Origin: Flavihumibacter fluminis
GTDB taxonomy: Bacteria > Bacteroidota > Bacteroidia > Chitinophagales > Chitinophagaceae
DNA length: 64,000 bases
Direction of reading: 5' to 3'
Assembly: GCF_021491375.1 (NCBI RefSeq)
Contig: NZ_JAKEVY010000002.1
Span: 1 to 64,000, forward strand
Notes under the pieces: generated by a model
Database searches by the model: none
Told to the model about the DNA's origin: nothing
What the model saw: only the letters and a program-made list of their open reading frames with translations
Position numbers and translations under genes: made by a program
Shown: piece after piece, positions 1 to 64,000 of the stretch
How the letters are laid out: every line of letters begins with the position of its first letter
How positions within the stretch are numbered: position 1 is the first letter of the stretch

Positions 1-92
1 CTCCGGATGTTTTTTCTCAAGGAGGGCAAACATATTTTGATGGATGTTTGATCGCATACGATTCGTTTGCCAGCAAAATTATTGGACGTTAA
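1..92 (+). CDS. C-terminal fragment of a gene cut by the window edge
   Basis: An open frame enters from the left edge (first full codon at base 3) and stops at TAA 90-92. The visible 29 residues end in SFASKIIGR and contain a QGGQTYFDG stretch. The fragment is too short to assign a family. It reads like normal protein, with no low complexity, and it converges on the minus-strand gene that ends at 149. This is only a plausible tail; the upstream sequence would settle it. Confidence 0.35.
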   Translation, partial: PDVFSQGGQTYFDGCLIAYDSFASKIIGR

Positions 93-148
93 AACCGAGG
101 CATAGACGTGGTTGGCTGAATGCTTACGTTAGCGGGGAAGAAATGAGC

Positions 149-367
149 TTACCCCTGGTGAGAGTTGTTCGTTCTTCTGTTAATGGCTGAATAATATGTC
201 TTACCAATGGTATCAACCAAAGGCAGATTATAGGATGGCTTCTTTATCACACCTGTATTTCGAAGGTCTTCCAACAGGGCTTCAAAATCGTTGAATCTGT
301 TTTTTTCAGTAGGTTTTGATAACTCTTTGGACTTAACTTCAGAAAGCTTTTGAATTAATAATTCCAT
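149..367 (-). CDS. small protein downstream of the Clp-fold protease
   Basis: A 72-residue product starting at ATG 367, nine bases after the stop of the protease gene upstream, so the two are probably co-transcribed. The sequence is hydrophilic and Lys/Glu-rich at the N-terminus (an LSEVKSKELSK stretch suits a short helix). It has no signal peptide, membrane segment or cysteine. I do not recognise a family. Position suggests a partner, adaptor or substrate of the protease, but that is inference from adjacency only. The local base composition is AT-rich, like the protease gene. Confidence 0.55.
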   Translation of the reverse strand: MELLIQKLSEVKSKELSKPTEKNRFNDFEALLEDLRNTGVIKKPSYNLPLVDTIGKTYYSAINRRTNNSHQG

Positions 368-376
368 CAGATGAAA

Positions 377-1249
377 TTAAATAAATTTACGAGAATGAAG
401 AAAGACCTCAGAGCCACTTCGTAAGATGTATTGGCAAATCAAATCATTGTACTGTCTTATTAATGGTTTAAGGATCAAGTCGTTAGAGTAATCTTCAATT
501 TCCAGCTTTAAAATGTTTTTTAAGGCAAATAGACCTATTGACCGTCCATGAGAATGCCAGATCTTGTTATTACCTAAATCTCTGGCTATTTCTGTAGCTC
601 GTTTTTCTTTTTCATCCTGGGTTACTGGTTGTCCTTTTTTTAAGGGGTTGGTCCGGTGGAAATTCCAGTTTTTGAATTTGTATTTTACAAGCCATTCTTT
701 TAGTAAGGCTACAGTGAGGTCTCTTGCTTGTTCATGTCGCCTTAACATAGCAAGGTCTTGCTGCGTTAACATAACTAACTCCGCCTGCGATAGTCTGTTA
801 TTTATGGATTTTTCAATAAGCTCTTCAACTTTATCAAGATAGCCTAAGGCTGGTACCCAGGTTGTTCCGTTAAACACCTGGGGGTCTATTGGTCCTAATG
901 AGGATGAATAATCCATGAATATTTTATCTCCCGACATACAAAATATGGTCCCCGCAGAATATGCTGAATCTGGAATAATAAAGAAAACCTCCTTATAGTG
1001 ATGCCTTGTGATTTTTACTAATTTTTCAACAGTTTCTGCACTTCCACCTGGCGTATTTAACATGATGCAAAGTGTGTCATTTTTTATTTCGTCTGACTTT
1101 AAGTCTTCGATGAAATCTCTAAATGGCTTTTCTAATGAATCTGCAATTGGTCCATAGTAAAATATTACATCAGCATGTAAGTGTTTTTCTAGTTTGTCAA
1201 GTCGCTCATTTAGAATTTCATGTAATGTTGAATCAAATATTGGTTTCAT
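377..1249 (-). CDS. SDH-family Clp-fold serine proteinase (SppA-like)
   Basis: A 290-residue protein matching the SDH/SppA branch of the crotonase-like Clp fold. Visible motifs are NTPGGS (about 65-70, oxyanion loop), SAYSAGT with the probable nucleophile Ser98, and the downstream LGPIDPQ block (118-124) typical of this family. There is no signal peptide or membrane helix, so it is probably cytoplasmic. The C-terminal half (150-290) is helical and charged, with a WHSHGRSIG stretch. Members are annotated as ClpP-like or serine-dehydrogenase proteinases; the physiological substrate is generally unknown. It is followed by a 72-residue gene in the same direction and diverges from the NagB-like gene. 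The gene is visibly more AT-rich than the carbohydrate genes to its right, which may indicate horizontal origin. Confidence 0.8.
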   Translation of the reverse strand: MKPIFDSTLHEILNERLDKLEKHLHADVIFYYGPIADSLEKPFRDFIEDLKSDEIKNDTLCIMLNTPGGSAETVEKLVKITRHHYKEVFFIIPDSAYSAGTIFCMSGDKIFMDYSSSLGPIDPQVFNGTTWVPALGYLDKVEELIEKSINNRLSQAELVMLTQQDLAMLRRHEQARDLTVALLKEWLVKYKFKNWNFHRTNPLKKGQPVTQDEKEKRATEIARDLGNNKIWHSHGRSIGLFALKNILKLEIEDYSNDLILKPLIRQYNDLICQYILRSGSEVFLHSRKFI

Positions 1250-1377
1250 TAGTTCATTTTAATAAAACTAATGAGCTGCTTTATTTTAATCCACCGTGAA
1301 AACGCCCTAATTGAATTTGTTTTTTATCCCCTCATTCGCATTAACTTAGTACCTCAACCTGTTCAACTACCTGCATT

Positions 1378-2100
1378 ATGGATATCTTCCTTGAAAAGGA
1401 TTACAATACACTTTCCACCGCCGCTGCCAAACACTTATTAACCCTGGCGCGCAAGAAGCAAACACCCCTGCTCTGCGTGGCTTCGGGTGATAGTCCGGCC
1501 GGATTGTACCGCGAAATCATTGTTCAAAAAAATGGCACTGAAACAGACTCCTGGAACTTTGTCGGACTTGATGAATGGCAGGGCATGAATGCTTCGGATG
1601 AAGGTTCCTGCCAATGGCATCTTCACCAGCAATTGTTTCTGCCGCTGAATGTGGAGGCCAGTAGGATCTGCTTTTTCGATGGCAGAGCTGCTTCGCTCGA
1701 AGAAGAATGCCAGCGCGTTGATCAGTTTATAGCCGACCACGATGGTATTGATATCGCAGTGATCGGCCTGGGCTCCAATGGACATATCGGGATGAATGAA
1801 CCGCAGCGTAATCCAACCTTAACCGCACATATTGCTGAACTGGATACTTCCACCATCAAAACTGCGCAGAAGTATTTTTCTACAGAAACAATCATCACGG
1901 GCGGACTCACGCTTGGCATCGCCTCCATTCTTTCCGCCAAGCATATTTTTCTGATCGTTTCGGGTACGCATAAAGCTGCTATCATCAAACAGCTGATGGA
2001 ATCCGAACCCACCCCCGCATTGCCGGTTACCTGGTTGAAGAACCATCCCAATGTGTACCTCTACCTCGATGAAGCCGCAGCCAGTGAATGGAAAAAATAA
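1378..2100 (+). CDS. nagB: glucosamine-6-phosphate deaminase / NagB-like isomerase
   Basis: A 240-residue protein of the NagB/RpiA/6-phosphogluconolactonase fold. Motifs: GLDEW near residue 64, the NagB signature GLGSNGHIGMNEP near 130, GLTLGIASIL, and a C-terminal LPVTWLKNHPNVYLYLDEAAAS block that matches NagB better than phosphogluconolactonase. The expected reaction is glucosamine-6-phosphate to fructose-6-phosphate plus ammonia in the cytoplasm. The ROK kinase starts four bases after its stop, so the pair is an operon that could phosphorylate and then deaminate an amino sugar. The protein is slightly short for NagB (usually 250-270), and the active-site loop reads SNGH rather than the usual DGH, so a divergent substrate is possible. 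Confidence 0.82.
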   Translation: MDIFLEKDYNTLSTAAAKHLLTLARKKQTPLLCVASGDSPAGLYREIIVQKNGTETDSWNFVGLDEWQGMNASDEGSCQWHLHQQLFLPLNVEASRICFFDGRAASLEEECQRVDQFIADHDGIDIAVIGLGSNGHIGMNEPQRNPTLTAHIAELDTSTIKTAQKYFSTETIITGGLTLGIASILSAKHIFLIVSGTHKAAIIKQLMESEPTPALPVTWLKNHPNVYLYLDEAAASEWKK

Positions 2101-2104
2101 CCCC

Positions 2105-2944
2105 ATGCGCAACCGACAAATTGGAATCGATATTGGTGGTACCGGCATGAAAGCCGGCATCGTGGAAAATGGCCGCCTGCTTCAAAAGATCGAAGAGAAG
2201 GTGCTGGCAAATGGCAGCGCAGATGAAGTAGTGGATCAAGTGAAAGGTTTGATTCTTCGGTTAGGCCTGGACGATATATCAGGTATCGGTATTGGAATTC
2301 CCGGATTGGTGAATCCTGTTACAGGTGTTGTTTATGATGTGATGAATATTCCGGCCTGGACAGAACTCGATCTCAAAGGCCTGCTTGAAAAAGAACTCGG
2401 AAAACCAGTAGCTCTGAACAATGATGCCAACTGTTTTGCTGCCGCGGCCTTTACCCTGCGTACACTCCGGGAGCGGACCTCTTTATTAGGTGTTACCATT
2501 GGTACCGGGATGGGCACCGGCATTATTTGGGAAGGCAAACTGATATCCGGACTGCACGGTGGTGCAGGAGAATTCGGACTGATTGAATACCGCGATCAGA
2601 ATATTGAATACTATGCCAGCGGCCGGTTTTTTGAAAACGTATACGGACTAAACGGCCTGGAGGTTTATCAGAAAGCTATGCAGGGGGATCAGCGTTCACT
2701 GGATATGTATGCCGAACTTGGTTTTCATTTTGGCAATGCTGTCAAAACCCTGCTCTACGCACTGGATATAAATTATATTATTTTGGGAGGCTCTGTAAGC
2801 GCTGCCTGGCCCTTGTTCCGGGAAGCCACTCTGCAACAGGTGGGCGATTTTGCCTACCGCCAGGCCAGGGAAAGCCTGGTGATTGAAACTGTGCAGGAGA
2901 TGGATGCCGGTATCATTGGCGCAGCCGCCCTGGTTACTTTATAA
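2105..2944 (+). CDS. ROK-family sugar kinase lacking the zinc motif
   Basis: A 279-residue ROK kinase (glucokinase / N-acetylhexosamine kinase type). I chose ATG 2105, four bases after the nagB stop, because the ATP-binding phosphate-1 motif GIDIGGTGMK then sits at the N-terminus as in the family; a longer reading from 2051 overlaps nagB. The catalytic Asp lies in NNDANCFAAAA, and the GTGMGTGII loop follows. The ROK zinc site, normally a His and a CxCGxxGCxE cluster, is absent: after HGGAGEFG the chain reads LIEYRDQNIEYY without cysteines. Substrate cannot be read from sequence; the neighbour NagB points to an amino sugar. Confidence 0.85.
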   Translation: MRNRQIGIDIGGTGMKAGIVENGRLLQKIEEKVLANGSADEVVDQVKGLILRLGLDDISGIGIGIPGLVNPVTGVVYDVMNIPAWTELDLKGLLEKELGKPVALNNDANCFAAAAFTLRTLRERTSLLGVTIGTGMGTGIIWEGKLISGLHGGAGEFGLIEYRDQNIEYYASGRFFENVYGLNGLEVYQKAMQGDQRSLDMYAELGFHFGNAVKTLLYALDINYIILGGSVSAAWPLFREATLQQVGDFAYRQARESLVIETVQEMDAGIIGAAALVTL

Positions 2945-2955
2945 CATACACATAC

Positions 2956-5187
2956 ATGCGAAACGTACTTTTTATTCTGCTCTGCCTGCCTTTCGGCTTA
3001 CTGGCACAGCAGCCAACCAGCAGTGAATTGTCCCGATGGGAAAAACAGGCTGATAACACCACTATCATCCGCGATAAGATGGGCATTCCGCATATCTATG
3101 GAAAGTCGGATGCCGATGCTGTATTTGGATTGCTCTACGCCCAATGCGAAGATGATTTTGCACGGGTGGAAATGAATTATATTGAAAAGCTTGGGCGATT
3201 GGCAGAGGTGCAGGGAGAGAGCAAACTCTATGATGATCTGTTAATCCGGCTGGTGATTGATGCCGAAGCAGCGCAACGTGATTATGCGAAAGCACCGGCC
3301 TGGTTGAAAAAACTCTGTGTCGCGTTTGCGGATGGGATCAACTATTATCTCTATAAAAACCCCCAGGTAAAACCGGCCCTGCTAACCCGCTTTGAACCCT
3401 GGTTCCCCATGCTGTGGACAGATGGCAGTATTGGTGCGATTACTACGGCTGATATCACGCTGAAAGAGCTGGCCAGTTTTTACGGTGATGCATCTCCGTT
3501 AGTTGCTGCAAATTCGGAACCCCATCGCGATATAACAGTTAATCAAACCTTCGAACCATTCGAAGAACCCCTTCCCACCGGCTCGAATGGATTTGCTATT
3601 GCGCCTGCCAAATCCGCCAGTGGCAAAGCAATGCTCTATATCAATCCGCATGTGAGTTTTTATTTCCGTCCCGAAGTGCATATGGTTTCCGAAGAAGGCT
3701 TGAATGCTTATGGGGCGGTTACATGGGGACAGTTTTTCATCTACCAGGGCTTTAATGAATACGCAGGCTGGATGCATACTTCCTGTTATGTGGATGCCGC
3801 AGATTCCTATATTGAACAAGTGGAAAAGCGTCCGTATGGATATGCATATCGCTATGAAGGAAAACTTCGTCCTGTCAAAACCAAACCGATTACCATTCGC
3901 TATAAAACAGCTGCGGGATCAGCAGAGAAAATTATCACGGCCTACTTCACGCACCATGGTCCTATTATGGCGAAGCGCAACAATCAGCTCCTCAGTATGA
4001 AAGCGGATAACCGCCTGCTTGAAGGAGTGATTCAATGCTGGCAACGTACCAAGGTGAAGGGACTGAAAGATTTTACCAAAACACTGGATCTGAAAGGAAA
4101 TCTCTCCAACAGTACGGTATATGCTGATCGGGAAGGGAATATCGCCTACTGGCATGGGAACCGGATTCCGAAAAGAGATCCTGCTATCGACTGGACAAAA
4201 CCTGTTGATGGCACAACAAAAGCAACCGAATGGAAAGGATATCATTCCATCAATGAAACCGTGCACATGGTGAATCCTTCGAATGGCTGGCTGCAACACT
4301 GCAATAGCACTGCTTTCCAGATTGCGGGTAGCAATAGTCCGGATCCAACACGCTTCCCTGCCTATATGGCCCCTGATGGTGATAATTTTCGTGGAGTCAA
4401 TGCCGTTAGGGTGCTTTCCAATCTTGACAAACTTGATATGGATGCACTCATCAAAGCAGGTTATGATCCCCGTCTCGCTGCATTTGAGGAATTGATCCCG
4501 GAATTGGTGAAGGCATTTGATGCACAACTGAAACCTGCTGATACCTTATATGCCTGGCTGGCCGGACCAATCGCTGTGCTGCGCAACTGGAATTACCAGG
4601 TGGATACTGCATCTATTGCTACTACAATGGCCGTGGAATGGGGACAGCGATTGCTGCCTGCCATCATGCGTGCAGGTCCTCAGGATGGCAAACCCCTGGA
4701 CCTGGTACAAAAGACCCGTGCCTATATTTCGGGTACTCCTCAGCGTGAGATGCTGCAGGCGCTTTACCTGACCCTACAGGATCTTCAGCAGCGATACGGC
4801 AAATGGCAGCTCGCCTGGGGGAATATCAATCGCTTCCAGCGCATTTCGCCGGCGATCGATTTACAGTTTGATGATAGCAAAACCAGTTTCCCGGTTGCCT
4901 TTGCTTCCGGAACCTGGGGAATGTTGCCATCTTATAACAGCCGGGTTTTCCCAGGCACCCGGAAGCGCTATGGGGTTCATGGCAACAGTTTTATCTGTGC
5001 GGTAGAGTTTGGTGAGAAAGTGCGCGCCAAAGCCCTGCTTGCAGGTGGTCAAAGTGGTGATCCGGCCTCCCCGCACTTCAGCGACCAGGTGGAAGCTTAC
5101 AGCAAGGGCCAGTTCCGGGAAGTGTTGTTCTATAAGGAAGATGTGGAAAGGAACGCTGAAAGGAGCTATAAGCCGGGGAGGAGGTGA
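2956..5187 (+). CDS. penicillin acylase family N-terminal-nucleophile amidase (S45)
   Basis: A 743-residue precursor with an N-terminal signal peptide ending near LLAQ (about 17). The autoproteolytic site is in PTGSNGFAI: Gly209-Ser210 would be cut to make Ser210 the N-terminal nucleophile of the beta chain. Relatives hydrolyse amide bonds of acyl-homoserine lactones, penicillins or other N-acyl amines in the periplasm; the substrate cannot be predicted here. It begins 12 bases after the ROK kinase and may be read through from that operon. Oddity: its stop codon TGA (5185-5187) is the TGA of the first unit of a seven-base repeat array that continues downstream. Confidence 0.88.
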   Translation: MRNVLFILLCLPFGLLAQQPTSSELSRWEKQADNTTIIRDKMGIPHIYGKSDADAVFGLLYAQCEDDFARVEMNYIEKLGRLAEVQGESKLYDDLLIRLVIDAEAAQRDYAKAPAWLKKLCVAFADGINYYLYKNPQVKPALLTRFEPWFPMLWTDGSIGAITTADITLKELASFYGDASPLVAANSEPHRDITVNQTFEPFEEPLPTGSNGFAIAPAKSASGKAMLYINPHVSFYFRPEVHMVSEEGLNAYGAVTWGQFFIYQGFNEYAGWMHTSCYVDAADSYIEQVEKRPYGYAYRYEGKLRPVKTKPITIRYKTAAGSAEKIITAYFTHHGPIMAKRNNQLLSMKADNRLLEGVIQCWQRTKVKGLKDFTKTLDLKGNLSNSTVYADREGNIAYWHGNRIPKRDPAIDWTKPVDGTTKATEWKGYHSINETVHMVNPSNGWLQHCNSTAFQIAGSNSPDPTRFPAYMAPDGDNFRGVNAVRVLSNLDKLDMDALIKAGYDPRLAAFEELIPELVKAFDAQLKPADTLYAWLAGPIAVLRNWNYQVDTASIATTMAVEWGQRLLPAIMRAGPQDGKPLDLVQKTRAYISGTPQREMLQALYLTLQDLQQRYGKWQLAWGNINRFQRISPAIDLQFDDSKTSFPVAFASGTWGMLPSYNSRVFPGTRKRYGVHGNSFICAVEFGEKVRAKALLAGGQSGDPASPHFSDQVEAYSKGQFREVLFYKEDVERNAERSYKPGRR

Positions 5188-5295
5188 GACGTCAGATGTG
5201 AGACGTGAGAATGGAAGAATGGAGACGGGAAACAGGAGACGGGAGGCGGGAAGCTGGAGGCAGGAGAAGGGAAGAAAGGAAACAGGAAACGGGAA
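5184..5295 (+). repeat. heptanucleotide array anchored on the penicillin acylase stop
   Basis: Seven-base units begin exactly at the stop codon: GTGAGAC, GTCAGAT, GTGAGAC, GTGAGAA (5184-5211), then decay into purine-rich heptads such as TGGAAGA, CGGGAAA, CAGGAGA, CGGGAGG up to about 5295. The seven-base register is kept through the decayed part. The purine-rich strand is the coding strand of the gene it follows. Confidence 0.85.
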
Positions 5296-5411
5296 ACTCT
5301 GGGCTGAATTCACACCGTTTGGGGGCGACGGAGCGGTGAGAATGGTTAAGGCTAAAAATAAATTTAGGCTCATCTAATTATTCTGGATGATTTCTATTAT
5401 TTTTATACGCC

Positions 5412-6236
5412 ATGAAGCAACTAGAACAATTCCTAACCGAAATCGGGCCTGTATGGGCGGCCCTTATAGCAACTACTTTTACCTGGCTGGTGACTGCCGC
5501 CGGCGCCTCCCTGGTATTCTTTTTCAAAACGATCAAACGCAGTGTATTTGATGCCATGCTCGGCTTTACGGGCGGGGTGATGGTGGCTGCCAGCTTTTGG
5601 TCCCTCCTGGCCCCCAGCATTGAATATTCAGAGAAGCTCTACCCCGATTTTCCCTGGATGCCCGCTGCAGTTGGCTTCCTGGCAGGAGCCCTCTTTATCT
5701 TTTCGCTCGATAAATTCATGCCCCACCTCCATATCAATTTTGGAGAGGATGAATCAGAGGGGATGAAAACCAAATGGCATAAAACCACCCTGCTGTTATT
5801 GGCCATCACCCTACACAATATCCCAGAGGGACTTGCTGTTGGTGTGCTTTTTGGGGCGGCTTCCATAGGAGTTGGAGAACACCTGATTCCTGCTGCCATC
5901 GCCCTGGCTTTTGGTATCGGTTTGCAGAACTTCCCGGAAGGCATGGCGGTTGCAATGCCCCTGCGCAGACATGGAGTGAGCAGGGCCAAGAGTTTCTGGT
6001 ATGGCCAGCTCTCCGCAATCGTTGAACCGGTTGCCGGTGTCCTGGGTGCTGTTGCTGTGATTTATATGCAACCCGTTTTGCCCTTCGCCCTGGCTTTTGC
6101 AGCCGGCGCCATGATCTATGTGGTAGTAGAAGAAGTGATCCCTGAAACCCAGCGCGATAAATTCACTGATGTAGCAGTTCTTGGGTTTATCGGTGGCTTT
6201 GTGGTGATGATGGTGCTGGATGTGGCCCTTGGGTAA
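5412..6236 (+). CDS. ZIP-family divalent metal transporter
   Basis: A 274-residue inner-membrane protein with about eight hydrophobic helices. The metal-path motifs in helices IV and V are clear: HNIPEGLAVGV (about 136) and NFPEGMAVA (about 176), each carrying the conserved N-x-x-P-E-G core. A short His/Asp/Glu loop (HLHINFGEDESEG) between helices III and IV is the usual variable metal-binding loop. It resembles bacterial ZupT-type importers of zinc, iron or manganese; specificity is not readable. It stands alone between a decayed heptad tract and a small DUF6132 gene. Confidence 0.88.
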   Translation: MKQLEQFLTEIGPVWAALIATTFTWLVTAAGASLVFFFKTIKRSVFDAMLGFTGGVMVAASFWSLLAPSIEYSEKLYPDFPWMPAAVGFLAGALFIFSLDKFMPHLHINFGEDESEGMKTKWHKTTLLLLAITLHNIPEGLAVGVLFGAASIGVGEHLIPAAIALAFGIGLQNFPEGMAVAMPLRRHGVSRAKSFWYGQLSAIVEPVAGVLGAVAVIYMQPVLPFALAFAAGAMIYVVVEEVIPETQRDKFTDVAVLGFIGGFVVMMVLDVALG

Positions 6237-6292
6237 CATTTATCACGCAACCGCGACTCCCAATTCCTGAACTTTGGCTAAATTCAGTCGCT

Positions 6293-6514
6293 ATGATCAA
6301 ATCTTTTATTCAAAGAAACAAGCTGATGTTATTGGGAGTTCTCCTCGGAGGAATCGCAGGATATCTCTACTATCATTTTATCGGGTGTGTGACCGGCACC
6401 TGTGCCATCACTTCCAAACCAGTGAACAGCACGGTTTATTTTGCAGTGATGGGAGGGTTGTTGTTTAGTATGCTGAAGAAAAGTGAGAAGTCAGACGTGA
6501 GAAGTGAAAAGTGA
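6293..6514 (+). CDS. DUF6132 family small membrane protein
   Basis: A 73-residue protein with two hydrophobic segments (about 12-29 and 48-60) and the block GYLYYHFIGCVTGTCAITS, which I recognise from DUF6132 proteins of Bacteroidota; these often lie near rhodanese or thioredoxin genes. Function is unknown; the two cysteines (CVTGTC) suggest redox or metal chemistry. Oddity: the last ten or so residues (SEKSDVRSEK) and the stop codon are encoded by the seven-base repeat that follows. The TGA of the second repeat unit would have been in frame but is changed to TCA, and the frame runs on to the TGA of the fifth unit. Confidence 0.75.
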   Translation: MIKSFIQRNKLMLLGVLLGGIAGYLYYHFIGCVTGTCAITSKPVNSTVYFAVMGGLLFSMLKKSEKSDVRSEK

Positions 6515-6538
6515 GACGTCAGATGTGAGACGTGAGAC
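6483..6538 (+). repeat. heptanucleotide array overlapping the DUF6132 3' end
   Basis: Eight consecutive seven-base units: GTGAGAA, GTCAGAC, GTGAGAA, GTGAAAA, GTGAGAC, GTCAGAT, GTGAGAC, GTGAGAC. The first four and part of the fifth lie inside the DUF6132 reading frame, and its stop TGA is 6512-6514 in the fifth unit. The purine-rich strand is the coding strand. Confidence 0.9.
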
Positions 6539-6551
6539 GCATGGAAGGCGA

Positions 6552-6641
6552 ACCACCGGAAGACGAACCACTGGAAGACCAAACACTGGAAGACCAAACA
6601 CTGGAAGACCAAACACTGAAAGAATAATCACTGAAAGAATA
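6552..6641 (+). repeat. six degenerate 15-base tandem repeats upstream of dsrE-like gene
   Basis: Six head-to-tail 15-base units fill the space just before the DsrE-like gene. Units 3 and 4 are identical (AACACTGGAAGACCA); unit 1 has ACCACCGGAAGACGA; units 5 and 6 drift to a CACTGAAAGAATA ending. The array ends eight bases before the ATG at 6649, so it would lie in the 5' untranslated region. Its period differs from the seven-base array that precedes it directly. Confidence 0.88.
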
Positions 6642-6648
6642 ACTAAGT

Positions 6649-7065
6649 ATGAAACAACTCACTATACTGGCATTCCTGCTGCTATCAGTTTTTACTAGTG
6701 CCATAGCACAAACAGGAGAGCCGAAGCATAAGCTGGTGATGCAACTAAATACCAGTGATACCCTCATCTGGAAGGGACTTATGAACAACCTCAAAAACCT
6801 CAAAGCAGGTTGGGGTGATTCGGTGAAAGTGGAAGTGGTGGTGCACGGTCCGGGTGTGCAGTTTATGATGAAGGATAAAACTACCCAGGCCGATAAGATC
6901 GCACAATTCAAAAAAATGGGTATTGACTTCGTAGTGTGCGAAAACACCCTCCGAGAACGCAAGGTTTCCAAAGATCAACTCCTACCCGAAGCAGGGTTTG
7001 TAAAAATGGGAGTAGGTGAAATAATTTTGAAACAGGAGGCGGGCTGGAGCTATATAAAGCTGTGA
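6649..7065 (+). CDS. exported DsrE-family protein
   Basis: A 138-residue protein with a signal peptide (cleavage near AIAQ, about 20) followed by a DsrE/DsrF-like fold: the VMQLNTSDTLIWKGLMNNLKNL opening, the VEVVVHGPGVQFM strand-helix, and a VCENTLRERKV cysteine segment near the usual active Cys. Cytoplasmic DsrE proteins handle sulfur transfer; exported members in Bacteroidota have no established role. It is probably periplasmic. The stop codon TGA (7063-7065) belongs to the first GTGAAAG unit of a heptad array, as for its neighbours. Confidence 0.8.
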   Translation: MKQLTILAFLLLSVFTSAIAQTGEPKHKLVMQLNTSDTLIWKGLMNNLKNLKAGWGDSVKVEVVVHGPGVQFMMKDKTTQADKIAQFKKMGIDFVVCENTLRERKVSKDQLLPEAGFVKMGVGEIILKQEAGWSYIKL

Positions 7066-7206
7066 AAGGTGAAAGGTGAAAGGTGAAAAGTGAAAGATCG
7101 TGAAACGTGAAAGGTGAGAAGTGAAAGGAGAGACCCTTCTTTCACTTTCTCACCTTTCACAATTTTTCACCTTTCACTTTTCACCTTTCACTTTTCACCT
7201 TTCACT
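7062..7206. repeat. two opposed heptanucleotide arrays between convergent genes
   Basis: From the DsrE stop rightwards run GTGAAAG units (7062-7096, then ATC, then four more). From the zinc-peptidase stop leftwards run the same units on the other strand (CTTTCAC / TTTTCAC on the plus strand, about 7134-7206). They meet near 7125-7134. Each array starts with the TGA stop of the gene it follows. Together they form a long imperfect inverted repeat that could fold as a hairpin and act as a two-way terminator. Confidence 0.88.
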
Positions 7207-8044
7207 TCAAACGAGCATCGTTGAATGTATCCCCCTGCCTGATATCCCCCGACTCATATCCTCTCTTAAACCAATACATGCGTTGCTCCGATGTGCCATG
7301 TGTAAAAGACTCGGGAACGATATAACCCTGGGCCTGTTTCTGTAACCGGTCGTCTCCAATTGCATTCGCAGCGCGTATGGCTTCCTCAATATCATCGGCA
7401 TCCAGCAGATTCTTATTAGCTGTATGATGCGCCCATACCCCCGCCAAAAAATCAGCCTGCAATTCCAGCATCACCGAATACTTGTTGTACTCCTCCTGGC
7501 TCACCTGCTGACGAATTTGCGCCAGCTTCTGTGTAGTGCCCAATAAGGTCTGGATATGATGCCCCACTTCATGCGATACCACATAGGCCATCGCAAAATC
7601 ACCTGGCGCCCCAAAACGCTGGGAGAGTTCATCGTAAAAGGAGAGATCAATGTATAATTTCTGATCACCCGGACAATAAAATGGTCCACTCGCCGCACTC
7701 GCAGATCCGCAGGCCGATTGTACGGCACCACTAAAGAGCACCAGGGTCGGCTCCCGGTACTGTGATCCATTTTCAGCAAACACTTTATTCCACACATCCT
7801 CGGTTTCTGCCAGCACCACTTTTACAAATCCGGCCAGCTCATCCTCCCGCGCCTTGGCCTCTGCACTCATCGGTGCACTGCTGCCCCCCGGTGCCTGCAA
7901 TTGTGAAACATCCACATCGCCACCCAAAAACAAGTTGAAAAGCAGAGCAATGATGCCCAGGATTCCACCTCCAATGGCTACCGGTCCGGCCATGCCGCGA
8001 CGATCTTCTACATTTCCGCTTTCGCGTCTTCCTTGCCAGCGCAT
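7202..8044 (-). CDS. YpfJ-type neutral zinc metallopeptidase
   Basis: A 280-residue protein of the zinc-dependent metallopeptidase family related to YpfJ. The N-terminus is cytoplasmic (MRWQGRRESGNVEDRRG), followed by one membrane anchor (about 22-40) and a long periplasmic catalytic domain. The active site HEVGHHIQ lies near residue 160, with a downstream ELQADFLAGVWAH block that supplies the third ligand in this family. The GPFYCPGDQKLYIDLSFY segment is also characteristic. Substrate is unknown. Its stop codon is the TGA of a heptad unit. Confidence 0.88.
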   Translation of the reverse strand: MRWQGRRESGNVEDRRGMAGPVAIGGGILGIIALLFNLFLGGDVDVSQLQAPGGSSAPMSAEAKAREDELAGFVKVVLAETEDVWNKVFAENGSQYREPTLVLFSGAVQSACGSASAASGPFYCPGDQKLYIDLSFYDELSQRFGAPGDFAMAYVVSHEVGHHIQTLLGTTQKLAQIRQQVSQEEYNKYSVMLELQADFLAGVWAHHTANKNLLDADDIEEAIRAANAIGDDRLQKQAQGYIVPESFTHGTSEQRMYWFKRGYESGDIRQGDTFNDARLK

Positions 8045-8178
8045 AGATTGTTTTTTACGAACAAATTAAGGAGAAATCGCATACGAATTGTGACGAGCTT
8101 TGAATATTTTATAACGCATTTCAACGAAGGCGTTTGGTTACAATTGAATATTTTTAGCACTTTTTAGAAAGAACCAAC

Positions 8179-10458
8179 ATGAAACAACTGAAATGGTATT
8201 TTGCCCTTTCGATGTGCCTGTTTGCATCGATTGCCACTGCCCAGCCCCTTCAACCTGTAGAGTATGTGAACCCGTTGATGGGCACCCAATCGCTGTTTAG
8301 CCTCTCCAATGGGAATACCTATCCCGCTATCTCACGCCCCTGGGGCATGAATTTCTGGACCCCTCAAACCGGGAAAATGGGCGATGGATGGGCCTATGTG
8401 TACACCGCTGATAAAATTCGTGGCTTCAAACAAACCCATCAGCCTTCTCCCTGGATGAACGACTATGGTCAGTTTGCCATCATGCCGGTTACCGGATCAC
8501 TGGTCTTTGATCAGAATAAAAGAGCCAGCTGGTTCTCGCATAAAGCAGAAACCGTATCTCCTGATTATTACAGCGTTTACCTGGCTGATTATGATGTGAC
8601 GACCGAAATCACTGCCACCGAAAGAGCTGCACAGTTTCGGTTCACGTTTCCCAAATCAGATAGCTCTTTCCTCGTGATTGATGCGTTTGATAAAGGCTCC
8701 TACGTGAAAATTCTCCCCAACGAAAAAAGAATCATCGGTTATACAACCAAAAATAGCGGGGGAGTGCCCGCTAATTTCAAGAACTACTTTGTACTCGAGT
8801 TCGATCAACCCTTCACGTTAGCTTATACCTGGCACGATTCGGTACTGGTGAAAAATCAGTTGGAGATGAAAGCCGATCATGCCGGCGCAGTGGTTGGTTT
8901 TAAAACCTTAAAGGGACAAAAAATCAATCTGAAAGTAGCGTCTTCTTTCATCAGTGAGGAGCAGGCCCTGCTCAACCTGCAGCGTGAAGTTGGAAAGGAA
9001 TCCTTTGATCAAACGCGCCAGGCATCCCGCAAAATCTGGAATGAAACACTTGGTAAAGTGAAAGTTGAAGGTGGTACCGATGAACAACTGCGCACCTTTT
9101 ATTCCTGCCTCTATCGCACGGTTTGTTTCCCGCAGAAACATTATGAATACGATGCGAACAATAAGATCGTGCATTATAGTCCGTATAATGGAGAAGTGTT
9201 GCCCGGCTACATGTATGCCGGTACTGGTTTCTGGGATACGTTCCGCGCACTCTATCCCTTGCTGAATTTGCTCTATCCTTCTATCAATAAGGAAATGCAG
9301 GAGGGACTCATCAACGATTTCAAAGAAGGTGGTTTCCTGCCTGAGTGGAGCAGTCCGGGTTTCAGAAATGTAATGGTGGGCAATAACTCTGCTTCTGTTG
9401 TTTCCGATGCCTACATGAAAGGACTTCGCGGATACGATATCAATAAATTGTACGAAGCACTTTTGCATGGTGCGAATAATGAAGGTCCGTTGGATGCAGT
9501 GGGCAGAAAGGGAGTAAGCTATTACAATGAACTCGGTTATGTTCCCTATGATGTAAAGATCAATGAGAATGCAGCCCGCACGCTGGAATATGCTTACGAT
9601 GATTTTACTATCTGGCAACTGGCAAAAGCATTGAACCGTCCGAAAGAAGAAATCGCCTTGTATGAAAAGCGTATGCTGAATTATCGCAATCTTTTTGATC
9701 CTGAAACCAAACTGATGCGCGGTAAAAACAAGGATGGCAAATTCCAGGCGCCATTCAATCCCTTAAAATGGGGCGATGCGTTCACTGAAGGAAATAGCTG
9801 GCATTATAGCTGGAGTGTGTTTCATGATATACAGGGACTCATCAACCTCATGGGAGGCGCCAATACCTTTGTCAACATGCTCGACTCCGTATTTGTGATG
9901 CCACCCCTGTTTGATGACAGCTATTATGGATTTCCGATTCATGAAATCCGCGAAATGCAGATAATGAATATGGGACAGTATGCACATGGCAACCAGCCCA
10001 TCCAGCACATGCCTTATCTCTACAATTATGCCGGTCAGCCCTGGAAAACACAGTATTGGGTGCGCGAAGTAATGAACCGCATGTACAAACCAACTCCGGA
10101 TGGTTATTGCGGTGATGAAGACAATGGTCAGACTTCCGCCTGGTATGTTTTCTCCGCGATGGGATTTTATCCTGTTTGTCCGGGTACCGATCAGTATGTG
10201 TTGGGAACTCCCTTATTTAAAAAGATGACCCTCCAATTGGAAAATGGAAAGCAGTTAACGATACAGGCTCCTGCCAATTCCGCTTCCAACAAATATGTTC
10301 GCGAAATCAAATGGAATGGAATCATCAATCCAAATACCTACCTGAAACACGGAGACCTGATGAAAGGTGGATCACTGCAGTTCAGCATGCAGGCAACTCC
10401 GGATAAAAAAAGAGGAACAGATAAAAAGACCTTCCCTTATTCTTATTCTTCAAACTAA
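8179..10458 (+). CDS. GH92 alpha-mannosidase
   Basis: A 759-residue exported enzyme (signal peptide to about IATAQ, residue 22) of glycoside hydrolase family 92, calcium-dependent exo-alpha-mannosidases used by Bacteroidota on N-glycans and yeast mannan. Family landmarks: the N-terminal VNPLMGT block with NGNTYPAISRPWGM, the GTGFWDTFRALYPL segment, and the C-terminal catalytic GDEDNGQTSAWYVFSAMGFYP block. Length is typical. The GH125 gene starts six bases after its stop, so the two form an operon. No SusC/D pair lies alongside, so this is not a full utilisation locus within the window. Confidence 0.93.
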   Translation: MKQLKWYFALSMCLFASIATAQPLQPVEYVNPLMGTQSLFSLSNGNTYPAISRPWGMNFWTPQTGKMGDGWAYVYTADKIRGFKQTHQPSPWMNDYGQFAIMPVTGSLVFDQNKRASWFSHKAETVSPDYYSVYLADYDVTTEITATERAAQFRFTFPKSDSSFLVIDAFDKGSYVKILPNEKRIIGYTTKNSGGVPANFKNYFVLEFDQPFTLAYTWHDSVLVKNQLEMKADHAGAVVGFKTLKGQKINLKVASSFISEEQALLNLQREVGKESFDQTRQASRKIWNETLGKVKVEGGTDEQLRTFYSCLYRTVCFPQKHYEYDANNKIVHYSPYNGEVLPGYMYAGTGFWDTFRALYPLLNLLYPSINKEMQEGLINDFKEGGFLPEWSSPGFRNVMVGNNSASVVSDAYMKGLRGYDINKLYEALLHGANNEGPLDAVGRKGVSYYNELGYVPYDVKINENAARTLEYAYDDFTIWQLAKALNRPKEEIALYEKRMLNYRNLFDPETKLMRGKNKDGKFQAPFNPLKWGDAFTEGNSWHYSWSVFHDIQGLINLMGGANTFVNMLDSVFVMPPLFDDSYYGFPIHEIREMQIMNMGQYAHGNQPIQHMPYLYNYAGQPWKTQYWVREVMNRMYKPTPDGYCGDEDNGQTSAWYVFSAMGFYPVCPGTDQYVLGTPLFKKMTLQLENGKQLTIQAPANSASNKYVREIKWNGIINPNTYLKHGDLMKGGSLQFSMQATPDKKRGTDKKTFPYSYSSN

Positions 10459-10463
10459 CAAAC

Positions 10464-11897
10464 ATGGCAAGCAGAAGAAAATTTATACAACAGAGTGCGG
10501 TAGCAGCAGCAGGATGGGCCCTCTTGCCCTCCACCTCCTGGGCGATTGGCAGCAATGGGTTTGAAAGCAAACGGCCACCCCTGGCCGAACGTAAGTTTAG
10601 CAGCGAGGCAGTAGAAGCAACGATCCAGCGCGTGAAGAAGCAAATAGCAGATCCGGAACTGGCCTGGTTATTTGAAAACTGTTTCCCTAATACGTTGGAC
10701 ACTACCGTTGAGTTGGAAATCATAAATGGCAAACCTGATACTTATGTGATCACCGGTGATATTGATGCCATGTGGCTGCGCGATAGCACTGCGCAGGTGT
10801 GGCCTTATCTGCCTTTAATCAAAGAAGATAAAAAACTGCAGACCCTGATCGCAGGTGTGATCAACCGACAGAAACATTGCATTCAACTTGATCCGTATGC
10901 GAATGCTTTTTATAAGGATGTAACCAAGGAGAGTGAGTGGAAATCTGATATCACAGCCATGAAACCGGGTATTCATGAACGTAAGTGGGAGATCGACAGC
11001 CTTTGTTATCCCATCCGGCTAGCTTATCATTATTGGAAACTTTCAGGTGATACTTCCGTGCTGGATGCGGAATGGGTGAATATTATTCGCCTCACTGTGA
11101 AAACGTTTAAAGAGCAGCAGCGTAAAAATGGGGATGGCCCGTATACCTTCCAGCGTACTACTTCCTGGGCTACGGATGGGGTGCCACTCAGCGGTTATGG
11201 ATACCCGGTAAAACCAGTCGGACTGATCTGCTCTACGTTTCGTCCCAGTGATGATGCTACTTTATTTCAGTTCCTGATCCCTTCCAATTTCTTTGCAGTG
11301 ATCAGTTTGAAGCAGGCGGCTGAGATCCTGAACACCTTAAAGCTGAATGCAGCGCTGGCAGCAGAATGCACGGCGCTTGCTGCTGAAGTAGAGAAAGCCT
11401 TACAGCAATATGCGGTGGTGAGTCACGCGAAATTTGGAAAAGTTTATGCATTTGAAGTGAATGGATATGGAAGTTTTCATTTGATGGATGATGCCAATGT
11501 GCCGAGTCTCTTATCGCTTCCTTACCTGGGTGCAGTGAAGTCGGGTGATCCGGTGTATGCAGCTACCCGCAGGTATATCTTATCAACCGAGAATCCCTTC
11601 TTCTTCAAAGGCAAGGCGGCAGAAGGAATTGGCGGTCCGCATGGTGGGAATTATACCATATGGCCGATGAGTATCATCATGCGCGGAATCACTTCCAATG
11701 ATCCGGCTGAAGTGAAAAAATGTCTGCAGATGTTGAAAGCTACGCATGCGGATACCGGTTTTATGCATGAAGCTTTCCATAAAGATGATCCCACCAAATT
11801 CACACGTAGGTGGTTTGCCTGGGCGAATACCTTATTTGGAGAACTGGTATTGCATACGCATAAAAAATATCCGGCTATTCTGGCTGCTAAACTCTAA
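10464..11897 (+). CDS. GH125 exo-alpha-1,6-mannosidase
   Basis: A 477-residue GH125 (formerly DUF1237) enzyme. The N-terminus MASRRKFIQQSAVAAAGWALL is a Tat-type signal, so it is probably exported folded. Motifs: TGDIDAMWLRDSTAQVWPY (about 97-115), EIDSLCYPIRLAYHYW, and GGPHGGNYTIWPMSII near residue 392. Known members remove non-reducing alpha-1,6-mannose. Coupled to the GH92 gene by a five-base gap, it should finish trimming high-mannose substrates. The 3' end nearly touches convergent trmD. Confidence 0.92.
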   Translation: MASRRKFIQQSAVAAAGWALLPSTSWAIGSNGFESKRPPLAERKFSSEAVEATIQRVKKQIADPELAWLFENCFPNTLDTTVELEIINGKPDTYVITGDIDAMWLRDSTAQVWPYLPLIKEDKKLQTLIAGVINRQKHCIQLDPYANAFYKDVTKESEWKSDITAMKPGIHERKWEIDSLCYPIRLAYHYWKLSGDTSVLDAEWVNIIRLTVKTFKEQQRKNGDGPYTFQRTTSWATDGVPLSGYGYPVKPVGLICSTFRPSDDATLFQFLIPSNFFAVISLKQAAEILNTLKLNAALAAECTALAAEVEKALQQYAVVSHAKFGKVYAFEVNGYGSFHLMDDANVPSLLSLPYLGAVKSGDPVYAATRRYILSTENPFFFKGKAAEGIGGPHGGNYTIWPMSIIMRGITSNDPAEVKKCLQMLKATHADTGFMHEAFHKDDPTKFTRRWFAWANTLFGELVLHTHKKYPAILAAKL

Positions 11898-11898
11898 C

Positions 11899-12576
11899 TC
11901 AGCTGTCCAGCAAATCGGGCCTTTTTTGTTCGGTTCGTTGGACAGCCTGTTCATACCTCCATTCATCTACTTTTTTCAGATCACCGCTGAGCAGGATTTC
12001 GGGCACTTTCCAGCCCCTGAAATCTGCGGGTCTTGTATATACAGGAGAGGCCAGCAGGTTATCCTGGAAGGAATCTGTGAGGGCGGAGGTTTCATCGTTC
12101 AGCACCCCGGGAAGCAATCTTCCAACAGCATCTACCACTACTGCTGCTGCAAGCTCTCCACCACTGAGTACATAATCGCCGATGGAAATTTCCATGGTTA
12201 CAAAATGATCCCGGATACGCTGGTCGATACCTTTATAATGTCCGCATATGATTATTAGGTTGCCCATCAGGGAAAGGCGATTGGCGATTTTTTGAGAAAA
12301 TCGTTCACCATCCGGGGTCATGTAGATTACCTGTTCATAGGGGCGTTCGGCTTTTAATTGTTCAATTGCTTTGGCCAGGGGCTCGCACATCATCACCATT
12401 CCGGCTCCTCCACCGTATTGATAATCATCCACTTGTCCGTATTCATTCACTGCCCACTGGCGCAGGTGATGCACTTTCACTTCCAGGATGCCCTTGGTTT
12501 GGGCCCTTTTCATGATAGAGTGATTCAACGGACTTTCCAGCAATTCCGGCACTACCGATATGATGTCAATTCGCAT
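11899..12576 (-). CDS. trmD: tRNA (guanine-37-N1)-methyltransferase
   Basis: A 225-residue SPOUT methyltransferase: [12 protein letters not shown] start, the [10 protein letters not shown] loop, [23 protein letters not shown] (trefoil-knot cofactor site) and [20 protein letters not shown]. It methylates G37 of tRNAs reading CNN codons and prevents frameshifting. In many bacteria trmD follows rpsP-rimM; here those genes are about 36 kb away on the other strand. Start ATG 12576 is preceded at four bases by a TATCTTTG promoter element, so the mRNA may be leaderless. Confidence 0.96.
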
Positions 12577-12580
12577 TTGG

Positions 12581-12588
12581 CAAAGATA
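12581..12588 (-). promoter_or_regulatory. TAnnTTTG -7 element of trmD
   Basis: On the minus strand TATCTTTG is followed by CCAA and then the trmD ATG. This matches the Bacteroidota -7 consensus exactly and puts the expected start of transcription at or next to the start codon. Confidence 0.6.
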
Positions 12589-12638
12589 TTGGTTACATTT
12601 ATCAACTTTGCGGCAACGAAGCTGAGGGACCCAAGATT

Positions 12639-13571
12639 ATGCATCGAATACTATTCATTTTATTGTTGGTGGCATGCGGACTGGCTTGTAACAGAGCAGA
12701 TGATCCGCTGCCCAAAATCAGGCTCACTTACAGTGATTCCTTGTATTTCAAAGTGCCCGGTACGGCACTGTCCACCGATCCTGTTACCAGGCCTGCGGAA
12801 GCCGGCTATTTTAAAGCCATTCCATTGGGATTGGATATCGACAGTTTAACCGGTCGTATTAATATCACTGAAAGTGAAGGTGGTATCCGTTATAAAATAT
12901 TCTATATCAGCGACGACCAGGAAACCGTGCTTGATAGCGCCAAACTGGTAGTTTCGGGTATTGATTACCGGGATAGTATTTACAATCTGTCTACAGCCGG
13001 CCTCTTATTTGCAACGCCTATTTACAATGCAGACCCTACGGCTGTTTTGCCTTGTGCGGATGATGACGATGACGATGATGATGATCCAACCAACCCGGAT
13101 GATGACGATAACGATTGTGAGTTTGATGAAAAAGATACCGATGATGATGGTGATGATGATCTGCCCGGGGTTAATGGAGATGGCTGCAAGGTAGATGTGG
13201 ACAATGGTGTGATCGACCTGGCAGGCAGTTTTGCTGATGGGTTCCTGGGTAACAACCCAACCAATGGAACCACCCGCGATTTTGAATTCTTCTATCGTAT
13301 AACGGATGCCAGTAACCGAAACCTGCAGGCTATCACCGTACGCTTTTATTATTACAATACAGCTGCTGATATCCCTGCCAGTCTGAGATCTGAACTGGGT
13401 AACAGAGATGCTCAGGCGCGGGATGTACTGATGCGCAATCGGGATCGCTTTATTCAGGCTTCCCTGATGGCCACTACCGGATTTAATAGGAGTGAAGACC
13501 TGATGCGCCTGGCCCGCGATATTACGAGTCGCCCTAAAAGACCCCCAATCATTATACTGGTAGGCCGGTAA
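12639..13571 (+). CDS. Asp-rich exported lipoprotein
   Basis: A 310-residue protein with a lipoprotein-type signal (hydrophobic stretch then GLAC near residue 17). The middle (about 138-180) is an acidic tract: nine consecutive Asp, PDDDDNDCEFDEKDTDDDGDDD and NGDGC, resembling calcium-binding thrombospondin-3-like or EF-hand-like acidic repeats. The flanking parts are beta-rich. The last residues are basic (RPKRPP). I do not recognise a family. It lies 37 bases upstream of the TPR-CHAT gene in the same direction and may be its partner; that is inference from position. Confidence 0.75.
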   Translation: MHRILFILLLVACGLACNRADDPLPKIRLTYSDSLYFKVPGTALSTDPVTRPAEAGYFKAIPLGLDIDSLTGRINITESEGGIRYKIFYISDDQETVLDSAKLVVSGIDYRDSIYNLSTAGLLFATPIYNADPTAVLPCADDDDDDDDDPTNPDDDDNDCEFDEKDTDDDGDDDLPGVNGDGCKVDVDNGVIDLAGSFADGFLGNNPTNGTTRDFEFFYRITDASNRNLQAITVRFYYYNTAADIPASLRSELGNRDAQARDVLMRNRDRFIQASLMATTGFNRSEDLMRLARDITSRPKRPPIIILVGR

Positions 13572-13585
13572 GCCGGGAGATTTTG

Positions 13586-13593
13586 TAGTTTCG
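13586..13593 (+). promoter_or_regulatory. possible -7 element before the CHAT gene
   Basis: TAGTTTCG, one mismatch from TAnnTTTG, 15 bases before the ATG at 13609, with TTTTG just upstream. It could give the CHAT gene its own promoter in addition to read-through from the lipoprotein gene. Confidence 0.3.
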
Positions 13594-13608
13594 GGACTCC
13601 GAAGAAAC

Positions 13609-16365
13609 ATGTCAAGACGTTTCCAGTTATTTGGAGTCCTGTTGTTGTTGCTGCTGATCTGGAAGGGATTTTCCCAGTCGAATCTGCAGGCAGATGAGCC
13701 TGCGTACTGGTATAAGGAGGCTGAAAAAAACTATGCAGCCGAAAATCCTACCCGTACTACTGATAGTATCGCATTGGCTGCCTACGAAAAGGCGATTCAG
13801 TTGTTCCTGCCAACTGCACCACGCGATGCAAAAACCGGTGATGCCATCATCAAGCGAGGCAATATCTTCCAGGGGCAGCGTGAATATGCCAATGCACAGA
13901 AAGAGTATCATCGGGCAATGGACTGGTTCCGCAGTTATGGTGCTGATAGCCTGTTGTTTTACCAGGCCAGTTTACACCTGGGTTCCAATTTTTACTATAC
14001 CTATACGATTGATAGTGCCCGTTATTACCTGGAGCAGGCAGCACGATTGGCGTTGAATCATGCTGATTACCCCGACCAGGATGTACTCTATAATTCCCTG
14101 GGTGCGCTGTATTTTCAAAGTTCCAATTTCCTGCAGGCAGCTAATTATTTTGAAAAAGCCAGGATGCTGCTGGATCCGGCTGCTCCTGAATACCGGGAGA
14201 CCTTTCATGGGTTCTCCAATAATATCGCCTTCTGTGAGTCGGCATTGGGAAATTATGAAGAAGCACTTTCGATTTACCGGCCCCTGTTGAAAGATGCCTA
14301 TCTTAAAAACCGGGTTATTCAAAATATCGGGCATCTCTATTATGAGAAGAATGAACCGGATAGCGCACTTAGGTATTTTCAACAGGTGGTTCCCAATGCC
14401 ACCAATGCCACGGTTCGGATGTACCAGGAGATGGCAAGAATTTACCTGGACAAGAACCAACCTGATCAGAGTCGGGGTTTACTTGATAAAGCGGATAGCC
14501 TAAACCGTTTGCTGGGTGAAAGTCCCAGGGAGAAAGCAGTTAACCTGCTGCTCAGAAGCCGGCTTTTGGTAAGCAGGCAAAATTACCCGGAGGCACTGCA
14601 GTACCTCGAAAAAGCAGCCGCCGGAATCAATGAAGACCTGGCTCCGCTTGTTTTGTTTGAGATCCAGGAACAAAAAAGCGGGATTTACCTGGTGCGGCAT
14701 AAGCAGACAAAAACGACAGAAGACCTGAAAGCCGGTGCTCTTGCTTTACTGAAAGCCATTCGCCTAGCTTCCTATATCCGCAGCAACTACGATAATGATG
14801 AGGCGAAATTATTTTTTAACCGAAGCAGGGAAGCGATTTACTGGAAAGCAGCTGAAGCTGTGTACAACTGGTATGCACAAACGAAAGAGCAGGAAGCGCT
14901 GGAATCTTTTTTCGAACTGGAAGAAGCATACAAAGGTTCTGTTTTGAATGACCAGTTGCGCCAGGCGAGGGAACGTACTGCTATCAATCCGGCGCAATCG
15001 CCTCTGCTTGCCAGGGAATTTGAATTGAGGCAAACCCTGGCATATTATTCCTCGCTGCTCAATACCTTGACGGAGCCGGATGAAAAGCAGCGGATTGAGC
15101 AAGAGCTGATTTCTACCAAAGTTGCATTATCCCGTGTGCAGCAGGAGTTGAATGCAGGTTTCAATGAAAGGAGCCTGGAGGATTCGGTATATAGTCTTTC
15201 TGTTTTTCAAAAGCGATTAGCAGGCAAGCAGGCTGTGCTGAGTTTTCTGCAGACGGATGCTGCTTTATTCCGCTTTTTGATAAGACCTGGCACTATACAA
15301 TTGGATCGGGTACCGGTAACAGTAGGGCTAAGAGAGAAAGTACAACATTTCATCAGTTCCCTGCATAGCCAGCAGGAAGGAGTGCGTTACCAGGGAAACC
15401 AGGATGGTTATTATTTATACCAGGTATTAATGCAGCCACTGGAAGGAGAGCTGAAAAAACTGGAATCCTGTACTATCCTAGCGGATGGCTTTCTGCACCT
15501 GGTTCCATTTGAAGCCTTGCCGGTAACGGAGGCGACTAACCACTATTTGTTGCAGGACCTTACCATCAGTTATCATCTTTCCTTTGACCAGGTATATCAA
15601 CAGCGTAAACCTGCAATAGCGAATGGGAAGGATAGTTCCTGGATGAGTTTTGCGCCCTACGCGGAGGAGGATCCCTTAATCAGAAAAACCGGGTTGGCGG
15701 TGCTGCCTTTTTCTGCCAGTGAAACGGGAAAGTCGGACAGTGAATTGACAATTGTAAAATCGGAAGCTACCAAAGCAGCTTTTCTGAACTTGGGAGGCAG
15801 TAAAAAGATACTGCATATTGCGAGTCATGCTGCAGCCAACAGGGAAGGCAATGGAGATTCCTGGATCAAGTTTTATCCGGAGCAACCGGATTCAGTTTTA
15901 GGGTACACCCTGTTTCTGCCTGAGATCTATCCGTTACCACTCAAAAATACAGAGCTGGTCATCCTGAGTGCCTGTGAATCGGCCAGCGGCATTGCTGCTT
16001 CCGGTGAAGGATTGCTGAGTTTGTCGCGGGCCTTTTTATATGCTGGTTCCAATGGAGTAATTGCTTCTCTTTGGAAATCGGAGGACCTGGTAACGGCCTA
16101 CCTTATCCGAAAATTCAGGGAAGGCATCAGTGCCGGACTACCGGTAGAAAGGGCCCTGCAGGAAGCCAAATTGCAATTGTTATCCGATCCTGAAATACCG
16201 GTTCAGTTTAAACAACCCAATTATTGGGCGCACCTGGTTTATATTGGTAATTGTTCTCCTGCTAAATCAATGGCGACCTTTTTCTGGTGGCTGTTGGGAG
16301 GAGCAGGAGCAGTTGTGCTATTGGTTTATTTTTTACGCAAAAGAGCTTCCAGGTCTTCCAGCTGA
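13609..16365 (+). CDS. exported TPR-CHAT (caspase-like) protein with C-terminal anchor
   Basis: A 918-residue protein. Order: signal peptide (about 1-22), TPR-rich helical region (about 25-480, e.g. the QGQREYANAQKEYHRAM and SSNFLQAANYFEKAR repeats), a helical linker, CHAT domain (about 610-885), one membrane helix (about 893-912) and a basic tail RKRASRSSS. The clan CD dyad is intact: His740 in LHIASH and Cys789 in ILSACES, so the protein should be an active cysteine protease. The layout places TPR and protease in the periplasm, held by the C-terminal anchor. It converges on and overlaps by 40 bases the anti-sigma-like gene. CHAT proteases elsewhere (separase relatives, gRAMP-associated Csx29) are activated by a bound partner; here the TPRs would sense it. 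Substrate unknown. Confidence 0.88.
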   Translation: MSRRFQLFGVLLLLLLIWKGFSQSNLQADEPAYWYKEAEKNYAAENPTRTTDSIALAAYEKAIQLFLPTAPRDAKTGDAIIKRGNIFQGQREYANAQKEYHRAMDWFRSYGADSLLFYQASLHLGSNFYYTYTIDSARYYLEQAARLALNHADYPDQDVLYNSLGALYFQSSNFLQAANYFEKARMLLDPAAPEYRETFHGFSNNIAFCESALGNYEEALSIYRPLLKDAYLKNRVIQNIGHLYYEKNEPDSALRYFQQVVPNATNATVRMYQEMARIYLDKNQPDQSRGLLDKADSLNRLLGESPREKAVNLLLRSRLLVSRQNYPEALQYLEKAAAGINEDLAPLVLFEIQEQKSGIYLVRHKQTKTTEDLKAGALALLKAIRLASYIRSNYDNDEAKLFFNRSREAIYWKAAEAVYNWYAQTKEQEALESFFELEEAYKGSVLNDQLRQARERTAINPAQSPLLAREFELRQTLAYYSSLLNTLTEPDEKQRIEQELISTKVALSRVQQELNAGFNERSLEDSVYSLSVFQKRLAGKQAVLSFLQTDAALFRFLIRPGTIQLDRVPVTVGLREKVQHFISSLHSQQEGVRYQGNQDGYYLYQVLMQPLEGELKKLESCTILADGFLHLVPFEALPVTEATNHYLLQDLTISYHLSFDQVYQQRKPAIANGKDSSWMSFAPYAEEDPLIRKTGLAVLPFSASETGKSDSELTIVKSEATKAAFLNLGGSKKILHIASHAAANREGNGDSWIKFYPEQPDSVLGYTLFLPEIYPLPLKNTELVILSACESASGIAASGEGLLSLSRAFLYAGSNGVIASLWKSEDLVTAYLIRKFREGISAGLPVERALQEAKLQLLSDPEIPVQFKQPNYWAHLVYIGNCSPAKSMATFFWWLLGGAGAVVLLVYFLRKRASRSSS

Positions 16366-17084
16366 GCTGCCTGCACTTTTTCAAAATACAGGTGTTGCTG
16401 ATCCTGTTTGATGGCCCTGAACAATTCCAAAGCTTTGTCAGTAGCTCCTGCTTTCAGGTAGGCGAGTGCTCCGTAAAACTGGGCTTCATCGCGAAAAGCA
16501 GGTGATGCTGTATTATCCTGGATGCGTTGAAAGCTCAGAGAAGCAGCCGTCCATTTTTTCAGCTCCATATAACTGAGGCCTGCATAAAAATGAGCACTGT
16601 TATCAACTGGTTTGGTAGCTTCATAGGCAGTAACTAATTCCTGGTAAGCGCCTTTTTTGTAAAGTGCAGTCAGGTCATCAACACTTTCCTGTGACCGGAA
16701 AACCGGTGCCTGGTAAGGCTGATACATATCAGCATAGAGCTGGTCTGCATTCATCGTATTGCCGGACTGCCAGAAATAGATACCCACCGCCAGCAACAGG
16801 GAAGCTGCCATACCAATCCATTTGAGCCGGCCCATCCAAATCAGTTTCTTGTCGGCATGAATGGAGTTGTTTTCATTCAGGAACTGCTCGTGCAAGATTC
16901 CTACCTGCGCAAGGATAGGGGCCCTTTCAAGAAAGGACTGGGCAGCGCGGTGGAGCTGGATTTCCTTCTCCAGTTCCTGCTCATTTAATGCGGGTACCTG
17001 CTTTTGAAGCCAGTCGCGGGTAATGGTACCTGCAGTATACTCATCCAGCAAATGATCTATGTGTAAATCAGGATTCATGGGCAT
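16326..17084 (-). CDS. single-pass anti-sigma-like protein with periplasmic TPRs
   Basis: A 252-residue protein: a cytoplasmic helical domain (about 1-85) with an LLDEYTAGTI start like many anti-sigma factors, one membrane helix (about 88-105), then a periplasmic domain with TPR-like helices (DNSAHFYAGLSYMELKKW, DEAQFYGALAYLKAGATDKAL). It overlaps the sigma gene upstream by 17 bases, so the two are translationally coupled (a second ATG at 17078 is equally possible). Function as an anti-sigma factor is inferred from layout and coupling; no ZAS-type HxxxCxxC motif is present. It converges on the CHAT gene. Confidence 0.78.
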   Translation of the reverse strand: MPMNPDLHIDHLLDEYTAGTITRDWLQKQVPALNEQELEKEIQLHRAAQSFLERAPILAQVGILHEQFLNENNSIHADKKLIWMGRLKWIGMAASLLLAVGIYFWQSGNTMNADQLYADMYQPYQAPVFRSQESVDDLTALYKKGAYQELVTAYEATKPVDNSAHFYAGLSYMELKKWTAASLSFQRIQDNTASPAFRDEAQFYGALAYLKAGATDKALELFRAIKQDQQHLYFEKVQAAQLEDLEALLRKK

Positions 17085-17694
17085 CCAGGTTTTTGAGGTG
17101 TTGAATTATGGTTGGGTTTTTTGAGAGCATTTCTTTCAATGCTTTCATGCATTTGGATTTTTTATTTCGTAAAGCCTGCTCACTTGCAAAGGATACTTTA
17201 TCCAATAACTCGCGCATCGATAGTTTTTCATAATAGAAACCCATCAGGATGGCTTTACATACAGAACCGATTGAATTAAAGAGCTGTAGCCAGGTTTTCT
17301 GCATTTCCTTATTGAAGATCCTGGCTTCGGTTGACTCAATGGTAGGGGAAGCCTGGTGAAATACCTGCTGCCGCCTGTTCCTGCGTTCGCTGCTCCGGAT
17401 CTCCTCCAGCCAGAGGTTTTTGGCTATACCGAACAGGTAGGATTTGATACTGCTATCGCCCTTGAATTTACCTGCCCTTGCCGCCTCTATAAATACCAGG
17501 ATGGATTCCTGGAAAATATCTGCCGCTTCCTCCTGTGCTGCCCCCTTGGTTCTCAAAAAGGCGGTCAGCATTTCAAAATAGCTGTTATACAGTTCCTTCA
17601 CCGGCCGGTTGATATCTGCCTGCTGTAAGGCGATCACCAGTTCCATATCTGGTGTTCGCTGTTCATTTCCTCCCGATTTATACGCTATCTGCAT
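17068..17694 (-). CDS. ECF-type RNA polymerase sigma factor
   Basis: A 208-residue sigma-70 family protein. Region 2: AADIFQESILVFIEAARAGKFKGD and SIKSYLFGIAKNLWLEEIRSSERR (about 58-105). Region 4: CKAILMGFYYEKLSMRELLDKVSF... with an HTH in which SEQALRNKKSKCMKAL is the recognition part (about 145-190). It is probably held inactive by the membrane protein encoded downstream. Target promoters are unknown. Confidence 0.88.
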   Translation of the reverse strand: MQIAYKSGGNEQRTPDMELVIALQQADINRPVKELYNSYFEMLTAFLRTKGAAQEEAADIFQESILVFIEAARAGKFKGDSSIKSYLFGIAKNLWLEEIRSSERRNRRQQVFHQASPTIESTEARIFNKEMQKTWLQLFNSIGSVCKAILMGFYYEKLSMRELLDKVSFASEQALRNKKSKCMKALKEMLSKNPTIIQHLKNLDAHES

Positions 17695-17745
17695 CTTGAT
17701 CCTGCTTTTTAATCTAACAACATGCTTTTACAATGGTTGAAAGAA

Positions 17746-17766
17746 GAGGCTGACTGTGCCAGCCTC
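17746..17766 (-). terminator. possible terminator of the ABC exporter operon
   Basis: Stem GAGGCTG / CAGCCTC with a seven-base loop, lying between the ABC ATPase stop and the sigma gene. On the minus strand it is followed by a T/C-rich stretch rather than a clean T run, so it is a weak candidate. Confidence 0.35.
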
Positions 17767-17853
17767 CCGGGTTCTTTATAAGGATATAGGAGCGTGGACT
17801 GTTTTATATTGGTTGTTGCAGCCTTGGAAAATGTAACCGCTTTTGGAAAAAAA

Positions 17854-18534
17854 TTATTGCCGTATGATTCTGCCATCCTCCATTTCGATGATCCGGTTGG
17901 TCCTTTCCGCAAATTCCGGGTCATGGGTTACGATGAGCAGGCTCTGATTGAACTCCTGGGCCAGCTGCTGAAAAGTGGAGAATACGATTTCGCTATTGCG
18001 CTTGTCCAGGTTACCTGTGGGCTCATCTCCCATAATGATGGCAGGCTCATTGATCATGGCGCGCGCGATGGCAACCCGCTGTTTTTCACCTCCTGATAAT
18101 TGCCGGGGGTTCTTTTCGGCCAGTTTGCTGATATCAAGGGTTTTTAGGAGAAAATGTGCCCGGTCTTTCAATGCTGCTTCCGGCTTTTTGGCCAGCTTCC
18201 TGGCTGGCAGTAAAATGTTTTCCAGCACCGTGAATTCATTGAGCAGGTAATGGAACTGGAATACAAAGCCGATTTTTTCATTTCTTACCGCAGCCAGTTC
18301 TTTTTCTTTCAGGCCTGTCATCTTTTTTCCGTCGACATACAATTCTCCCTGGTAATCGGTATCCATAGTTGAGAGGATATAAAGCAGGGTGGATTTTCCG
18401 CAACCCGACTTGCCAATTACCGATACAAATTCCCCCGCCTTTACCTGGAAATTGATGTCTTTCAGTACATCAAATTTTACCGGGTCGTAAAACTGTTTGT
18501 AAATATGTTTTGCTTCTAGTATGACGGAGTTCAT
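17854..18534 (-). CDS. ABC exporter ATPase (LolD/MacB type)
   Basis: A 226-residue ATP-binding subunit: Walker [10 protein letters not shown] (about 38-46), Q-loop [11 protein letters not shown], signature LSGGEKQR (about 145) and Walker [10 protein letters not shown]. It belongs to the MacB/LolD subgroup that works with FtsX-fold permeases. It starts one base after the permease stop and is the last gene of a three-gene operon. The substrate may be a peptide, lipoprotein or toxic compound; it cannot be read from sequence. Confidence 0.92.
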
Positions 18535-18535
18535 G

Positions 18536-19795
18536 TTATTTGCCTCTGATGATTACAACCGGATCCACTCTGCTGGCTTTTTTCGCAGGAAAGTATCCGG
18601 CCAGATACGTAGTGATCAGTGAAAATGCACTGCCTATGAAATAATAGACCGGATTATAATTGATGGGATAGGTTGTTACAGTTGGTAAGGCTGCTGTATT
18701 GAAAGGGATCTGATCAATCAGCGAGGATAATAAATAGCCCATGAGCAAGCCCGTTAGTCCGCCAAAAATGCCTATACCTAATGCAATCATGATAAAGATC
18801 CGGTTTACATACTTTCCGGAAAATCCGGTTGCTTTCAGTATGGCAATGGAGTCCATCTTTTCATAGATCATCATGTTCAGGATATTGTAAATGCCAAAGC
18901 CGGCCACCACCAGCAGCGTGATGCCTACTGCATACGAGATGATATTCCGAACAGAGGTTCCTGTTTCAAATTGCGAATTGGCGGTTTGAATATCTTCTGC
19001 GTCGATCTCAAATACTTTATTGAATTCTTTCGCCAGTTTGGGCGCCTGGTTGATATCGTTCAGCTTCACCTGGATATCTGTCACATAGCTATTGGGTTTA
19101 CCCATGATCTTCTGCACTGTATTGAGGGACGCAAAACTTTGTGTCTTATCCAGCTCCTGCAAACCGGATTGAAAATGTCCTACAACTTTTAAGCGGAACT
19201 GTTCTCCCGATGAGGTGGTTAACTGCACCACATCTCCGACATCAGCCAGGAGTTTATCAGCCAGGCCTTTCCCCAGGATAATGCTGTTCGCCACATTTTT
19301 CAGATCGGATGCCTGTCCCTTTACAACATAATCAGTAAAGAAAAACAGGCGGGTTTCTGCTTCCACATCAATACCGTACACAACGCCTGTGATTTCAAGG
19401 TTGCCTTCATTGAAGAATACCTGGCTGGTTATTTTGGGTGCAATTCCCAATACGCGGGGGTCCTGGGTTATGCGTTGCATGATGGCTCCGCTGTTATAAA
19501 TTTCCTGGCGACTTTTACCGGACTTTACAGAATGTATGATGTGGTAATGCGACTTATATTCAGCAGCCTGCTGCACGGGTTGTATGCTATCCGGCCGAAT
19601 CTCATTAAACAGGCGCACATGCGGTGTGCGGTTGAGAACTAGTCCATCCAGTAATTTATTCAGTCCCGTCATAAAACTTAGCAGCGCGATGAACATGGTG
19701 ATGCTGAAGGTTACGCCAATGGCAGCCACCAGGGTTTGCTTCCATCGCGCCATCAGCAATGCATAGGCAATTTTTATGACGAGTGGCTTACTCAT
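18536..19795 (-). CDS. ABC exporter permease (FtsX/MacB fold)
   Basis: A 419-residue permease with one N-terminal helix (about 20-42), a large periplasmic domain (about 45-285) and three C-terminal helices, the classic MacB/LolC layout. The C-terminal end carries the PAKKASRVDPVVIIRG motif common to FtsX-family permeases. The start codon overlaps the stop of the adaptor gene by four bases, so translation is coupled. Together with the lipoprotein adaptor it suggests a mechanotransmission-type exporter, not a classical transporter channel. Confidence 0.9.
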   Translation of the reverse strand: MSKPLVIKIAYALLMARWKQTLVAAIGVTFSITMFIALLSFMTGLNKLLDGLVLNRTPHVRLFNEIRPDSIQPVQQAAEYKSHYHIIHSVKSGKSRQEIYNSGAIMQRITQDPRVLGIAPKITSQVFFNEGNLEITGVVYGIDVEAETRLFFFTDYVVKGQASDLKNVANSIILGKGLADKLLADVGDVVQLTTSSGEQFRLKVVGHFQSGLQELDKTQSFASLNTVQKIMGKPNSYVTDIQVKLNDINQAPKLAKEFNKVFEIDAEDIQTANSQFETGTSVRNIISYAVGITLLVVAGFGIYNILNMMIYEKMDSIAILKATGFSGKYVNRIFIMIALGIGIFGGLTGLLMGYLLSSLIDQIPFNTAALPTVTTYPINYNPVYYFIGSAFSLITTYLAGYFPAKKASRVDPVVIIRGK

Positions 19796-20883
19796 TGTAA
19801 GGGATCAACCAGTTTATCAGATGCAGTAATACCTTCCAGTATTTCAACTTTCTTGTAATCTTTCAGTCCGGTTACCACTTTTCTTTTTTCCTTATTTTCC
19901 AGTAACACAAAGGAGTCCTGCACCAGGTAATTTCTTGGTATGGTCAGGGTCTTTGCTTTGGTTTGAATTACGATATTCGCTTCGGCCGACAGGTTGGGAT
20001 AGAGTTGCTCCGGTGCTTTTTCAAATGTTGCTTCTACGAGGAAACTCCGGGTTCTTTCATCCATGATGGGATCAATTCTCGTAAGGGTTGCTTCAAATAC
20101 GGCTCCTTTGTAACTGTCCAGTGTCACAATTATTTTTTGACCGGTTTTGATTTTGGCAATATCATATTCATCCACCAGTAATTCGAGTATGAAATTGTCT
20201 GCATCTCCCATTGTGGCGATGGCCTGCTGCGGGTTGACGGTTTCTCCTTTTTCTTTCAGCAGTTTGTAAACTTTACCGTCCGACTCGCTTTTGATGATAT
20301 AATCATTCTGCTGGGTGTTGCTGATCTGTACTTGTTTTCTTGCCTGTTGCGCATTGAACCGGATCTGTCTTTCCAGTTCCTCATAACGGCGCCGGGTTGC
20401 TTCCAGGTTACTGGCTGAATTTTCCATATTGAGCTCCCGTTGGTCCAGTTCATTCCGGGTGCCAATACCCTGGTTCCACAATTCCTGCTGGCGTTTGTAA
20501 AGAGAGGAGTCTGTTTTGAATTTGCTGAGGGCATAATCAAGCGAAGCTTTCAGTTCCTTTAGCCGGTTGCGATTGTTTTCCTCAGCTGAATAATTGGCCG
20601 CCAATTGGGCATTTTCTGTGTTGAGTCGTACCAGTTCGTTGTTGATTTTGTAAATGGGACTCCCTTTCTTCACCAGGTCTCCCTCTTTTACAAGCACTTC
20701 TTCAATGATTCCACTAACAGTGGAGTACAACTGGTACTGGTTTTGAGTTTTTATGGTGCCGGATGCATACACCGATTCAGTAATACCTTCCTCTGTTGCT
20801 TGAATCAGGTTTTCCTGATTGGAGCAACTGGAAAATACTGGTAATAACAGAAGTAGAAGTGCCGGAAAAGGAGTTAGTTTCAT
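19792..20883 (-). CDS. HlyD-family periplasmic adaptor lipoprotein
   Basis: A 363-residue membrane-fusion protein. The signal peptide ends in a lipobox (VFSSC, Cys near 20), so it is a lipoprotein. A split lipoyl/barrel-sandwich motif (VSGIIEEVLVKEGDLVKKGSPIYK near 53-76 and the SDGKVYKLLKEKGETVNPQQ half near 205) flanks a long alpha-helical hairpin (about 85-190), as in MacA. First gene of the operon with the permease and ATPase. It probably links the inner-membrane exporter to an outer-membrane channel encoded elsewhere. Confidence 0.9.
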   Translation of the reverse strand: MKLTPFPALLLLLLPVFSSCSNQENLIQATEEGITESVYASGTIKTQNQYQLYSTVSGIIEEVLVKEGDLVKKGSPIYKINNELVRLNTENAQLAANYSAEENNRNRLKELKASLDYALSKFKTDSSLYKRQQELWNQGIGTRNELDQRELNMENSASNLEATRRRYEELERQIRFNAQQARKQVQISNTQQNDYIIKSESDGKVYKLLKEKGETVNPQQAIATMGDADNFILELLVDEYDIAKIKTGQKIIVTLDSYKGAVFEATLTRIDPIMDERTRSFLVEATFEKAPEQLYPNLSAEANIVIQTKAKTLTIPRNYLVQDSFVLLENKEKRKVVTGLKDYKKVEILEGITASDKLVDPLQ

Positions 20884-20929
20884 GCTATCCGGGAAATTTG
20901 TGTCGGATAAAATTAGGTTTCCTTTCTAA

Positions 20930-21823
20930 ATGATCCTTATGTTTTTACCGAATCTCATCCTGTTTAGTGTGTTTTTTTCTGATCCACAGGTAACACAGCA
21001 GGTGCTGGACAACAAAATTAATACAGCTGCATATGAACGCGACCTGGCTATTTCTCCGGATGGGCGGGAAGTTTTTTTTACCAGGCAGGGGACTGACTGG
21101 AAGGATCAAACGATCTGGCATTTATCGAAGTTGAAAGATGGCAGCTGGACAGAAGCAAAGCCTGCATCCTTTAGTGGGAGGTTTCGTGATTTGGAACCAT
21201 TTTTCGCACCTGATGGAAAACGCCTGTTTTTTGCTTCGGGGCGCCCAAAGCCTGGTAGAACAGGAGAAGATGTGGATATCTGGATGGTAGAGCGATTAGT
21301 AACTGGCTGGTCGGAGCCCATCCATCTTGGACCTGCTATCAATTCTGAAAAAGATGAGTATTATCCTTCCGTAACAAAAGAAGGGCATCTGTATTTTACC
21401 TCGGAAAGAGCAGGTGGCCCGGGTAAGGAAGATATATACAGGGCGGAATACAGGAATGGTAATTGGTTACCAGCCAAAGCACTGGATACAGGAGTAAATT
21501 CTGCCTATTATGAATTCAATGCCTATGTTTCACCGGATGAGTCCCTGTTGATTTTTACCTCCTATGGAAGAGCCGATGACAAGGGCAGGGGAGATCTCTA
21601 TATCAGTATCCGGAATGCAGCTGGTTATTGGGAGCCGGCTAAAAATATGAAAGAAGTGAATTCTGCAGACCTGGATTATTGCCCTTTTGTATCCCCGGAT
21701 GGAAAAACACTCTATTATACGAGTGAAAAAGCAGGCAAAAAAAATGGCAACATTTTCATGTTGCCCTTCGAGACCCTGAAATTTCAACTTATAAACTCTC
21801 TGACTGAATCAGGTACTGAGTAG
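20930..21823 (+). CDS. exported PD40 (WD40-like) beta-propeller protein
   Basis: A 297-residue protein with an N-terminal hydrophobic export signal and repeated PD40 blades: LAISPDGREVFFTRQG, FFAPDGKRLFFASGRP, SVTKEGHLYFTSERAGG, YVSPDESLLIFTSYG, FVSPDGKTLYYTSEKAG. TolB/dipeptidyl-peptidase-like propellers of this type bind proteins or glycans. No catalytic domain is attached. It diverges from the exporter operon, and its 3' end overlaps the convergent T9SS cargo gene by 35 bases. Confidence 0.85.
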   Translation: MILMFLPNLILFSVFFSDPQVTQQVLDNKINTAAYERDLAISPDGREVFFTRQGTDWKDQTIWHLSKLKDGSWTEAKPASFSGRFRDLEPFFAPDGKRLFFASGRPKPGRTGEDVDIWMVERLVTGWSEPIHLGPAINSEKDEYYPSVTKEGHLYFTSERAGGPGKEDIYRAEYRNGNWLPAKALDTGVNSAYYEFNAYVSPDESLLIFTSYGRADDKGRGDLYISIRNAAGYWEPAKNMKEVNSADLDYCPFVSPDGKTLYYTSEKAGKKNGNIFMLPFETLKFQLINSLTESGTE

Positions 21824-23048
21824 AATACTGCTTTCCACAAGTGAAACGCACTACATATACACCAGCAGCCAGCGTTTTGGTGTTCAGGTCCATCTGAACG
21901 CCATTGGAAGTATCGTTAATTTTTTTGATCAGCTCACCTTTCTCGTTGAAGATCTCAACGGAGATCTGCTTTTGCTGCCAGGCCAGGGGAGTCAGCAATA
22001 CAGTAGAACCTGTTTGAGGATCGATGCTCAGTTCGGTAGGGATAAAATCATCTTTCTTATCCATGGCTACCATCTTAACTGAAGAGTATTCAAAGTTACC
22101 CTCCATGTCGCGGGTGCGAAGGCGATAGAATACTGCACCCATGGTAGTAGCAGTTTTGCTTTCATCTTTGAACTGGTACAATCCACCTTTTGGCATGTTA
22201 GCACGATTGAAGCGAGAAACTTCACGGAACACTTCACCATCCACACTCTTCTCAATACTGATATCCTGCAGTTTTTCCTGAGTAGGGCAAGACCAGGCCA
22301 ACTCAATGATATCGGTTTGCATACGAGCCTGGAAACCTACGATATGAGGCATGTAAACAGTAGCCAGATCAGGAGTAGAATTCTTCAGTTCAATTTTGTA
22401 CTGAGCGCGACCAGCCCACTCATTGTTATTGCGGTTAACACCCAGCTTAACACGAATGGTAGTAATGTTTTTGTTTACGATGCTGATTTTTTCGCTGCTG
22501 GTATTTTGCTTACCCCATCTGTTCTCAGCGCGGTAACCACTGTTAGCAGCAGAGATCATCAGGGAAGTGATTTCATTGTCATACACCACTTTGCTTCCAT
22601 ATCCAAGGTAACATTCAGCAAATTCGTGTGCAGCACCGTAGTTATTCAAACCAGAAACGGAAGTAGTGATTTCCGGCATGCTATAACCATTGGGCTGATC
22701 CAGGGGTTGGTTGTTATTTACGAAAGTAAAGCTGAACTCGATCCAGGAAGGACCATTGATACCTGCGTATTCAACTTCCGGCTGAAAAATGGAAGAGTTA
22801 TTATTTGTATTGTGATGCAGTTGCTTCAGCACTACACCTGGAGTGATATTTTCAATCTTAACGATGCAATCCGCTTCTGCTTTTCCGAATGCATTCTTGG
22901 TAACAGAAGAAAACCGGTACATGGCTCCACGCTGTCCGGCTGCACCGCTTTCCAGCTTATAATTGGTGAAAGAGATATCCTGTGCGGATACTTCAGTTGT
23001 GAAGAGACTTGTCAGGAAAGCCAGCAAAAAAAGGTACGAAGTTTTCAT
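21789..23048 (-). CDS. T9SS cargo protein with C-terminal sorting domain
   Basis: A 419-residue secreted protein: signal peptide (cleavage near VSAQ, about 22), an N-terminal beta-rich domain (about 25-225), an Ig/fibronectin-like middle (LAWSCPTQEKLQDISIEKS ... FYRLRTRDMEGNFEYS, about 245-330, typical of proteins just before T9SS tails), and a type A sorting domain with VEIFNEKGELIKKI and LAAGVYVVRF (about 365-410). It should cross the outer membrane by the type IX system and be released or anchored. The N-terminal domain is not one I recognise. Confidence 0.88.
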   Translation of the reverse strand: MKTSYLFLLAFLTSLFTTEVSAQDISFTNYKLESGAAGQRGAMYRFSSVTKNAFGKAEADCIVKIENITPGVVLKQLHHNTNNNSSIFQPEVEYAGINGPSWIEFSFTFVNNNQPLDQPNGYSMPEITTSVSGLNNYGAAHEFAECYLGYGSKVVYDNEITSLMISAANSGYRAENRWGKQNTSSEKISIVNKNITTIRVKLGVNRNNNEWAGRAQYKIELKNSTPDLATVYMPHIVGFQARMQTDIIELAWSCPTQEKLQDISIEKSVDGEVFREVSRFNRANMPKGGLYQFKDESKTATTMGAVFYRLRTRDMEGNFEYSSVKMVAMDKKDDFIPTELSIDPQTGSTVLLTPLAWQQKQISVEIFNEKGELIKKINDTSNGVQMDLNTKTLAAGVYVVRFTCGKQYSTQYLIQSESL

Positions 23049-23391
23049 AATTCTACTTTGGGATGATGCTGGTTTTCTTAGGATCTTGATTTTTGTTTGC
23101 TAAGTGGTTTTTTGTAGGCATCCTGGATTTTCGATCAACAATACAAAGATCATCACGGACTTCGGAAAATACAAGTGGGCATGGGGTTTTTTCGATAAAT
23201 GGGCGAAAAACGCAAGTGTTTGTCCTCGAATCACGCTTTTTTGGAAGATATTGTCGTAGAATCCCTATGCGGGTTTAGGAGTTTTCCGGAATTTTGGAAC
23301 AATATCGCACTCCATAAAAACACTTAGAGGTAAAATTACGGGGTGTATCAGTAAACCACTTAGCAGCTAAGTATTTGCCTTATTTTCGAGT
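23049..23391. other. gene-free divergent promoter region
   Basis: 343 bases between the T9SS cargo gene and the histidine kinase, which diverge. It must hold both promoters. I see no strong consensus. GATCTTTG on the minus strand (about 23143-23150) is one mismatch from TAnnTTTG. A perfect inverted repeat CTTAGC-A-GCTAAG lies at 23359-23371, about 20 bases before the kinase start, and could be an operator. No RNA gene is apparent. Confidence 0.4.
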
Positions 23392-24960
23392 ATGTTCAAA
23401 GAGAACCCGCTTCCAATTATACTTTTTAGTATCGCCGTAATTGGTGCTACTGCCTTTATGCAGTACCAGCAGCCGGAGTATAGTTTTTTTGATGGCGGAT
23501 ACATCATCGCCATCCTGTTGACTATCTTTTTAAAGGATGATCTGTATACCCGCATCTTTGGTGTTACAGGATTGGTATTTACGATTATCTCAGTTTATTA
23601 TCCCAATGCAGCAGAGCCGGATGTTCAAATCTGGTTGCAACATATTTTTTCGGCTGTGGTCATTGTGATGACCATGACCCTCGTCATCTATCTGAAGCGC
23701 TTATACCGCAGCCTCGAAAGAGAAGAACGCCAGGTGAATGCGCTTTTTGAATATGCTACAGAAGGCATTATTCTTACCAATGGCAAGGGGCATATCATTT
23801 TGGTGAATCCGGAAGCGGAACGTTTGTTTGGCTATCAAAAACATGAGTTGCTTGGCCAAACGATTGAATTACTGATACCCAAGCGCCTGCATAGCCGGCA
23901 CGAACATAGCAGGGCTGAATTCTATAAAAACCCAGGCAACCGGAAAATGGGACAAGGCCGTGATCTTTTTGCCAGGCGGAAAGATGCATCTGAATTTCCG
24001 GTGGAAATCAGTCTGAGTCATTTCAGTGATAAAAAAGGACAGTATGTAATTGCTTTTATCATTGATATTACGCAACGTAAAGAGGCAGAGAAAAAATTAT
24101 TACAGCAAAAAGAGCAACTGGAAAGTATTACCAATGACGTGCGCAAACTGAATACAGAACTGGAAACTAAAGTGGAAGAGCGAACGCTGATTCTTAAAGA
24201 AGCTTTACATGAACTGGAACGCTCGCAGTTGGAATTGGAAGAGGCGCTTAACAAAGAAAAAGAGCTGAACGAGATCAAATCCAGGTTTGTATCAATGGCA
24301 TCACATGAATTCAGAACGCCTCTCAGCACCATTCTTTCATCTGCCACGCTGATCAGTCGCTATCAGCAGGGAGAGGAACAACCGCAAAGAGAAAAACATG
24401 TGAAGCGGGTAAAAGATGCCGTAAAACATCTGAACGATCTGCTGGAAGACTTTTTGTCTTTTGGAAAACTGGAAGAAGGAAAAGTGGAAACCAAAATGGA
24501 GCCGGTAAAAATGTCCCAATTGCTGGAAGAAGTGGAAGATGAATTGAAGCCTTCCATGAAAGAGGGGCAGGTATTCAACCAGGATATACCGGAAACCATC
24601 ACCTGCACCACGGATAAACGATTGATGAAACATACCTTGATCAACATCCTGAGTAACGCGATCAAATTTTCTGATCCCGGTAAATCCATTCATGTGCGAA
24701 TGGTACAGGATAACGGGCGTTTAACCATTTCCGTGAAAGATGAAGGAATTGGTGTGGCCAAAGAAGACCAGGAATATTTGTTTGATAGTTTTTTCCGGGC
24801 CAAAAATGCATTCAATATTCAGGGAACCGGTTTAGGCCTTCACATTGTAAAACGGTACATGAACCTGCTCGGTGGTGATATCCGGTTTGAAAGTGAATTG
24901 AATCAGGGTACTACTGTTTCTGTTTCTGTACCCTGTGCTACTATTAGTGGCAATCAATAG
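23392..24960 (+). CDS. membrane PAS sensor histidine kinase (FixL-like architecture)
   Basis: A 522-residue kinase: three or four hydrophobic helices (about 8-100), PAS domain (about 112-230), coiled coil (about 225-295), HisKA with phospho-acceptor His305 in SMASHEFRTPL, and HATPase_c with N box ILSNAIKFSD, G1 DEGIGVA and G2 GTGLGLHIVKRY. The PAS F-helix region reads SRHEHSRAEF (His170, His172) and is followed by MGQGRDLFARRKD, which aligns with FixL-type PAS. FixL heme-PAS domains carry a proximal His here, but non-heme relatives share it, so heme binding is not shown. It sits beside the cbb3 cluster, convergent with it by 17 bases, and may control it together with the receiver-CRP protein at the far end. 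It has no own receiver domain. Confidence 0.88.
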   Translation: MFKENPLPIILFSIAVIGATAFMQYQQPEYSFFDGGYIIAILLTIFLKDDLYTRIFGVTGLVFTIISVYYPNAAEPDVQIWLQHIFSAVVIVMTMTLVIYLKRLYRSLEREERQVNALFEYATEGIILTNGKGHIILVNPEAERLFGYQKHELLGQTIELLIPKRLHSRHEHSRAEFYKNPGNRKMGQGRDLFARRKDASEFPVEISLSHFSDKKGQYVIAFIIDITQRKEAEKKLLQQKEQLESITNDVRKLNTELETKVEERTLILKEALHELERSQLELEEALNKEKELNEIKSRFVSMASHEFRTPLSTILSSATLISRYQQGEEQPQREKHVKRVKDAVKHLNDLLEDFLSFGKLEEGKVETKMEPVKMSQLLEEVEDELKPSMKEGQVFNQDIPETITCTTDKRLMKHTLINILSNAIKFSDPGKSIHVRMVQDNGRLTISVKDEGIGVAKEDQEYLFDSFFRAKNAFNIQGTGLGLHIVKRYMNLLGGDIRFESELNQGTTVSVSVPCATISGNQ

Positions 24961-25651
24961 CGGCGCCCCTGGCTGATTCTAAAACCGGACTGATATAGGG
25001 AATACCTAGGTTCAGTCCACGGAGAATTAATAATACACCCATTACAGCAATTACATAAGGTGTGAGTTGTTTCATCCGGTTGCGAAGACTGATGCTGGCA
25101 AGGTGTCCAAACCAGTTCAGTGCCAGCAGGGCAGGCAGTGTCCCAAATCCAAATGCTGCCATAAAGAATACACCATCCGTTAATTGGTTGGTACTGAGTG
25201 CACCGGCTATGGCCAGGTACACCATGCCACAGGGTAATAATCCGTTTGCCATTCCTAACAGGAAAAAACTGCCTGATCGCTGATCTTTCAACAACCTGCT
25301 CATGGTATTCAGGAGCCGGGTCTGTAATCGTGTGATCCAGCCGGGTTGTATCCTGGATTTCTGCTGCATGTATTGGATCAGCAGAAATAAAACCAATACG
25401 CCGAGAATGATGGAGAACCATCGCTGAAAACCTGCCAGGTAAACCTGTCTGCCTAACAATCCGAAGATGGCACCGAGTGCACTGTAAGTGGTGATTCTAC
25501 CCAGGTGATAACTTAATGTTGATCCCATCCGGAGAATGGGAGAGAGGTGTTGTACAGGTAGCGCAAATGCAATAGGACCACACATCCCTACGCAGTGAAA
25601 ACTGCTGATAAGGCCGAGGCTTAGTGCTCCTATGATCAGTTCCGATGTCAT
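24944..25651 (-). CDS. TauE/SafE-like membrane protein of the cbb3 cluster
   Basis: A 235-residue inner-membrane protein with about six helices and the N-terminal SSFHCVGMCGPIAFALP motif of the cytochrome-biogenesis DsbD_2/SafE-like family. Members regularly close cbb3 assembly clusters in Bacteroidota. The HCxGMCGP cysteines may bind copper or act in redox chemistry during oxidase maturation. It starts where fixH stops (one-base overlap), so it is translationally coupled. Confidence 0.85.
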   Translation of the reverse strand: MTSELIIGALSLGLISSFHCVGMCGPIAFALPVQHLSPILRMGSTLSYHLGRITTYSALGAIFGLLGRQVYLAGFQRWFSIILGVLVLFLLIQYMQQKSRIQPGWITRLQTRLLNTMSRLLKDQRSGSFFLLGMANGLLPCGMVYLAIAGALSTNQLTDGVFFMAAFGFGTLPALLALNWFGHLASISLRNRMKQLTPYVIAVMGVLLILRGLNLGIPYISPVLESARGAAIDCH

Positions 25652-26097
25652 TACTGCAGGTTCATAAAGTTTTCCTGGTAATATCCCGTGTCATTCGCCT
25701 GCCATTTGAATTTAAGTTTATAGGCGGCAGGCAGGATGCTTTTACCAATTTCAATTGACTGCTGTCCGGTTGCATCAGGTTGCAGGTCAAGTACGGTGTC
25801 TTTATCAGCATCAGCCGGACAATAAAAAATAATCTGTCCGGATTGAACTTTGCCAACCATCTCAGCGGGTAGCTGAATCTTCAACATTTTATCGCGATAG
25901 CTTAGCTGAATCGCAGCTGTTAAATTGGCTGCATTGTTTCGTGCATCAATAACCTGCTGATAAGCCAGTTCCTCTTTATAATAATCCTTGGAAACCAGTT
26001 CGAATTCTGTTTTCACGCTCATATAAATCAGGGTACCCATGAGCAATCCGAAAGCGATGAAAACAAGTACCAGTTTATGTCCAAAATTGAGTGCCAT
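25651..26097 (-). CDS. fixH: FixH-family cbb3 assembly protein
   Basis: A 148-residue single-pass membrane protein (helix about 8-28) with a periplasmic beta-rich domain. The YYKEELAYQQVIDARNNAANL segment after the helix is the FixH hallmark. FixH/CcoH is needed for stable assembly of the cbb3 oxidase, probably with the copper-handling FixI. It sits four bases after ccoG and overlaps the TauE-like gene by one base. Confidence 0.86.
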   Translation of the reverse strand: MALNFGHKLVLVFIAFGLLMGTLIYMSVKTEFELVSKDYYKEELAYQQVIDARNNAANLTAAIQLSYRDKMLKIQLPAEMVGKVQSGQIIFYCPADADKDTVLDLQPDATGQQSIEIGKSILPAAYKLKFKWQANDTGYYQENFMNLQ

Positions 26098-26101
26098 AGT
26101 T

Positions 26102-27520
26102 TTATTGGGTTACAGGTCCTAAAAAAGTTGTTTTTACCTGGTCGATCCGTTCATTGCCTCTGTACAATCCAAGTTGCAAAACATTTTTACGATCGTGGAT
26201 AGTAGTGCGCGGTAATATGATGAAGAAGGATCCGGATCCCTGTCCTTCTTTTTTCACCATAATGGGTCCGCCTCCAATGATTTCTACTTTGCCCTGCTGC
26301 CCTTCCAGCCTGATGGTAAGTGGCACTTCCTCCATGGTTTTATTCGCTACCTTGATATTATAGAGATTCGAAACACTGTCTGTTCCTCTTTCCTGGAATA
26401 ACATTCCGGGTGTTCTCATGATGGTGGCATCCACATCTTTTCTCGTAATCAGCAGGGTGGATAAAATTACCACTAATACCAGCAATAAAGCAGTATATAA
26501 TTTCATCCGGGTGGTGTACTTCAATGGCTCCCGGTTCGCAATTCCATTTTCAGATGCATACCGGATCAGCCCCCTGGGACGGCCAATCTTATCCATGATA
26601 TTATCACAGGCATCAATACAGGCGGTACAGTTAACACATTCCAATTGAGTGCCATTGCGGATGTCAATACCAGTGGGACAAACCTTCACACATTGCAAAC
26701 AATCAATACAATCTCCGAGGGACAGTTCTTCCTTGTCTTTCAGTTTTCCCCTGGGTTCACCTCTTTTGTAGTCATAGGCAACAATCATGGAGTTGCGGTC
26801 GAGCAAAACGCCCTGGAGTCGGCCATACGGACAAACGACCGTACACACCTGCTCCCTGAAAAATGCATATACACCATAAAAAACAGCGGAGAAGAGCATC
26901 AGGGAAAGCAGTCCGAGGAAGTGTTCAGACACCGGTTCGGTAATGATTTTCCAGAGTTCTTTAATACCGATGATATAAGCCAGGAAAAAATTGGCAATGA
27001 TAAAAGACATCAAAAAGAATACTACATGTTTGGTTGTCTTTTTGACGATTTTTTCTGAAGTCCAGGGGGCTTTTGCGAGCAGGCGCTGCTCAGATGCATC
27101 TCCTTCGATCAGGTATTCAATTTTCCGGAATACCATCTCCATGAAAATGGTCTGCGGGCAAATCCATCCGCAAAACAGCCTGCCAAATGCTGCGGTGAAA
27201 AGAACAATGAAGATAACAAAGCTCACCATTGTAAGGCCAAAGATGAAAAAGTCCTGCGGCCAGAAAACAACTCCAAACAAAATGAACTTTGCTTCCGGAA
27301 TATTAAAGAGAATGAGGGGCCGTCCATTCACCTGAATGAAGGGTATGATAAGGAAAACAGCAAAGAATACCCAGCTTACATAGTTTCTCCAACTGGTAAA
27401 CCTGCCTTTAGGTTTTTGTGCAAAAACCCATTTGCGTTTACCGGATTTATCAACAGTCGCAATTCGGTCGCGAAAACTTTCTTCTTCTTCTTTTTCTTTT
27501 ATCCCTTTTACCTCACTCAT
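26102..27520 (-). CDS. ccoG: cytochrome c oxidase accessory protein CcoG (FixG)
   Basis: A 472-residue polyferredoxin-type membrane protein. N-terminal helices including RLFCGWICPQTIFMEMVFRK, which is a family signature, then two 4Fe-4S clusters (CIDCLQCVKVCP and CVNCTACIDACD, about 265-300), further helices, and a periplasmic Ig-like C-terminal domain (about 370-470). CcoG is implicated in copper reduction during cbb3 assembly. The N-terminus is a charged cytoplasmic segment (KGIKEKEEEESF). Confidence 0.93.
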   Translation of the reverse strand: MSEVKGIKEKEEEESFRDRIATVDKSGKRKWVFAQKPKGRFTSWRNYVSWVFFAVFLIIPFIQVNGRPLILFNIPEAKFILFGVVFWPQDFFIFGLTMVSFVIFIVLFTAAFGRLFCGWICPQTIFMEMVFRKIEYLIEGDASEQRLLAKAPWTSEKIVKKTTKHVVFFLMSFIIANFFLAYIIGIKELWKIITEPVSEHFLGLLSLMLFSAVFYGVYAFFREQVCTVVCPYGRLQGVLLDRNSMIVAYDYKRGEPRGKLKDKEELSLGDCIDCLQCVKVCPTGIDIRNGTQLECVNCTACIDACDNIMDKIGRPRGLIRYASENGIANREPLKYTTRMKLYTALLLVLVVILSTLLITRKDVDATIMRTPGMLFQERGTDSVSNLYNIKVANKTMEEVPLTIRLEGQQGKVEIIGGGPIMVKKEGQGSGSFFIILPRTTIHDRKNVLQLGLYRGNERIDQVKTTFLGPVTQ

Positions 27521-27531
27521 GAATAACGGAT

Positions 27532-28716
27532 TTAGTTTGTTACGCTGGATACGGAAGTAGAATCAACAAGAGTTGCCGGCTTAACGGAGTCTCCGGCTGC
27601 CGGAGTTGCTTCCTTATACAATTCACCCTGTTTTTCCTTCGGATTTGGAGGATTGCTTCCATGAATGGATTTGATAAAGCTGCTGATTTGCGCCATCTTA
27701 ACCGGACTCAGATCTTCCTGCCAGGAGCGCATGCCTTTTTCAGGTACACCATACTTAATAGTTTTGAAAATATCATTGATAGAACCTCCATGCAACCAGT
27801 AGTCATCAGTCAGGTTCGGACCTACGGTACCTTCACCCTGTTTACCATGACAGGCAGCGCAATTGGTGATATAAAGTGCCTGTCCTGCAGCAATTCCGGC
27901 TGCGTCCATCATCACTACAGAGTTCTCATCAATATTATTGGCTGCTTTTTTCAGGTATTCTTCTTTCTGCTTATCAGCGATAGCCATTGCCCGATTGAAC
28001 TCTTCCACAGAAGACGGACCTGTATGGGTAACATGGAACCTCCACAGGTAAATGGCTGCAAACAGGATACACAGATAAAAACCGTATAACCACCAGGGTG
28101 GAAGCCGGTTGTCCAGTTCCCGGATGCCATCGTAATCGTGCCCCAGGTCTATATCTGCTTCCTGTTCCACAGGTTTGAATTTGTTGAATTTCGACCACCA
28201 GCTTTCTTTTGGTTTAGTTGGTGCCACAGCAACTTTGGTAATGCCTGAGTTTGCCAATTCAGCCCGGATCAGTAACCTCAGGTTATAGAGCAGATAGAGA
28301 ATGGCAATCAGTTCTACAGCGATCACTCCGGTTAAAAAGTAGAAAGCAAGTGAATCCATGCCACCAATTTGACCTGAACCGGCTGCAGCTGCATCCTGGG
28401 CACCTGCGCTGTTGGATCCAAGTAAGAAGCCCAGAATCATTGCTGAAACGATACCAGATTTTGCTTTGCGGTAGCGACTGATGAATACATCAGCTGCGCC
28501 ATTTACTACCCAGGCAAGCAGGATAATGATCAATGCCAGTACTGCAATAATTACCAAAAGGGTTACAGCCAGTGGATTCTCCATACTGCTGACAGGTGGT
28601 GGTCCGGCAGCTCCTTTTGCCAGCGCCGGAAGGGAAAAGGCCAGTAAGCCGGATAAGATCAGCAAGATGCTGCCGGCTTTGTGTTTATGTTGACGTATGC
28701 TTTGAAAAAAACACAT
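27532..28716 (-). CDS. ccoP: cbb3 oxidase subunit CcoP, one heme-binding motif
   Basis: A 394-residue subunit. I prefer ATG 28716 over the upstream ATG 28755, because it gives a clean export signal (hydrophobic helix to ALAKG) and clears the end of ccoQ. Membrane helices lie about 20-40, 60-85, 105-130 and 190-210, followed by a periplasmic cytochrome c domain. Only one CxxCH is present (CAACHG, followed by the GPNLTDDYWLHGG signature block); proteobacterial CcoP usually has two. The C-terminal tail is low complexity (Pro/Lys/Ser/Val). It passes electrons from c-type donors to CcoO. Confidence 0.88.
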   Translation of the reverse strand: MCFFQSIRQHKHKAGSILLILSGLLAFSLPALAKGAAGPPPVSSMENPLAVTLLVIIAVLALIIILLAWVVNGAADVFISRYRKAKSGIVSAMILGFLLGSNSAGAQDAAAAGSGQIGGMDSLAFYFLTGVIAVELIAILYLLYNLRLLIRAELANSGITKVAVAPTKPKESWWSKFNKFKPVEQEADIDLGHDYDGIRELDNRLPPWWLYGFYLCILFAAIYLWRFHVTHTGPSSVEEFNRAMAIADKQKEEYLKKAANNIDENSVVMMDAAGIAAGQALYITNCAACHGKQGEGTVGPNLTDDYWLHGGSINDIFKTIKYGVPEKGMRSWQEDLSPVKMAQISSFIKSIHGSNPPNPKEKQGELYKEATPAAGDSVKPATLVDSTSVSSVTN

Positions 28717-28738
28717 AGTGATTGATTTAGCGGTTAGT

Positions 28739-28906
28739 CTAGTTTCTGTTATCAAGCGGAATCCGGCTTATTTCGTCGATCATATTTTTATCAGCTTTGA
28801 TCGACCAGATCAAAACCAGTATAAAGAATACACCAAATATGAGCAGGGAAGCCAGTCCGTATACACTGATCCCTGATATCGACTCTAAATAGTTTATGAA
28901 TTTCAT
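28739..28906 (-). CDS. ccoQ: CcoQ-like small subunit
   Basis: A 55-residue ORF from ATG 28906 to TAG 28739-28741, between ccoNO and ccoP. It has one hydrophobic helix (about 16-34, SLLIFGVFFILVLIWSI) followed by a charged tail (KADKNMIDEISRIPLDNRN). Position, size and topology match CcoQ, which stabilises the oxidase. Its end lies 22 bases before the preferred ccoP start. Confidence 0.8.
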   Translation of the reverse strand: MKFINYLESISGISVYGLASLLIFGVFFILVLIWSIKADKNMIDEISRIPLDNRN

Positions 28907-28929
28907 ATTCTTAATTTTTTAAATTTTGC

Positions 28930-28978
28930 TTCTCACTTCTGACGTCTCAGTTCTGACGTCTGACGTCTCACATCTCAC
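28930..28978 (-). repeat. heptanucleotide array inside the cbb3 operon
   Basis: Seven units on the minus strand (GTGAGAT, GTGAGAC, GTCAGAC, GTCAGAA, CTGAGAC, GTCAGAA, GTGAGAA), starting with the TGA stop codon of ccoNO (28975-28977) and ending 24 bases before ccoQ. The array therefore separates oxidase genes that should be co-expressed. Confidence 0.9.
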
Positions 28979-31080
28979 TTCTTAATGTCCGTTCCCAGTC
29001 TCTGCAAATAAGCAATCAACGCCACAATCTCATCGTGCTTGCCTACCTCAATCTTTTCCATTTTCAAATTGATACGAATGGCATTGGCCTGGGTGTTGAG
29101 TTCCTTGTTGGCGATATTCGCATAATCTTTCTCGTAAGGAACGCCCAGGGTTTGCATGGCTTTGATCATTTTCGGAGTCAATGTGGTATCAATCTTATCC
29201 TCAAATAACCAGGGGTAGGCAGGCATGATAGAACCCGGACTCATACTGGTAGGATCCAGCATGTGGTTGTAGTGCCAGCTGTCGGGGTATTTTCCACCTT
29301 CACGTGCCAGATCGGGACCGGTCCTTTTTGATCCCCACTGGAAGGGGTGATCATATACAAACTCACCGGCTTTACTGTATTCGCCGTAACGGGCAACTTC
29401 ATCACGGAAGGGGCGTATCATCTGGCTGTGACAGGTATAACAACCCTCGCGTACATAAATATCACGACCATGAAGTTCAAGTGGTGTATACGGTTTCACG
29501 CTGCTGATAGTTGGCACATTTGATTTCACCAGGAAGGCAGGTACAAATTCCAGCACACCACCAATGGCAACTGCTATAAAACTCCATACCAGCATCTGGA
29601 TAGGGCGTTTTTCAATCCAGCGGTGCCAGTGTTCCTTACCATGAGTTTTAATCTCTTTGGGAAGCGGAGCAGCTTCTGCCGGTTCATTCGCAACAAAACT
29701 ACCCGCCTTGATGGTTTTGTACAGGTTGTACACCATAATAAATGCCCCGGTCAGATAGAGGGTACCCCCAATACTTCGGGTGATATACATCGGGATAATA
29801 TGTGTAACAGTTTCAAGGAACTGAAACTTCAGTTGTCCTTCTTCAGTGAATTGCTTCCACATCATGCTCTGTGCAAAACCTGCCCAGTACATTGGGATGG
29901 CATACAACACAATACCAATTGTTCCAATCCAGAAGTGAGTTCCCGCCAGTTTCTTGGAATAAAGCGGTGTGTTGTACATTCTGGGGATCAGCCAGTAGAG
30001 AACTCCAAAGGTCAGGAAGCCGTTCCAGCCAAGCGCACCTACGTGTACGTGCGCAATAATCCAGTCGCTGAAGTGTGCAATAGCATTTACGTTTTTCAAA
30101 CTCAGCATGGGACCTTCAAAAGTGGCCATACCATAACAGGTTACTGCTACCACGAGGAACTTCAATACGGGTTCTTCTCTCACTTTATCCCAGGCACCAC
30201 GAAGGGTAAACAAACCGTTCAGCATACCACCCCAGGAAGGAGCAATCAGCATAACGGAGAAGACTACCCCAAGAGATTGTGCCCAGTCGGGTAAGGCGGT
30301 ATACAACAGGTGGTGCGGACCCGCCCAGATATAAATAAAGATCAGTGCCCAGAAGTGGATGATGGAAAGCCGGTAAGAGTATACCGGGCGATTCGCAGCT
30401 TTAGGCAGGAAGTAATACATGAGTCCGAGATAAGGCGTTGTCAGAAAGAAGGCCACCGCATTGTGACCATACCACCATTGTACCAATGCATCCTGAACAC
30501 CTGCATACCAGCTATAGCTTTTAAACAGGCTGATGGGTAATTCAAAACTGTTTACAATATGCAGCATCGCAACGGTAACCCAGGTAGCGATATAAAACCA
30601 GATGGCTACGTAAAGATGACTTTCTCTTCTTTTAAGAATAGTACCGAACATGTTGATACCGAACACCACCCAAATCAGGGTAATGGCGATATCCATGGGC
30701 CATTCCAGCTCCGCATATTCCTTACCGGTAGTATAACCGGCCCAGAGTGTTAAAGCTCCAGCAAGGATAATACCCTGCCAGCCCCAGAAATGGATCTTGC
30801 TGAGCAGATCGCTGAACATTCTGGCCTTTACAAGGCGTTGTAAAGAATAATAAACACCCATAAAAATACCGTTGCCCACAAAGGCGAAAATCACGGCATT
30901 CGTGTGTACAGGGCGCATTCTTCCAAATGTGGTTGGTGCATAGTCAAGGTTGATGGCCGGATAATAAAGGGCAATGGCGGCCCATAATCCCGCCAGCATG
31001 CCTACAAGACCCCATGTAATGGTTGCAAAAGCAAACCATTTCACGATTTTGTTGTCGTAACTGAATTGTTCAATCTGCAT
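28975..31080 (-). CDS. ccoNO: fused cbb3 oxidase subunits I and II (CcoN-CcoO)
   Basis: A 701-residue fusion. Residues about 1-470 are the 12-helix heme-copper subunit CcoN (HNAVAFFLTTPYLGLMYYF, HVHVGALGWNGF segments with His ligands). A linker and extra helix (about 495-520) lead into the CcoO cytochrome c domain with CYTCHSQMIRPF (about 552) and DLAREGGKYPDSWHYNHMLDPTSMSPGSIMP (axial Met region). It is the catalytic core of the high-affinity oxidase that reduces oxygen and pumps protons. Fusion of N and O is common in Bacteroidota. The stop TGA lies in a heptad unit. Confidence 0.96.
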   Translation of the reverse strand: MQIEQFSYDNKIVKWFAFATITWGLVGMLAGLWAAIALYYPAINLDYAPTTFGRMRPVHTNAVIFAFVGNGIFMGVYYSLQRLVKARMFSDLLSKIHFWGWQGIILAGALTLWAGYTTGKEYAELEWPMDIAITLIWVVFGINMFGTILKRRESHLYVAIWFYIATWVTVAMLHIVNSFELPISLFKSYSWYAGVQDALVQWWYGHNAVAFFLTTPYLGLMYYFLPKAANRPVYSYRLSIIHFWALIFIYIWAGPHHLLYTALPDWAQSLGVVFSVMLIAPSWGGMLNGLFTLRGAWDKVREEPVLKFLVVAVTCYGMATFEGPMLSLKNVNAIAHFSDWIIAHVHVGALGWNGFLTFGVLYWLIPRMYNTPLYSKKLAGTHFWIGTIGIVLYAIPMYWAGFAQSMMWKQFTEEGQLKFQFLETVTHIIPMYITRSIGGTLYLTGAFIMVYNLYKTIKAGSFVANEPAEAAPLPKEIKTHGKEHWHRWIEKRPIQMLVWSFIAVAIGGVLEFVPAFLVKSNVPTISSVKPYTPLELHGRDIYVREGCYTCHSQMIRPFRDEVARYGEYSKAGEFVYDHPFQWGSKRTGPDLAREGGKYPDSWHYNHMLDPTSMSPGSIMPAYPWLFEDKIDTTLTPKMIKAMQTLGVPYEKDYANIANKELNTQANAIRINLKMEKIEVGKHDEIVALIAYLQRLGTDIKK

Positions 31081-31100
31081 ACAGGTTGCTGTTTTTCGGT

Positions 31101-31298
31101 TTATTGTTCGGAACTTTTTTTAGCGGGTTTGTCATCAAATAAAATGCGCATGGGAGGCGAGTATTCATCTTCGTACTGTCCATTTTTCACACTCCAGATA
31201 AAGCCAAACAGAAAGAGCGCAGCTACTGCGATGCTTGCTATCAGGAGTAATATGATTACAGCCATTTGTAAAATTTTGGTAAAAGTAGCAGGTGACAT
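31101..31298 (-). CDS. ccoS: cbb3 oxidase assembly protein CcoS
   Basis: A 65-residue single-pass protein: hydrophobic helix (about 12-36) and the CcoS tail NGQYEDEYSPPMRILFDD. CcoS is needed for cofactor insertion into the oxidase. Placed between fixI and ccoNO. A perfect 18-base palindrome lies four bases upstream of its ATG. Confidence 0.93.
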   Translation of the reverse strand: MSPATFTKILQMAVIILLLIASIAVAALFLFGFIWSVKNGQYEDEYSPPMRILFDDKPAKKSSEQ

Positions 31299-31301
31299 TG
31301 C

Positions 31302-31319
31302 GGGTGATTATGATCACCC
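31302..31319. promoter_or_regulatory. perfect palindrome upstream of ccoS, CRP/FNR-like core
   Basis: GGGTGAT-TATG-ATCACCC, seven-base arms and four-base spacer. Its core GTGA-N6-TCAC resembles CRP/FNR-family operators (TTGA-N6-TCAA for FNR). It sits four bases upstream of the ccoS ATG, so it might instead act as an mRNA hairpin at the ribosome site. Confidence 0.45.
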
Positions 31320-31331
31320 TCAGCGTTTTTT

Positions 31332-31345
31332 ATGATTTTGATCAC
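31332..31345. promoter_or_regulatory. second CRP/FNR-like dyad between fixI and ccoS
   Basis: ATGA-TTTTGA-TCAC, spacing N6 as in FNR/CRP operators, about 30 bases from the palindrome at 31302. The receiver-CRP regulator encoded nearby is the obvious candidate binder. No experimental support. Confidence 0.35.
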
Positions 31346-33726
31346 TATAACTTCAGTTTATGGGCATACAGGTTAGATGCACCGTAGGTCAGGAGTATAA
31401 TACTGATAGAGCTGGAGGGCATGAGGATGGCGGCAATTAAAGGCGACAAATCCCCCTGCACGGCAAAATAGAGCCCTATTATATTATAGATGATACTCAT
31501 AACAAAGCTTGCCATCACCACCTGCCTGTTTCCTTTGGCCAGTTGTAAAAACCGGTCAAGTTTTCCCAGGGAGGCAGCATCCAGGATTCCATCGCTGGCA
31601 GGGGTAAAGCTGTTGGAGTTTTCAGCTATCGCAATCCCCATATTGCTTTCCTGCAGGGCGATGGCATCATTCAGCCCGTCGCCCACCATCATCAGCTTTT
31701 TACCTTTTTCCTTTTCGATTTCTATATAGCGCAGTTTGTCCTGTGGCTGCTGGTTAAAAAGGAGGATGGTTTTCTTTCCGGCCATTCTTTCCAGTTCCGG
31801 TCTTTCTGCATCGTTATCGCCTGAAATGACTGCCAGTTCATAATCGGGCCGGATGCGCGCCAGTAAAGCATTTACTTCTTCCCGGTAGAAATTATGAAAC
31901 TGGAAATAACCTTTTACCTGGTTATCCACGGATACATAAACCCGCGTTCCGGAACTCAGGTTTTTCATTCCGGTAATAAAGGACTGCGAACCAAGGGCGT
32001 ATCGGGTTCCATAGATCCAGCCTTCCAGTCCCTTTCCAATTCTCTCCCTGAACTGATCAACCGGTTTACGATGTTGACCCAGGTGTTGTACCAGGGCCCT
32101 GCTCAGGGGATGGCGGCTACCATTGGCGAGGGAAGCCAGGGCAATGAGGTCGCTATCGCTTAAAGGATCTCCCTCATATTCCACCGCATGCCGGGTGGTG
32201 GTGGTGAGGGTACCTGTTTTATCAAAAACAATTTGGTCGATCGCCGCCATTTCTTCAATCGCCTGGGCATTGCGCAGGTAGAGCCCATTGCGTGAAAATA
32301 TCCGCAAAATGGTTCCGTTGGTAAAGGTATTGGAGAGCAATAACGCACAGGGACAAGCGATAATTAAAATAGCTGTTACAGCCGGCCAGATTTTAGAGGG
32401 GTCCTGTACCCACCAGTAAAGGCCGGTAAGGATGGCAATCGTAAAAACGATATAAGTAAAATACCGGCTCAGCAGGTGCACAAAGGATACGCCTTTTTCT
32501 TCCGGCTGTTTTTCAGCCTGGTTCCAGAGTCGGGTGAGGTAACTCTGGGCTACTTCCTTGATAGTTAGCAGTTCAATAGTGCCGGCTGTCTGCTTTCCGC
32601 CGGCATAAATAATTTCGCCTACTTCCTTCAGTACAGGAATGGATTCACCGGTTACAAAGCTGTAATCGATATAGGCCCGGCCTCTTGTAAGGATACCATC
32701 AGCCGGAATCAATTCATCCTGGTGGATGAGCAGGGTATCGCCCGGTTTGATTTGAGGAAGTGCAGTCGGAACTTCCTTGTCTTCTTTTAAAACTGTTACC
32801 GCGATGGGGAAATAGGAAGTATAATCGCGCTCAAAGGAAAGCGACTGGTAGGTTTTGTCCTGCAGCACCCGTCCAATCAGCATGAAAAAAACAATGCCGG
32901 CAAAGGAGTCAAAATAACCTCCGCCAGTATCGGTCAATACTTCCACCACGCTCCGGAAGAAGGTTACCCAAATGGCGAGTACAATCGGTGCATCAATATT
33001 CAGGAACCGGTGCTTCAGGCTTTTCCAGGCGCTGTTGTAAAAGGGCTGGGCACTAAAAAGCAATATCGGCAGTGCGAGGATCAGGTTGAGATAGCGGAAT
33101 GCATATTGCAGGTTTTTTTCTGCGTGTTCGAGTCCCAGGTACTCCGGGAAACTCATAAGCATGATATTGGCAAAACAAAAACCTGCCACACCCAATTGGT
33201 AGATCATGGTGCGCGGTATACGAGGCTTTGCCTTATTGAGTTGTTGCAGGGAAATATAGGGCTCGTAACCAATACTGGTCAGCAGTTCGGCTACCCCTCT
33301 CAGTGAAATCTTTGTATGGTCAAATATAACATCCACCTCTTTTCGGGTGAACTGCACCGTTACCTTGATTACACCAGTGTTTATTTTGTGCAGATTTTCC
33401 AGCAAGTACAGGCAGGAACTGCAATGGATATGCGGGAGATAGAAATTGACATGCGTATTGGTGGCATCCTTGAAATGGATCAGTTGCTGCTCAATACCCG
33501 GATCTTCCAGGAAGGCGAACTTGTCTTTGCGCACCTTGATACGCTGGCTCAGCCCGGGATTCTTGTTCAGATCATAGTACTCACAGAGTTCATGCTGGTT
33601 CAGCAACTGGTACACCATTTTGCAGCCTTCGCAGCAAAAGCTTTTGTCTTCAAAAGGGATAATGGTTTCAGCGCAGGTTTCACCACAGTGGTAACAGCTG
33701 ATTTGTTCCTGTAATTTGGTAGCCAA
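31345..33726 (-). CDS. fixI: copper-type P-ATPase FixI/CcoI
   Basis: A 793-residue P1B-ATPase. N-terminal cysteine-rich metal-binding domain (CYHCGETC, CCEGCKMVY) and HMA domain (HCSSCLYLLENL), eight helices, the CPC motif in IIACPCALLLS, phosphorylation site DKTGTLTT and hinge MVGDGLNDAIAL. It exports copper for insertion into the cbb3 oxidase. The start codon appears to be TTG at 33726: an in-frame TGA lies nine bases upstream, and the next ATG would delete the metal-binding cysteines. First gene of the oxidase cluster. Confidence 0.92.
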   Translation of the reverse strand: MATKLQEQISCYHCGETCAETIIPFEDKSFCCEGCKMVYQLLNQHELCEYYDLNKNPGLSQRIKVRKDKFAFLEDPGIEQQLIHFKDATNTHVNFYLPHIHCSSCLYLLENLHKINTGVIKVTVQFTRKEVDVIFDHTKISLRGVAELLTSIGYEPYISLQQLNKAKPRIPRTMIYQLGVAGFCFANIMLMSFPEYLGLEHAEKNLQYAFRYLNLILALPILLFSAQPFYNSAWKSLKHRFLNIDAPIVLAIWVTFFRSVVEVLTDTGGGYFDSFAGIVFFMLIGRVLQDKTYQSLSFERDYTSYFPIAVTVLKEDKEVPTALPQIKPGDTLLIHQDELIPADGILTRGRAYIDYSFVTGESIPVLKEVGEIIYAGGKQTAGTIELLTIKEVAQSYLTRLWNQAEKQPEEKGVSFVHLLSRYFTYIVFTIAILTGLYWWVQDPSKIWPAVTAILIIACPCALLLSNTFTNGTILRIFSRNGLYLRNAQAIEEMAAIDQIVFDKTGTLTTTTRHAVEYEGDPLSDSDLIALASLANGSRHPLSRALVQHLGQHRKPVDQFRERIGKGLEGWIYGTRYALGSQSFITGMKNLSSGTRVYVSVDNQVKGYFQFHNFYREEVNALLARIRPDYELAVISGDNDAERPELERMAGKKTILLFNQQPQDKLRYIEIEKEKGKKLMMVGDGLNDAIALQESNMGIAIAENSNSFTPASDGILDAASLGKLDRFLQLAKGNRQVVMASFVMSIIYNIIGLYFAVQGDLSPLIAAILMPSSSISIILLTYGASNLYAHKLKL

Positions 33727-33798
33727 TTCTTTTCAGGTTTTGTGCGCTAAACTAATCCTGTCCAAACGGCCGGGAGTTGAGGTGGCTCACAATGGGAA

Positions 33799-33812
33799 CT
33801 GATTTTTCTCAA
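33799..33812. promoter_or_regulatory. CRP/FNR-like dyad in the fixI/regulator divergent region
   Basis: CTGA-TTTTTC-TCAA, one mismatch from TTGA-N6-TCAA, placed between fixI (minus) and the receiver-CRP gene (plus). It could serve autoregulation and control of the oxidase cluster. Weak on its own; it shares the xTGA-N6-TCAx form with the two sites near ccoS. Confidence 0.35.
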
Positions 33813-33854
33813 TGCCCGCATTTTCGTTTATTTGGGGAATCAACCAATGCTGGC

Positions 33855-34910
33855 ATGAAACATATCTTAATCATTGATGATCATACCGAAATCAGGGAAA
33901 ACATAGCAGAAATCCTGATGCTTGGGGGTTATAAAACCACCACTGCCGAAAATGGTAAAAAAGGGGTGGAGCTGGCGCTTCAGCTTAAGCCTGACCTGGT
34001 GGTATGTGATATCATGATGCCGGAACTGGATGGCTATGGAGTGCTGCACCTGCTGCGCAAAAACCCTGATACAGAGCATATTCCCTTCATTTTCCTGACT
34101 GCCAAGGTGGAAAGAAGTGATTTTCGTAAGGGTATGGAAATGGGCGCCGATGATTTTATCACCAAACCCTTTGATGATATTGAACTGTTGAATGCCATTG
34201 AAGTCAGGCTGAAAAAACAGGATATCCTGCACCAGAAATACGCAGGTGGTGAAGAAGGCGTGAATGAGCTGATGCAGGATCTGCAGGAGTCGGGCATGAT
34301 CAAACTCGATCCCGCTGATTATGAAACGGTTCATTTTGCCAAACGCCAGCAGATCTATGCAGAAGGAAAGCGGCCCAAATACCTGTATTATGTGAAATCA
34401 GGAAAAGTAAAAGCTTACCGGCTGCATGAAGACGGTAAAGAATACATCACCAATCTATATAGTGCAGGTGATTTTTTTGGATACATCGCTTTGCTGGAAA
34501 ATGGTTCCTATGAAGATCATGCGGAAGTGCTGGAAGATGCAGAGCTTGCCCTGATCCCAAAGGAAGATTTTATCCAGGCTGTTTATAATGATATGACCAT
34601 TGCAGGAAAATTCATCCGGCTCATTTCACAAAATGTAAAAGAGAAAGAAGACCGGCTGCTGCACCTGGCTTATGATTCCCTGCGTAAGCGGGTAGCTAAA
34701 GCGCTGGTGGATATCCATCATAAATTCAATGGGGAAGAAGTCCCGACTCCGCTGGATATTCCCCGGGAAGATATTGCCCAATATGTGGGAACCGCTACAG
34801 AATCACTGATTCGCACCTTGAGTGATTTCAAGTCGGAGAAACTGATTGAAATAAAAGAAGGCAAGATCCGGATTACGGACCTTGCCAAATTGAGTAATCT
34901 ATTGTACTGA
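33855..34910 (+). CDS. receiver domain fused to CRP/FNR transcription factor
   Basis: A 351-residue regulator. I chose ATG 33855, because the receiver then begins normally (KHILIIDDHTEIREN); the frame opens earlier (33777), but that extension has no homology to the fold. Receiver about 1-120: Asp8/Asp9, phospho-acceptor Asp52 in CDIMMPELDG, Lys104 in TKPFDD. Cyclic-nucleotide-type sensor about 155-265 (RPKYLYYVKSGKVKAYRL, YSAGDFFGYIALLENGSY) without the Fe-S cysteines of FNR. Crp-type HTH about 285-351 (IPREDIAQYVGTATESLIRTLS). It resembles FixJ and FixK joined in one chain. Divergent from fixI; the kinase at 23392 is a possible partner. Confidence 0.92.
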   Translation: MKHILIIDDHTEIRENIAEILMLGGYKTTTAENGKKGVELALQLKPDLVVCDIMMPELDGYGVLHLLRKNPDTEHIPFIFLTAKVERSDFRKGMEMGADDFITKPFDDIELLNAIEVRLKKQDILHQKYAGGEEGVNELMQDLQESGMIKLDPADYETVHFAKRQQIYAEGKRPKYLYYVKSGKVKAYRLHEDGKEYITNLYSAGDFFGYIALLENGSYEDHAEVLEDAELALIPKEDFIQAVYNDMTIAGKFIRLISQNVKEKEDRLLHLAYDSLRKRVAKALVDIHHKFNGEEVPTPLDIPREDIAQYVGTATESLIRTLSDFKSEKLIEIKEGKIRITDLAKLSNLLY

Positions 34911-35330
34911 TTAATCCTCGCCGCGACTTAATTCAAAATCGGGTGTAGGGGACTTCGTACCGTTTTCAGAGGGCGTCGAGATTTCCCGTCCGTGTTCATT
35001 TTGTTGTCCCAGCGACCATTGGTCGGTCATGGTAGTTTCAAGCCACAGGTTTCCTGATTTCCTGAATACCTGGGCAGCGATTCCAAACCGGTTCATCAGA
35101 GTTTGCTCAAATGCTGCAACAGTCATGGATGGCTGAATCTCCAGCTGGCCTTCCTCCCGGATGTTTAACTCTTCCAGTAGCTGGCCGTTCTTGATCATTT
35201 TGCTGGCAGAAGAACCTTCTTCCACAGCATGGCCACGTTTGAAGAATTCAATTTTAAGAAAGGGGAACAGGGAGTTAAAGTCCTGCTGTAGTTCCTTAAA
35301 GCTTCGGGTTTTATTAATCCGGATGGTCAT
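34911..35330 (-). CDS. conserved-looking protein of unknown function
   Basis: A 139-residue soluble protein with an N-terminal TIRINKTRSFKELQQDFNSLFPFLKIEFF opening and an SKMIKNGQLLEELNIREEGQLEI middle, suggesting a compact alpha/beta fold. The last 25 residues are Ser/Thr/Pro/Glu-rich and probably disordered. No signal peptide, membrane helix or cysteine. I do not recognise a family. Its stop abuts the stop of the receiver-CRP gene, and it lies 21 bases downstream of the Hsp20 gene in the same direction, so it may share that transcript and a stress role. Confidence 0.7.
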   Translation of the reverse strand: MTIRINKTRSFKELQQDFNSLFPFLKIEFFKRGHAVEEGSSASKMIKNGQLLEELNIREEGQLEIQPSMTVAAFEQTLMNRFGIAAQVFRKSGNLWLETTMTDQWSLGQQNEHGREISTPSENGTKSPTPDFELSRGED

Positions 35331-35351
35331 TGGGGTGATTTATTTAATTTC

Positions 35352-35810
35352 TTAATAGATGAACACATCTACTTCCCCGCTGTCGATGGCAGCTGTATTT
35401 CGGGGAATGTGTAAAACGAGTTCACCGTTTACATAACTGGCCTGGGCTAGAGCAGTGTCTGCATCTTCTGGTAATCCAAAGGTTCTTTCCCAGGCAGAGT
35501 AATTGTATTCATAGTCGGATTTTCCTGCTGCTTCCCGGGTTTCTTCTTTCTTTCCGCTAATAATCAGTTCTTTACCACTGGCATGAATCTGGAAGCAGGG
35601 GCGATCCATTCCAGGCACGGCCAGCCGGATTACATATTCCTCCGCATTTTCTGATACGTTGGCGGCGGGAACCCAACTGGTGGTTTTTCTTCTGCGCTCA
35701 GTTGTATTTTCCAGCGCAAAGAGAGGCCTGCTCAGGCGATGATTTCTTTTTGAGGTAGCTGCTGTCATAAACTGTGGTTTTTGATATGAGCGGAAATTAT
35801 CATGCCACAA
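35352..35810 (-). CDS. Hsp20 small heat-shock protein
   Basis: A 152-residue alpha-crystallin-type chaperone. The domain spans about 48-150: VSENAEEYVIRLAVPGM, KELIISGKKEE, the YSAWERTFGLPEDAD strand and the closing NGELVLHIPR. The N-terminal arm is basic and short. A second ATG at 35768 would trim 14 residues. The C-terminal I-x-I/V tail motif is not obvious. It prevents aggregation of unfolded proteins. Confidence 0.9.
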   Translation of the reverse strand: MWHDNFRSYQKPQFMTAATSKRNHRLSRPLFALENTTERRRKTTSWVPAANVSENAEEYVIRLAVPGMDRPCFQIHASGKELIISGKKEETREAAGKSDYEYNYSAWERTFGLPEDADTALAQASYVNGELVLHIPRNTAAIDSGEVDVFIY

Positions 35811-35884
35811 ATCTAGCAGCTCAGATAAGTTTAGTTTATGACCTGTATTGGAGGAGAATATGACTTTGCTCAGTTGGGGTTGGT

Positions 35885-36259
35885 TTACTCACCCGTAAAC
35901 TCATCCAGATCGCGGCGGTCTTTTTTGGTTGGACGGCCTGTTTTGCTCAGTCGTTTGCCAGTATAAAAACTGGCCGCCTGGAACTGGATTCTTTCCAGTT
36001 CCTCCGGCGGTGTCAGATCTTCATAATGTTTGATGGCTTCCGGGTAGGCAACCCGGTTTTCCAGCAGTGCAGTTACTTTTATTACCCATTTACGGGCTTC
36101 CGTCCGGATTTCATATTCATCACCCACAACTACTGAGCGTGAAGCTTTTACAGCTACTCCATTCAGTTTCACCCGCCCCTTGTCGAGCGCTTCAGCAGCA
36201 AGTCCGCGGGTCTTGAATAGCCGGATGGCCCAGAGGTATTTATCAATTCGAACCTTCAT
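35885..36259 (-). CDS. S4-domain RNA-binding protein, Hsp15/HslR type
   Basis: A 124-residue protein: S4 domain at the N-terminus (RIDKYLWAIRLFKTRGLAAEAL, KGRVKLNGVAVKASRSV) followed by a basic helical tail (TGKRLSKTGRPTKKDRRDL), the Hsp15 layout. Hsp15 binds stalled 50S subunits carrying a nascent chain. The start overlaps the end of the M20 dipeptidase gene by 17 bases, so it is coupled to it. Confidence 0.9.
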   Translation of the reverse strand: MKVRIDKYLWAIRLFKTRGLAAEALDKGRVKLNGVAVKASRSVVVGDEYEIRTEARKWVIKVTALLENRVAYPEAIKHYEDLTPPEELERIQFQAASFYTGKRLSKTGRPTKKDRRDLDEFTGE

Positions 36260-37625
36260 TGCTTACTTCAGACAAATACTGGTGGAAATAGGGAATGGTT
36301 TCAATGCCTTTGTAAAAATTCGCGAGATCGTATTTCTCATTGGGGGAGTGCAGATTATCACTGTCCAGCCCAAATCCCAGGAAAATAATTTTGAGTCCCA
36401 GTTCCTTTTCAAACAGGGCACAGATGGGAATACTTCCCCCACCGCGCACCGGGATCGGTGATTTGCCAAAAGTAGTTTCAATCGCTTTTGCTGCAGCCCG
36501 GTATTCCTTTGAATCAATCGGGGTCATATAAGGCTCACCTCCGTGGTGCAAACTCGCTTTTACGGTTACATAGGGTGGTGCAATAGTCTGCAGGTGGTTG
36601 ATCAGCAGATCGGTTATTTTATTGGACTCCTGGTTGGGCACCAGGCGACAGGAGATTTTCGCAAAGGCTTTGGAAGGTAACACCGTTTTAGCTCCTTCAC
36701 CAATATAACCTCCCCAGATGCCATTGAGTTCCAGGGTGGGACGAATACCCGTGCGTTCATTGGTGGTGAATCCTTTCTCGCCCCACACTTCAGCAATACC
36801 CAGGTCTTGTTTGAACTCCTGCTCATCAAAAGGAGCTTCAGCCATCAGGTTGCGCTCTGCAGGAGTAGCTTCTACCACATCATTGTAAAATCCGGGTATG
36901 GTGATATGATTGTTCTCATCATGCAGAGAGGCAATTATTTTTGCCAGGATGGTAATCGGATTGGCAACCGCACCGCCATAAACACCACTGTGCAGATCGC
37001 GATTCGGTCCGGTTACTTCTACTTCAATATAGGAGAGTCCGCGTACTCCAATATCAATGGAAGGTGTATCAAGACTGATCATGGCGGTATCAGAGATCAG
37101 GATCACATCCGCTTTTAACAGCTCTTTGTTTTCTTTTACAAAATTGGCGAGGTTGGGGGAGCCTACTTCCTCTTCGCCTTCAATCAGAAATTTGACATTG
37201 GTAGGAAGGGTGCCGGACTGAACCATCACTTCCAATGCTTTCACATGCATATAAAACTGGCCTTTATCATCGCAGGCACCACGTGCATAGATTTTTCCAT
37301 CTTTGATAACCGGCTCAAAGGGACCGCTATGCCAAAGCTCCAGAGGATCGGGTGGCTGTACATCATAGTGGCCATATACCAGGACAGTAGGTTTTGAAGG
37401 ATCCGTTATGAGCTCACCATACACAATGGGATGCCCATTGGTGGGATAGAGCTCCGCCCGCGAAGCGCCGGCTGCCAGCAAACTGGCTTTCACTGCTTCG
37501 GCGCAGGTAACCATATCTGCTTTGTTTTCTGAACGCGCACTGATACTGGGGATTCTCAACAGATCAAGCAGTTCCTGTAAAAAACGCTCTTTATGCTGGT
37601 CCTGGTAGTTTTTCCAATCTTTCAT
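36243..37625 (-). CDS. M20-family dipeptidase
   Basis: A 460-residue metallopeptidase from ATG 37625 (an upstream TTG at 37634 adds three residues). Zinc ligands and catalytic residues fall in VLVYGHYDVQPPD, YARGACDDKGQ, IEGEEEVGSPNL and the C-terminal DNLHSPNEKYDL block. The dimerisation domain lies about 195-350. Belongs to the carnosinase-like M20 group that cleaves dipeptides in the cytoplasm; no signal peptide is present. Confidence 0.92.
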   Translation of the reverse strand: MKDWKNYQDQHKERFLQELLDLLRIPSISARSENKADMVTCAEAVKASLLAAGASRAELYPTNGHPIVYGELITDPSKPTVLVYGHYDVQPPDPLELWHSGPFEPVIKDGKIYARGACDDKGQFYMHVKALEVMVQSGTLPTNVKFLIEGEEEVGSPNLANFVKENKELLKADVILISDTAMISLDTPSIDIGVRGLSYIEVEVTGPNRDLHSGVYGGAVANPITILAKIIASLHDENNHITIPGFYNDVVEATPAERNLMAEAPFDEQEFKQDLGIAEVWGEKGFTTNERTGIRPTLELNGIWGGYIGEGAKTVLPSKAFAKISCRLVPNQESNKITDLLINHLQTIAPPYVTVKASLHHGGEPYMTPIDSKEYRAAAKAIETTFGKSPIPVRGGGSIPICALFEKELGLKIIFLGFGLDSDNLHSPNEKYDLANFYKGIETIPYFHQYLSEVSNEGSN

Positions 37626-37648
37626 ATGCTCCAATTTGCGCCACGAAT

Positions 37649-38665
37649 TTAGGCGGTTTTGGGCAAAGCATCAGAACCCGTGGAAAGCTGGTGTTTTTGG
37701 TTGGAAAGGATATTACCCAGGGTCCACTCAACTTTTCGCTCAAAAGCATGCTTCCGAACCGGGCAATCGGTTTTGGTGCAGATGGGACAAGAGAAATCAA
37801 GGCAACCATCCGAGTGAACAAACAGTTCAATGCTGTCTCCCAATTCCATCCTGATTTTTTCACTGAGCGCGTCCACCTCCTTGTGTGCTTCATGCACATT
37901 GAGGTACCAGGGAACAGTAAGATGGCAATCCACATGCAGGATACTACCGTACTTGATCACACGAAGATTATGCAGATCAACCCAATTGGGCTGGCGGTGC
38001 TGGTTGAGATGGGTCACCATGGTGTTCAATAATGCCCTGTCTGCTTCGTCCATGATGCCTGCCAGGGAAGCCCGCAAAATTTTATAACCGGTATAGATGA
38101 TAAAAAAACTGAACAGTAAGGCAACGATAGTATCCAGCAACTGCCAACCGGTAATCCAGATAAGCAGTATGCCCAACAGAATACCAATAGTTGAAAACGT
38201 ATCGGATTGCAAATGTTTGCCACTTGCGATCAATGCAAGGGAATTGTTTTTCTTTCCCTTTTTTATGGCGATGGCCCCCATGAGAAAATTAACAGCGCCA
38301 GCAATGGCAACCAGCACCATACCCTTATCAAGGGAGTGCAGAGATGTAGGTTCGATAAACTGCTGAATACATTCGTAAATGATAAACAGGCCGGCTACCA
38401 GGATCAGGGTTCCTTCTACGGCTGCCGAAATAAACTCTGCTTTGCCATGGCCATAGGGATGATCCAGGTCCCGGGGTTTGGCTGCAACATAGAGACTGTA
38501 CAATCCGATGAAACCGGAAATTACATTCACGGTGCTTTCCAGCGCATCTGTGAGGATGGCCACAGAATGGGTGATATAATAAGCAGTCATTTTTAGGCCG
38601 AAGAGGATCACTGCCACCAGTACCACCCACTGCTGAATCCGGAAATTTTCTTTTTGAAGCTGCAT
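37649..38665 (-). CDS. cation diffusion facilitator with a cysteine-rich tail
   Basis: A 338-residue CDF transporter: six helices (about 10-200) with Asp40 in helix 2 and His151-x3-Asp155 in helix 5 as likely zinc-site residues, the HPYGHGKAEF loop, and a cytoplasmic ferredoxin-like domain (about 205-290). Unusual is the extension with four cysteines (288, 293, 296, 301; CLDFSCPICTKTDCP), which looks like an extra metal or redox site. Probably exports zinc, iron or a similar cation. Confidence 0.88.
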   Translation of the reverse strand: MQLQKENFRIQQWVVLVAVILFGLKMTAYYITHSVAILTDALESTVNVISGFIGLYSLYVAAKPRDLDHPYGHGKAEFISAAVEGTLILVAGLFIIYECIQQFIEPTSLHSLDKGMVLVAIAGAVNFLMGAIAIKKGKKNNSLALIASGKHLQSDTFSTIGILLGILLIWITGWQLLDTIVALLFSFFIIYTGYKILRASLAGIMDEADRALLNTMVTHLNQHRQPNWVDLHNLRVIKYGSILHVDCHLTVPWYLNVHEAHKEVDALSEKIRMELGDSIELFVHSDGCLDFSCPICTKTDCPVRKHAFERKVEWTLGNILSNQKHQLSTGSDALPKTA

Positions 38666-38800
38666 CCTGCGGTGTTTGATTGAATTCAGTCGCGATAAAG
38701 ATAGACTTATTAATTCGGGACTTTCAGGCGGTTACATTTTTTTGATCAGGAACACGGGTTAGGGAATTATATGTAATTTGTTAAGCTAAATGATTGCGCC

Positions 38801-39616
38801 ATGCCAGTTCTGAACTTTCCTTCTCTGGACAATGAAATACCTGTTGCTGCTGAGGATATTCTTTCTTTTCGCAAAAATGGACACCTGCATGTGAAAGGAT
38901 TGCTGAATGCCGATGAACTCTCTGTTTACAGAACTGCTATCAATGATGCGGCCTATCGGTATAATACTGAAACAAGGGAAATGAAAGACCGGGATACCTA
39001 TGGAAAGGCATTTCTCCAGATCATGAATTTATGGGAGGTGGATGAGGCCGTTAAAAGATTTACCCTGGCAAGGAGATTTGCAAAAATGGCGGCCAGTTTG
39101 TTGGGAGTAGAACGTGTTCGTATCTACCACGACCAGGCACTATATAAAGAAGCAGGAGGCGGACATACGCCCTGGCACCAGGATCAGTATTACTGGCCAC
39201 TGGATACAACCAATACCATCACCATGTGGATGCCTTTGATTCCGATTTCAGAAGAGATGGGAATGCTCACATTTGCATCTGGTTCTCATACAGCCGGCGA
39301 AGTTGAAAACCTGGCGATCTCTGATGAATCTGACAAAGTACTTCAATCCTACATCAACGAAAAGAACTATCCGGTAACCAGGCCCTCCTTCATGGAAGGG
39401 GGTGATGCCAGCTGGCACTATGGCTGGACATTACATGCTGCTCCGGGAAATAATTCTGACGCAACCCGAGAAGTTATGACCATCATTTATTTCGCTGATG
39501 GAGCTACTGTTACTGCTCCCAAAAATCAGCACCAGGAAAATGACCGCCAACGATGGTTAGGGGGTATTGAGCCTGGAGAATTAGCCGCGTCTCCTTTGAA
39601 TCCTGTCATACATTAA
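38801..39616 (+). CDS. phytanoyl-CoA dioxygenase family oxygenase
   Basis: A 271-residue Fe(II)/2-oxoglutarate-dependent oxygenase of the PhyH family. Iron triad: His and Asp in TPWHQDQYYW (about 122-130) and the distal His in SWHYGWTLHAAPGN (about 205-216). The WMPLIPISEEMGMLTFASGSH block is characteristic. Cytoplasmic. The substrate is unknown; the adjacent GH2 gene, 21 bases downstream in the same direction, suggests a link to a carbohydrate or glycoside, but that is only proximity. Confidence 0.88.
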   Translation: MPVLNFPSLDNEIPVAAEDILSFRKNGHLHVKGLLNADELSVYRTAINDAAYRYNTETREMKDRDTYGKAFLQIMNLWEVDEAVKRFTLARRFAKMAASLLGVERVRIYHDQALYKEAGGGHTPWHQDQYYWPLDTTNTITMWMPLIPISEEMGMLTFASGSHTAGEVENLAISDESDKVLQSYINEKNYPVTRPSFMEGGDASWHYGWTLHAAPGNNSDATREVMTIIYFADGATVTAPKNQHQENDRQRWLGGIEPGELAASPLNPVIH

Positions 39617-39637
39617 CCCCATTATAACTAATTTGAA

Positions 39638-41488
39638 ATGACCTTAAAACACTGGTTCAGTAGCCTGATCGGAATTGTATTTTTTTTAGTCGCAGCCGCG
39701 CAAGAGTCCTGGAAGCCGGCCGGTACCAAAATTAAAACTGACTGGTCGGAGAAAATAGCTGTTACTAATTCGCATGCTGAGTATCCCCGTCCTCAACTGG
39801 TTCGGAGCAACTGGACCAATTTGAATGGATTCTGGAACTATGCGCTGCAGGACAGAACAAAAGAGGCAAAACCAAGTTCCTTTGATGGAAAAATCCTTGT
39901 ACCATTTGCCATTGAATCCAGTTTGTCGGGCGTTGGTAAAACAGTTGGAAAAGACAACCTGCTTTGGTATGAAAGAAGTTTTACACTCCCATCCTCTTTT
40001 AAAGGGAAAAAGGTGCTGCTTCATTTTGGAGCTGTTGACTGGCAATGCGAAGTTTTTGTAAACGATGTTAGTGTTGGTACACACCAGGGTGGATACGATC
40101 CCTTTAGTTTTGATATCTCAAAAGCATTGGCAAAAAAAGGAAATCAGCGCATCCTGGTAAAGGTGTGGGATCCAACTGATGATGGCCCTCAGCCAAGAGG
40201 TAAGCAGGTTAAAGTCCCGGAAGGCATCTGGTATACACCGGTAACAGGAATCTGGCAGACGGTTTGGCTGGAGGCAGTGCCGGAAACCTATATAACAGGA
40301 ACCCGTCAAACCCCTGATATTGATGCCAAACAGGTTAAGGTAGAAACTTCGGTTGCAAATGCCCGTGCCGGAGATCAGGTCTTGGTTACTGCGTATGATG
40401 GTCAGACAAAACTGGCAGAACAACTCACAAATGCAGGTGGTGCTGTAACGCTTACTATTGAGAACCCACGTTTATGGTCACCCGAAAATCCGGTTCTGTA
40501 TGATTTAAAGATATCACTGTTAAGAAAGGGCAAGCCGGTGGATGCTGTTAGCTCTTATTTTGCCATGCGTAAAATATCAATGGAAAAAGATGCAAGGGGC
40601 ATTCAACGGATGTTGCTGAACAATGAGTTTGTATTTCAATACGGACCGCTTGACCAGGGCTGGTGGCCGGATGGTTTATATACTGCACCAACAGATGAGG
40701 CATTGAAATTTGATATCGTCAAAACCAAAGAGATGGGCTTCAACATGATCCGTAAACATGTGAAAGTGGAGCCTGCCCGCTGGTACTATCATTGTGATCA
40801 GCTAGGTATGCTGGTTTGGCAGGATATGCCCAGCGGCGATATGGGAAACAGTTGGGAAATGCGTCCGGGTATCTATGGAAAAGCAACTGATAAAAACAGG
40901 ACACCCGAATCAGAAGCCATCTTTAAAACCGAGTGGAAGGAAATTATGCAGGACTTCTACAATTTTCCTTCCATTGTGGTATGGGTGCCATTTAACGAAG
41001 CATGGGGACAATTTAAGACTGCTGAAATTGTTAACTGGACCATGAAAGAAGATCCCTCTCGCCTGGTAAATACGGCAAGCGGTGGAAATTTCGAACCCGT
41101 TGGACATATTATTGATTTGCACAACTACCCCGAGCCCCTGATGCCGGAACCCTCCTTATTTGGGGCGGACAGAATTCTGGTATTGGGTGAATTTGGTGGC
41201 CTTGGCTTGCCGGTGGAAGGGCACACCTGGCAGGAAAAAAACAATTGGGGATATCAAAGCTTTAAGAATAAGGAAGACTTATATAAACGCTATGCGGAAT
41301 TTATCTCTGTGATACCTCATTATATTGAAAAAGGACTTTCCGCTGCTGTTTATACCCAAACAACAGATGTGGAAATTGAAACGAACGGATTGATGACCTA
41401 TGATCGGAAAATCATGAAGTTCTCACCAGAAGCATTGAAGAAACTTCATCAGCAACTGTATAATAAATCACTCGTAAGAATGAAATAA
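39638..41488 (+). CDS. exported GH2-family glycoside hydrolase
   Basis: A 616-residue enzyme with a signal peptide (to about VAAAQ, 22). Order: sugar-binding jelly roll (about 55-215; GGYDPFSFDISKAL), Ig-like domain (about 220-310), TIM barrel (about 315-610). Predicted catalytic residues are Glu454 in FNEAWGQ (acid/base) and Glu518 in LGEFGG (nucleophile). Members act as beta-galactosidases, glucuronidases or mannosidases; the specificity cannot be read. Ends before a strong bidirectional terminator. Confidence 0.9.
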   Translation: MTLKHWFSSLIGIVFFLVAAAQESWKPAGTKIKTDWSEKIAVTNSHAEYPRPQLVRSNWTNLNGFWNYALQDRTKEAKPSSFDGKILVPFAIESSLSGVGKTVGKDNLLWYERSFTLPSSFKGKKVLLHFGAVDWQCEVFVNDVSVGTHQGGYDPFSFDISKALAKKGNQRILVKVWDPTDDGPQPRGKQVKVPEGIWYTPVTGIWQTVWLEAVPETYITGTRQTPDIDAKQVKVETSVANARAGDQVLVTAYDGQTKLAEQLTNAGGAVTLTIENPRLWSPENPVLYDLKISLLRKGKPVDAVSSYFAMRKISMEKDARGIQRMLLNNEFVFQYGPLDQGWWPDGLYTAPTDEALKFDIVKTKEMGFNMIRKHVKVEPARWYYHCDQLGMLVWQDMPSGDMGNSWEMRPGIYGKATDKNRTPESEAIFKTEWKEIMQDFYNFPSIVVWVPFNEAWGQFKTAEIVNWTMKEDPSRLVNTASGGNFEPVGHIIDLHNYPEPLMPEPSLFGADRILVLGEFGGLGLPVEGHTWQEKNNWGYQSFKNKEDLYKRYAEFISVIPHYIEKGLSAAVYTQTTDVEIETNGLMTYDRKIMKFSPEALKKLHQQLYNKSLVRMK

Positions 41489-41489
41489 T

Positions 41490-41523
41490 AAAAAAGGCCG
41501 GTTTTCAATAACCGGCCTTTTTT
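41490..41523. terminator. bidirectional intrinsic terminator between gh2 and sod
   Basis: Fourteen-base perfect arms (AAAAAAGGCCGGTT / AACCGGCCTTTTTT) around a six-base loop, with a T run on both strands. Placed between the convergent GH2 and superoxide dismutase genes, it should stop transcription from both sides. Confidence 0.92.
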
Positions 41524-41525
41524 AT

Positions 41526-42290
41526 TTATTTCATAGCTGTTTCGTATCGGGTTGCTACATAGTCCCAGTTCACCAGGCTCCACCAGTTGTCGACATAATC
41601 GGCACGTTTGTTCTGGTATTTCAGGTAATAGGCATGTTCCCAAACATCAAGGCCCAATAAGGGAGTTCCCTGGGTGCCTGCTACCGGCATCAATGGATTG
41701 TCCTGGTTCGGCGTGGATGTTACAATCAGTTGTTTGTCCTTCATGAGTATCAGCCATGCCCAACCGCTACCAAAGCGGGTTTTGGCAGCATCTGAAAACA
41801 CCGATTTAAAGTTGGCGAAAGAATTGAATTTGCTTTCCAGTGCAGTCAGCAGCGCACCCTCCGGTTTGTTATCGGTTCTTGCAGCACGCATGGATTTCCA
41901 GAACAGTTCATGGTTATAATGCCCGCCGGCATTGTTGCGCATTTTTTCAGAATATTTTTTAATATTCATCAATACATCTTCAACCGGTTTACCTCTGTCT
42001 ACTCCTTCTGCAACAGCTGCATCATTCAGATTTTTCGCATATCCGGCTGCGTGTTTTGTATGGTGAATCTCCATGGTGCGGGCATCAATGGCCGGCTCCA
42101 GTGCACTGTAGGAATAGGGGAGTGGAGCCTGCTCAAATCCGGTGCGGAAAGGATTGTTTCCATTGCTTTGGGAAGTTTTGCAGGAGCTCAATAATCCACT
42201 TCCAATGAAACTGCCACCAATGCCTAAAGCGAGAGAAGCTTTTGAAGTGGTGGTCAAAAATTCTCGGCGTGATTGGGAAATCTTTTTCAT
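41526..42290 (-). CDS. exported Fe/Mn superoxide dismutase lipoprotein
   Basis: A 254-residue superoxide dismutase. The N-terminus carries a Tat-type motif (SRREFL) and a lipobox (LLSSC, Cys near 36), so it should be exported and lipid-anchored in the periplasm. Metal ligands are in MEIHHTKHAAGY, HYNHELFWKSM and LDVWEHAYYLKYQ (the Asp-x3-His pair). GSGWAWL is the usual fold signature. It should destroy superoxide in the cell envelope; the choice of iron or manganese cannot be read reliably. Confidence 0.92.
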   Translation of the reverse strand: MKKISQSRREFLTTTSKASLALGIGGSFIGSGLLSSCKTSQSNGNNPFRTGFEQAPLPYSYSALEPAIDARTMEIHHTKHAAGYAKNLNDAAVAEGVDRGKPVEDVLMNIKKYSEKMRNNAGGHYNHELFWKSMRAARTDNKPEGALLTALESKFNSFANFKSVFSDAAKTRFGSGWAWLILMKDKQLIVTSTPNQDNPLMPVAGTQGTPLLGLDVWEHAYYLKYQNKRADYVDNWWSLVNWDYVATRYETAMK

Positions 42291-42306
42291 ACCAGTGTTG
42301 TTTAAT

Positions 42307-43755
42307 TTATTGCGGCTGGACAGCTCCGCTTTTTTTGTTGAACCGGCTGAGCAGGGGGCGCAACCGGCGAAATGTCCTGTAATAAAATTCTTTGTTGAAC
42401 AATTGTGAATCCCGCATAGCCTTATACGTTAGAAACACTCCAATAGGCACCAGCACAAAGGTTGCCAGCCAGATACCCCATATGGGTGCCATCACATCTT
42501 CTTTCACAAACTTCTTACCGAAATTATTCAGCAGAAAGAAAACCACGAAAAATATAACCGCGAATACCAGCGGCGTACCGATTCCTCCTTTACGAATAAT
42601 GGATCCAAGCGGGGCGCCGATCAGGAATAAGACAAAGCAGGCGATCGACATGGCAAATTTTTCATGCCAGGCCATTTTGTGCAACCGCAAACTCTTCATC
42701 CGGTTCTGGTAATCGGTTTTAGTGATTTCAAGTGAGCTTTTTACAATCGAGAGCTGAGATAAAACCCGGTCGTTCATGGAAGAATGCAGGCTGTCGGGGA
42801 TGATATCCCGTAGGGAATCGGCAGTGGCTTTTGTAGTGAGTGGAGTATAGGCCGTATCCATGTATTTGTAAAACTGCACATAGGTGCCAATTTCATCCGA
42901 TACCTTCTTTCTGAAAATCGTATGTACCTTACTGAGAGAATCTATGGCTCCGTCCAGTTGCCTTACACTCAGCATCTGGTAATTATCCTTGAACAGGCTG
43001 TCTTCGGTTTTATTAAAGGATAGGGAACTTAAATCAAACACTTTCTTAAATTCCTTAAAGCCCAAACGGATATATTCTGTATTCGTGTTTACCCTGCTTC
43101 CTCTTTCTGTATATCTCCATCCATCCATCAGTTTGAATTCCAGGAAACGTTTGTCATCAGACACCCGCATAATTCCTTTATTCGCAATGATGATATTATC
43201 CTGCAGGTTGTAGTCCTTTTCAAAGATGATGATTTCCCGAAGGGTACTATCATCTTTCTCCTTCTTGCCAACCTTAATGGAATAACCGGGAATATTGGTA
43301 TAAAAAGAGCCTTCCCTTAAATCGAAAGCTGGTTTCTTATTGATGATATCATATTTCAACCGGTTCAGTTTCAGGTTGGATACCGGCAAGAGGTAGTTGT
43401 TAAACAGGAAGGCCACTCCACTCAGAATCAAGGCTACCACCATGATCGGACGCATAAAACGCAGGAGGGGAATACCGGCCGACTTGATGGCCACCAGTTC
43501 AAAGGTTTCACCCAGGTTGCCAAACGTCATAATAGAGGATAACAGAACAGCCAGTGGCAGCGCCAGGGGCACAACAGTTGCAGCTACGTAAAGAATAGCT
43601 TCCCCGATGGTTACAAGATCCAGTCCCTTTCCTACAAAATCATCAATGTACAACCAGAAAAACTGAAGTACGAGCACAAAAAGGGTGATAAAAAAAGTGG
43701 CAATAAAAGGCCCTACAAATGCCTTCAAAATGAGTTTATCTAGTTTTTTTATCAC
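42307..43755 (-). CDS. LptF/LptG-family LPS export permease
   Basis: A 482-residue inner-membrane protein with helices at about 12-32, 55-80, 100-120, then a large periplasmic beta-jellyroll domain (about 130-360) and three C-terminal helices (about 370-460). It belongs to the LptF/G family that extracts lipopolysaccharide. The N-terminus MIKKLDKLILKAFVGPFIATFFITLF is typical. The start codon is GTG (43755). It diverges from a hypothetical gene 36 bases away. Confidence 0.9.
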   Translation of the reverse strand: MIKKLDKLILKAFVGPFIATFFITLFVLVLQFFWLYIDDFVGKGLDLVTIGEAILYVAATVVPLALPLAVLLSSIMTFGNLGETFELVAIKSAGIPLLRFMRPIMVVALILSGVAFLFNNYLLPVSNLKLNRLKYDIINKKPAFDLREGSFYTNIPGYSIKVGKKEKDDSTLREIIIFEKDYNLQDNIIIANKGIMRVSDDKRFLEFKLMDGWRYTERGSRVNTNTEYIRLGFKEFKKVFDLSSLSFNKTEDSLFKDNYQMLSVRQLDGAIDSLSKVHTIFRKKVSDEIGTYVQFYKYMDTAYTPLTTKATADSLRDIIPDSLHSSMNDRVLSQLSIVKSSLEITKTDYQNRMKSLRLHKMAWHEKFAMSIACFVLFLIGAPLGSIIRKGGIGTPLVFAVIFFVVFFLLNNFGKKFVKEDVMAPIWGIWLATFVLVPIGVFLTYKAMRDSQLFNKEFYYRTFRRLRPLLSRFNKKSGAVQPQ

Positions 43756-43791
43756 AGTTCTCCGGAAGATTTCTGACTACCTTTATTTTCT

Positions 43792-44388
43792 ATGGACCGC
43801 GTAAAATTACAGTTTTCCAAAGAGGAATCGGTGCTGCTGACTGATCCTTCATTTATTTTAACGAAGAATAGGATCCTGGCCAGGATTTCAGAAATGATGG
43901 GAGCCATCAGTGAAGAAGAGGTGAAGATGGCTGGCTTGCTGCGGGAACAACTGCCTCCGGAAGTATTTCAGTTTCCGCCTAAGTTATCACGTGGGGAACA
44001 ATATCAGCAACTGCCCTGGCTGATGCTGGATTTTCCGAGAGTTTTCCAGGAGCCTGATCAATTGGCGATCCGGCAGTTCTTCTGGTGGGGAAAACTGTTT
44101 TCTTCAACGCTGGTGGTTAGCGGCCGCCATAAGGAAGCGGTGCTTCATTCGGATCTGAAGCAATGGCCTGATCTGTATATCTGCGTACATGCATCTCCGT
44201 GGGAACATCATTTTGAAGCAGATAATGCACAACTGATAAGTTCCCTTTCAGATGAAAAATACCGGTCAATATGTAAAAAGGAATTCCTCAAGCTGGCCTT
44301 TCAACTTCCCGTGGAAAATTGGGAGCAGGCGCCTGAATTTTTTATCCAGTCTTATTCCAGGTGGATGCAGTTATTGGTTCGGTCTTAG
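43792..44388 (+). CDS. conserved-looking protein of unknown function
   Basis: A 198-residue cytoplasmic protein, aromatic-rich (Trp and Phe clusters such as QLPWLMLDFPRVFQ, RQFFWWGKLFSST and SPWEHHFEADN), with no signal peptide or membrane helix. I cannot name its family. It diverges from the LptF/G permease and overlaps the convergent START-like gene by four bases. TACCTTTA, one mismatch from TAnnTTTG, lies six bases before the ATG and may give a leaderless mRNA. Confidence 0.7.
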   Translation: MDRVKLQFSKEESVLLTDPSFILTKNRILARISEMMGAISEEEVKMAGLLREQLPPEVFQFPPKLSRGEQYQQLPWLMLDFPRVFQEPDQLAIRQFFWWGKLFSSTLVVSGRHKEAVLHSDLKQWPDLYICVHASPWEHHFEADNAQLISSLSDEKYRSICKKEFLKLAFQLPVENWEQAPEFFIQSYSRWMQLLVRS

Positions 44389-44765
44389 TTACCCAGGCGG
44401 TGAAACAGGTCTTTTACCTGGTACCCCCAAAGCTGGCTTTGGTCTTTAATGTCCTTCTTCTCGGCAAAATCATTGATGACCAGTATTGTTTGGTTGGTTA
44501 CTTCTGATTTCTCAATCCGAAATTCAAAAAACTCCTCCTTGGGTGCATGCAGCCAGTGAAAACGGATGAAACTATTCTCCTCACTTTCCAACACTTCAGC
44601 TTTATCTATGGAACCATTCCAAGAAAAACTGAATACCTGATCCCTTTCATCCACTTTATCCGCAAACCATTCCTGCAATCCGGCCGGGGTGCTCAAAAAC
44701 TCATACAATATGGAAGGTGAACACCTGACAGGATATTCTAACGTATACATTTGTTTCTTACTCAT
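44385..44765 (-). CDS. START-like (AHSA1-type) domain protein
   Basis: A 126-residue single-domain protein of the helix-grip fold: MYTLEYPVRCSPSILYEFLSTPAGLQEWFAD at the N-terminus, the FSFSWNGSIDKAEVLE and FIRFHWLHA strands, and a C-terminal helix. ATG 44765 is chosen; the frame also opens from a TTG two codons upstream. It probably binds a small hydrophobic ligand; nothing specific is known. Convergent with the gene before it. Confidence 0.85.
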   Translation of the reverse strand: MSKKQMYTLEYPVRCSPSILYEFLSTPAGLQEWFADKVDERDQVFSFSWNGSIDKAEVLESEENSFIRFHWLHAPKEEFFEFRIEKSEVTNQTILVINDFAEKKDIKDQSQLWGYQVKDLFHRLGN

Positions 44766-44771
44766 CTCCAA

Positions 44772-45074
44772 TTCAAATCTGTCTTTAGGAATACAATCAC
44801 TGCAATGTTAGAAAATTAAATGACACAGTAAAATAATCCGCCAAGTATTTTTTGTTAAAGAGGAAGGGGGTTAAAATTGAACAGGCTACCCGTGAAAACA
44901 CTGGGATTCAGCAATTTAACCTCCGGAATTTTGGAAATCGTATACCTCCACCCTAATTTCAGTCGTTCCAATAGTGAACGCAAGCTGAATTTTAATACAA
45001 GAAAATTCCTATTTGTACGTTTCTCTATTGCACTAAACCTCTTAACCTCTAGAAAAAAACCTAAAACCACACCT
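44772..45074. other. gene-free rpoD leader region
   Basis: About 300 bases before rpoD. A frame in phase with rpoD runs back to TTG 44877, but that stretch is unlike the N-terminus of known primary sigma factors. TTTGTACGTTTC at 45012-45023 includes TACGTTTC, one mismatch from TAnnTTTG, a possible promoter about 50 bases before the ATG. I see no tRNA or clear hairpin. Confidence 0.4.
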
Positions 45075-45950
45075 ATGAGTATGCGGCAATTAAAGATTTC
45101 CAAGTCGATCACGAACAGGGAATCTCAGAGTCTGGAAAAATACCTCCAGGAGATTGGTAAGGTGGAACTTATCGGTCCTGAAGAAGAAGTACGGCTCGCC
45201 CGGCTTATCAAACAGGGTGATCAGCGCGCACTTGACCGCCTAACCAGGGCAAACCTGCGTTTCGTGGTTTCGGTATCCAAACAATACCAAAACCAGGGAC
45301 TTTCCCTTCCAGACCTTATCAATGAAGGAAACCTGGGACTGATCAAAGCTGCCCAGCGTTTCGATGAAACACGTGGTTTTAAGTTTATTTCCTACGCGGT
45401 TTGGTGGATTCGTCAAAGTATTCTGCAGGCATTGGCTGAACAAAGCCGGATTGTACGTCTGCCGCTCAATAAGGTTGGACTGACCAATCGGATCCAGAAA
45501 GCCTTCTCTCACCTGGAGCAGGAATTCGAAAGAGAGCCTTCTGCTGAAGAGGTTGCTACTTTCCTGGAAATGGATACCGATGAAGTAGCTGCCAGTCTCA
45601 GTATGTCATCCCGCCATGTAAGCATGGATACCCCTCTCTCCGATGGGGAGGACAATACCATGATTGATGTGATGGAGAACCCCAATGCTGAGCGTACTGA
45701 TAAATCCGTAGAGCACGATGAGAGCCTCCGGATGGAACTGGATCGCTCTATGCAGGTGCTGACCGAACGTCAGAAAGAGGTGATCTGTTATTTCTTTGGT
45801 ATCGGGGTGGATCATCCCATGAGCCTGGAAGATATTGGCGAAAAATTTAATCTTACCCGCGAACGGGTTCGCCAGATCAAGGATAAAGCCATTACCAAAC
45901 TCAAAACCAACTCCAGATCGCAACAGTTGCGCACTTACCTGGGCGCTTAA
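45075..45950 (+). CDS. rpoD: primary RNA polymerase sigma factor RpoD/SigA
   Basis: A 291-residue primary sigma factor of the short Bacteroidota type (no region 1.1). Start ATG 45075 (or 45081, two codons in) fits the conserved [22 protein letters not shown] opening. Region 2 includes [61 protein letters not shown] (core and -10 recognition). Region 3 is [22 protein letters not shown]. Region 4 is [28 protein letters not shown]. It directs housekeeping transcription and reads the TAnnTTTG promoters seen in this window. Confidence 0.97.
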
Positions 45951-45964
45951 TCAATTGCATCCAA

Positions 45965-45972
45965 TATATTTG
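45965..45972 (+). promoter_or_regulatory. TATATTTG -7 element upstream of ffh
   Basis: Exact TAnnTTTG match 61 bases before the ffh ATG. If used, transcription begins just before the hairpin at 45982, which would then be in the ffh leader. Confidence 0.4.
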
Positions 45973-45981
45973 CATTCCGAT

Positions 45982-46014
45982 TTAAGGTGAACAATATGTT
46001 CACCTTAATTTTTT
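45982..46014 (+). terminator. intrinsic terminator or attenuator between rpoD and ffh
   Basis: Eleven-base perfect arms (TTAAGGTGAAC / GTTCACCTTAA), five-base loop, followed by six T. It ends rpoD transcripts, but it lies downstream of the only promoter-like TAnnTTTG for ffh, so an attenuator role is also possible. Confidence 0.8.
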
Positions 46015-46032
46015 GGGTGAAAATTGACCAAT

Positions 46033-47361
46033 ATGTTTGAATCATTAAGCGAACGGCTCGAATCAGCCTTTAAACAGATCAAAGGCGAAGGACGGATTAC
46101 CGAACTCAATGTTGCGGCCACAGTGAAAGATATTCGCCGTGCCCTGGTGGATGCCGACGTAAACTATAAAATCGCCAAGGAATTTACTGATAAGATCAAG
46201 GATAAAGCCATGGGGGAAAAGGTACTCACAGCTGTGAGTCCTGGTCAACTCATGGTGAAAATCGTGAAGGATGAGCTGGCTGAACTGATGGGCGGTACAG
46301 AAGCTGAACTGAATGCAAAGGGTAATCCGGCAGTGATTCTGATTGCCGGTCTGCAGGGTTCCGGTAAAACCACGTTCAGTGGTAAACTGGCCAATTACCT
46401 GAAATCGAAGAAATTTTCTCCCCTCCTGGTGGCGGCAGATATCTACCGTCCGGCTGCGATTGACCAGTTAAAAGTGCTGGGTGGCCAAATCGGGGTGGAG
46501 GTGTTCAGCGAACCGGAGAACAAAGATGCGGTGGACATTGCCCGCAAGGCAGTTGCCCAGGCACGCACCCTCAATAAAAATGTAGTAATCATCGATACCG
46601 CCGGCCGTTTGGCTGTGGACGAGGCGATGATGACGGAGGTTAGTAATATCAAAGCGGCAGTGAATCCCCAGGAAATTCTTTTTGTGGTGGATTCCATGAC
46701 CGGTCAGGATGCAGTTAATACTGCCAAGGCCTTCAATGATCGCCTGGATTTCTCGGGCGTGGTGCTCACCAAATTGGATGGTGATACCCGCGGTGGTGCT
46801 GCACTTTCGATCAAGTACACGGTTAACAAGCCGATTAAATTTATCTCCTCGGGAGAAAAACTGGATACCCTGGATGTCTTCTATCCCGAACGGATGGCCC
46901 AGCGAATCCTGGGGATGGGTGATATTACCACCCTGGTGGAACGTGCCCAGGCCCAGTTTGATGAAGCCGAAGCCAAAAAGCTGGAGAAGAAAATCCGGAA
47001 GAATCAGTTTGATTTTGAGGACTTTAAGCAGCAACTGGAGCAGATCAAGAAGATGGGTAATATCAAAGACCTGTTGGGCATGATCCCCGGTGTTGGAAAG
47101 GCCATTAAGGATATTGATATCAGCGATGATGCATTTAAAGGCATTGAAGCCATGATCAACTCGATGACTCCCTTCGAACGCGCTAACCCGGATGTGATTG
47201 ATGGTAGCCGCCGCAAGCGCATAGCCAAAGGCAGTGGCAAGGACCTGACCGAAGTAAATGCCTTCATGAAGCAATTTGAGCAGATGAAGGAAATGATGAA
47301 GATGATGAATAAGATGCCCATGGGGCGGATGCCGGGATTGGGAGGTTTCGGTCGTCGTTAA
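46033..47361 (+). CDS. ffh: signal recognition particle protein Ffh
   Basis: A 442-residue SRP54 GTPase from ATG 46033 (an upstream TTG at 46024 adds three residues). N domain about 1-90, G domain with [14 protein letters not shown] (P-loop), [22 protein letters not shown] and [13 protein letters not shown], then the methionine-rich M domain ([20 protein letters not shown]) that binds signal sequences and SRP RNA. It targets membrane proteins co-translationally. Confidence 0.97.
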
Positions 47362-47390
47362 TCTTTTACAATTGCTTAATTATTATTAAG

Positions 47391-47421
47391 TTTGTTCATA
47401 TCGTTCGGATTGTTAATTTTG
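47391..47421 (+). promoter_or_regulatory. promoter of rpsP
   Basis: TTTG (47391-47394), 19 bases, then TAATTTTG (47414-47421), an exact TAnnTTTG with canonical spacing. The start of transcription should lie about 50 bases before the rpsP ATG. Confidence 0.75.
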
Positions 47422-47477
47422 CAGTCCGTTTATTTTTTGAAACCCTATTTGTTCACGCATTTAAATGTCTATTTACG

Positions 47478-47921
47478 ATGCCAGTTAAAATGAGATTGCA
47501 GCGTCACGGCTCCAAGAAAAGACCCTTCTACTTTATAGTAGTGGCGGACGCCCGTGCACCAAGAGATGGTAAATTCATCCAGAAAATCGGTACTTACAAT
47601 CCCCTCACTGTTCCTGCTACGATCCAGTTGGACCGTCAGCGTGCGCTTGATTGGTTGCACAAGGGAGCTGAGCCTACGGATACTGTACGCCGAATCCTGT
47701 CTTTCAAAGGAGTTCTGTACCTGAAGCACCTGCTGCGTGGAGTTAAACTGGGCTTGTTCGATGACGTGACTGCTATGCAGAAATTTGAAGTTTGGCATAA
47801 GGAGCACGAAGCACAATTGAAGAAGCGCAGTGACGAACACCGCAAGCAACGCCAGGTGCGTCGTTTCCCTAACCAGGGAGCACGCCGCCCACAGCCTCGT
47901 CAGCAGGAAGGTGGAGAATAA
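47478..47921 (+). CDS. rpsP: 30S ribosomal protein S16 with basic C-terminal extension
   Basis: A 147-residue S16. The core (about 1-85) has [27 protein letters not shown] and [17 protein letters not shown]. The tail beyond about 90 is longer than in proteobacteria (total about 80) and ends in a basic, Gln/Arg/Pro-rich stretch ([12 protein letters not shown]), as often seen in Bacteroidota. It is the first gene of a short rpsP-rimM unit, though a terminator lies between them. Confidence 0.97.
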
Positions 47922-47945
47922 TTGATTATTCCAGCTCATTCATAT

Positions 47946-47977
47946 AAATCCCGGTAGTACCCCTACCGGGATTTTTT
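47946..47977 (+). terminator. intrinsic terminator after rpsP
   Basis: Twelve-base arms (AAATCCCGGTAG / CTACCGGGATTT), five-base loop, six T. It should separate rpsP from rimM, so rimM needs read-through or its own promoter. Confidence 0.88.
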
Positions 47978-47980
47978 AAA

Positions 47981-48022
47981 TTTTCACGTCTCACATCTGA
48001 CGTCTCACGTCTCACATCTGAC
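47981..48022 (-). repeat. heptanucleotide array abutting the rimM start
   Basis: On the plus strand TTTTCAC, GTCTCAC, ATCTGAC, GTCTCAC, GTCTCAC, ATCTGAC end one base before the rimM ATG. Unlike the other classic arrays, no gene stop lies at its purine-strand start, and the purine strand is opposite to the flanking genes. Confidence 0.9.
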
Positions 48023-48023
48023 T

Positions 48024-48536
48024 ATGAAATATAATTCCATCGGCAAACTCGTGGCCGCTCATGGCATCTCCGGCGAACTCATCCTCAAACACGCCCTGGG
48101 TAAAAAGACTTCCTTAAAGGGACTTGAAACAGTTTTTATTGAGTTGCGCAAGGGGGAATTACTGCCTTATTTTATTGTGACTGCCAAAGCCAAAAATGAG
48201 CAGGAGATAGTGCTGCAACTGGAAGGGATTAGTACCCGCGAAGCTGCACAAAAACTGGTGAGTAAGGAATGCTGGTTAACAGAAGAAACCTTTCAGGAAT
48301 ATGCGGCGGCGCATGCCTCCATCTCCTTCCTGGGCTTTACTATTTTCAATGGAAACGAAAACCTGGGTGAAGTGCTTGAGGTTATTGAGCAGCCACACCA
48401 GGTACTCTGTCGAATTGATTTAAATGGAAAGGAAGCCCTGCTGCCGGTGCATCAGGACAGCCTCCTGGAGGTAGATCCCCGGAAAAAAATCCTTCGTGTC
48501 CAGCTCCCGGATGGGCTCCTTGATATTTATCGTTGA
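48024..48536 (+). CDS. rimM: 16S rRNA processing protein RimM
   Basis: A 170-residue RimM: N-terminal RimM fold (SIGKLVAAHGISGELILKHALG, LEGISTREAAQKLVSKECWL) and a C-terminal PRC barrel (LGEVLEVIEQPHQVLCRIDLNGKEALLPVHQDSLLEVDPRKKIL). It aids maturation of the 30S head with S19. No consensus promoter is visible in front, where a heptad array fills the gap after the rpsP terminator. trmD, its usual neighbour, is elsewhere in the window. Confidence 0.95.
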   Translation: MKYNSIGKLVAAHGISGELILKHALGKKTSLKGLETVFIELRKGELLPYFIVTAKAKNEQEIVLQLEGISTREAAQKLVSKECWLTEETFQEYAAAHASISFLGFTIFNGNENLGEVLEVIEQPHQVLCRIDLNGKEALLPVHQDSLLEVDPRKKILRVQLPDGLLDIYR

Positions 48537-48539
48537 TTT

Positions 48540-49115
48540 TTATCCAATGGCAACTGGCAGTCGCCCCAGCAATTGCTCTATTTGAACCCAGTGGCGCTGG
48601 TTGTGGGCAGTGATGAACATCAGTACATCACCCAAACGCAACCGGATAAAGGATGCAATACTGATGGGGACCCGAATTGCCTGGATATCCTTCTGACGGG
48701 CTTTCTCCAGCATCAACAAAAACTTCCGTTGCCACTGTAAAAACTCACCTACCACTTTTTCTTTGTCAAGTTCGGCAGTTGGTGAATGTGCCTTCATCGC
48801 CTTCATTTTGTTTTTTACCTGTCCCTGTTGAGGTAACATAGTTTTGGTAAAATAACCACCCAGCCATCCTGGTTGAAAATGTGTGCGTGCAGGATCGGTT
48901 GATTTTTCCAGCAGCCTGTCAATCAGTGGAATATAATACCGGTAATAGGTGTTGAGGTGCTCCAGCACCTGCAGGGTGTTCCAACGCCCTGCGCCATCAG
49001 TTGCTTCCAGTAATTCAAGTGGTGTATGATTGCCAATGGCTTCCACTTCGTTCAGGAGATAAAGTCCCTCTTCTTTCAATGTCTGCAACAGTTCTGCTGC
49101 TATCAATGCTTTCAT
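48540..49115 (-). CDS. DinB-fold (DinB_2) protein
   Basis: A 191-residue four-helix protein of the DinB/YfiT superfamily, usually metal-dependent transferases for bacillithiol or other thiols. His in LQVLEHLNTYYR (about 52) and His in ITAHNQRHW (about 170-175) fit the metal triad positions. No relation to DNA polymerase IV despite the name. A TAGTTTTG promoter lies 16 bases before the ATG. Confidence 0.82.
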   Translation of the reverse strand: MKALIAAELLQTLKEEGLYLLNEVEAIGNHTPLELLEATDGAGRWNTLQVLEHLNTYYRYYIPLIDRLLEKSTDPARTHFQPGWLGGYFTKTMLPQQGQVKNKMKAMKAHSPTAELDKEKVVGEFLQWQRKFLLMLEKARQKDIQAIRVPISIASFIRLRLGDVLMFITAHNQRHWVQIEQLLGRLPVAIG

Positions 49116-49131
49116 GTAGATTAATTTTTCA

Positions 49132-49139
49132 CAAAACTA
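49132..49139 (-). promoter_or_regulatory. TAnnTTTG -7 element of the DinB-fold gene
   Basis: TAGTTTTG on the minus strand, an exact match, 16 bases before ATG 49115. Confidence 0.55.
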
Positions 49140-49179
49140 TCTGCCTGCCATCACCTGAATCTTTGCCTGGACCAAGATT

Positions 49180-49773
49180 TTAGCCCAATCGGATCGTCCC
49201 CAGTAATTTACTGAATGTAGTGGCATCAATTCCAAGATAGGAAGCGAGGTATTTATGCGGAACCAGTTGTAAAATATGCGGACTCCTTTTTAGCAGGGTC
49301 CTGAATTTCTCTTCTGCAGAATACACCATTAGCTCAATCTGCCTTTCCAAAATGCCACTTGTGGTAAAGGCCAAGGCTTTGTACATCAGTTCTGCGATGG
49401 ATGGATGTTGCAGCCGGCATTCTTCCACCTGCCGATAGGAGGCTCGTAAAAAATGACTGCTGGTGAGCGTTTCCAGGTAATAGCGGGAGGGTTGCTGCAG
49501 CAAAAAAGAATCAATGATACCAGAAAAGGATCCGGGGTACGTAAAGACTACTGTTGCTTCTTTCTGATCGTGCAGATGAAAGCCACGTTGTACACCTTCA
49601 ACCACCCAATATAAATATCGTTCCACTTCTCCTGCAGCTGTTACTACTTCTTTTCGTTTATACGAAGCCGTTGTCCAGATTCCCTGAAAATCCTTCCAGG
49701 CAGTTTCCTCAATGGGATGGATAGCCGAAAGCTGCTGGTACATTTTTTCGAGTGCTGTAGCTGAATCTTTCAT
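49180..49773 (-). CDS. Crp/Fnr-family transcriptional regulator
   Basis: A 197-residue regulator: cNMP-binding-type sensor (about 15-130; GEVERYLYWVVEGVQRGFHL, VVFTYPGSFSGIIDSFLLQQPS) and a C-terminal HTH (about 150-195; LVPHKYLASYLGIDATTFSKLL). The sensor lacks the Arg-Ser cAMP pocket signature and Fe-S cysteines. Its start overlaps the end of the 157-residue gene by four bases, so the two are coupled. Confidence 0.85.
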   Translation of the reverse strand: MKDSATALEKMYQQLSAIHPIEETAWKDFQGIWTTASYKRKEVVTAAGEVERYLYWVVEGVQRGFHLHDQKEATVVFTYPGSFSGIIDSFLLQQPSRYYLETLTSSHFLRASYRQVEECRLQHPSIAELMYKALAFTTSGILERQIELMVYSAEEKFRTLLKRSPHILQLVPHKYLASYLGIDATTFSKLLGTIRLG

Positions 49774-50243
49774 TTCATTTCAGATTGAATAAAGTCTGCA
49801 GCCAGTTTCAGGCGATAATATAAATTACTTAACATGAGTGCCGTATTGTTCCTAAGCTGACTTACGGTTCCTCCATTCATTTTTTGCAGGGTTCTTAATT
49901 CCTCCAGCTTTTCATCAATCTTGTCAAACAGTTGATCGAGGGTCCAGCCGATATATCGTTTGTTACGATCTTCTTTTACATGATAAGGTTCGATTTTGCC
50001 AGCTTTGAGCTTGCTGAATTTAAAATTTGCTTTGATAGCAGCTTTGATGGCTTCGTTGTTCAGGTACTGGATGATGGTATCTTCCGGAAACTGATTCATG
50101 TATCCATTTTTAAACACGTTGAGATTGTGCTGCAATTCACGCAACAACTCTCTCTTTTGTACATCATTTGTTTTGGATCGTGCCTGTAAAAAACTGATTA
50201 ATTTCTCTAAAGGCCCGAGTCCGGCTTTTAACCATTCCATCAT
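49770..50243 (-). CDS. protein of unknown function coupled to a Crp regulator
   Basis: A 157-residue, mostly helical, charged protein without signal peptide or membrane helix (e.g. LISFLQARSKTNDVQKREL, DQLFDKIDEKLEELRTLQKM, which is coiled-coil-like). I do not recognise a family. It starts with two consecutive ATG codons and ends four bases into the Crp gene. A regulatory partner of that Crp protein is a guess from coupling. Confidence 0.65.
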   Translation of the reverse strand: MMEWLKAGLGPLEKLISFLQARSKTNDVQKRELLRELQHNLNVFKNGYMNQFPEDTIIQYLNNEAIKAAIKANFKFSKLKAGKIEPYHVKEDRNKRYIGWTLDQLFDKIDEKLEELRTLQKMNGGTVSQLRNNTALMLSNLYYRLKLAADFIQSEMK

Positions 50244-50338
50244 TTGTTATTTCAGGATGAATTCCACTGAAGCTATGTAAAAATAGTTTTTTGCGGGCAG
50301 GTGATTTTAATCCTTATTTTTCAATGGTAAAACCGGAT

Positions 50339-51145
50339 ATGAAAAGAAGTATCATCACATTCCTGATCAGTTGCTGCATGCTGGCAGCTTGTAAATCCCC
50401 AAAGCAGCAGGCAACTGGTGCTGCAAACCAGCTGGTGGTGTTAAGTTATAATATTCATCATGCCAATCCTCCCAGCCGGCCTGCTGGATTTATTGATCTT
50501 GATACCATTGCTACTACCATTCGGTCTTCCGGTGCAGAGCTGGTTGCCATACAGGAGCTGGACAGTATGACTAACCGAAGTAACCGGGAGTTCCAGTTGC
50601 AACTGCTTGCAGAAAAGCTGGGTATGCACTACCGGTTTGAACGCACGATTCCTTTTGGGGGAGGTGCCTATGGTATCGGGATTTTATCGCGTTACCCTAT
50701 AATGGAAACGATGGCTTTTGCATTACCCAATTTGGAGGGACTTCCAACTGAGCCCCGTAAAATACTGCTCGCCAAACTGGATGTAAAAGGTAAAACCATT
50801 TTATTCGGCAGTACGCATCTGGATTTTACAAATGCTGAACTAACACTTGCACAGGCCCGTGAGATGCTTGATAAGTTGCAGCAATACCGTACCTATCCCA
50901 TAATCATTGCAGGTGATTTCAATGCAGTTCCAGAAGACCCGGCAATCCGCCTGATTGAAGCAAGCCTGGCTTCCACAGGAAAAGCTACTGACTATACCAT
51001 CCCTGTACTGGAACCCCGCAAAAAGATTGATTTTATTTTCTATGAAAGCAAACACTTTAAACCGGTCAGCGATAGTGTAATGCGATCACATAACTATGGC
51101 TCTGATCACCTGCCCATTAGCGCCACCTTCCATCTGATCAGATAA
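50339..51145 (+). CDS. exported endonuclease/exonuclease/phosphatase (EEP) lipoprotein
   Basis: A 268-residue EEP-superfamily hydrolase. ATG 50339 is preferred over an earlier ATG (50291), because it begins a lipoprotein signal (MKRSIITFLISCC with lipobox LAAC near 20). Active-site blocks: LSYNIHHANPP, VAIQELDSM (Glu), IIAGDFNAVPEDP (Asp/Asn) and SDHLPISATF (Asp-His). Acts outside the cytoplasm on a phosphodiester or phosphomonoester; the substrate is unknown. Confidence 0.87.
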   Translation: MKRSIITFLISCCMLAACKSPKQQATGAANQLVVLSYNIHHANPPSRPAGFIDLDTIATTIRSSGAELVAIQELDSMTNRSNREFQLQLLAEKLGMHYRFERTIPFGGGAYGIGILSRYPIMETMAFALPNLEGLPTEPRKILLAKLDVKGKTILFGSTHLDFTNAELTLAQAREMLDKLQQYRTYPIIIAGDFNAVPEDPAIRLIEASLASTGKATDYTIPVLEPRKKIDFIFYESKHFKPVSDSVMRSHNYGSDHLPISATFHLIR

Positions 51146-51187
51146 CCCTTTCCTGCATTGCCCATTCTTCCTTTTTTCCTTTCCTCC

Positions 51188-51228
51188 ATACAAGCTTCCT
51201 TCCGCCTTCGGCGAAAGGAAGCTTGTAT
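51188..51228. promoter_or_regulatory. long inverted repeat overlapping the dinB promoter
   Basis: Fourteen-base perfect arms (ATACAAGCTTCCTT / AAGGAAGCTTGTAT), a C-A mismatch, then an inner CGCC-TTC-GGCG stem. The right arm runs into the TATCTTTG promoter element. It may be a transcription terminator for the EEP gene, an operator for dinB, or a structured site. There is no T run, so a simple intrinsic terminator is less likely. Confidence 0.8.
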
Positions 51229-51233
51229 CTTTG
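51226..51233 (+). promoter_or_regulatory. TAnnTTTG -7 element of dinB
   Basis: TATCTTTG, then CCCC, then ATG 51238, the same geometry as trmD and rlmN. Its first three bases are the end of the long inverted repeat. A leaderless mRNA is predicted. Confidence 0.6.
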
Positions 51234-51237
51234 CCCC

Positions 51238-52398
51238 ATGCCTTCTCCCGCCCGCCGAATCGCACATTTTGACCTGGATGCATTTTTTGTATCCGTTGAA
51301 TGTCTGCTGAACCCGGCATTAAAAGGAATCCCCCTGGTTGTAGGTGTGAGAGGAGATCGCTCCGTGGTGGCGGCCTGTAGTTATGAAGCCCGCAAATTTG
51401 GTATACACTCAGCCATGCCCATGCGAAAGGCTGAACAACTCTGCCCAAACCTTACCATCGTAAATGGCACCAGGGGGGAATACAGTCGTTATTCCAGGAT
51501 TGTTACAGATATCATCAGTGAAGCCGCCCCGATATTTGAAAAAGCCTCCATCGACGAGTTCTACATCGATCTTACAGGAATGGACCGGTTTTTCAATCCA
51601 CTTCAATGGACATTGGATTTGAGGCAAAAAATTACAGATACTACCGGTTTGCCGATTTCATTCGGACTGGCTCCCAATAAAATGCTGGCCAAAATGGCTA
51701 CCAATGCAGCCAAACCCAATGGCTGGAAAAAACTGGAGCTGGAAGAAGTCCAGGCCTTCCTGGACCCCATGCGGGTGGATGCCATTCCAGGTGTGGGAGA
51801 TCAGACCTTTCGAACCCTGCTCCAGTTGGGAATAGAATCCATCCACGAACTCCGGAATGCCAACCTCCAACTACTCCAGAAATACCTGGGTAAACATGGG
51901 GCCGATCTCTGGCAAAAAGCACAGGGTATACATACCAGCGAGGTGGCTCCCTGGCAGGAAGCAAAATCCATCTCCACAGAAACAACCTACGACCAGGATG
52001 TGCTGGATCCGGCTTTCCTCAAGCAGGAACTGATTCGCATGACCGAAAAACTGGGCTTCGAACTTCGGCAGGATAATAAAATGGCCGGATGCCTCACTGT
52101 CAAAATACGCTATCCCGATTTTGAAACTACATCCAGGCAGGCCAGCATGGATTATACTTTTTACGATGATGAACTGATCCGGCAGGCCAATTCCCTTTTT
52201 GAACTGTTGTACCGGAAAGGACAGCCGGTCCGGCTGCTGGGCCTGCGCGTCAGCGAACTGACAGAAGAAGCCCGGCAGACCAATCTTTTCCAGGATACCC
52301 AGCGCAAAGCCGAGCTCTACAAAGCCATCGATGCGGTTAAAAACAAATTCGGAAAAACAGCCCTTTTTAAAGCAGGAAGCACAAAAAATAACAAGTAA
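51238..52398 (+). CDS. dinB: DNA polymerase IV (Y family)
   Basis: A 386-residue translesion polymerase. ATG 51238 (an upstream TTG 51223 is inside the promoter element). Catalytic blocks: IAHFDLDAFFVSVE, AACSYEARKFGIHSAMP, SIDEFYIDLTG (carboxylate triad), thumb HhH motif DAIPGVGDQTFRTLLQLGI, and the little-finger domain to the end. No obvious beta-clamp motif beyond QTNLF near 355 (a plausible clamp-binding pentapeptide). It copies past DNA lesions under stress. Confidence 0.95.
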   Translation: MPSPARRIAHFDLDAFFVSVECLLNPALKGIPLVVGVRGDRSVVAACSYEARKFGIHSAMPMRKAEQLCPNLTIVNGTRGEYSRYSRIVTDIISEAAPIFEKASIDEFYIDLTGMDRFFNPLQWTLDLRQKITDTTGLPISFGLAPNKMLAKMATNAAKPNGWKKLELEEVQAFLDPMRVDAIPGVGDQTFRTLLQLGIESIHELRNANLQLLQKYLGKHGADLWQKAQGIHTSEVAPWQEAKSISTETTYDQDVLDPAFLKQELIRMTEKLGFELRQDNKMAGCLTVKIRYPDFETTSRQASMDYTFYDDELIRQANSLFELLYRKGQPVRLLGLRVSELTEEARQTNLFQDTQRKAELYKAIDAVKNKFGKTALFKAGSTKNNK

Positions 52399-52461
52399 CT
52401 CCTATAAAACTTGTAGGAATTTACTATTTTAGCCTTCCATTGAATCTTAAAATTCCAAAAT

Positions 52462-53100
52462 ATGAGTCTACGTTTAGGCGATACGGCGCCCAATTTCAAA
52501 GCCGTAACCACAGAAGGTGAAATCGATTTTTATGAGTACCTGGGTAATAGCTGGGGGGTATTGTTTTCCCACCCTGCTGATTATACACCCGTATGTACCA
52601 CCGAACTGGGTAAGACTGCCTTGCTGAAGCAGGAGTTTGAAAAACGTGGGGTAAAAGTGCTGGCTGTAAGTGTGGATCCGCTTGATAAACACCTTGGCTG
52701 GCGCAATGATATCAATGAAACCCAGCATTGCACGGTGGATTTTCCCATCATCGCTGATGAAAATAAAGAAGTAGCTAACCTGTATGGAATGATCCATCCG
52801 AATGCTTCTGAAACCTTTACGGTTCGCTCCCTGTTCATTATTGGCCCAGATAAAAAAGTAAAACTCATGATTACCTACCCGGCTTCAACCGGACGAAATT
52901 TTTATGAAGTATTACGCGTGATCGACTCCCTGCAGCTGACGGCTAATTACAGTGTGGCAACTCCTGCCGACTGGAAAAGCGGTGAAGATGTAATTGTAGT
53001 TCCTGCAGTTAGTACAGAAGATGCAATCAAAAAATTCCCGAAAGGTGTTAAAGTGGTGAAGCCTTACCTGCGCTATACACCACAACCCAATAAGGATTAA
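52462..53100 (+). CDS. 1-Cys peroxiredoxin (Prx6 type)
   Basis: A 212-residue peroxiredoxin: the peroxidatic Cys is in TPVCTTEL (about 45), with the SHPADYTP lead of the Prx6 group; the HCTVDFPIIAD block and C-terminal VATPADWKSGEDVIVVP follow. The second Cys of 2-Cys enzymes is not at the usual C-terminal place. It reduces hydroperoxides in the cytoplasm. TATTTTAG about 28 bases before the ATG is a possible -7 element. Followed by a strong terminator. Confidence 0.93.
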   Translation: MSLRLGDTAPNFKAVTTEGEIDFYEYLGNSWGVLFSHPADYTPVCTTELGKTALLKQEFEKRGVKVLAVSVDPLDKHLGWRNDINETQHCTVDFPIIADENKEVANLYGMIHPNASETFTVRSLFIIGPDKKVKLMITYPASTGRNFYEVLRVIDSLQLTANYSVATPADWKSGEDVIVVPAVSTEDAIKKFPKGVKVVKPYLRYTPQPNKD

Positions 53101-53119
53101 TTGTTTTTTATAGTTGTGG

Positions 53120-53154
53120 AATCCGGTCCGCTTAAGGCGGACCGGATTTTTTTT
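53120..53154 (+). terminator. intrinsic terminator after the peroxiredoxin gene
   Basis: Twelve-base arms (AATCCGGTCCGC / GCGGACCGGATT), five-base loop, eight T. Confidence 0.92.
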
Positions 53155-53270
53155 GTGCAATTCCTTCCCCATGCTGTTGAGTTATGTCTCGCTAAATGCA
53201 ATGTTCCATTCCACATAAGCAGTTATCAAAACTGGTATCATTTTGGGCCTCTTTCTGTAAACTCTTAGCT

Positions 53271-53726
53271 ATGCAAATCAAATGGAAATGGATGAGTCTG
53301 TTGTCATTGCTTGGTGTACTTCTATTCAGTAGTTGCACAAAAGAGGAGGATAGTCCGGCCCTTCAAACCGCCAGTTTTGCACTCTTTAATCAATCCAGCG
53401 GTTCTTCTCAACCAGCCGGAACCTTTCGGATCCTTGAACAACGAAATGGAAATGCTGCTGTGGAAATCAATCTTTCAGAAGCCTATCGTGTCAATGGCGC
53501 CCGATTTACAGCAGTAATTGTAACTTTTGATGAAGCTTCCGACAGTGAATTGGTATATGCCAACCTGGGAGAGATCAATGGTGGTTCTGCCAGGGTCACC
53601 ATTAACCCCGTCATCCAGTTGAGCAATAACCTGCCGGTTTCCTATTCGGATCTGATAGGACGAACCGGTTATACGCTTAAGGTTCTCAATGGTGCTAATG
53701 TGCAGGCATCCGGACAAATTCAGTAA
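53271..53726 (+). CDS. exported lipoprotein of unknown function
   Basis: A 151-residue lipoprotein from ATG 53271: hydrophobic signal with lipobox (LFSSC, Cys near 22). The mature part is beta-rich with Ser/Gly/Asn/Gln runs (FNQSSGSSQPAGTF, EQRNGNAAVEINL), suggesting a small Ig-like or beta-sandwich fold. An earlier ATG (53196) would put a cysteine-rich segment before the signal and is not preferred. I do not recognise a family. A weak hairpin with seven T follows. Confidence 0.72.
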   Translation: MQIKWKWMSLLSLLGVLLFSSCTKEEDSPALQTASFALFNQSSGSSQPAGTFRILEQRNGNAAVEINLSEAYRVNGARFTAVIVTFDEASDSELVYANLGEINGGSARVTINPVIQLSNNLPVSYSDLIGRTGYTLKVLNGANVQASGQIQ

Positions 53727-53732
53727 TGGTTT

Positions 53733-53768
53733 AAAAAAGGTAGTATATTCATGTACTATCCTTTTTTT
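53733..53768 (+). terminator. terminator-like hairpin abutting the amidohydrolase start
   Basis: AAAAAAGGTAGTA pairs imperfectly (one bulge) with TACTATCC-T7; the last T is directly followed by ATG 53769. It also argues against the alternative start at 53751, which lies in the loop. Confidence 0.55.
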
Positions 53769-55046
53769 ATGCGATTACTCAGCTTATTTGCCATCAGCCT
53801 CTTCTGTTCCATTGCCGCCTTTGCTCAAAAGACCCTGTTGCACTGCGGACAATTGATTGATGTAAAATCAGGTAAAATACTGTCGGCCATGACAGTGACT
53901 ATTGAAAAAAATAAAATTACGGATGTCCGTAACGGTTACCTGCAGCCGAATAAGGGAGATGAAGTAATCGACCTCAAGAATAAAACCGTGATGCCCGGCC
54001 TCATTGATATGCATGTGCACCTGGAGTCGGAAACCCGAAAAGGAAATGTGGCCGATAAGTTCATCCTGAATCCTGCAGATATTGCATTTGAATCGCTGCG
54101 ATATGCCAAATCAACCTTACACGCAGGTTTCACCACCGTACGGGACCTGGGTGGATCAGGAGTAAACGTCGCACTTAAAAATGCGATCGCGAGAGGACAG
54201 GTGGAAGGTCCGCGGGTATTTACAGCAGGTAAATCGATCGCTACTACAGGCGGACATGCAGATCCAACCAATGGTTATCGCAAGGACCTGATGGGTGATC
54301 CCGGTCCGCGTGAAGGAGTTATTAATAGTCCCTCAGATGCCTACCAGGCAGTGCGGCAACGTTATAAAGATGGTTCTGATGTGATCAAAATAACTGCTAC
54401 CGGTGGTGTACTCAGCCAGGCGAAAGATGGAGCCAATGCACAGTTTACAATCGAAGAAGTGAAAGCCATTGTAGCTGCGGCAAAGGACTATGGGTACAAG
54501 GTTGCTGCACATGCCCATGGAGCAGAAGGCATCAAGCGCGCTGTTATCGGTGGGGTGAATTCCATTGAACACGGCACTTTTATGGATGATGAAGCCATTC
54601 AATTGATGAAGCAGATGGGCACCTGGTATGTACCCACTATCACAGCAGGTAAATCGGTTGCCGACAGTGCCAAAATCACAGGTTATTATACCGATATCGT
54701 TACTCCTAAAGCATTGGCAACCGGACCACAGATTCAGTCCACTTTTGCGAAAGCTTACAAAGCCGGTGTGAAAATTGCATTTGGTACCGATGCAGGTGTG
54801 TTTGCACATGGCAAAAACTGGATGGAGTTTGTGTACATGACAGAAGCCGGTATGCCTGCAATAGAAGCGATTCAATCAGCCACCATCAAAGCAGCCGAAC
54901 TACTTGGCTCAGATCAGCTCGGCGTAATTGAATCCGGTAAACTGGCAGATATTATTGCAGTTGACGGCGATCCAACCAACGACATAAATGCGATGGGCAG
55001 AGTGCAATTTGTAATGAAGGATGGAAAGATTTTCAGAAGAAACTAA
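53769..55046 (+). CDS. exported metal-dependent amidohydrolase
   Basis: A 425-residue enzyme from ATG 53769 with a signal peptide (to about IAAFAQ, 20). It belongs to the imidazolonepropionase/prolidase-like branch of the amidohydrolase superfamily. Metal residues: HVH in MPGLIDMHVHLESE, Lys in DVIKITATGG, His in HAHG and EHGT, and Asp in FGTDAGVF. The HTTVRDLGG-type motif (FTTVRDLGGSG) is the family mark. Relatives cleave Xaa-Pro or cyclic amides. It precedes a membrane EEP gene by three bases, so the two are an operon. Confidence 0.92.
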   Translation: MRLLSLFAISLFCSIAAFAQKTLLHCGQLIDVKSGKILSAMTVTIEKNKITDVRNGYLQPNKGDEVIDLKNKTVMPGLIDMHVHLESETRKGNVADKFILNPADIAFESLRYAKSTLHAGFTTVRDLGGSGVNVALKNAIARGQVEGPRVFTAGKSIATTGGHADPTNGYRKDLMGDPGPREGVINSPSDAYQAVRQRYKDGSDVIKITATGGVLSQAKDGANAQFTIEEVKAIVAAAKDYGYKVAAHAHGAEGIKRAVIGGVNSIEHGTFMDDEAIQLMKQMGTWYVPTITAGKSVADSAKITGYYTDIVTPKALATGPQIQSTFAKAYKAGVKIAFGTDAGVFAHGKNWMEFVYMTEAGMPAIEAIQSATIKAAELLGSDQLGVIESGKLADIIAVDGDPTNDINAMGRVQFVMKDGKIFRRN

Positions 55047-55049
55047 GTA

Positions 55050-56102
55050 ATGACGGTACTCTTACTCTTATCCTGGTTCCTGATCCTGACGGTGGTATTA
55101 CCGTTTGTGAAAAATGATTACTGGATTTTCAGAATCTGTGAGTATCCGCGTTTTCAGAAACTGATGCTGTGCAGCATCCTGCTGGTTGTTTGGATCGTGC
55201 TGGGCGACTATGGGCAGTTGTTTCAGCACATTACGTTTGTGCTGCTGATTCTGTCAGTAGCGTACCTGCTTTACCTGGTCTGGCCTTATCTGCCCCTGGC
55301 AAAACGGGAAGTAAAAACAGTTGCAACTTCAGATACAGCTAACCAGCTTAGTATTTATACCTGTAATGTTTTTCAGGATAACAAAGACTTTTCGCGACTG
55401 ATCAACCAGGTTAAACAAATCAATCCTGATCTGATCTTTTTACTCGAAACCGATACAGCCTGGCAGACAGCAATGGATGAAGCTTTCGGTCACGACTATC
55501 CGAACCAGCTCAAACAACCACTAGCCAATACCTATGGTCTATTGCTGTACAGCCGACTGCCTTTCAAAGAAGCGAAAATTCACTTTCTGGTAGAAGAAGA
55601 TGTGCCATCCGCGCAGGTTCAACTCAAGCTTCCTTCCGGTCATCCTGTTACCATTTGGGGCTTGCATCCCAAACCTCCTGTTCCGGGTGAAGATGACCGG
55701 TCTACAGCTAAAGACAAGGAGCTTATGAAGGTAGCGCTCAAAGTGAAGGAAGCCAGTCAATCCACCATCGTTATGGGTGATCTGAATGATGTTGCCTGGA
55801 GTTATGTCACTGATCTGTTCCGCAAAACCAGTGGCCTCCTGGATCCCCGCCGGGGCCGGGGTTTTTACAGCACCTTCTCTTCCAATTACTGGTTCATGCG
55901 ATTTCCGCTTGATTATATTTTCAGCTCAGCAGATTTCGGCCTGGTACAAATGAAACGAATGCCACATGTAGGATCGGATCATTTTCCCATGTTTGTACAA
56001 CTCCAGTTTAATCCCTCGCTGGAACATATTCATGAAAAACCAGTTGCGACATCCGAAGAAAAAGCTGAAGCAAAAGAGAAAGCAACAAACGCAATCGATT
56101 GA
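55050..56102 (+). CDS. membrane-anchored EEP hydrolase
   Basis: A 350-residue protein with three N-terminal helices (about 2-20, 35-52, 58-80) and a C-terminal EEP domain (about 98-320): IYTCNVFQDN, IFLLETDTAW (Glu), IVMGDLNDVAWS (Asp/Asn) and GSDHFPMFVQL (Asp-His). The tail is Lys/Glu/Ala-rich and probably disordered. Membrane EEP proteins of this shape occur across Bacteroidota with unknown substrate. It starts three bases after the amidohydrolase stop. Confidence 0.88.
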   Translation: MTVLLLLSWFLILTVVLPFVKNDYWIFRICEYPRFQKLMLCSILLVVWIVLGDYGQLFQHITFVLLILSVAYLLYLVWPYLPLAKREVKTVATSDTANQLSIYTCNVFQDNKDFSRLINQVKQINPDLIFLLETDTAWQTAMDEAFGHDYPNQLKQPLANTYGLLLYSRLPFKEAKIHFLVEEDVPSAQVQLKLPSGHPVTIWGLHPKPPVPGEDDRSTAKDKELMKVALKVKEASQSTIVMGDLNDVAWSYVTDLFRKTSGLLDPRRGRGFYSTFSSNYWFMRFPLDYIFSSADFGLVQMKRMPHVGSDHFPMFVQLQFNPSLEHIHEKPVATSEEKAEAKEKATNAID

Positions 56103-56172
56103 TCTGGAATTTTTACCCTGTTTTTTTGCAATTGCTAATACTTCATTCTTGTGCATTACTTAACTTGTAAGC

Positions 56173-56769
56173 ATGAAATACACTGCAGTTTTATTAATAG
56201 CCCTTTGCCTCAGCGGCTCGATTGTGGCCCAAAAATCAAAATCCCTCTTTAATGGTAAAAATCTCAAAGGCTGGACCATTCACGGTACTGAAAAATGGTA
56301 CGTGGAGAATGGTGAGCTGGTTTGTGAAAGTGGCCCCGATAAACAATACGGGTATCTGTCCACCAACAAAACCTACAAGAACTTTGAATTGACGCTTCAA
56401 TTTAAACTGGAAGCCAATGGCAACAGCGGAGTCTTCATCCGTTCCGGAATTGAAGGCACCAAGATCAGTGGCTGGCAGGTGGAAGTGGATCCCGAGGGAA
56501 AACACACCGGCGGGATCTACGAATCTTATGGCCGTGGCTGGTTGATCAAACCAAAGTCGGAAGATGAAAGCAAACTGAATCCAACTGGCTGGAATGAAAT
56601 GCGCATCCTCGTGCAGGGCGATCGCGTTACCAGTTTCCTGAATGGTACCCAAATGGTTGATATCACCGATGCCAAAATTGGTGCAGGCAATGGTTTTATT
56701 GCCTTACAGATCCACGATGGCGGCGGCATTAAAGTGCGTTGGAAAAATATCCGAATCAAAGAACTCTAA
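56173..56769 (+). CDS. exported DUF1080 (3-keto-disaccharide hydrolase family) protein
   Basis: A 198-residue protein with a signal peptide (to about SIVAQ, 20) and a concanavalin-like jelly roll: SLFNGKNLKGWTIHG, GYLSTNKTYKNFELTLQFKLE, NSGVFIRSG, and the closing GFIALQIHDGGGIKVRWKNIRIKEL. DUF1080 proteins were linked to hydrolysis of 3-keto-glycosides. Followed 17 bases later by a Gfo/Idh/MocA oxidoreductase with a Tat signal, which fits an oxidise-and-cleave periplasmic pathway. Confidence 0.9.
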   Translation: MKYTAVLLIALCLSGSIVAQKSKSLFNGKNLKGWTIHGTEKWYVENGELVCESGPDKQYGYLSTNKTYKNFELTLQFKLEANGNSGVFIRSGIEGTKISGWQVEVDPEGKHTGGIYESYGRGWLIKPKSEDESKLNPTGWNEMRILVQGDRVTSFLNGTQMVDITDAKIGAGNGFIALQIHDGGGIKVRWKNIRIKEL

Positions 56770-56785
56770 CTCAGATTATAGTAGC

Positions 56786-58156
56786 ATGAACAAAAAAGAA
56801 CAAGCTTCCCGCAGAGGGTTTCTTCGCTCCATGGCGGCTGCAACAGCCGGACTTGCAATTGGTCAAACAGCCATGGCTGCAGAAGAAAAAAATGTTTTTA
56901 TTCAATCCATTCGCAGTCGAACTGGTTTTGAAGCCAATGATCAAATCAACATCGCCCTGATTGGTGCTGGTGGTATGGGTGTTCAGGATACCATTACTGC
57001 CTTGCAGGTACCAGGTGTTAAACTGGTAGCTGTTTGTGATTTGTACGATGGTCGTTTGAAAGAAGCAAAACAGAGATGGGGCGCAAACATCGCTACCACC
57101 CGCAGTTATAAGGAAATCCTGAATCGCAAGGATGTGGATGCCGTGATTATTGCAACACCTGATCACTGGCACCAGCAGATTTCAATCGATAGCCTGAAAG
57201 CCGGCAAACATGTGTATTGTGAAAAACCGATGGTGCACTCCATTGGTGAAGGTCCGGCTGTAATTAAAGCACAGCAGGAGTCCGGCAAAATTTTCCAGGT
57301 TGGCAGCCAGGGAGTATCCTCTCTTGGAAATGAAAAAGCAAAGGAATTATTGAAAGATGGCGCGATTGGCGAACTCAATTATGCAGAAGGTTTCTGGGCC
57401 CGTCATTCTCCTGTGGGAGCCTGGCAATACCCAATTCCGGAGGATGCATCTCCCTCCACGGTAGATTGGGAAACCTTTATCAGCAATACCAACAAACGTC
57501 CCTTTGATAAAACACGTTTCTTCCGCTGGAGAAATTATACGGATTATGGTACCGGCATGTCGGGTGATTTGTTCGTACACCTTTTTTCCAGTTTGCACTT
57601 TATCACCGACTCATTCGGACCGAATAAAGTTTATTCTTCCGGGGGCCTGCGGTACTGGAAAGATGGTCGCGAAGTGCCCGATGTATTGTTAGGTACATTT
57701 GATTATGGCGTTTCCAAAGCACATCCTGCATTCAATCTTTCCCTGCGATGCAATTTCGTGGATGGAACCAGTGGTACCACCTTCTTGAAACTGGTCGGCA
57801 GTGAAGGATCAATGGATATCACCTGGGATGATGTAACCGTAAAACGCAACAAGGAAGTGTCTTCCGATGATCCCTTCTTCATTGAACAAATGCGCAAAGC
57901 CGGCAAGGAAGTGGGAGGTAGAAAACGCATTCTTCCTCCGCAGGAATTCACCTTCCGTGCAGAGAATGGATACAAGGGAGGACCCTATGATCATTTCGCT
58001 AACTTCTTTGAAGCGATTCGCAAAAATGGCAAAGTAGCAGAGGATGCGGTCTTTGGTTATCGCGCTGCTGCTCCTGCTTTATTGTGTAACGACAGTTATC
58101 GCCAGGACAAAGCCATTCTCTGGAATCCGGAGAAAATGGAACTGGTGAAAAAATAA
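56786..58156 (+). CDS. exported Gfo/Idh/MocA-family oxidoreductase
   Basis: A 456-residue protein from ATG 56786; an earlier frame opening at 56642 runs through the previous gene and is rejected. The N-terminus has a Tat signal (SRRGFLRSMAAA) ending near TAMAA. Rossmann motif IALIGAGGMGVQDT, then NAD-sugar motifs DAVIIATPDHWH and HVYCEKPMVHS (catalytic Lys of the EKP motif). Members in this context oxidise a sugar at C3 to the keto form; Tat export implies cofactor loading before export. Paired with the DUF1080 gene. Confidence 0.91.
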   Translation: MNKKEQASRRGFLRSMAAATAGLAIGQTAMAAEEKNVFIQSIRSRTGFEANDQINIALIGAGGMGVQDTITALQVPGVKLVAVCDLYDGRLKEAKQRWGANIATTRSYKEILNRKDVDAVIIATPDHWHQQISIDSLKAGKHVYCEKPMVHSIGEGPAVIKAQQESGKIFQVGSQGVSSLGNEKAKELLKDGAIGELNYAEGFWARHSPVGAWQYPIPEDASPSTVDWETFISNTNKRPFDKTRFFRWRNYTDYGTGMSGDLFVHLFSSLHFITDSFGPNKVYSSGGLRYWKDGREVPDVLLGTFDYGVSKAHPAFNLSLRCNFVDGTSGTTFLKLVGSEGSMDITWDDVTVKRNKEVSSDDPFFIEQMRKAGKEVGGRKRILPPQEFTFRAENGYKGGPYDHFANFFEAIRKNGKVAEDAVFGYRAAAPALLCNDSYRQDKAILWNPEKMELVKK

Positions 58157-58876
58157 TCAACCCTGCTTCTCCAATTGCTGAAGGCATGCCCGTAAGTCCT
58201 TCGGCAATGGAGCATGCAGTTCAATTGCTTTTCCATCCCGGTCTGTAAACTGCAGCGAACTTGCATGCAGCCCCAGTCGGTTTAACAAAGGCTTTTCTTC
58301 CAGCACATCTTTTCCCAACTTGAATTTTTTCTTGATGTTTGACAGCAGGAAGGGTTTGCCATCTCCATAATAGGGATCACACACAATCGGATGACCCATG
58401 TGCTGCATATGCACCCGAATCTGGTGGGTGCGTCCTGTGAGAATGGTGAACTCCATCCAGGAATAAAGCGGAAAGGCTTCCAGTGTTTTAAATAAAGTTA
58501 TTGAAGGCTTCCCTTTTCTGACAACTGTCATTTGTCCCGGTTTGCCAGGATGCGGCCCAATCGGCACATCAATGATACCTTCTTCTTCATACACTTTGCC
58601 CAGGACCAGTCCATTGTATTTTTTTACCGTTGAGCGCTCTTCAAACTGCTTGGACAAAAACTGGTGACTGCTTTCATTTTTGGCAAACAGAATCACTCCA
58701 CTGGTTTCGCGGTCTAAGCGATGTACAGTGAAGATGGTTCCATAAGCCGCTATCAACAGATCTTTCAGTGAAGGCGCAGATTGTTCCCGATCGGGTATAG
58801 AGAGTAAGCCAGCTTCTTTGTTGATGGCTACCCAGTCTTCCGTTTCCTGTAGTATCGCGCTTTTGATCGATTTCAT
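58157..58876 (-). CDS. RluA-family pseudouridine synthase
   Basis: A 239-residue pseudouridine synthase without an S4 domain. Catalytic Asp in VHRLDRETSGVILFAK (about 52-67), with GRTHQIRVHMQHMGHPIVCDPYYG later. It modifies rRNA or tRNA uridines; the exact site is not readable. It starts one base before the stop of the RsuA-type gene upstream, so the two are an operon. Its stop abuts the convergent oxidoreductase. Confidence 0.92.
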   Translation of the reverse strand: MKSIKSAILQETEDWVAINKEAGLLSIPDREQSAPSLKDLLIAAYGTIFTVHRLDRETSGVILFAKNESSHQFLSKQFEERSTVKKYNGLVLGKVYEEEGIIDVPIGPHPGKPGQMTVVRKGKPSITLFKTLEAFPLYSWMEFTILTGRTHQIRVHMQHMGHPIVCDPYYGDGKPFLLSNIKKKFKLGKDVLEEKPLLNRLGLHASSLQFTDRDGKAIELHAPLPKDLRACLQQLEKQG

Positions 58877-58877
58877 C

Positions 58878-59990
58878 TTATTGTCCGGATTTTTTGGGAG
58901 CCTTGATTGTTTTCTTCACGGGCCTGTTTGGTTTACTGGCTTCAGCCCTGGAGCTTTTTTCTCTTGCTCTGAAACCGGCGGATGCTGCTTTACTGGACGA
59001 GGATCCTTTTTCGAAAGCCGGCTCTTCTGCTTTATCTGCTTTTTTCTTCAGGTCTTTGTTGAAATGTTTCAAGGTGCGGATTTCTTTTTCCGTGAGTAAC
59101 CGAAATTTTCCGCGGTTCACATTCTTCTTGGTGAGGCCTGCATAACTCACACGATCCAATCCCTTAACATCATATTTCAGGTGTTCAAAGATTCTGCGCA
59201 CGATGCGGTTCCGGCCACTGTGAATTTCTATACCGATGATGGATTTATCGCGGGGATCTGCATAACCAATGGCATCGGGTTGAATGAAACCATCTTCCAA
59301 CGTGATACCATGAGCGATACTTTCAAAGTCTGCTTTGCTCACCGGGCGATCCAGTTTTACCTCATAGATTTTTTTCACCTGGTTTTTCGGGTGCGATAAG
59401 GTTTGCGCCAGTTCGCCATCATTGGTAAGCAATAACACACCACTGGTGTTACGGTCCAGTCTGCCTATCGGATAAACGCGTTCTGCAGTTGCTGTTTTGA
59501 TCAGGTCCAGCACGGTTTTACGGCCTTGCGGATCTTCTGTGGTGGTAATATAATCCTTGGGCTTGTTCAGCAGGATATAAACCAGGTTCTTCGTCAGGTG
59601 AATTTTTTTACCCTTGACTTTAACTTCGTCCTTATCGGTGACTTTAAATCCTGGTTCGATGATGGATTGACCATTTACGGTAACTACACCAGATTTCACC
59701 AGTTCTGCTGCATCGCGGCGGGCACAGATGCCTGCATGTGCGATGTATTTGTTGAGGGGCATGGGACCACCAGGAGTTTCGGTTCCTGATTTTTCAAAAG
59801 CGCTGCCTGGTTTTCCCTGGGAGGGTTGATTTCTTTTTTCCAGTTTCAGCTTTCGCTTTTCTTCAAAGGACTGATCAATGGCTTGTTCTCTTTCCTTCTT
59901 CTCTACTCTTCTTTCCTGGCGGTATTGTTCTTTGACAGTACCCGCTTTTTTCTTGTTGACGAATTTCTCGAATCCGGTCGATTTTTTCAT
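58878..59990 (-). CDS. RluB/RsuA-type pseudouridine synthase
   Basis: A 370-residue enzyme from ATG 59990 (a longer frame from 60026 overlaps the promoter and is rejected). A lysine/arginine/glutamate-rich N-terminal arm (about 1-80) precedes an S4 domain (PLNKYIAHAGICARRDAAELVKSG), then a synthase domain with the Asp motif VYPIGRLDRNTSGVLLLT. The C-terminal 60 residues are Lys/Ser/Ala-rich and look disordered. Isomerises specific 23S/16S rRNA uridines. First gene of an operon with the RluA paralogue. Confidence 0.92.
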   Translation of the reverse strand: MKKSTGFEKFVNKKKAGTVKEQYRQERRVEKKEREQAIDQSFEEKRKLKLEKRNQPSQGKPGSAFEKSGTETPGGPMPLNKYIAHAGICARRDAAELVKSGVVTVNGQSIIEPGFKVTDKDEVKVKGKKIHLTKNLVYILLNKPKDYITTTEDPQGRKTVLDLIKTATAERVYPIGRLDRNTSGVLLLTNDGELAQTLSHPKNQVKKIYEVKLDRPVSKADFESIAHGITLEDGFIQPDAIGYADPRDKSIIGIEIHSGRNRIVRRIFEHLKYDVKGLDRVSYAGLTKKNVNRGKFRLLTEKEIRTLKHFNKDLKKKADKAEEPAFEKGSSSSKAASAGFRAREKSSRAEASKPNRPVKKTIKAPKKSGQ

Positions 59991-60023
59991 GTTGTTGTAT
60001 TTACTGTTTTTCAACAGGAAGTG

Positions 60024-60031
60024 CAAAAATA
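60024..60031 (-). promoter_or_regulatory. TAnnTTTG -7 element of the RluB-type gene
   Basis: TATTTTTG on the minus strand, an exact match, about 33 bases before ATG 59990. It directly follows the Spy-gene terminator. Confidence 0.6.
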
Positions 60032-60032
60032 C

Positions 60033-60059
60033 AAAAGACAGCCGGGATGGCTGTCTTTT
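60033..60059 (-). terminator. intrinsic terminator after the Spy-like gene
   Basis: Eleven-base arms (AAAAGACAGCC / GGCTGTCTTTT) with a five-base loop; symmetrical, so it could also work on the other strand. Confidence 0.85.
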
Positions 60060-60079
60060 TGTCGTTTCCAGGGTTTGTT

Positions 60080-60637
60080 TTATCGGGCCGGACCGTCCAT
60101 AGTTCTTTGGGATCGTTGTTTTAACTGCTCTAATTGTTCAGGAGTAAGCAGTTTGCGCATGTTTTCTCTGTTGGCTTCCTGTAGCGCCTTCAGTTTTGTT
60201 TTTTTCTCTGCATCAGATAAGGCAGTATTGGCCTTGATCAGCGCTGCTTCTTCGCGTTGCTGTTGATGCATCGTGCGCATACTGATTTTCTGCTCATTGG
60301 TTAAATTGGAAACCATGGGGCGATTGCGATGTTTACCTTGTTTCATACGCTCTCCTCGGTTTTTCCGGAGTTGCTCCAGTTTGGCTTTCTGTTCGGGCGT
60401 GTAAACCGCCATGCGTTTTTGCTGGTATTCTTCCTGCAAGGCTTTCAATTGCAACTTCTGTGCATCCGTCAGTTGCAGAATGGAATCCATGCGCGCTCCG
60501 CGCTGGTGCATCATACCGCCTTTACGATGAGATAGATGCTGATTTCTTTTATAAGGTTGCTTTTGCGCTGTACTATCCTGTGCGGTTACACTCAGGAAAC
60601 CCAATCCCAGCATGCCTAGTAGAAGTATTTTTTTCAT
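60080..60637 (-). CDS. Spy/CpxP-like periplasmic LTxxQ protein
   Basis: A 185-residue exported protein (signal peptide to about SVTAQ, 20) with two LTxxQ-type helical modules: LTDAQKLQLKALQEEYQQKR and LTNEQKISMRTMHQQQREEAALI, plus a closing LTPEQLEQLKQ. The mature part is Lys/Arg/Gln-rich. Spy-like chaperones protect envelope proteins. A transcription terminator follows. Confidence 0.85.
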   Translation of the reverse strand: MKKILLLGMLGLGFLSVTAQDSTAQKQPYKRNQHLSHRKGGMMHQRGARMDSILQLTDAQKLQLKALQEEYQQKRMAVYTPEQKAKLEQLRKNRGERMKQGKHRNRPMVSNLTNEQKISMRTMHQQQREEAALIKANTALSDAEKKTKLKALQEANRENMRKLLTPEQLEQLKQRSQRTMDGPAR

Positions 60638-60732
60638 TTTCCTGTCTGTTTATTAAATAGACCGGAAATGAAACCCCGCGTTTAATGCTTATTGGTAGAA
60701 TCTTTTGTTATAACAACTGCTTAACAATTCTG

Positions 60733-60825
60733 CCTCCCGCCTCCTTTGCCTCCTTTGTCTCCCGTCTCCTCTGTTTCCTCTTCCATGCCCTCTTCCTTTC
60801 TCACATCTGACGTCTGACATCTCAC
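60733..60825 (-). repeat. heptanucleotide array anchored on the rlmN stop
   Basis: From the rlmN stop TGA (60822-60824 on the minus strand): GTGAGAT, GTCAGAC, GTCAGAT, GTGAGAA, then purine-rich heptads on the minus strand down to about 60733. The purine strand is the coding strand of rlmN. Confidence 0.85.
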
Positions 60826-61865
60826 TTATTCGCAAGCTGCCCACAAGCCGCATCAATATCCTTTCCCCTGCTTCTTCTCAGCCTTACATTCACCCGATGT
60901 TTCTCGAGGTATTGCATGAACTGCATGGTTTTGTCTTCATCGGGTTTTTCAAACAGTGCCAGGTCAATGGGATTGTATTCGATGATATTGATCAGATCGG
61001 CCGGCACCCGGCGATAGAGTTTAACCAATTCTGCCGCATCTTCCAGGCTGTCATTGAAATCCTTAAAAAGTATGTATTCAAAGGTGATTTCATTGCCGGT
61101 TTTCTGGTAGAAATAATTCAGGGCTTCCACCAGCGACTGAATATCATTGGTATCATTGATGGGCATGATCTCATGGCGCTTCGCATCAGTTGCAGCATGC
61201 AGGGAGAGCGCCAGTTTGAATCGTACCTGGTCATCGCCCAGTTGTTTGATCATCTTGGCAACGCCGGCGGTGGATACAGTAATCCTTCTCGGACTCATGC
61301 CCAATCCTTCCGGTGAAGAGATCTTTTCAATGGCTTTGAGTACATTTTTATAGTTAAGCAGGGGTTCACCCATACCCATGAATACGATATTGGTGAGTTT
61401 CTTGCCATAACTGGCTTCGCTTTGCTGGTTGATCAGCGCCACTTCATCAAAAATTTCGTCAAATTCCAGGTTGCGTTTGCGATCCATATAACCGGTTGCG
61501 CAGAATTTACAACTCAGCGAACAGCCGATCTGGCTGGATACACAGGCTGTTTTGCGATCATCAGTAGGGATGAGTACACCCTCCACCAGGTGACCATCCA
61601 CCGTGCGGAAACGACTTTTAATAGTGCCATCACTGCTGTGCTGGGTCAGATCCCCGGTTAAGGCAGGCAGGCTGAAGTTCTCGGCCAGTTTAGCGCGCAG
61701 TTCCTTGCTGAGATTGGTCATGTCCTCAAAACTCCGGGCCTGTTTGGTCCAGATCCACTCATACACCTGTTTGGCCCGGAAGGCTTTTTCACCCATCTCC
61801 CGGAAATACTGCTCCATCTCCTCCTTTGATAACTGCCGTATATTCGGCTTTGCCAGCTTTAACAT
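60822..61865 (-). CDS. rlmN: 23S rRNA/tRNA adenine-C2 methyltransferase RlmN
   Basis: A 347-residue radical-SAM enzyme. ATG 61865 gives the family length; the frame stays open upstream to 62189, but that part is a proline-rich translation of the purine tract and not RlmN. Radical-SAM cluster CSLSCKFC (about 115), then GMGEPLLNY, and the two catalytic Cys (118-type and the C-terminal DAACGQL Cys). Methylates A2503 of 23S rRNA and A37 of tRNA. Preceded at four bases by TATCTTTG; the stop lies in a heptad array. Confidence 0.95.
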   Translation of the reverse strand: MLKLAKPNIRQLSKEEMEQYFREMGEKAFRAKQVYEWIWTKQARSFEDMTNLSKELRAKLAENFSLPALTGDLTQHSSDGTIKSRFRTVDGHLVEGVLIPTDDRKTACVSSQIGCSLSCKFCATGYMDRKRNLEFDEIFDEVALINQQSEASYGKKLTNIVFMGMGEPLLNYKNVLKAIEKISSPEGLGMSPRRITVSTAGVAKMIKQLGDDQVRFKLALSLHAATDAKRHEIMPINDTNDIQSLVEALNYFYQKTGNEITFEYILFKDFNDSLEDAAELVKLYRRVPADLINIIEYNPIDLALFEKPDEDKTMQFMQYLEKHRVNVRLRRSRGKDIDAACGQLANK

Positions 61866-61869
61866 CCTG

Positions 61870-61877
61870 CAAAGATA
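61870..61877 (-). promoter_or_regulatory. TAnnTTTG -7 element of rlmN
   Basis: TATCTTTG, then CAGG, then ATG 61865. Exact match, four-base spacer as in trmD and dinB; leaderless transcript predicted. CTTTG lies 15 bases upstream of it inside the purine/pyrimidine tract. Confidence 0.6.
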
Positions 61878-61879
61878 AG

Positions 61880-62090
61880 CAGGGAAGGGGGACAAAGGAA
61901 GAAAGGAGGAATGGAGGAGGGACATGGGAAGATGGAGGAATGGAAGAGGGAACAAAGGAGACGGGAGGCATGGAATGGGAGACAGAGGAGATGGGAGGCA
62001 TGGAAGATGGAGGAAAGGAAGAAAGGAGGAATGGAGGAGGGGACAAGGAAGGCAGGAAGCAAAGGGGAGGGAGGAGGCCTTCGAATAGGA
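61880..62090 (+). repeat. long polypurine tract of decayed heptads upstream of rlmN
   Basis: About 210 bases that are almost entirely A/G on the plus strand (GGAAGA, GGAGGAATGG, GGGAGGCATGGAA motifs). A stretch of 27 bases at 61894-61920 recurs at 62014-62040, 120 bases later. Parts keep a seven-base rhythm. Confidence 0.85.
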
Positions 62091-62145
62091 AATCTGGCGG
62101 AAGGAGTATAAATTGTACAGTACATGTAAAATGTAAAATTTTTTA

Positions 62146-62592
62146 ATGCATCCCGCAATCAGCTTATCTATTAGTACCAAAACTGCCATAAATAGATCCC
62201 AGGAAATAGTTGCCTTGTTAAATGCCAGGTTTTCTTATATCGTTTTTTATCCCGAATTGGCCGACTCAACCGATCTGCAGGCAAAACAATATTGTTCACA
62301 TATTCAGTCAATCAAGAAATATGCTTCGAACCTGAATTTTTATAAAGACTTAAATGAGCTGATTAATAGTTATTATACAGATATACCTGATTTTCAGGAA
62401 TCAGATTTTGAATTCGAGCTGTATCAAGTGCCCTCATTTATTTATTATCTGATTTTGCCAATAGGAATCCTCTGTTGGATTATTCGATATAATAAACTTT
62501 GCAGGGTTCGTGATAAATTAGGTTTAGCCCTTTCTAAAATGAATACCGCAGACTTTTATCTAAAAGGAGTGGAAGAAGATGGAGGAAGATAG
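62146..62592 (+). CDS. orphan small membrane protein, family not recognised
   Basis: A 148-residue ORF from ATG 62146. It has one clear hydrophobic segment (FIYYLILPIGILCWIIRY, about 97-114), with a soluble N-terminal part (KYASNLNFYKDLNELINSY) and a basic C-terminal part. Base composition is AT-rich compared with neighbours. Its last codons and stop (TAG) lie at the start of another purine-rich stretch. I do not recognise a family. Flanked on both sides by repeat tracts, it may be recently acquired or a relic; real coding is likely but not certain. Confidence 0.5.
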   Translation: MHPAISLSISTKTAINRSQEIVALLNARFSYIVFYPELADSTDLQAKQYCSHIQSIKKYASNLNFYKDLNELINSYYTDIPDFQESDFEFELYQVPSFIYYLILPIGILCWIIRYNKLCRVRDKLGLALSKMNTADFYLKGVEEDGGR

Positions 62593-63164
62593 TAATGCAT
62601 CAGGGAAGAATGGAAGAAATATGGGTACCGATTTCTGATGATTTTTATGGTAAGCTATAAGTGACATTATCCGGGGATAATGTTAGCTAAATGTTACAAT
62701 AAAAATCCAGCACCAACCCTATATGGATTGGGAAGCGAAAATCAAGTATAAACATTCCAGGCCATAGCACAGTCCGGGGACAGGATTGAGCCAGCAGCGG
62801 AAGCCTCTTTTCCACTTCAATATATAGGTGAGGTGAGCTGATTTGATGCGATAGACGGGTTGGATTCCTTCTCACGTCTGACATCTGACGTTTCACTTTT
62901 CTTTCCATTCGACCACTTTTCTCTATCCAGTCAGTCAATCACAACCACTCCCGCACTACTGTTTCACTATTATTGAAGCACTAATGAACCGCCAGTGAAC
63001 TATTCTGCAACCGCTCAGGGATACTCCCCAGGAAGCTGAGTGAGTCCTTCCCTTCCTCCATCTTCCTATGTTCCTCTTCCATTCCTCCTTTCTTCCCTTC
63101 CTCCCTCTTCCGTGCCTCCCGTCTCCCTTCTCCTTTGTCTCCGGTCCATGCTTATCTTCGCCCC
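62593..63164. other. repeat-rich region without a convincing gene
   Basis: 572 bases. It holds a hairpin with arms ACATTATCC / GGATAATGT (62664-62683), a four-unit heptad array on the minus strand (62869-62903: TTCTCAC, GTCTGAC, ATCTGAC, GTTTCAC on plus), and a long pyrimidine-rich plus-strand tract (about 63046-63152: TCCTCCA, TTCTTCC-type heptads) that ends at the thiolase promoter. A minus-strand frame over 62687-62938 runs through the heptads and looks spurious. Confidence 0.7.
63153..63160 (+). promoter_or_regulatory. -7-like element of the thiolase gene
   Basis: TATCTTCG (one mismatch from TAnnTTTG), CCCC, then ATG 63165; CTTTG lies 15 bases upstream, the same spacing as at rlmN. Same geometry as trmD, dinB and rlmN. 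Confidence 0.5.
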
Positions 63165-64000
63165 ATGAATAACGTGTATGTAATTGACGCAGTGCGCACC
63201 CCGATTGGTAAATATGGGGGAGCGCTGAGCACCGTGCGTCCCGACGATTTGCTGGCCCATACGATTAAAGCCCTTTTGGAAAGAAACCCTTCCATTGACC
63301 CCAACGCCATTGAAGAAGTAATTGCCGGTGCCGCCAACCAGGCCGGTGAAGATAACCGCAATGTTGCCCGGATGGCTGCCCTGCTGGCAGGATTACCGGT
63401 GACTGTTGCAGGCTCCACTGTGAACCGCCTCTGCGCTTCGGGCCTGCAGGCTATCATGGATGCAGCCAGAGCCCTTCAGTGCGGGGATGGCGAACTGATG
63501 ATCGCCTGTGGTGTGGAAAGCATGACCCGCGCGCCTTTTGTGATGGCCAAACAGGGACAACCCTGGTCGCGCCAGGCAGAAGTCTATGATACTACCATCG
63601 GCTGGCGCTTTACCAACCCAGCCTTATCTGCTTTATATCATCCCTATTCCATGGGAGAAACTGCCGAAAATGTGGCTGCCCAATGGAAGATTTCAAGAGC
63701 AGAGCAGGATCAGTTTGCCTATGAAAGTCAGCTTAAATACCAAGAAGCAGCTGCGGCCGGAAAATTTAAAGATGAAATCATTCCGGTTACAATTCCTGGT
63801 AAAAAAGAAGCCATCACTTTTGATACGGATGAACACCCGCGACTCACACCTGTTGAGAAACTCGCTACGCTTTCTCCTGCATTTGTAAAAGAGGGAACTG
63901 TTACTGCCGCCAATGCGAGTGGCATCAATGATGGTGCTGCAGCCATGTTACTCGCAACAGAAGCAGCGGTGCAGAAATACAACCTGAAACCATTGGCACG
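63165..64000 (+). CDS. acetyl-CoA acyltransferase (thiolase), 3' end beyond the window
   Basis: The first 278 residues of a thiolase of the FadA/PcaF type. VIDAVRTPIGKYGGAL start, nucleophile Cys in NRLCASGLQAI (about 90), ACGVESMTRAPF, SMGETAENVA, and TAANASGINDGAAAML; the C-terminal catalytic His and Cys lie past the edge. It cleaves or forms 3-ketoacyl-CoA in fatty-acid or aromatic catabolism. PcaF-like details (GEDNRNVARMAALLAGLP) favour a beta-ketoadipyl or general degradative thiolase. Confidence 0.93.
   Translation, partial: MNNVYVIDAVRTPIGKYGGALSTVRPDDLLAHTIKALLERNPSIDPNAIEEVIAGAANQAGEDNRNVARMAALLAGLPVTVAGSTVNRLCASGLQAIMDAARALQCGDGELMIACGVESMTRAPFVMAKQGQPWSRQAEVYDTTIGWRFTNPALSALYHPYSMGETAENVAAQWKISRAEQDQFAYESQLKYQEAAAAGKFKDEIIPVTIPGKKEAITFDTDEHPRLTPVEKLATLSPAFVKEGTVTAANASGINDGAAAMLLATEAAVQKYNLKPLA

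Follow-up and report, generated by a model that had tools for sequence, protein, structure and literature searches.

A dispersed family of seven-base repeat arrays at the 3' ends of genes in Flavihumibacter fluminis

Why should a short tandem repeat begin at the stop codon of a gene? The question is raised by a stretch of 64,000 bases (positions 1 to 64,000, hereafter the window) of a contig that belongs to the 4.71 Mb genome of Flavihumibacter fluminis, labelled G000. An earlier note had described six genes of this window in which the TGA stop codon is part of a seven-base repeat, and inspection of the sequence with exact matches to the pattern GTSARAN bore this out at all six named genes; in five of them (5187, 7065, 7202, 28975 and 60822) it is the first unit whose TGA serves as the stop. 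The list of sites was nevertheless incomplete, since the window contains eight arrays (Table 1), and the two that had been omitted, 47982-48022 and 62870-62896, do not lie at a stop and constitute counter-examples to stop anchoring. Exact matches to two consecutive units numbered 38 in the window, against 0.13 expected from shuffled sequences. The names of the array-bearing genes were backed by Pfam, and a search of Rfam at gathering scores gave no match anywhere in the window. Some arrays set the last residues of proteins; at the DUF6132 gene the array encodes the C-terminal tail.

Table 1. Heptad arrays of the window and an associated purine tract
Feature	Positions	Strand	Gene context
Four-unit array	5184..5210	+	Stop TGA of the penicillin amidase gene (2956-5187) inside unit 1
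GGA-rich purine tract (TRF, period 21)	5221..5297	+	3' of the penicillin amidase array
Eight-unit array	6483..6537	+	Stop (6512-6514) of the DUF6132 gene (6293-6514) inside unit 5
GTGAAAG-type array	7062..7126	+	Stop of the DsrE-like gene (6649-7065) inside unit 1
GTGAAAG-type array	7148..7205	-	Faces the 7062..7126 array; stop of the Zn_peptidase gene (7202-8044) inside unit 1
Array	28931..28978	-	Stop of the ccoNO fusion gene (28975-31080) inside unit 1
Array, antisense to flanking genes	47982..48022	-	Begins 2 bases before the rimM start codon (48024)
Four-unit array	60799..60825	-	Stop of rlmN (60822-61865) inside unit 1
Four-unit array	62870..62896	-	Gap of about 1.3 kb between called genes, without a close upstream same-strand gene

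Other tandem repeats are also present in the window. Purine-rich repeats of 15 to 45 bases were found at 5221-5297, 61883-62051 and 63047-63136, and a 15-base family related to them starts 5 bases after a same-strand stop in 3 of 11 instances in the genome sample described below. A separate 15-base tandem repeat lies between the DUF6132 and DsrE-like genes (6542-6638; 6.5 copies of TGGAAGACCAAACAC).

Placement and orientation of the arrays

Across the whole of G000, three consecutive GTSARAN units matched 345 times on the forward and 331 times on the reverse strand, 676 matches in which overlapping hits within one array count apart, and the reversed pattern used as a control matched nowhere. 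The idea that arrays are oriented by replication strand was dropped on these two counts. Placement relative to genes was analysed in a sample of 51 stretches (the window and 50 others; contigs shorter than 2.5 kb were omitted) comprising 1,050,723 bp and 890 genes, called by a custom script from open reading frames and a hexamer score, with approximate starts. Some stretches were picked with array places in view, which biases the density of arrays upwards but should not affect their places relative to genes. The sample contains 75 arrays, 72 of them with called neighbours; those at window 62870, L010 1158 and L013 19922, each missing a called gene at one flank, do not enter the gene-context counts.

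The arrays occupy the 3' ends of genes, start at or just behind the stop codon and are rare between divergent genes. Convergent regions (100) hold 34 of the 72 arrays, co-directional regions (510) hold 37, and divergent regions (129) hold a single one, even though divergent gaps are the longest on average, at 195 bp (p = 1e-7); the array at 62870 in the window, excluded as an edge, would be a second divergent case. The gene on the 5' side is the nearer neighbour for 64 of the 72 arrays, at a median distance of 3.5 bases versus 95, and no GTSARAN array was found inside a called gene of the 1.05 Mb sample. Among the 57 arrays behind a same-strand gene, 40 start between -3 and +6 of the last base of the stop, against a random mean of 8.8 and a maximum of 20 in 20,000 trials; the commonest offsets are -3 (n=20), +5 (n=9), +6 (n=5) and -17 (n=4), the others being scattered. 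Because negative distances arise partly by construction, the array itself supplying the stop, distances of zero or more were tested separately: of the 28 arrays whose start does not precede the end of the stop, 20 start at 0-6, where 2.7 would be expected. In the 29 arrays that hold the stop, unit 1 is the one used in 20, against an expectation of one third (p = 9e-5). Where the 5'-side gene lies on the other strand, the array and the gene's start are no more than 6 bases apart in 3 of 15 cases (p = 0.05), which is no clear anchoring. When a same-strand gene follows on the 3' side, its start lies at a distance of 9 to 266.

The positions of the arrays are therefore not independent of stop codons, and the anchoring with fixed orientation that the earlier note had proposed was found far above chance when distance to the stop and strand at stops were tested. 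Its statement that the purine-rich strand is always the coding strand stands for arrays that touch a stop or lie within 10 bases of it, where the two orientations are far from equal (51 sense and 1 antisense of 52), and fails for arrays as a whole: the 37 in co-directional gaps comprise 23 sense and 14 antisense (binomial p = 0.19). By region, co-directional gaps carry a single plus array in 18 cases, a minus array in 9 and a plus-minus pair in 5, and convergent gaps a pair in 12, plus in 6 and minus in 4, with one divergent region. Plus-minus pairs thus occur in 17 of 55 array-bearing regions and minus-plus pairs in none, so that the prevailing direction of reading is outwards from genes and the members of a pair face each other. 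By eye, and uncounted, terminator-like hairpins lie 3' of many arrays. Arrays in L235 (11625-11919) and L032 (6339-6681) were seen, also by eye, to adjoin candidate tRNA genes.

Unit composition and comparison of close species

The range of 4 to 10 or more copies originally given can be refined, as the commonest length is exactly four units, or 27 bp (38 of 75 arrays), followed by 34 bp (9) and by 20, 41 and 48 bp (4 each). A typical array reads GTGAGAY-GTSAGAY-GTSAGAY-GTGAGA; its repeats are direct, not inverted, and TRF reports periods of 7, 14 and 21. The variant units come in a shared order at different loci. Among the 38 four-unit arrays, C occupies the third position of units 1 to 4 in 1, 20, 7 and 2 cases, respectively, an A stands two bases before the array in 35, and 17 pairs are identical, compared with 5.7 when columns are shuffled (P = 0.004). 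Array genes are enriched in TGA stops (35 of 52, versus 214 of 836 other genes) and in AAG as last codon (20 of 52, versus 30 of 836), an excess that arises partly by construction, the array supplying the stop.

Orthologous gene ends were compared in G000 and two close species, G004 and G008, which are 84-95 percent identical in the stretches compared; unit types were judged by eye. In 220 kb of G000 we called 189 genes, 145 of which are matched by orthologues in both relatives within the stretches compared. Nine of these genes carry an array at the stop in G000: for five of them there is one in every species of the three, for two there is one in G000 and G004, with another repeat unit in G008, and for two in G000 only; among the 145 genes none had an array in G004 or G008 that was absent from G000. 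The place of an array is thus often kept between close species, and the unit type can differ at the same place, as it does at four of the five stops with arrays in all three (two of which are the sides of one convergent pair). In the order G000, G004, G008, the units are GTSAGAY, GTSAGAY and GTGAAAG at the DUF6132 gene; GTGAAAG, GTSAGAY and GTGAAAG at the DsrE-like gene and likewise at its convergent partner, the Zn_peptidase gene; and GTSAGAY, GTGAAAG and GTGAAAG at ccoNO, where the right flank is alike though the array differs. The fifth gene has GTSAGAY throughout. The share of GTSAGAY among three-unit matches falls from 321 of 676 in G000 to 164 of 473 in G004 and 42 of 432 in G008. One gene stop in L029 is followed by GTGAGAC in G000 and G005, GTGAAAG in G004, GTGAATG-like units in G008 and GGAAGTG-like units in G014, and by no array in G002.

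Two genes of the window illustrate stops with and without arrays. At rlmN, whose orthologues were located by tblastn, the array is absent from G004 and G008, whose genes end in AAG TGA G, as does that of G011, also array-free, and is present in G014. In G004 and G008, AAGTGAG is followed by one base and then ATGGAAGAGG; G000 has about 33 extra bases there, with GTGAG and GGAAGAGG recurring at the two sides of the extra stretch. The penicillin amidase gene extends one codon further at its 3' end in G000 than in G004 and G008, and in five relatives its stop is TAA (three), TAG or TGA, none with GTGA there and three with a palindrome behind it. In L049, L050 and L051 a palindrome composed of CACCGGTCGGGTGCCACC-like words stands directly 3' of the stop, where the window has its heptad array. 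Other repeats, in small numbers, also lie close behind some stops: AAGAAGTGA is repeated at another stop of G004, GTAAGAG-like heptads follow one TAA in G001, and G011 has a palindromic repeat whose core is GTCTGACGTACGTCAGAC and whose period is 11 bases (L215:16700, L216:6117 and L216:12806), in 3 copies in 74 kb, located 6, 6 and 15 bases after a stop.

How arrays may come to lie at stop codons

The explanation that we tentatively favour, while regarding it as somewhat short of probable, is that the arrays form a dispersed heptad family at gene boundaries, spread and homogenised by recombination between arrays. Arrays would be copied into purine-rich gene ends, and existing ones overwritten in place by others, through recombination or template switching; from the sequences compared here we infer such conversion. 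The identical four-unit pairs, the preference for C at the third base of unit 2 and the in-place change of units at four of five stops all argue for copying. We propose three reasons why arrays begin at the stop: it would be the natural left limit, since coding constraint ends there; an array could take the place of the native stop and alter the protein only slightly, a stop being present in each GTGA unit; and native ends, AAG TGA G for example, would be homologous to arrays. This homology cannot be the whole reason, because 17 of the 52 array genes have TAA or TAG. In E. coli the minimum length for recombination is 23-27 bp, and efficient recombination of the arrays may require at least four units. 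Against copying stand the two of eight window arrays that are off stops, the 14 antisense arrays in co-directional gaps, and the penicillin amidase relatives, with their lack of GTGA at the stop and their palindromes. The rlmN locus also counts against it, since either polarity is possible there given the array of G014 at that stop, as does the orientation in other genera of the family, which is not clear (14 same-strand versus 13 opposite-strand of 29).

A process confined to each locus would be replication slippage, in which the sequence around a native stop, for instance AAG TGA G, is duplicated in sevens and grows in place; we consider this possible but doubtful. The AAG TGA G already present at rlmN in the array-free G004, G008 and G011 would suit it, as would the repeated AAGAAGTGA of G004 and the GTGAATG, GGAAGTG and GTAAGAG-like units behind orthologous stops in relatives. 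However, it does not account for the identical order of variant units at unrelated loci, for the sharp peak at four units or for the arrays whose genes end in TAA or TAG. Slippage seeded at the stop, one of the origins that had been suggested for these arrays, is a live partial explanation, and within the copying model that we prefer, the first units of an array may arise by slippage where the native stop is part of GTGA.

Two other explanations appear less probable still. A selected function of the RNA after the stop (protection, termination, spacing or a fail-safe stop), which we hold to be improbable, would fit the retention of array stops among close species, the terminator-like hairpins and the facing arrays at 7062-7205, which can pair as one long, very stable hairpin (predicted fold of 7058-7207, -98.7 kcal/mol, z -14.8). 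On the other hand, unit types turn over, antisense copies exist, ten of 15 genus genomes have 0-3 matches, and three array regions folded alone gave z of only -1.2 to -1.6, a fourth reaching -4.5 with a separate terminator-like hairpin included. The fail-safe role suggested previously, with stops in every frame, is poorly supported: unit 2 is GTCA, without a TGA, in 20 of the 38 four-unit arrays, nine four-unit arrays are antisense between co-directional genes, and the TAA and TAG stops noted above also speak against it. Insertion of 27-bp units at gene ends by a mobile element with its own enzyme, very unlikely in our judgement, would agree with their dispersed, patchy occurrence and defined length. 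The repeats are direct, not inverted, however, and by eye no clear target duplication was seen at rlmN. The enzyme search covered the RAYT family PF01797, which had no match in the array-rich G000, G008 and G005 and gave weak single matches in the array-rich G004 and G014 and also in the array-poor G007 and G010. The mobile origin raised in the earlier note is thus poorly supported as far as RAYT mobility is concerned; REP/RAYT repeats, moreover, are palindromic, unlike these.

Relation to known heptad repeats and distribution

Intergenic heptad arrays are known from heterocystous cyanobacteria as STRR, which resemble the present arrays in kind and differ from them in unit sequence. The word GTGAGAC did not occur among the matches listed for the open PMC literature. 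The anchoring itself is not unprecedented, contrary to what had been supposed, and our arrays are a variant of the gene-end heptads of Xanthomonas and Nostoc (GGGAATC and GGGGA(C/T)T), as far as these are described in the sections of Rehm et al. 2015 (PMC4692102) considered here. According to those sections, four units are preferred, matching the four G-tracts of a G-quadruplex, and quadruplexes formed in vitro; the average distance to the 5'-side ORF is 28 nt, versus 160, the heptads being found on the coding strand close to the stop or overlapping it, or else on the opposite strand ahead of an ORF; 30-35 percent are on each strand of co-directional ORFs, 16 percent between convergent ORFs, with inverted pairs, and 7-8 percent between divergent ORFs; and 83 percent of Xcc places also occur in Xac (PMC4692102).

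On that description the two families share an intergenic seven-base unit, the four-unit preference (38 of 75 at 27 bp here), proximity to the 5'-side ORF and to coding-strand stops (64 of 72, and 51 versus 1), scarcity between divergent ORFs and convergent inverted pairs. In contrast, our arrays are more often convergent (34 of 72) and less often antisense (14, with 23 sense), their unit contains TGA, which is often the stop, and their unit type differs at orthologous places. Nor do they share the G-tracts: GG occurs in none of the 36 four-unit arrays of the GTSAGAY type, and GGG in 2 of all 75. Because these main-type arrays lack GG, the four-unit peak and the stop placement do not need quadruplex formation by the array, although GGA-rich tracts behind some arrays hold GGG.

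The TAACTGA direct repeats of Beggiatoaceae, Cyanobacteria and some Bacteroidetes, as presented in the parts of MacGregor 2015 (PMC4679880) drawn on here, are a further precedent, 13 sets overlapping the upstream stop; in the main genome they lie mostly just upstream of start codons, in forward orientation. Like our arrays they are heptads with stops in every frame of one strand, some over upstream stops, and patchy across phyla; unlike them, they are in that genome mostly placed just upstream of starts, a placement that the 3'-side start distances found here do not show.

The four-copy preference of heptads had previously been linked to G-quadruplexes, and this genus provides a natural control that separates the rules of length and placement from quadruplex structure; the same places with different units in close species make the copying mechanism testable. 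It is conceivable, if rather unlikely, that one general process, common to Bacteroidota, Gammaproteobacteria and Cyanobacteria, writes four-unit heptad arrays of any unit sequence outwards from gene boundaries, above all stops, in which case the 4 x 7 length and the placement rules would be properties of that process, independent of quadruplexes and of any one sequence.

The distribution of the arrays is patchy. Five of the 15 genus genomes are array-rich, with 226-676 matches, the remainder having the 0-3 mentioned above, and three GTSAGAY units in succession were found in 16 of 294 family genomes. In 20 regions from 6 genomes of other genera, chosen because they hold matches, 29 arrays have a 5'-side gene on the same strand in 14 cases, on the opposite strand in 13 and none in 2, and 5 of the 14 arrays behind a same-strand gene start at -3 to +6 of its stop. 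These data lend weak support to stop anchoring in other genera and none to the orientation rule. Among IMG/VR viral contigs 42 stretches match the GTSAGAY pattern; their 43 arrays have the 5'-side gene on the opposite strand in 28 cases, on the same strand in 10 and none in 4, and one lies inside a gene. In four of these stretches (L145, L147, L152 and L153) the array is 462-471 bases from the 5'-side same-strand gene, perhaps as part of one shared element.
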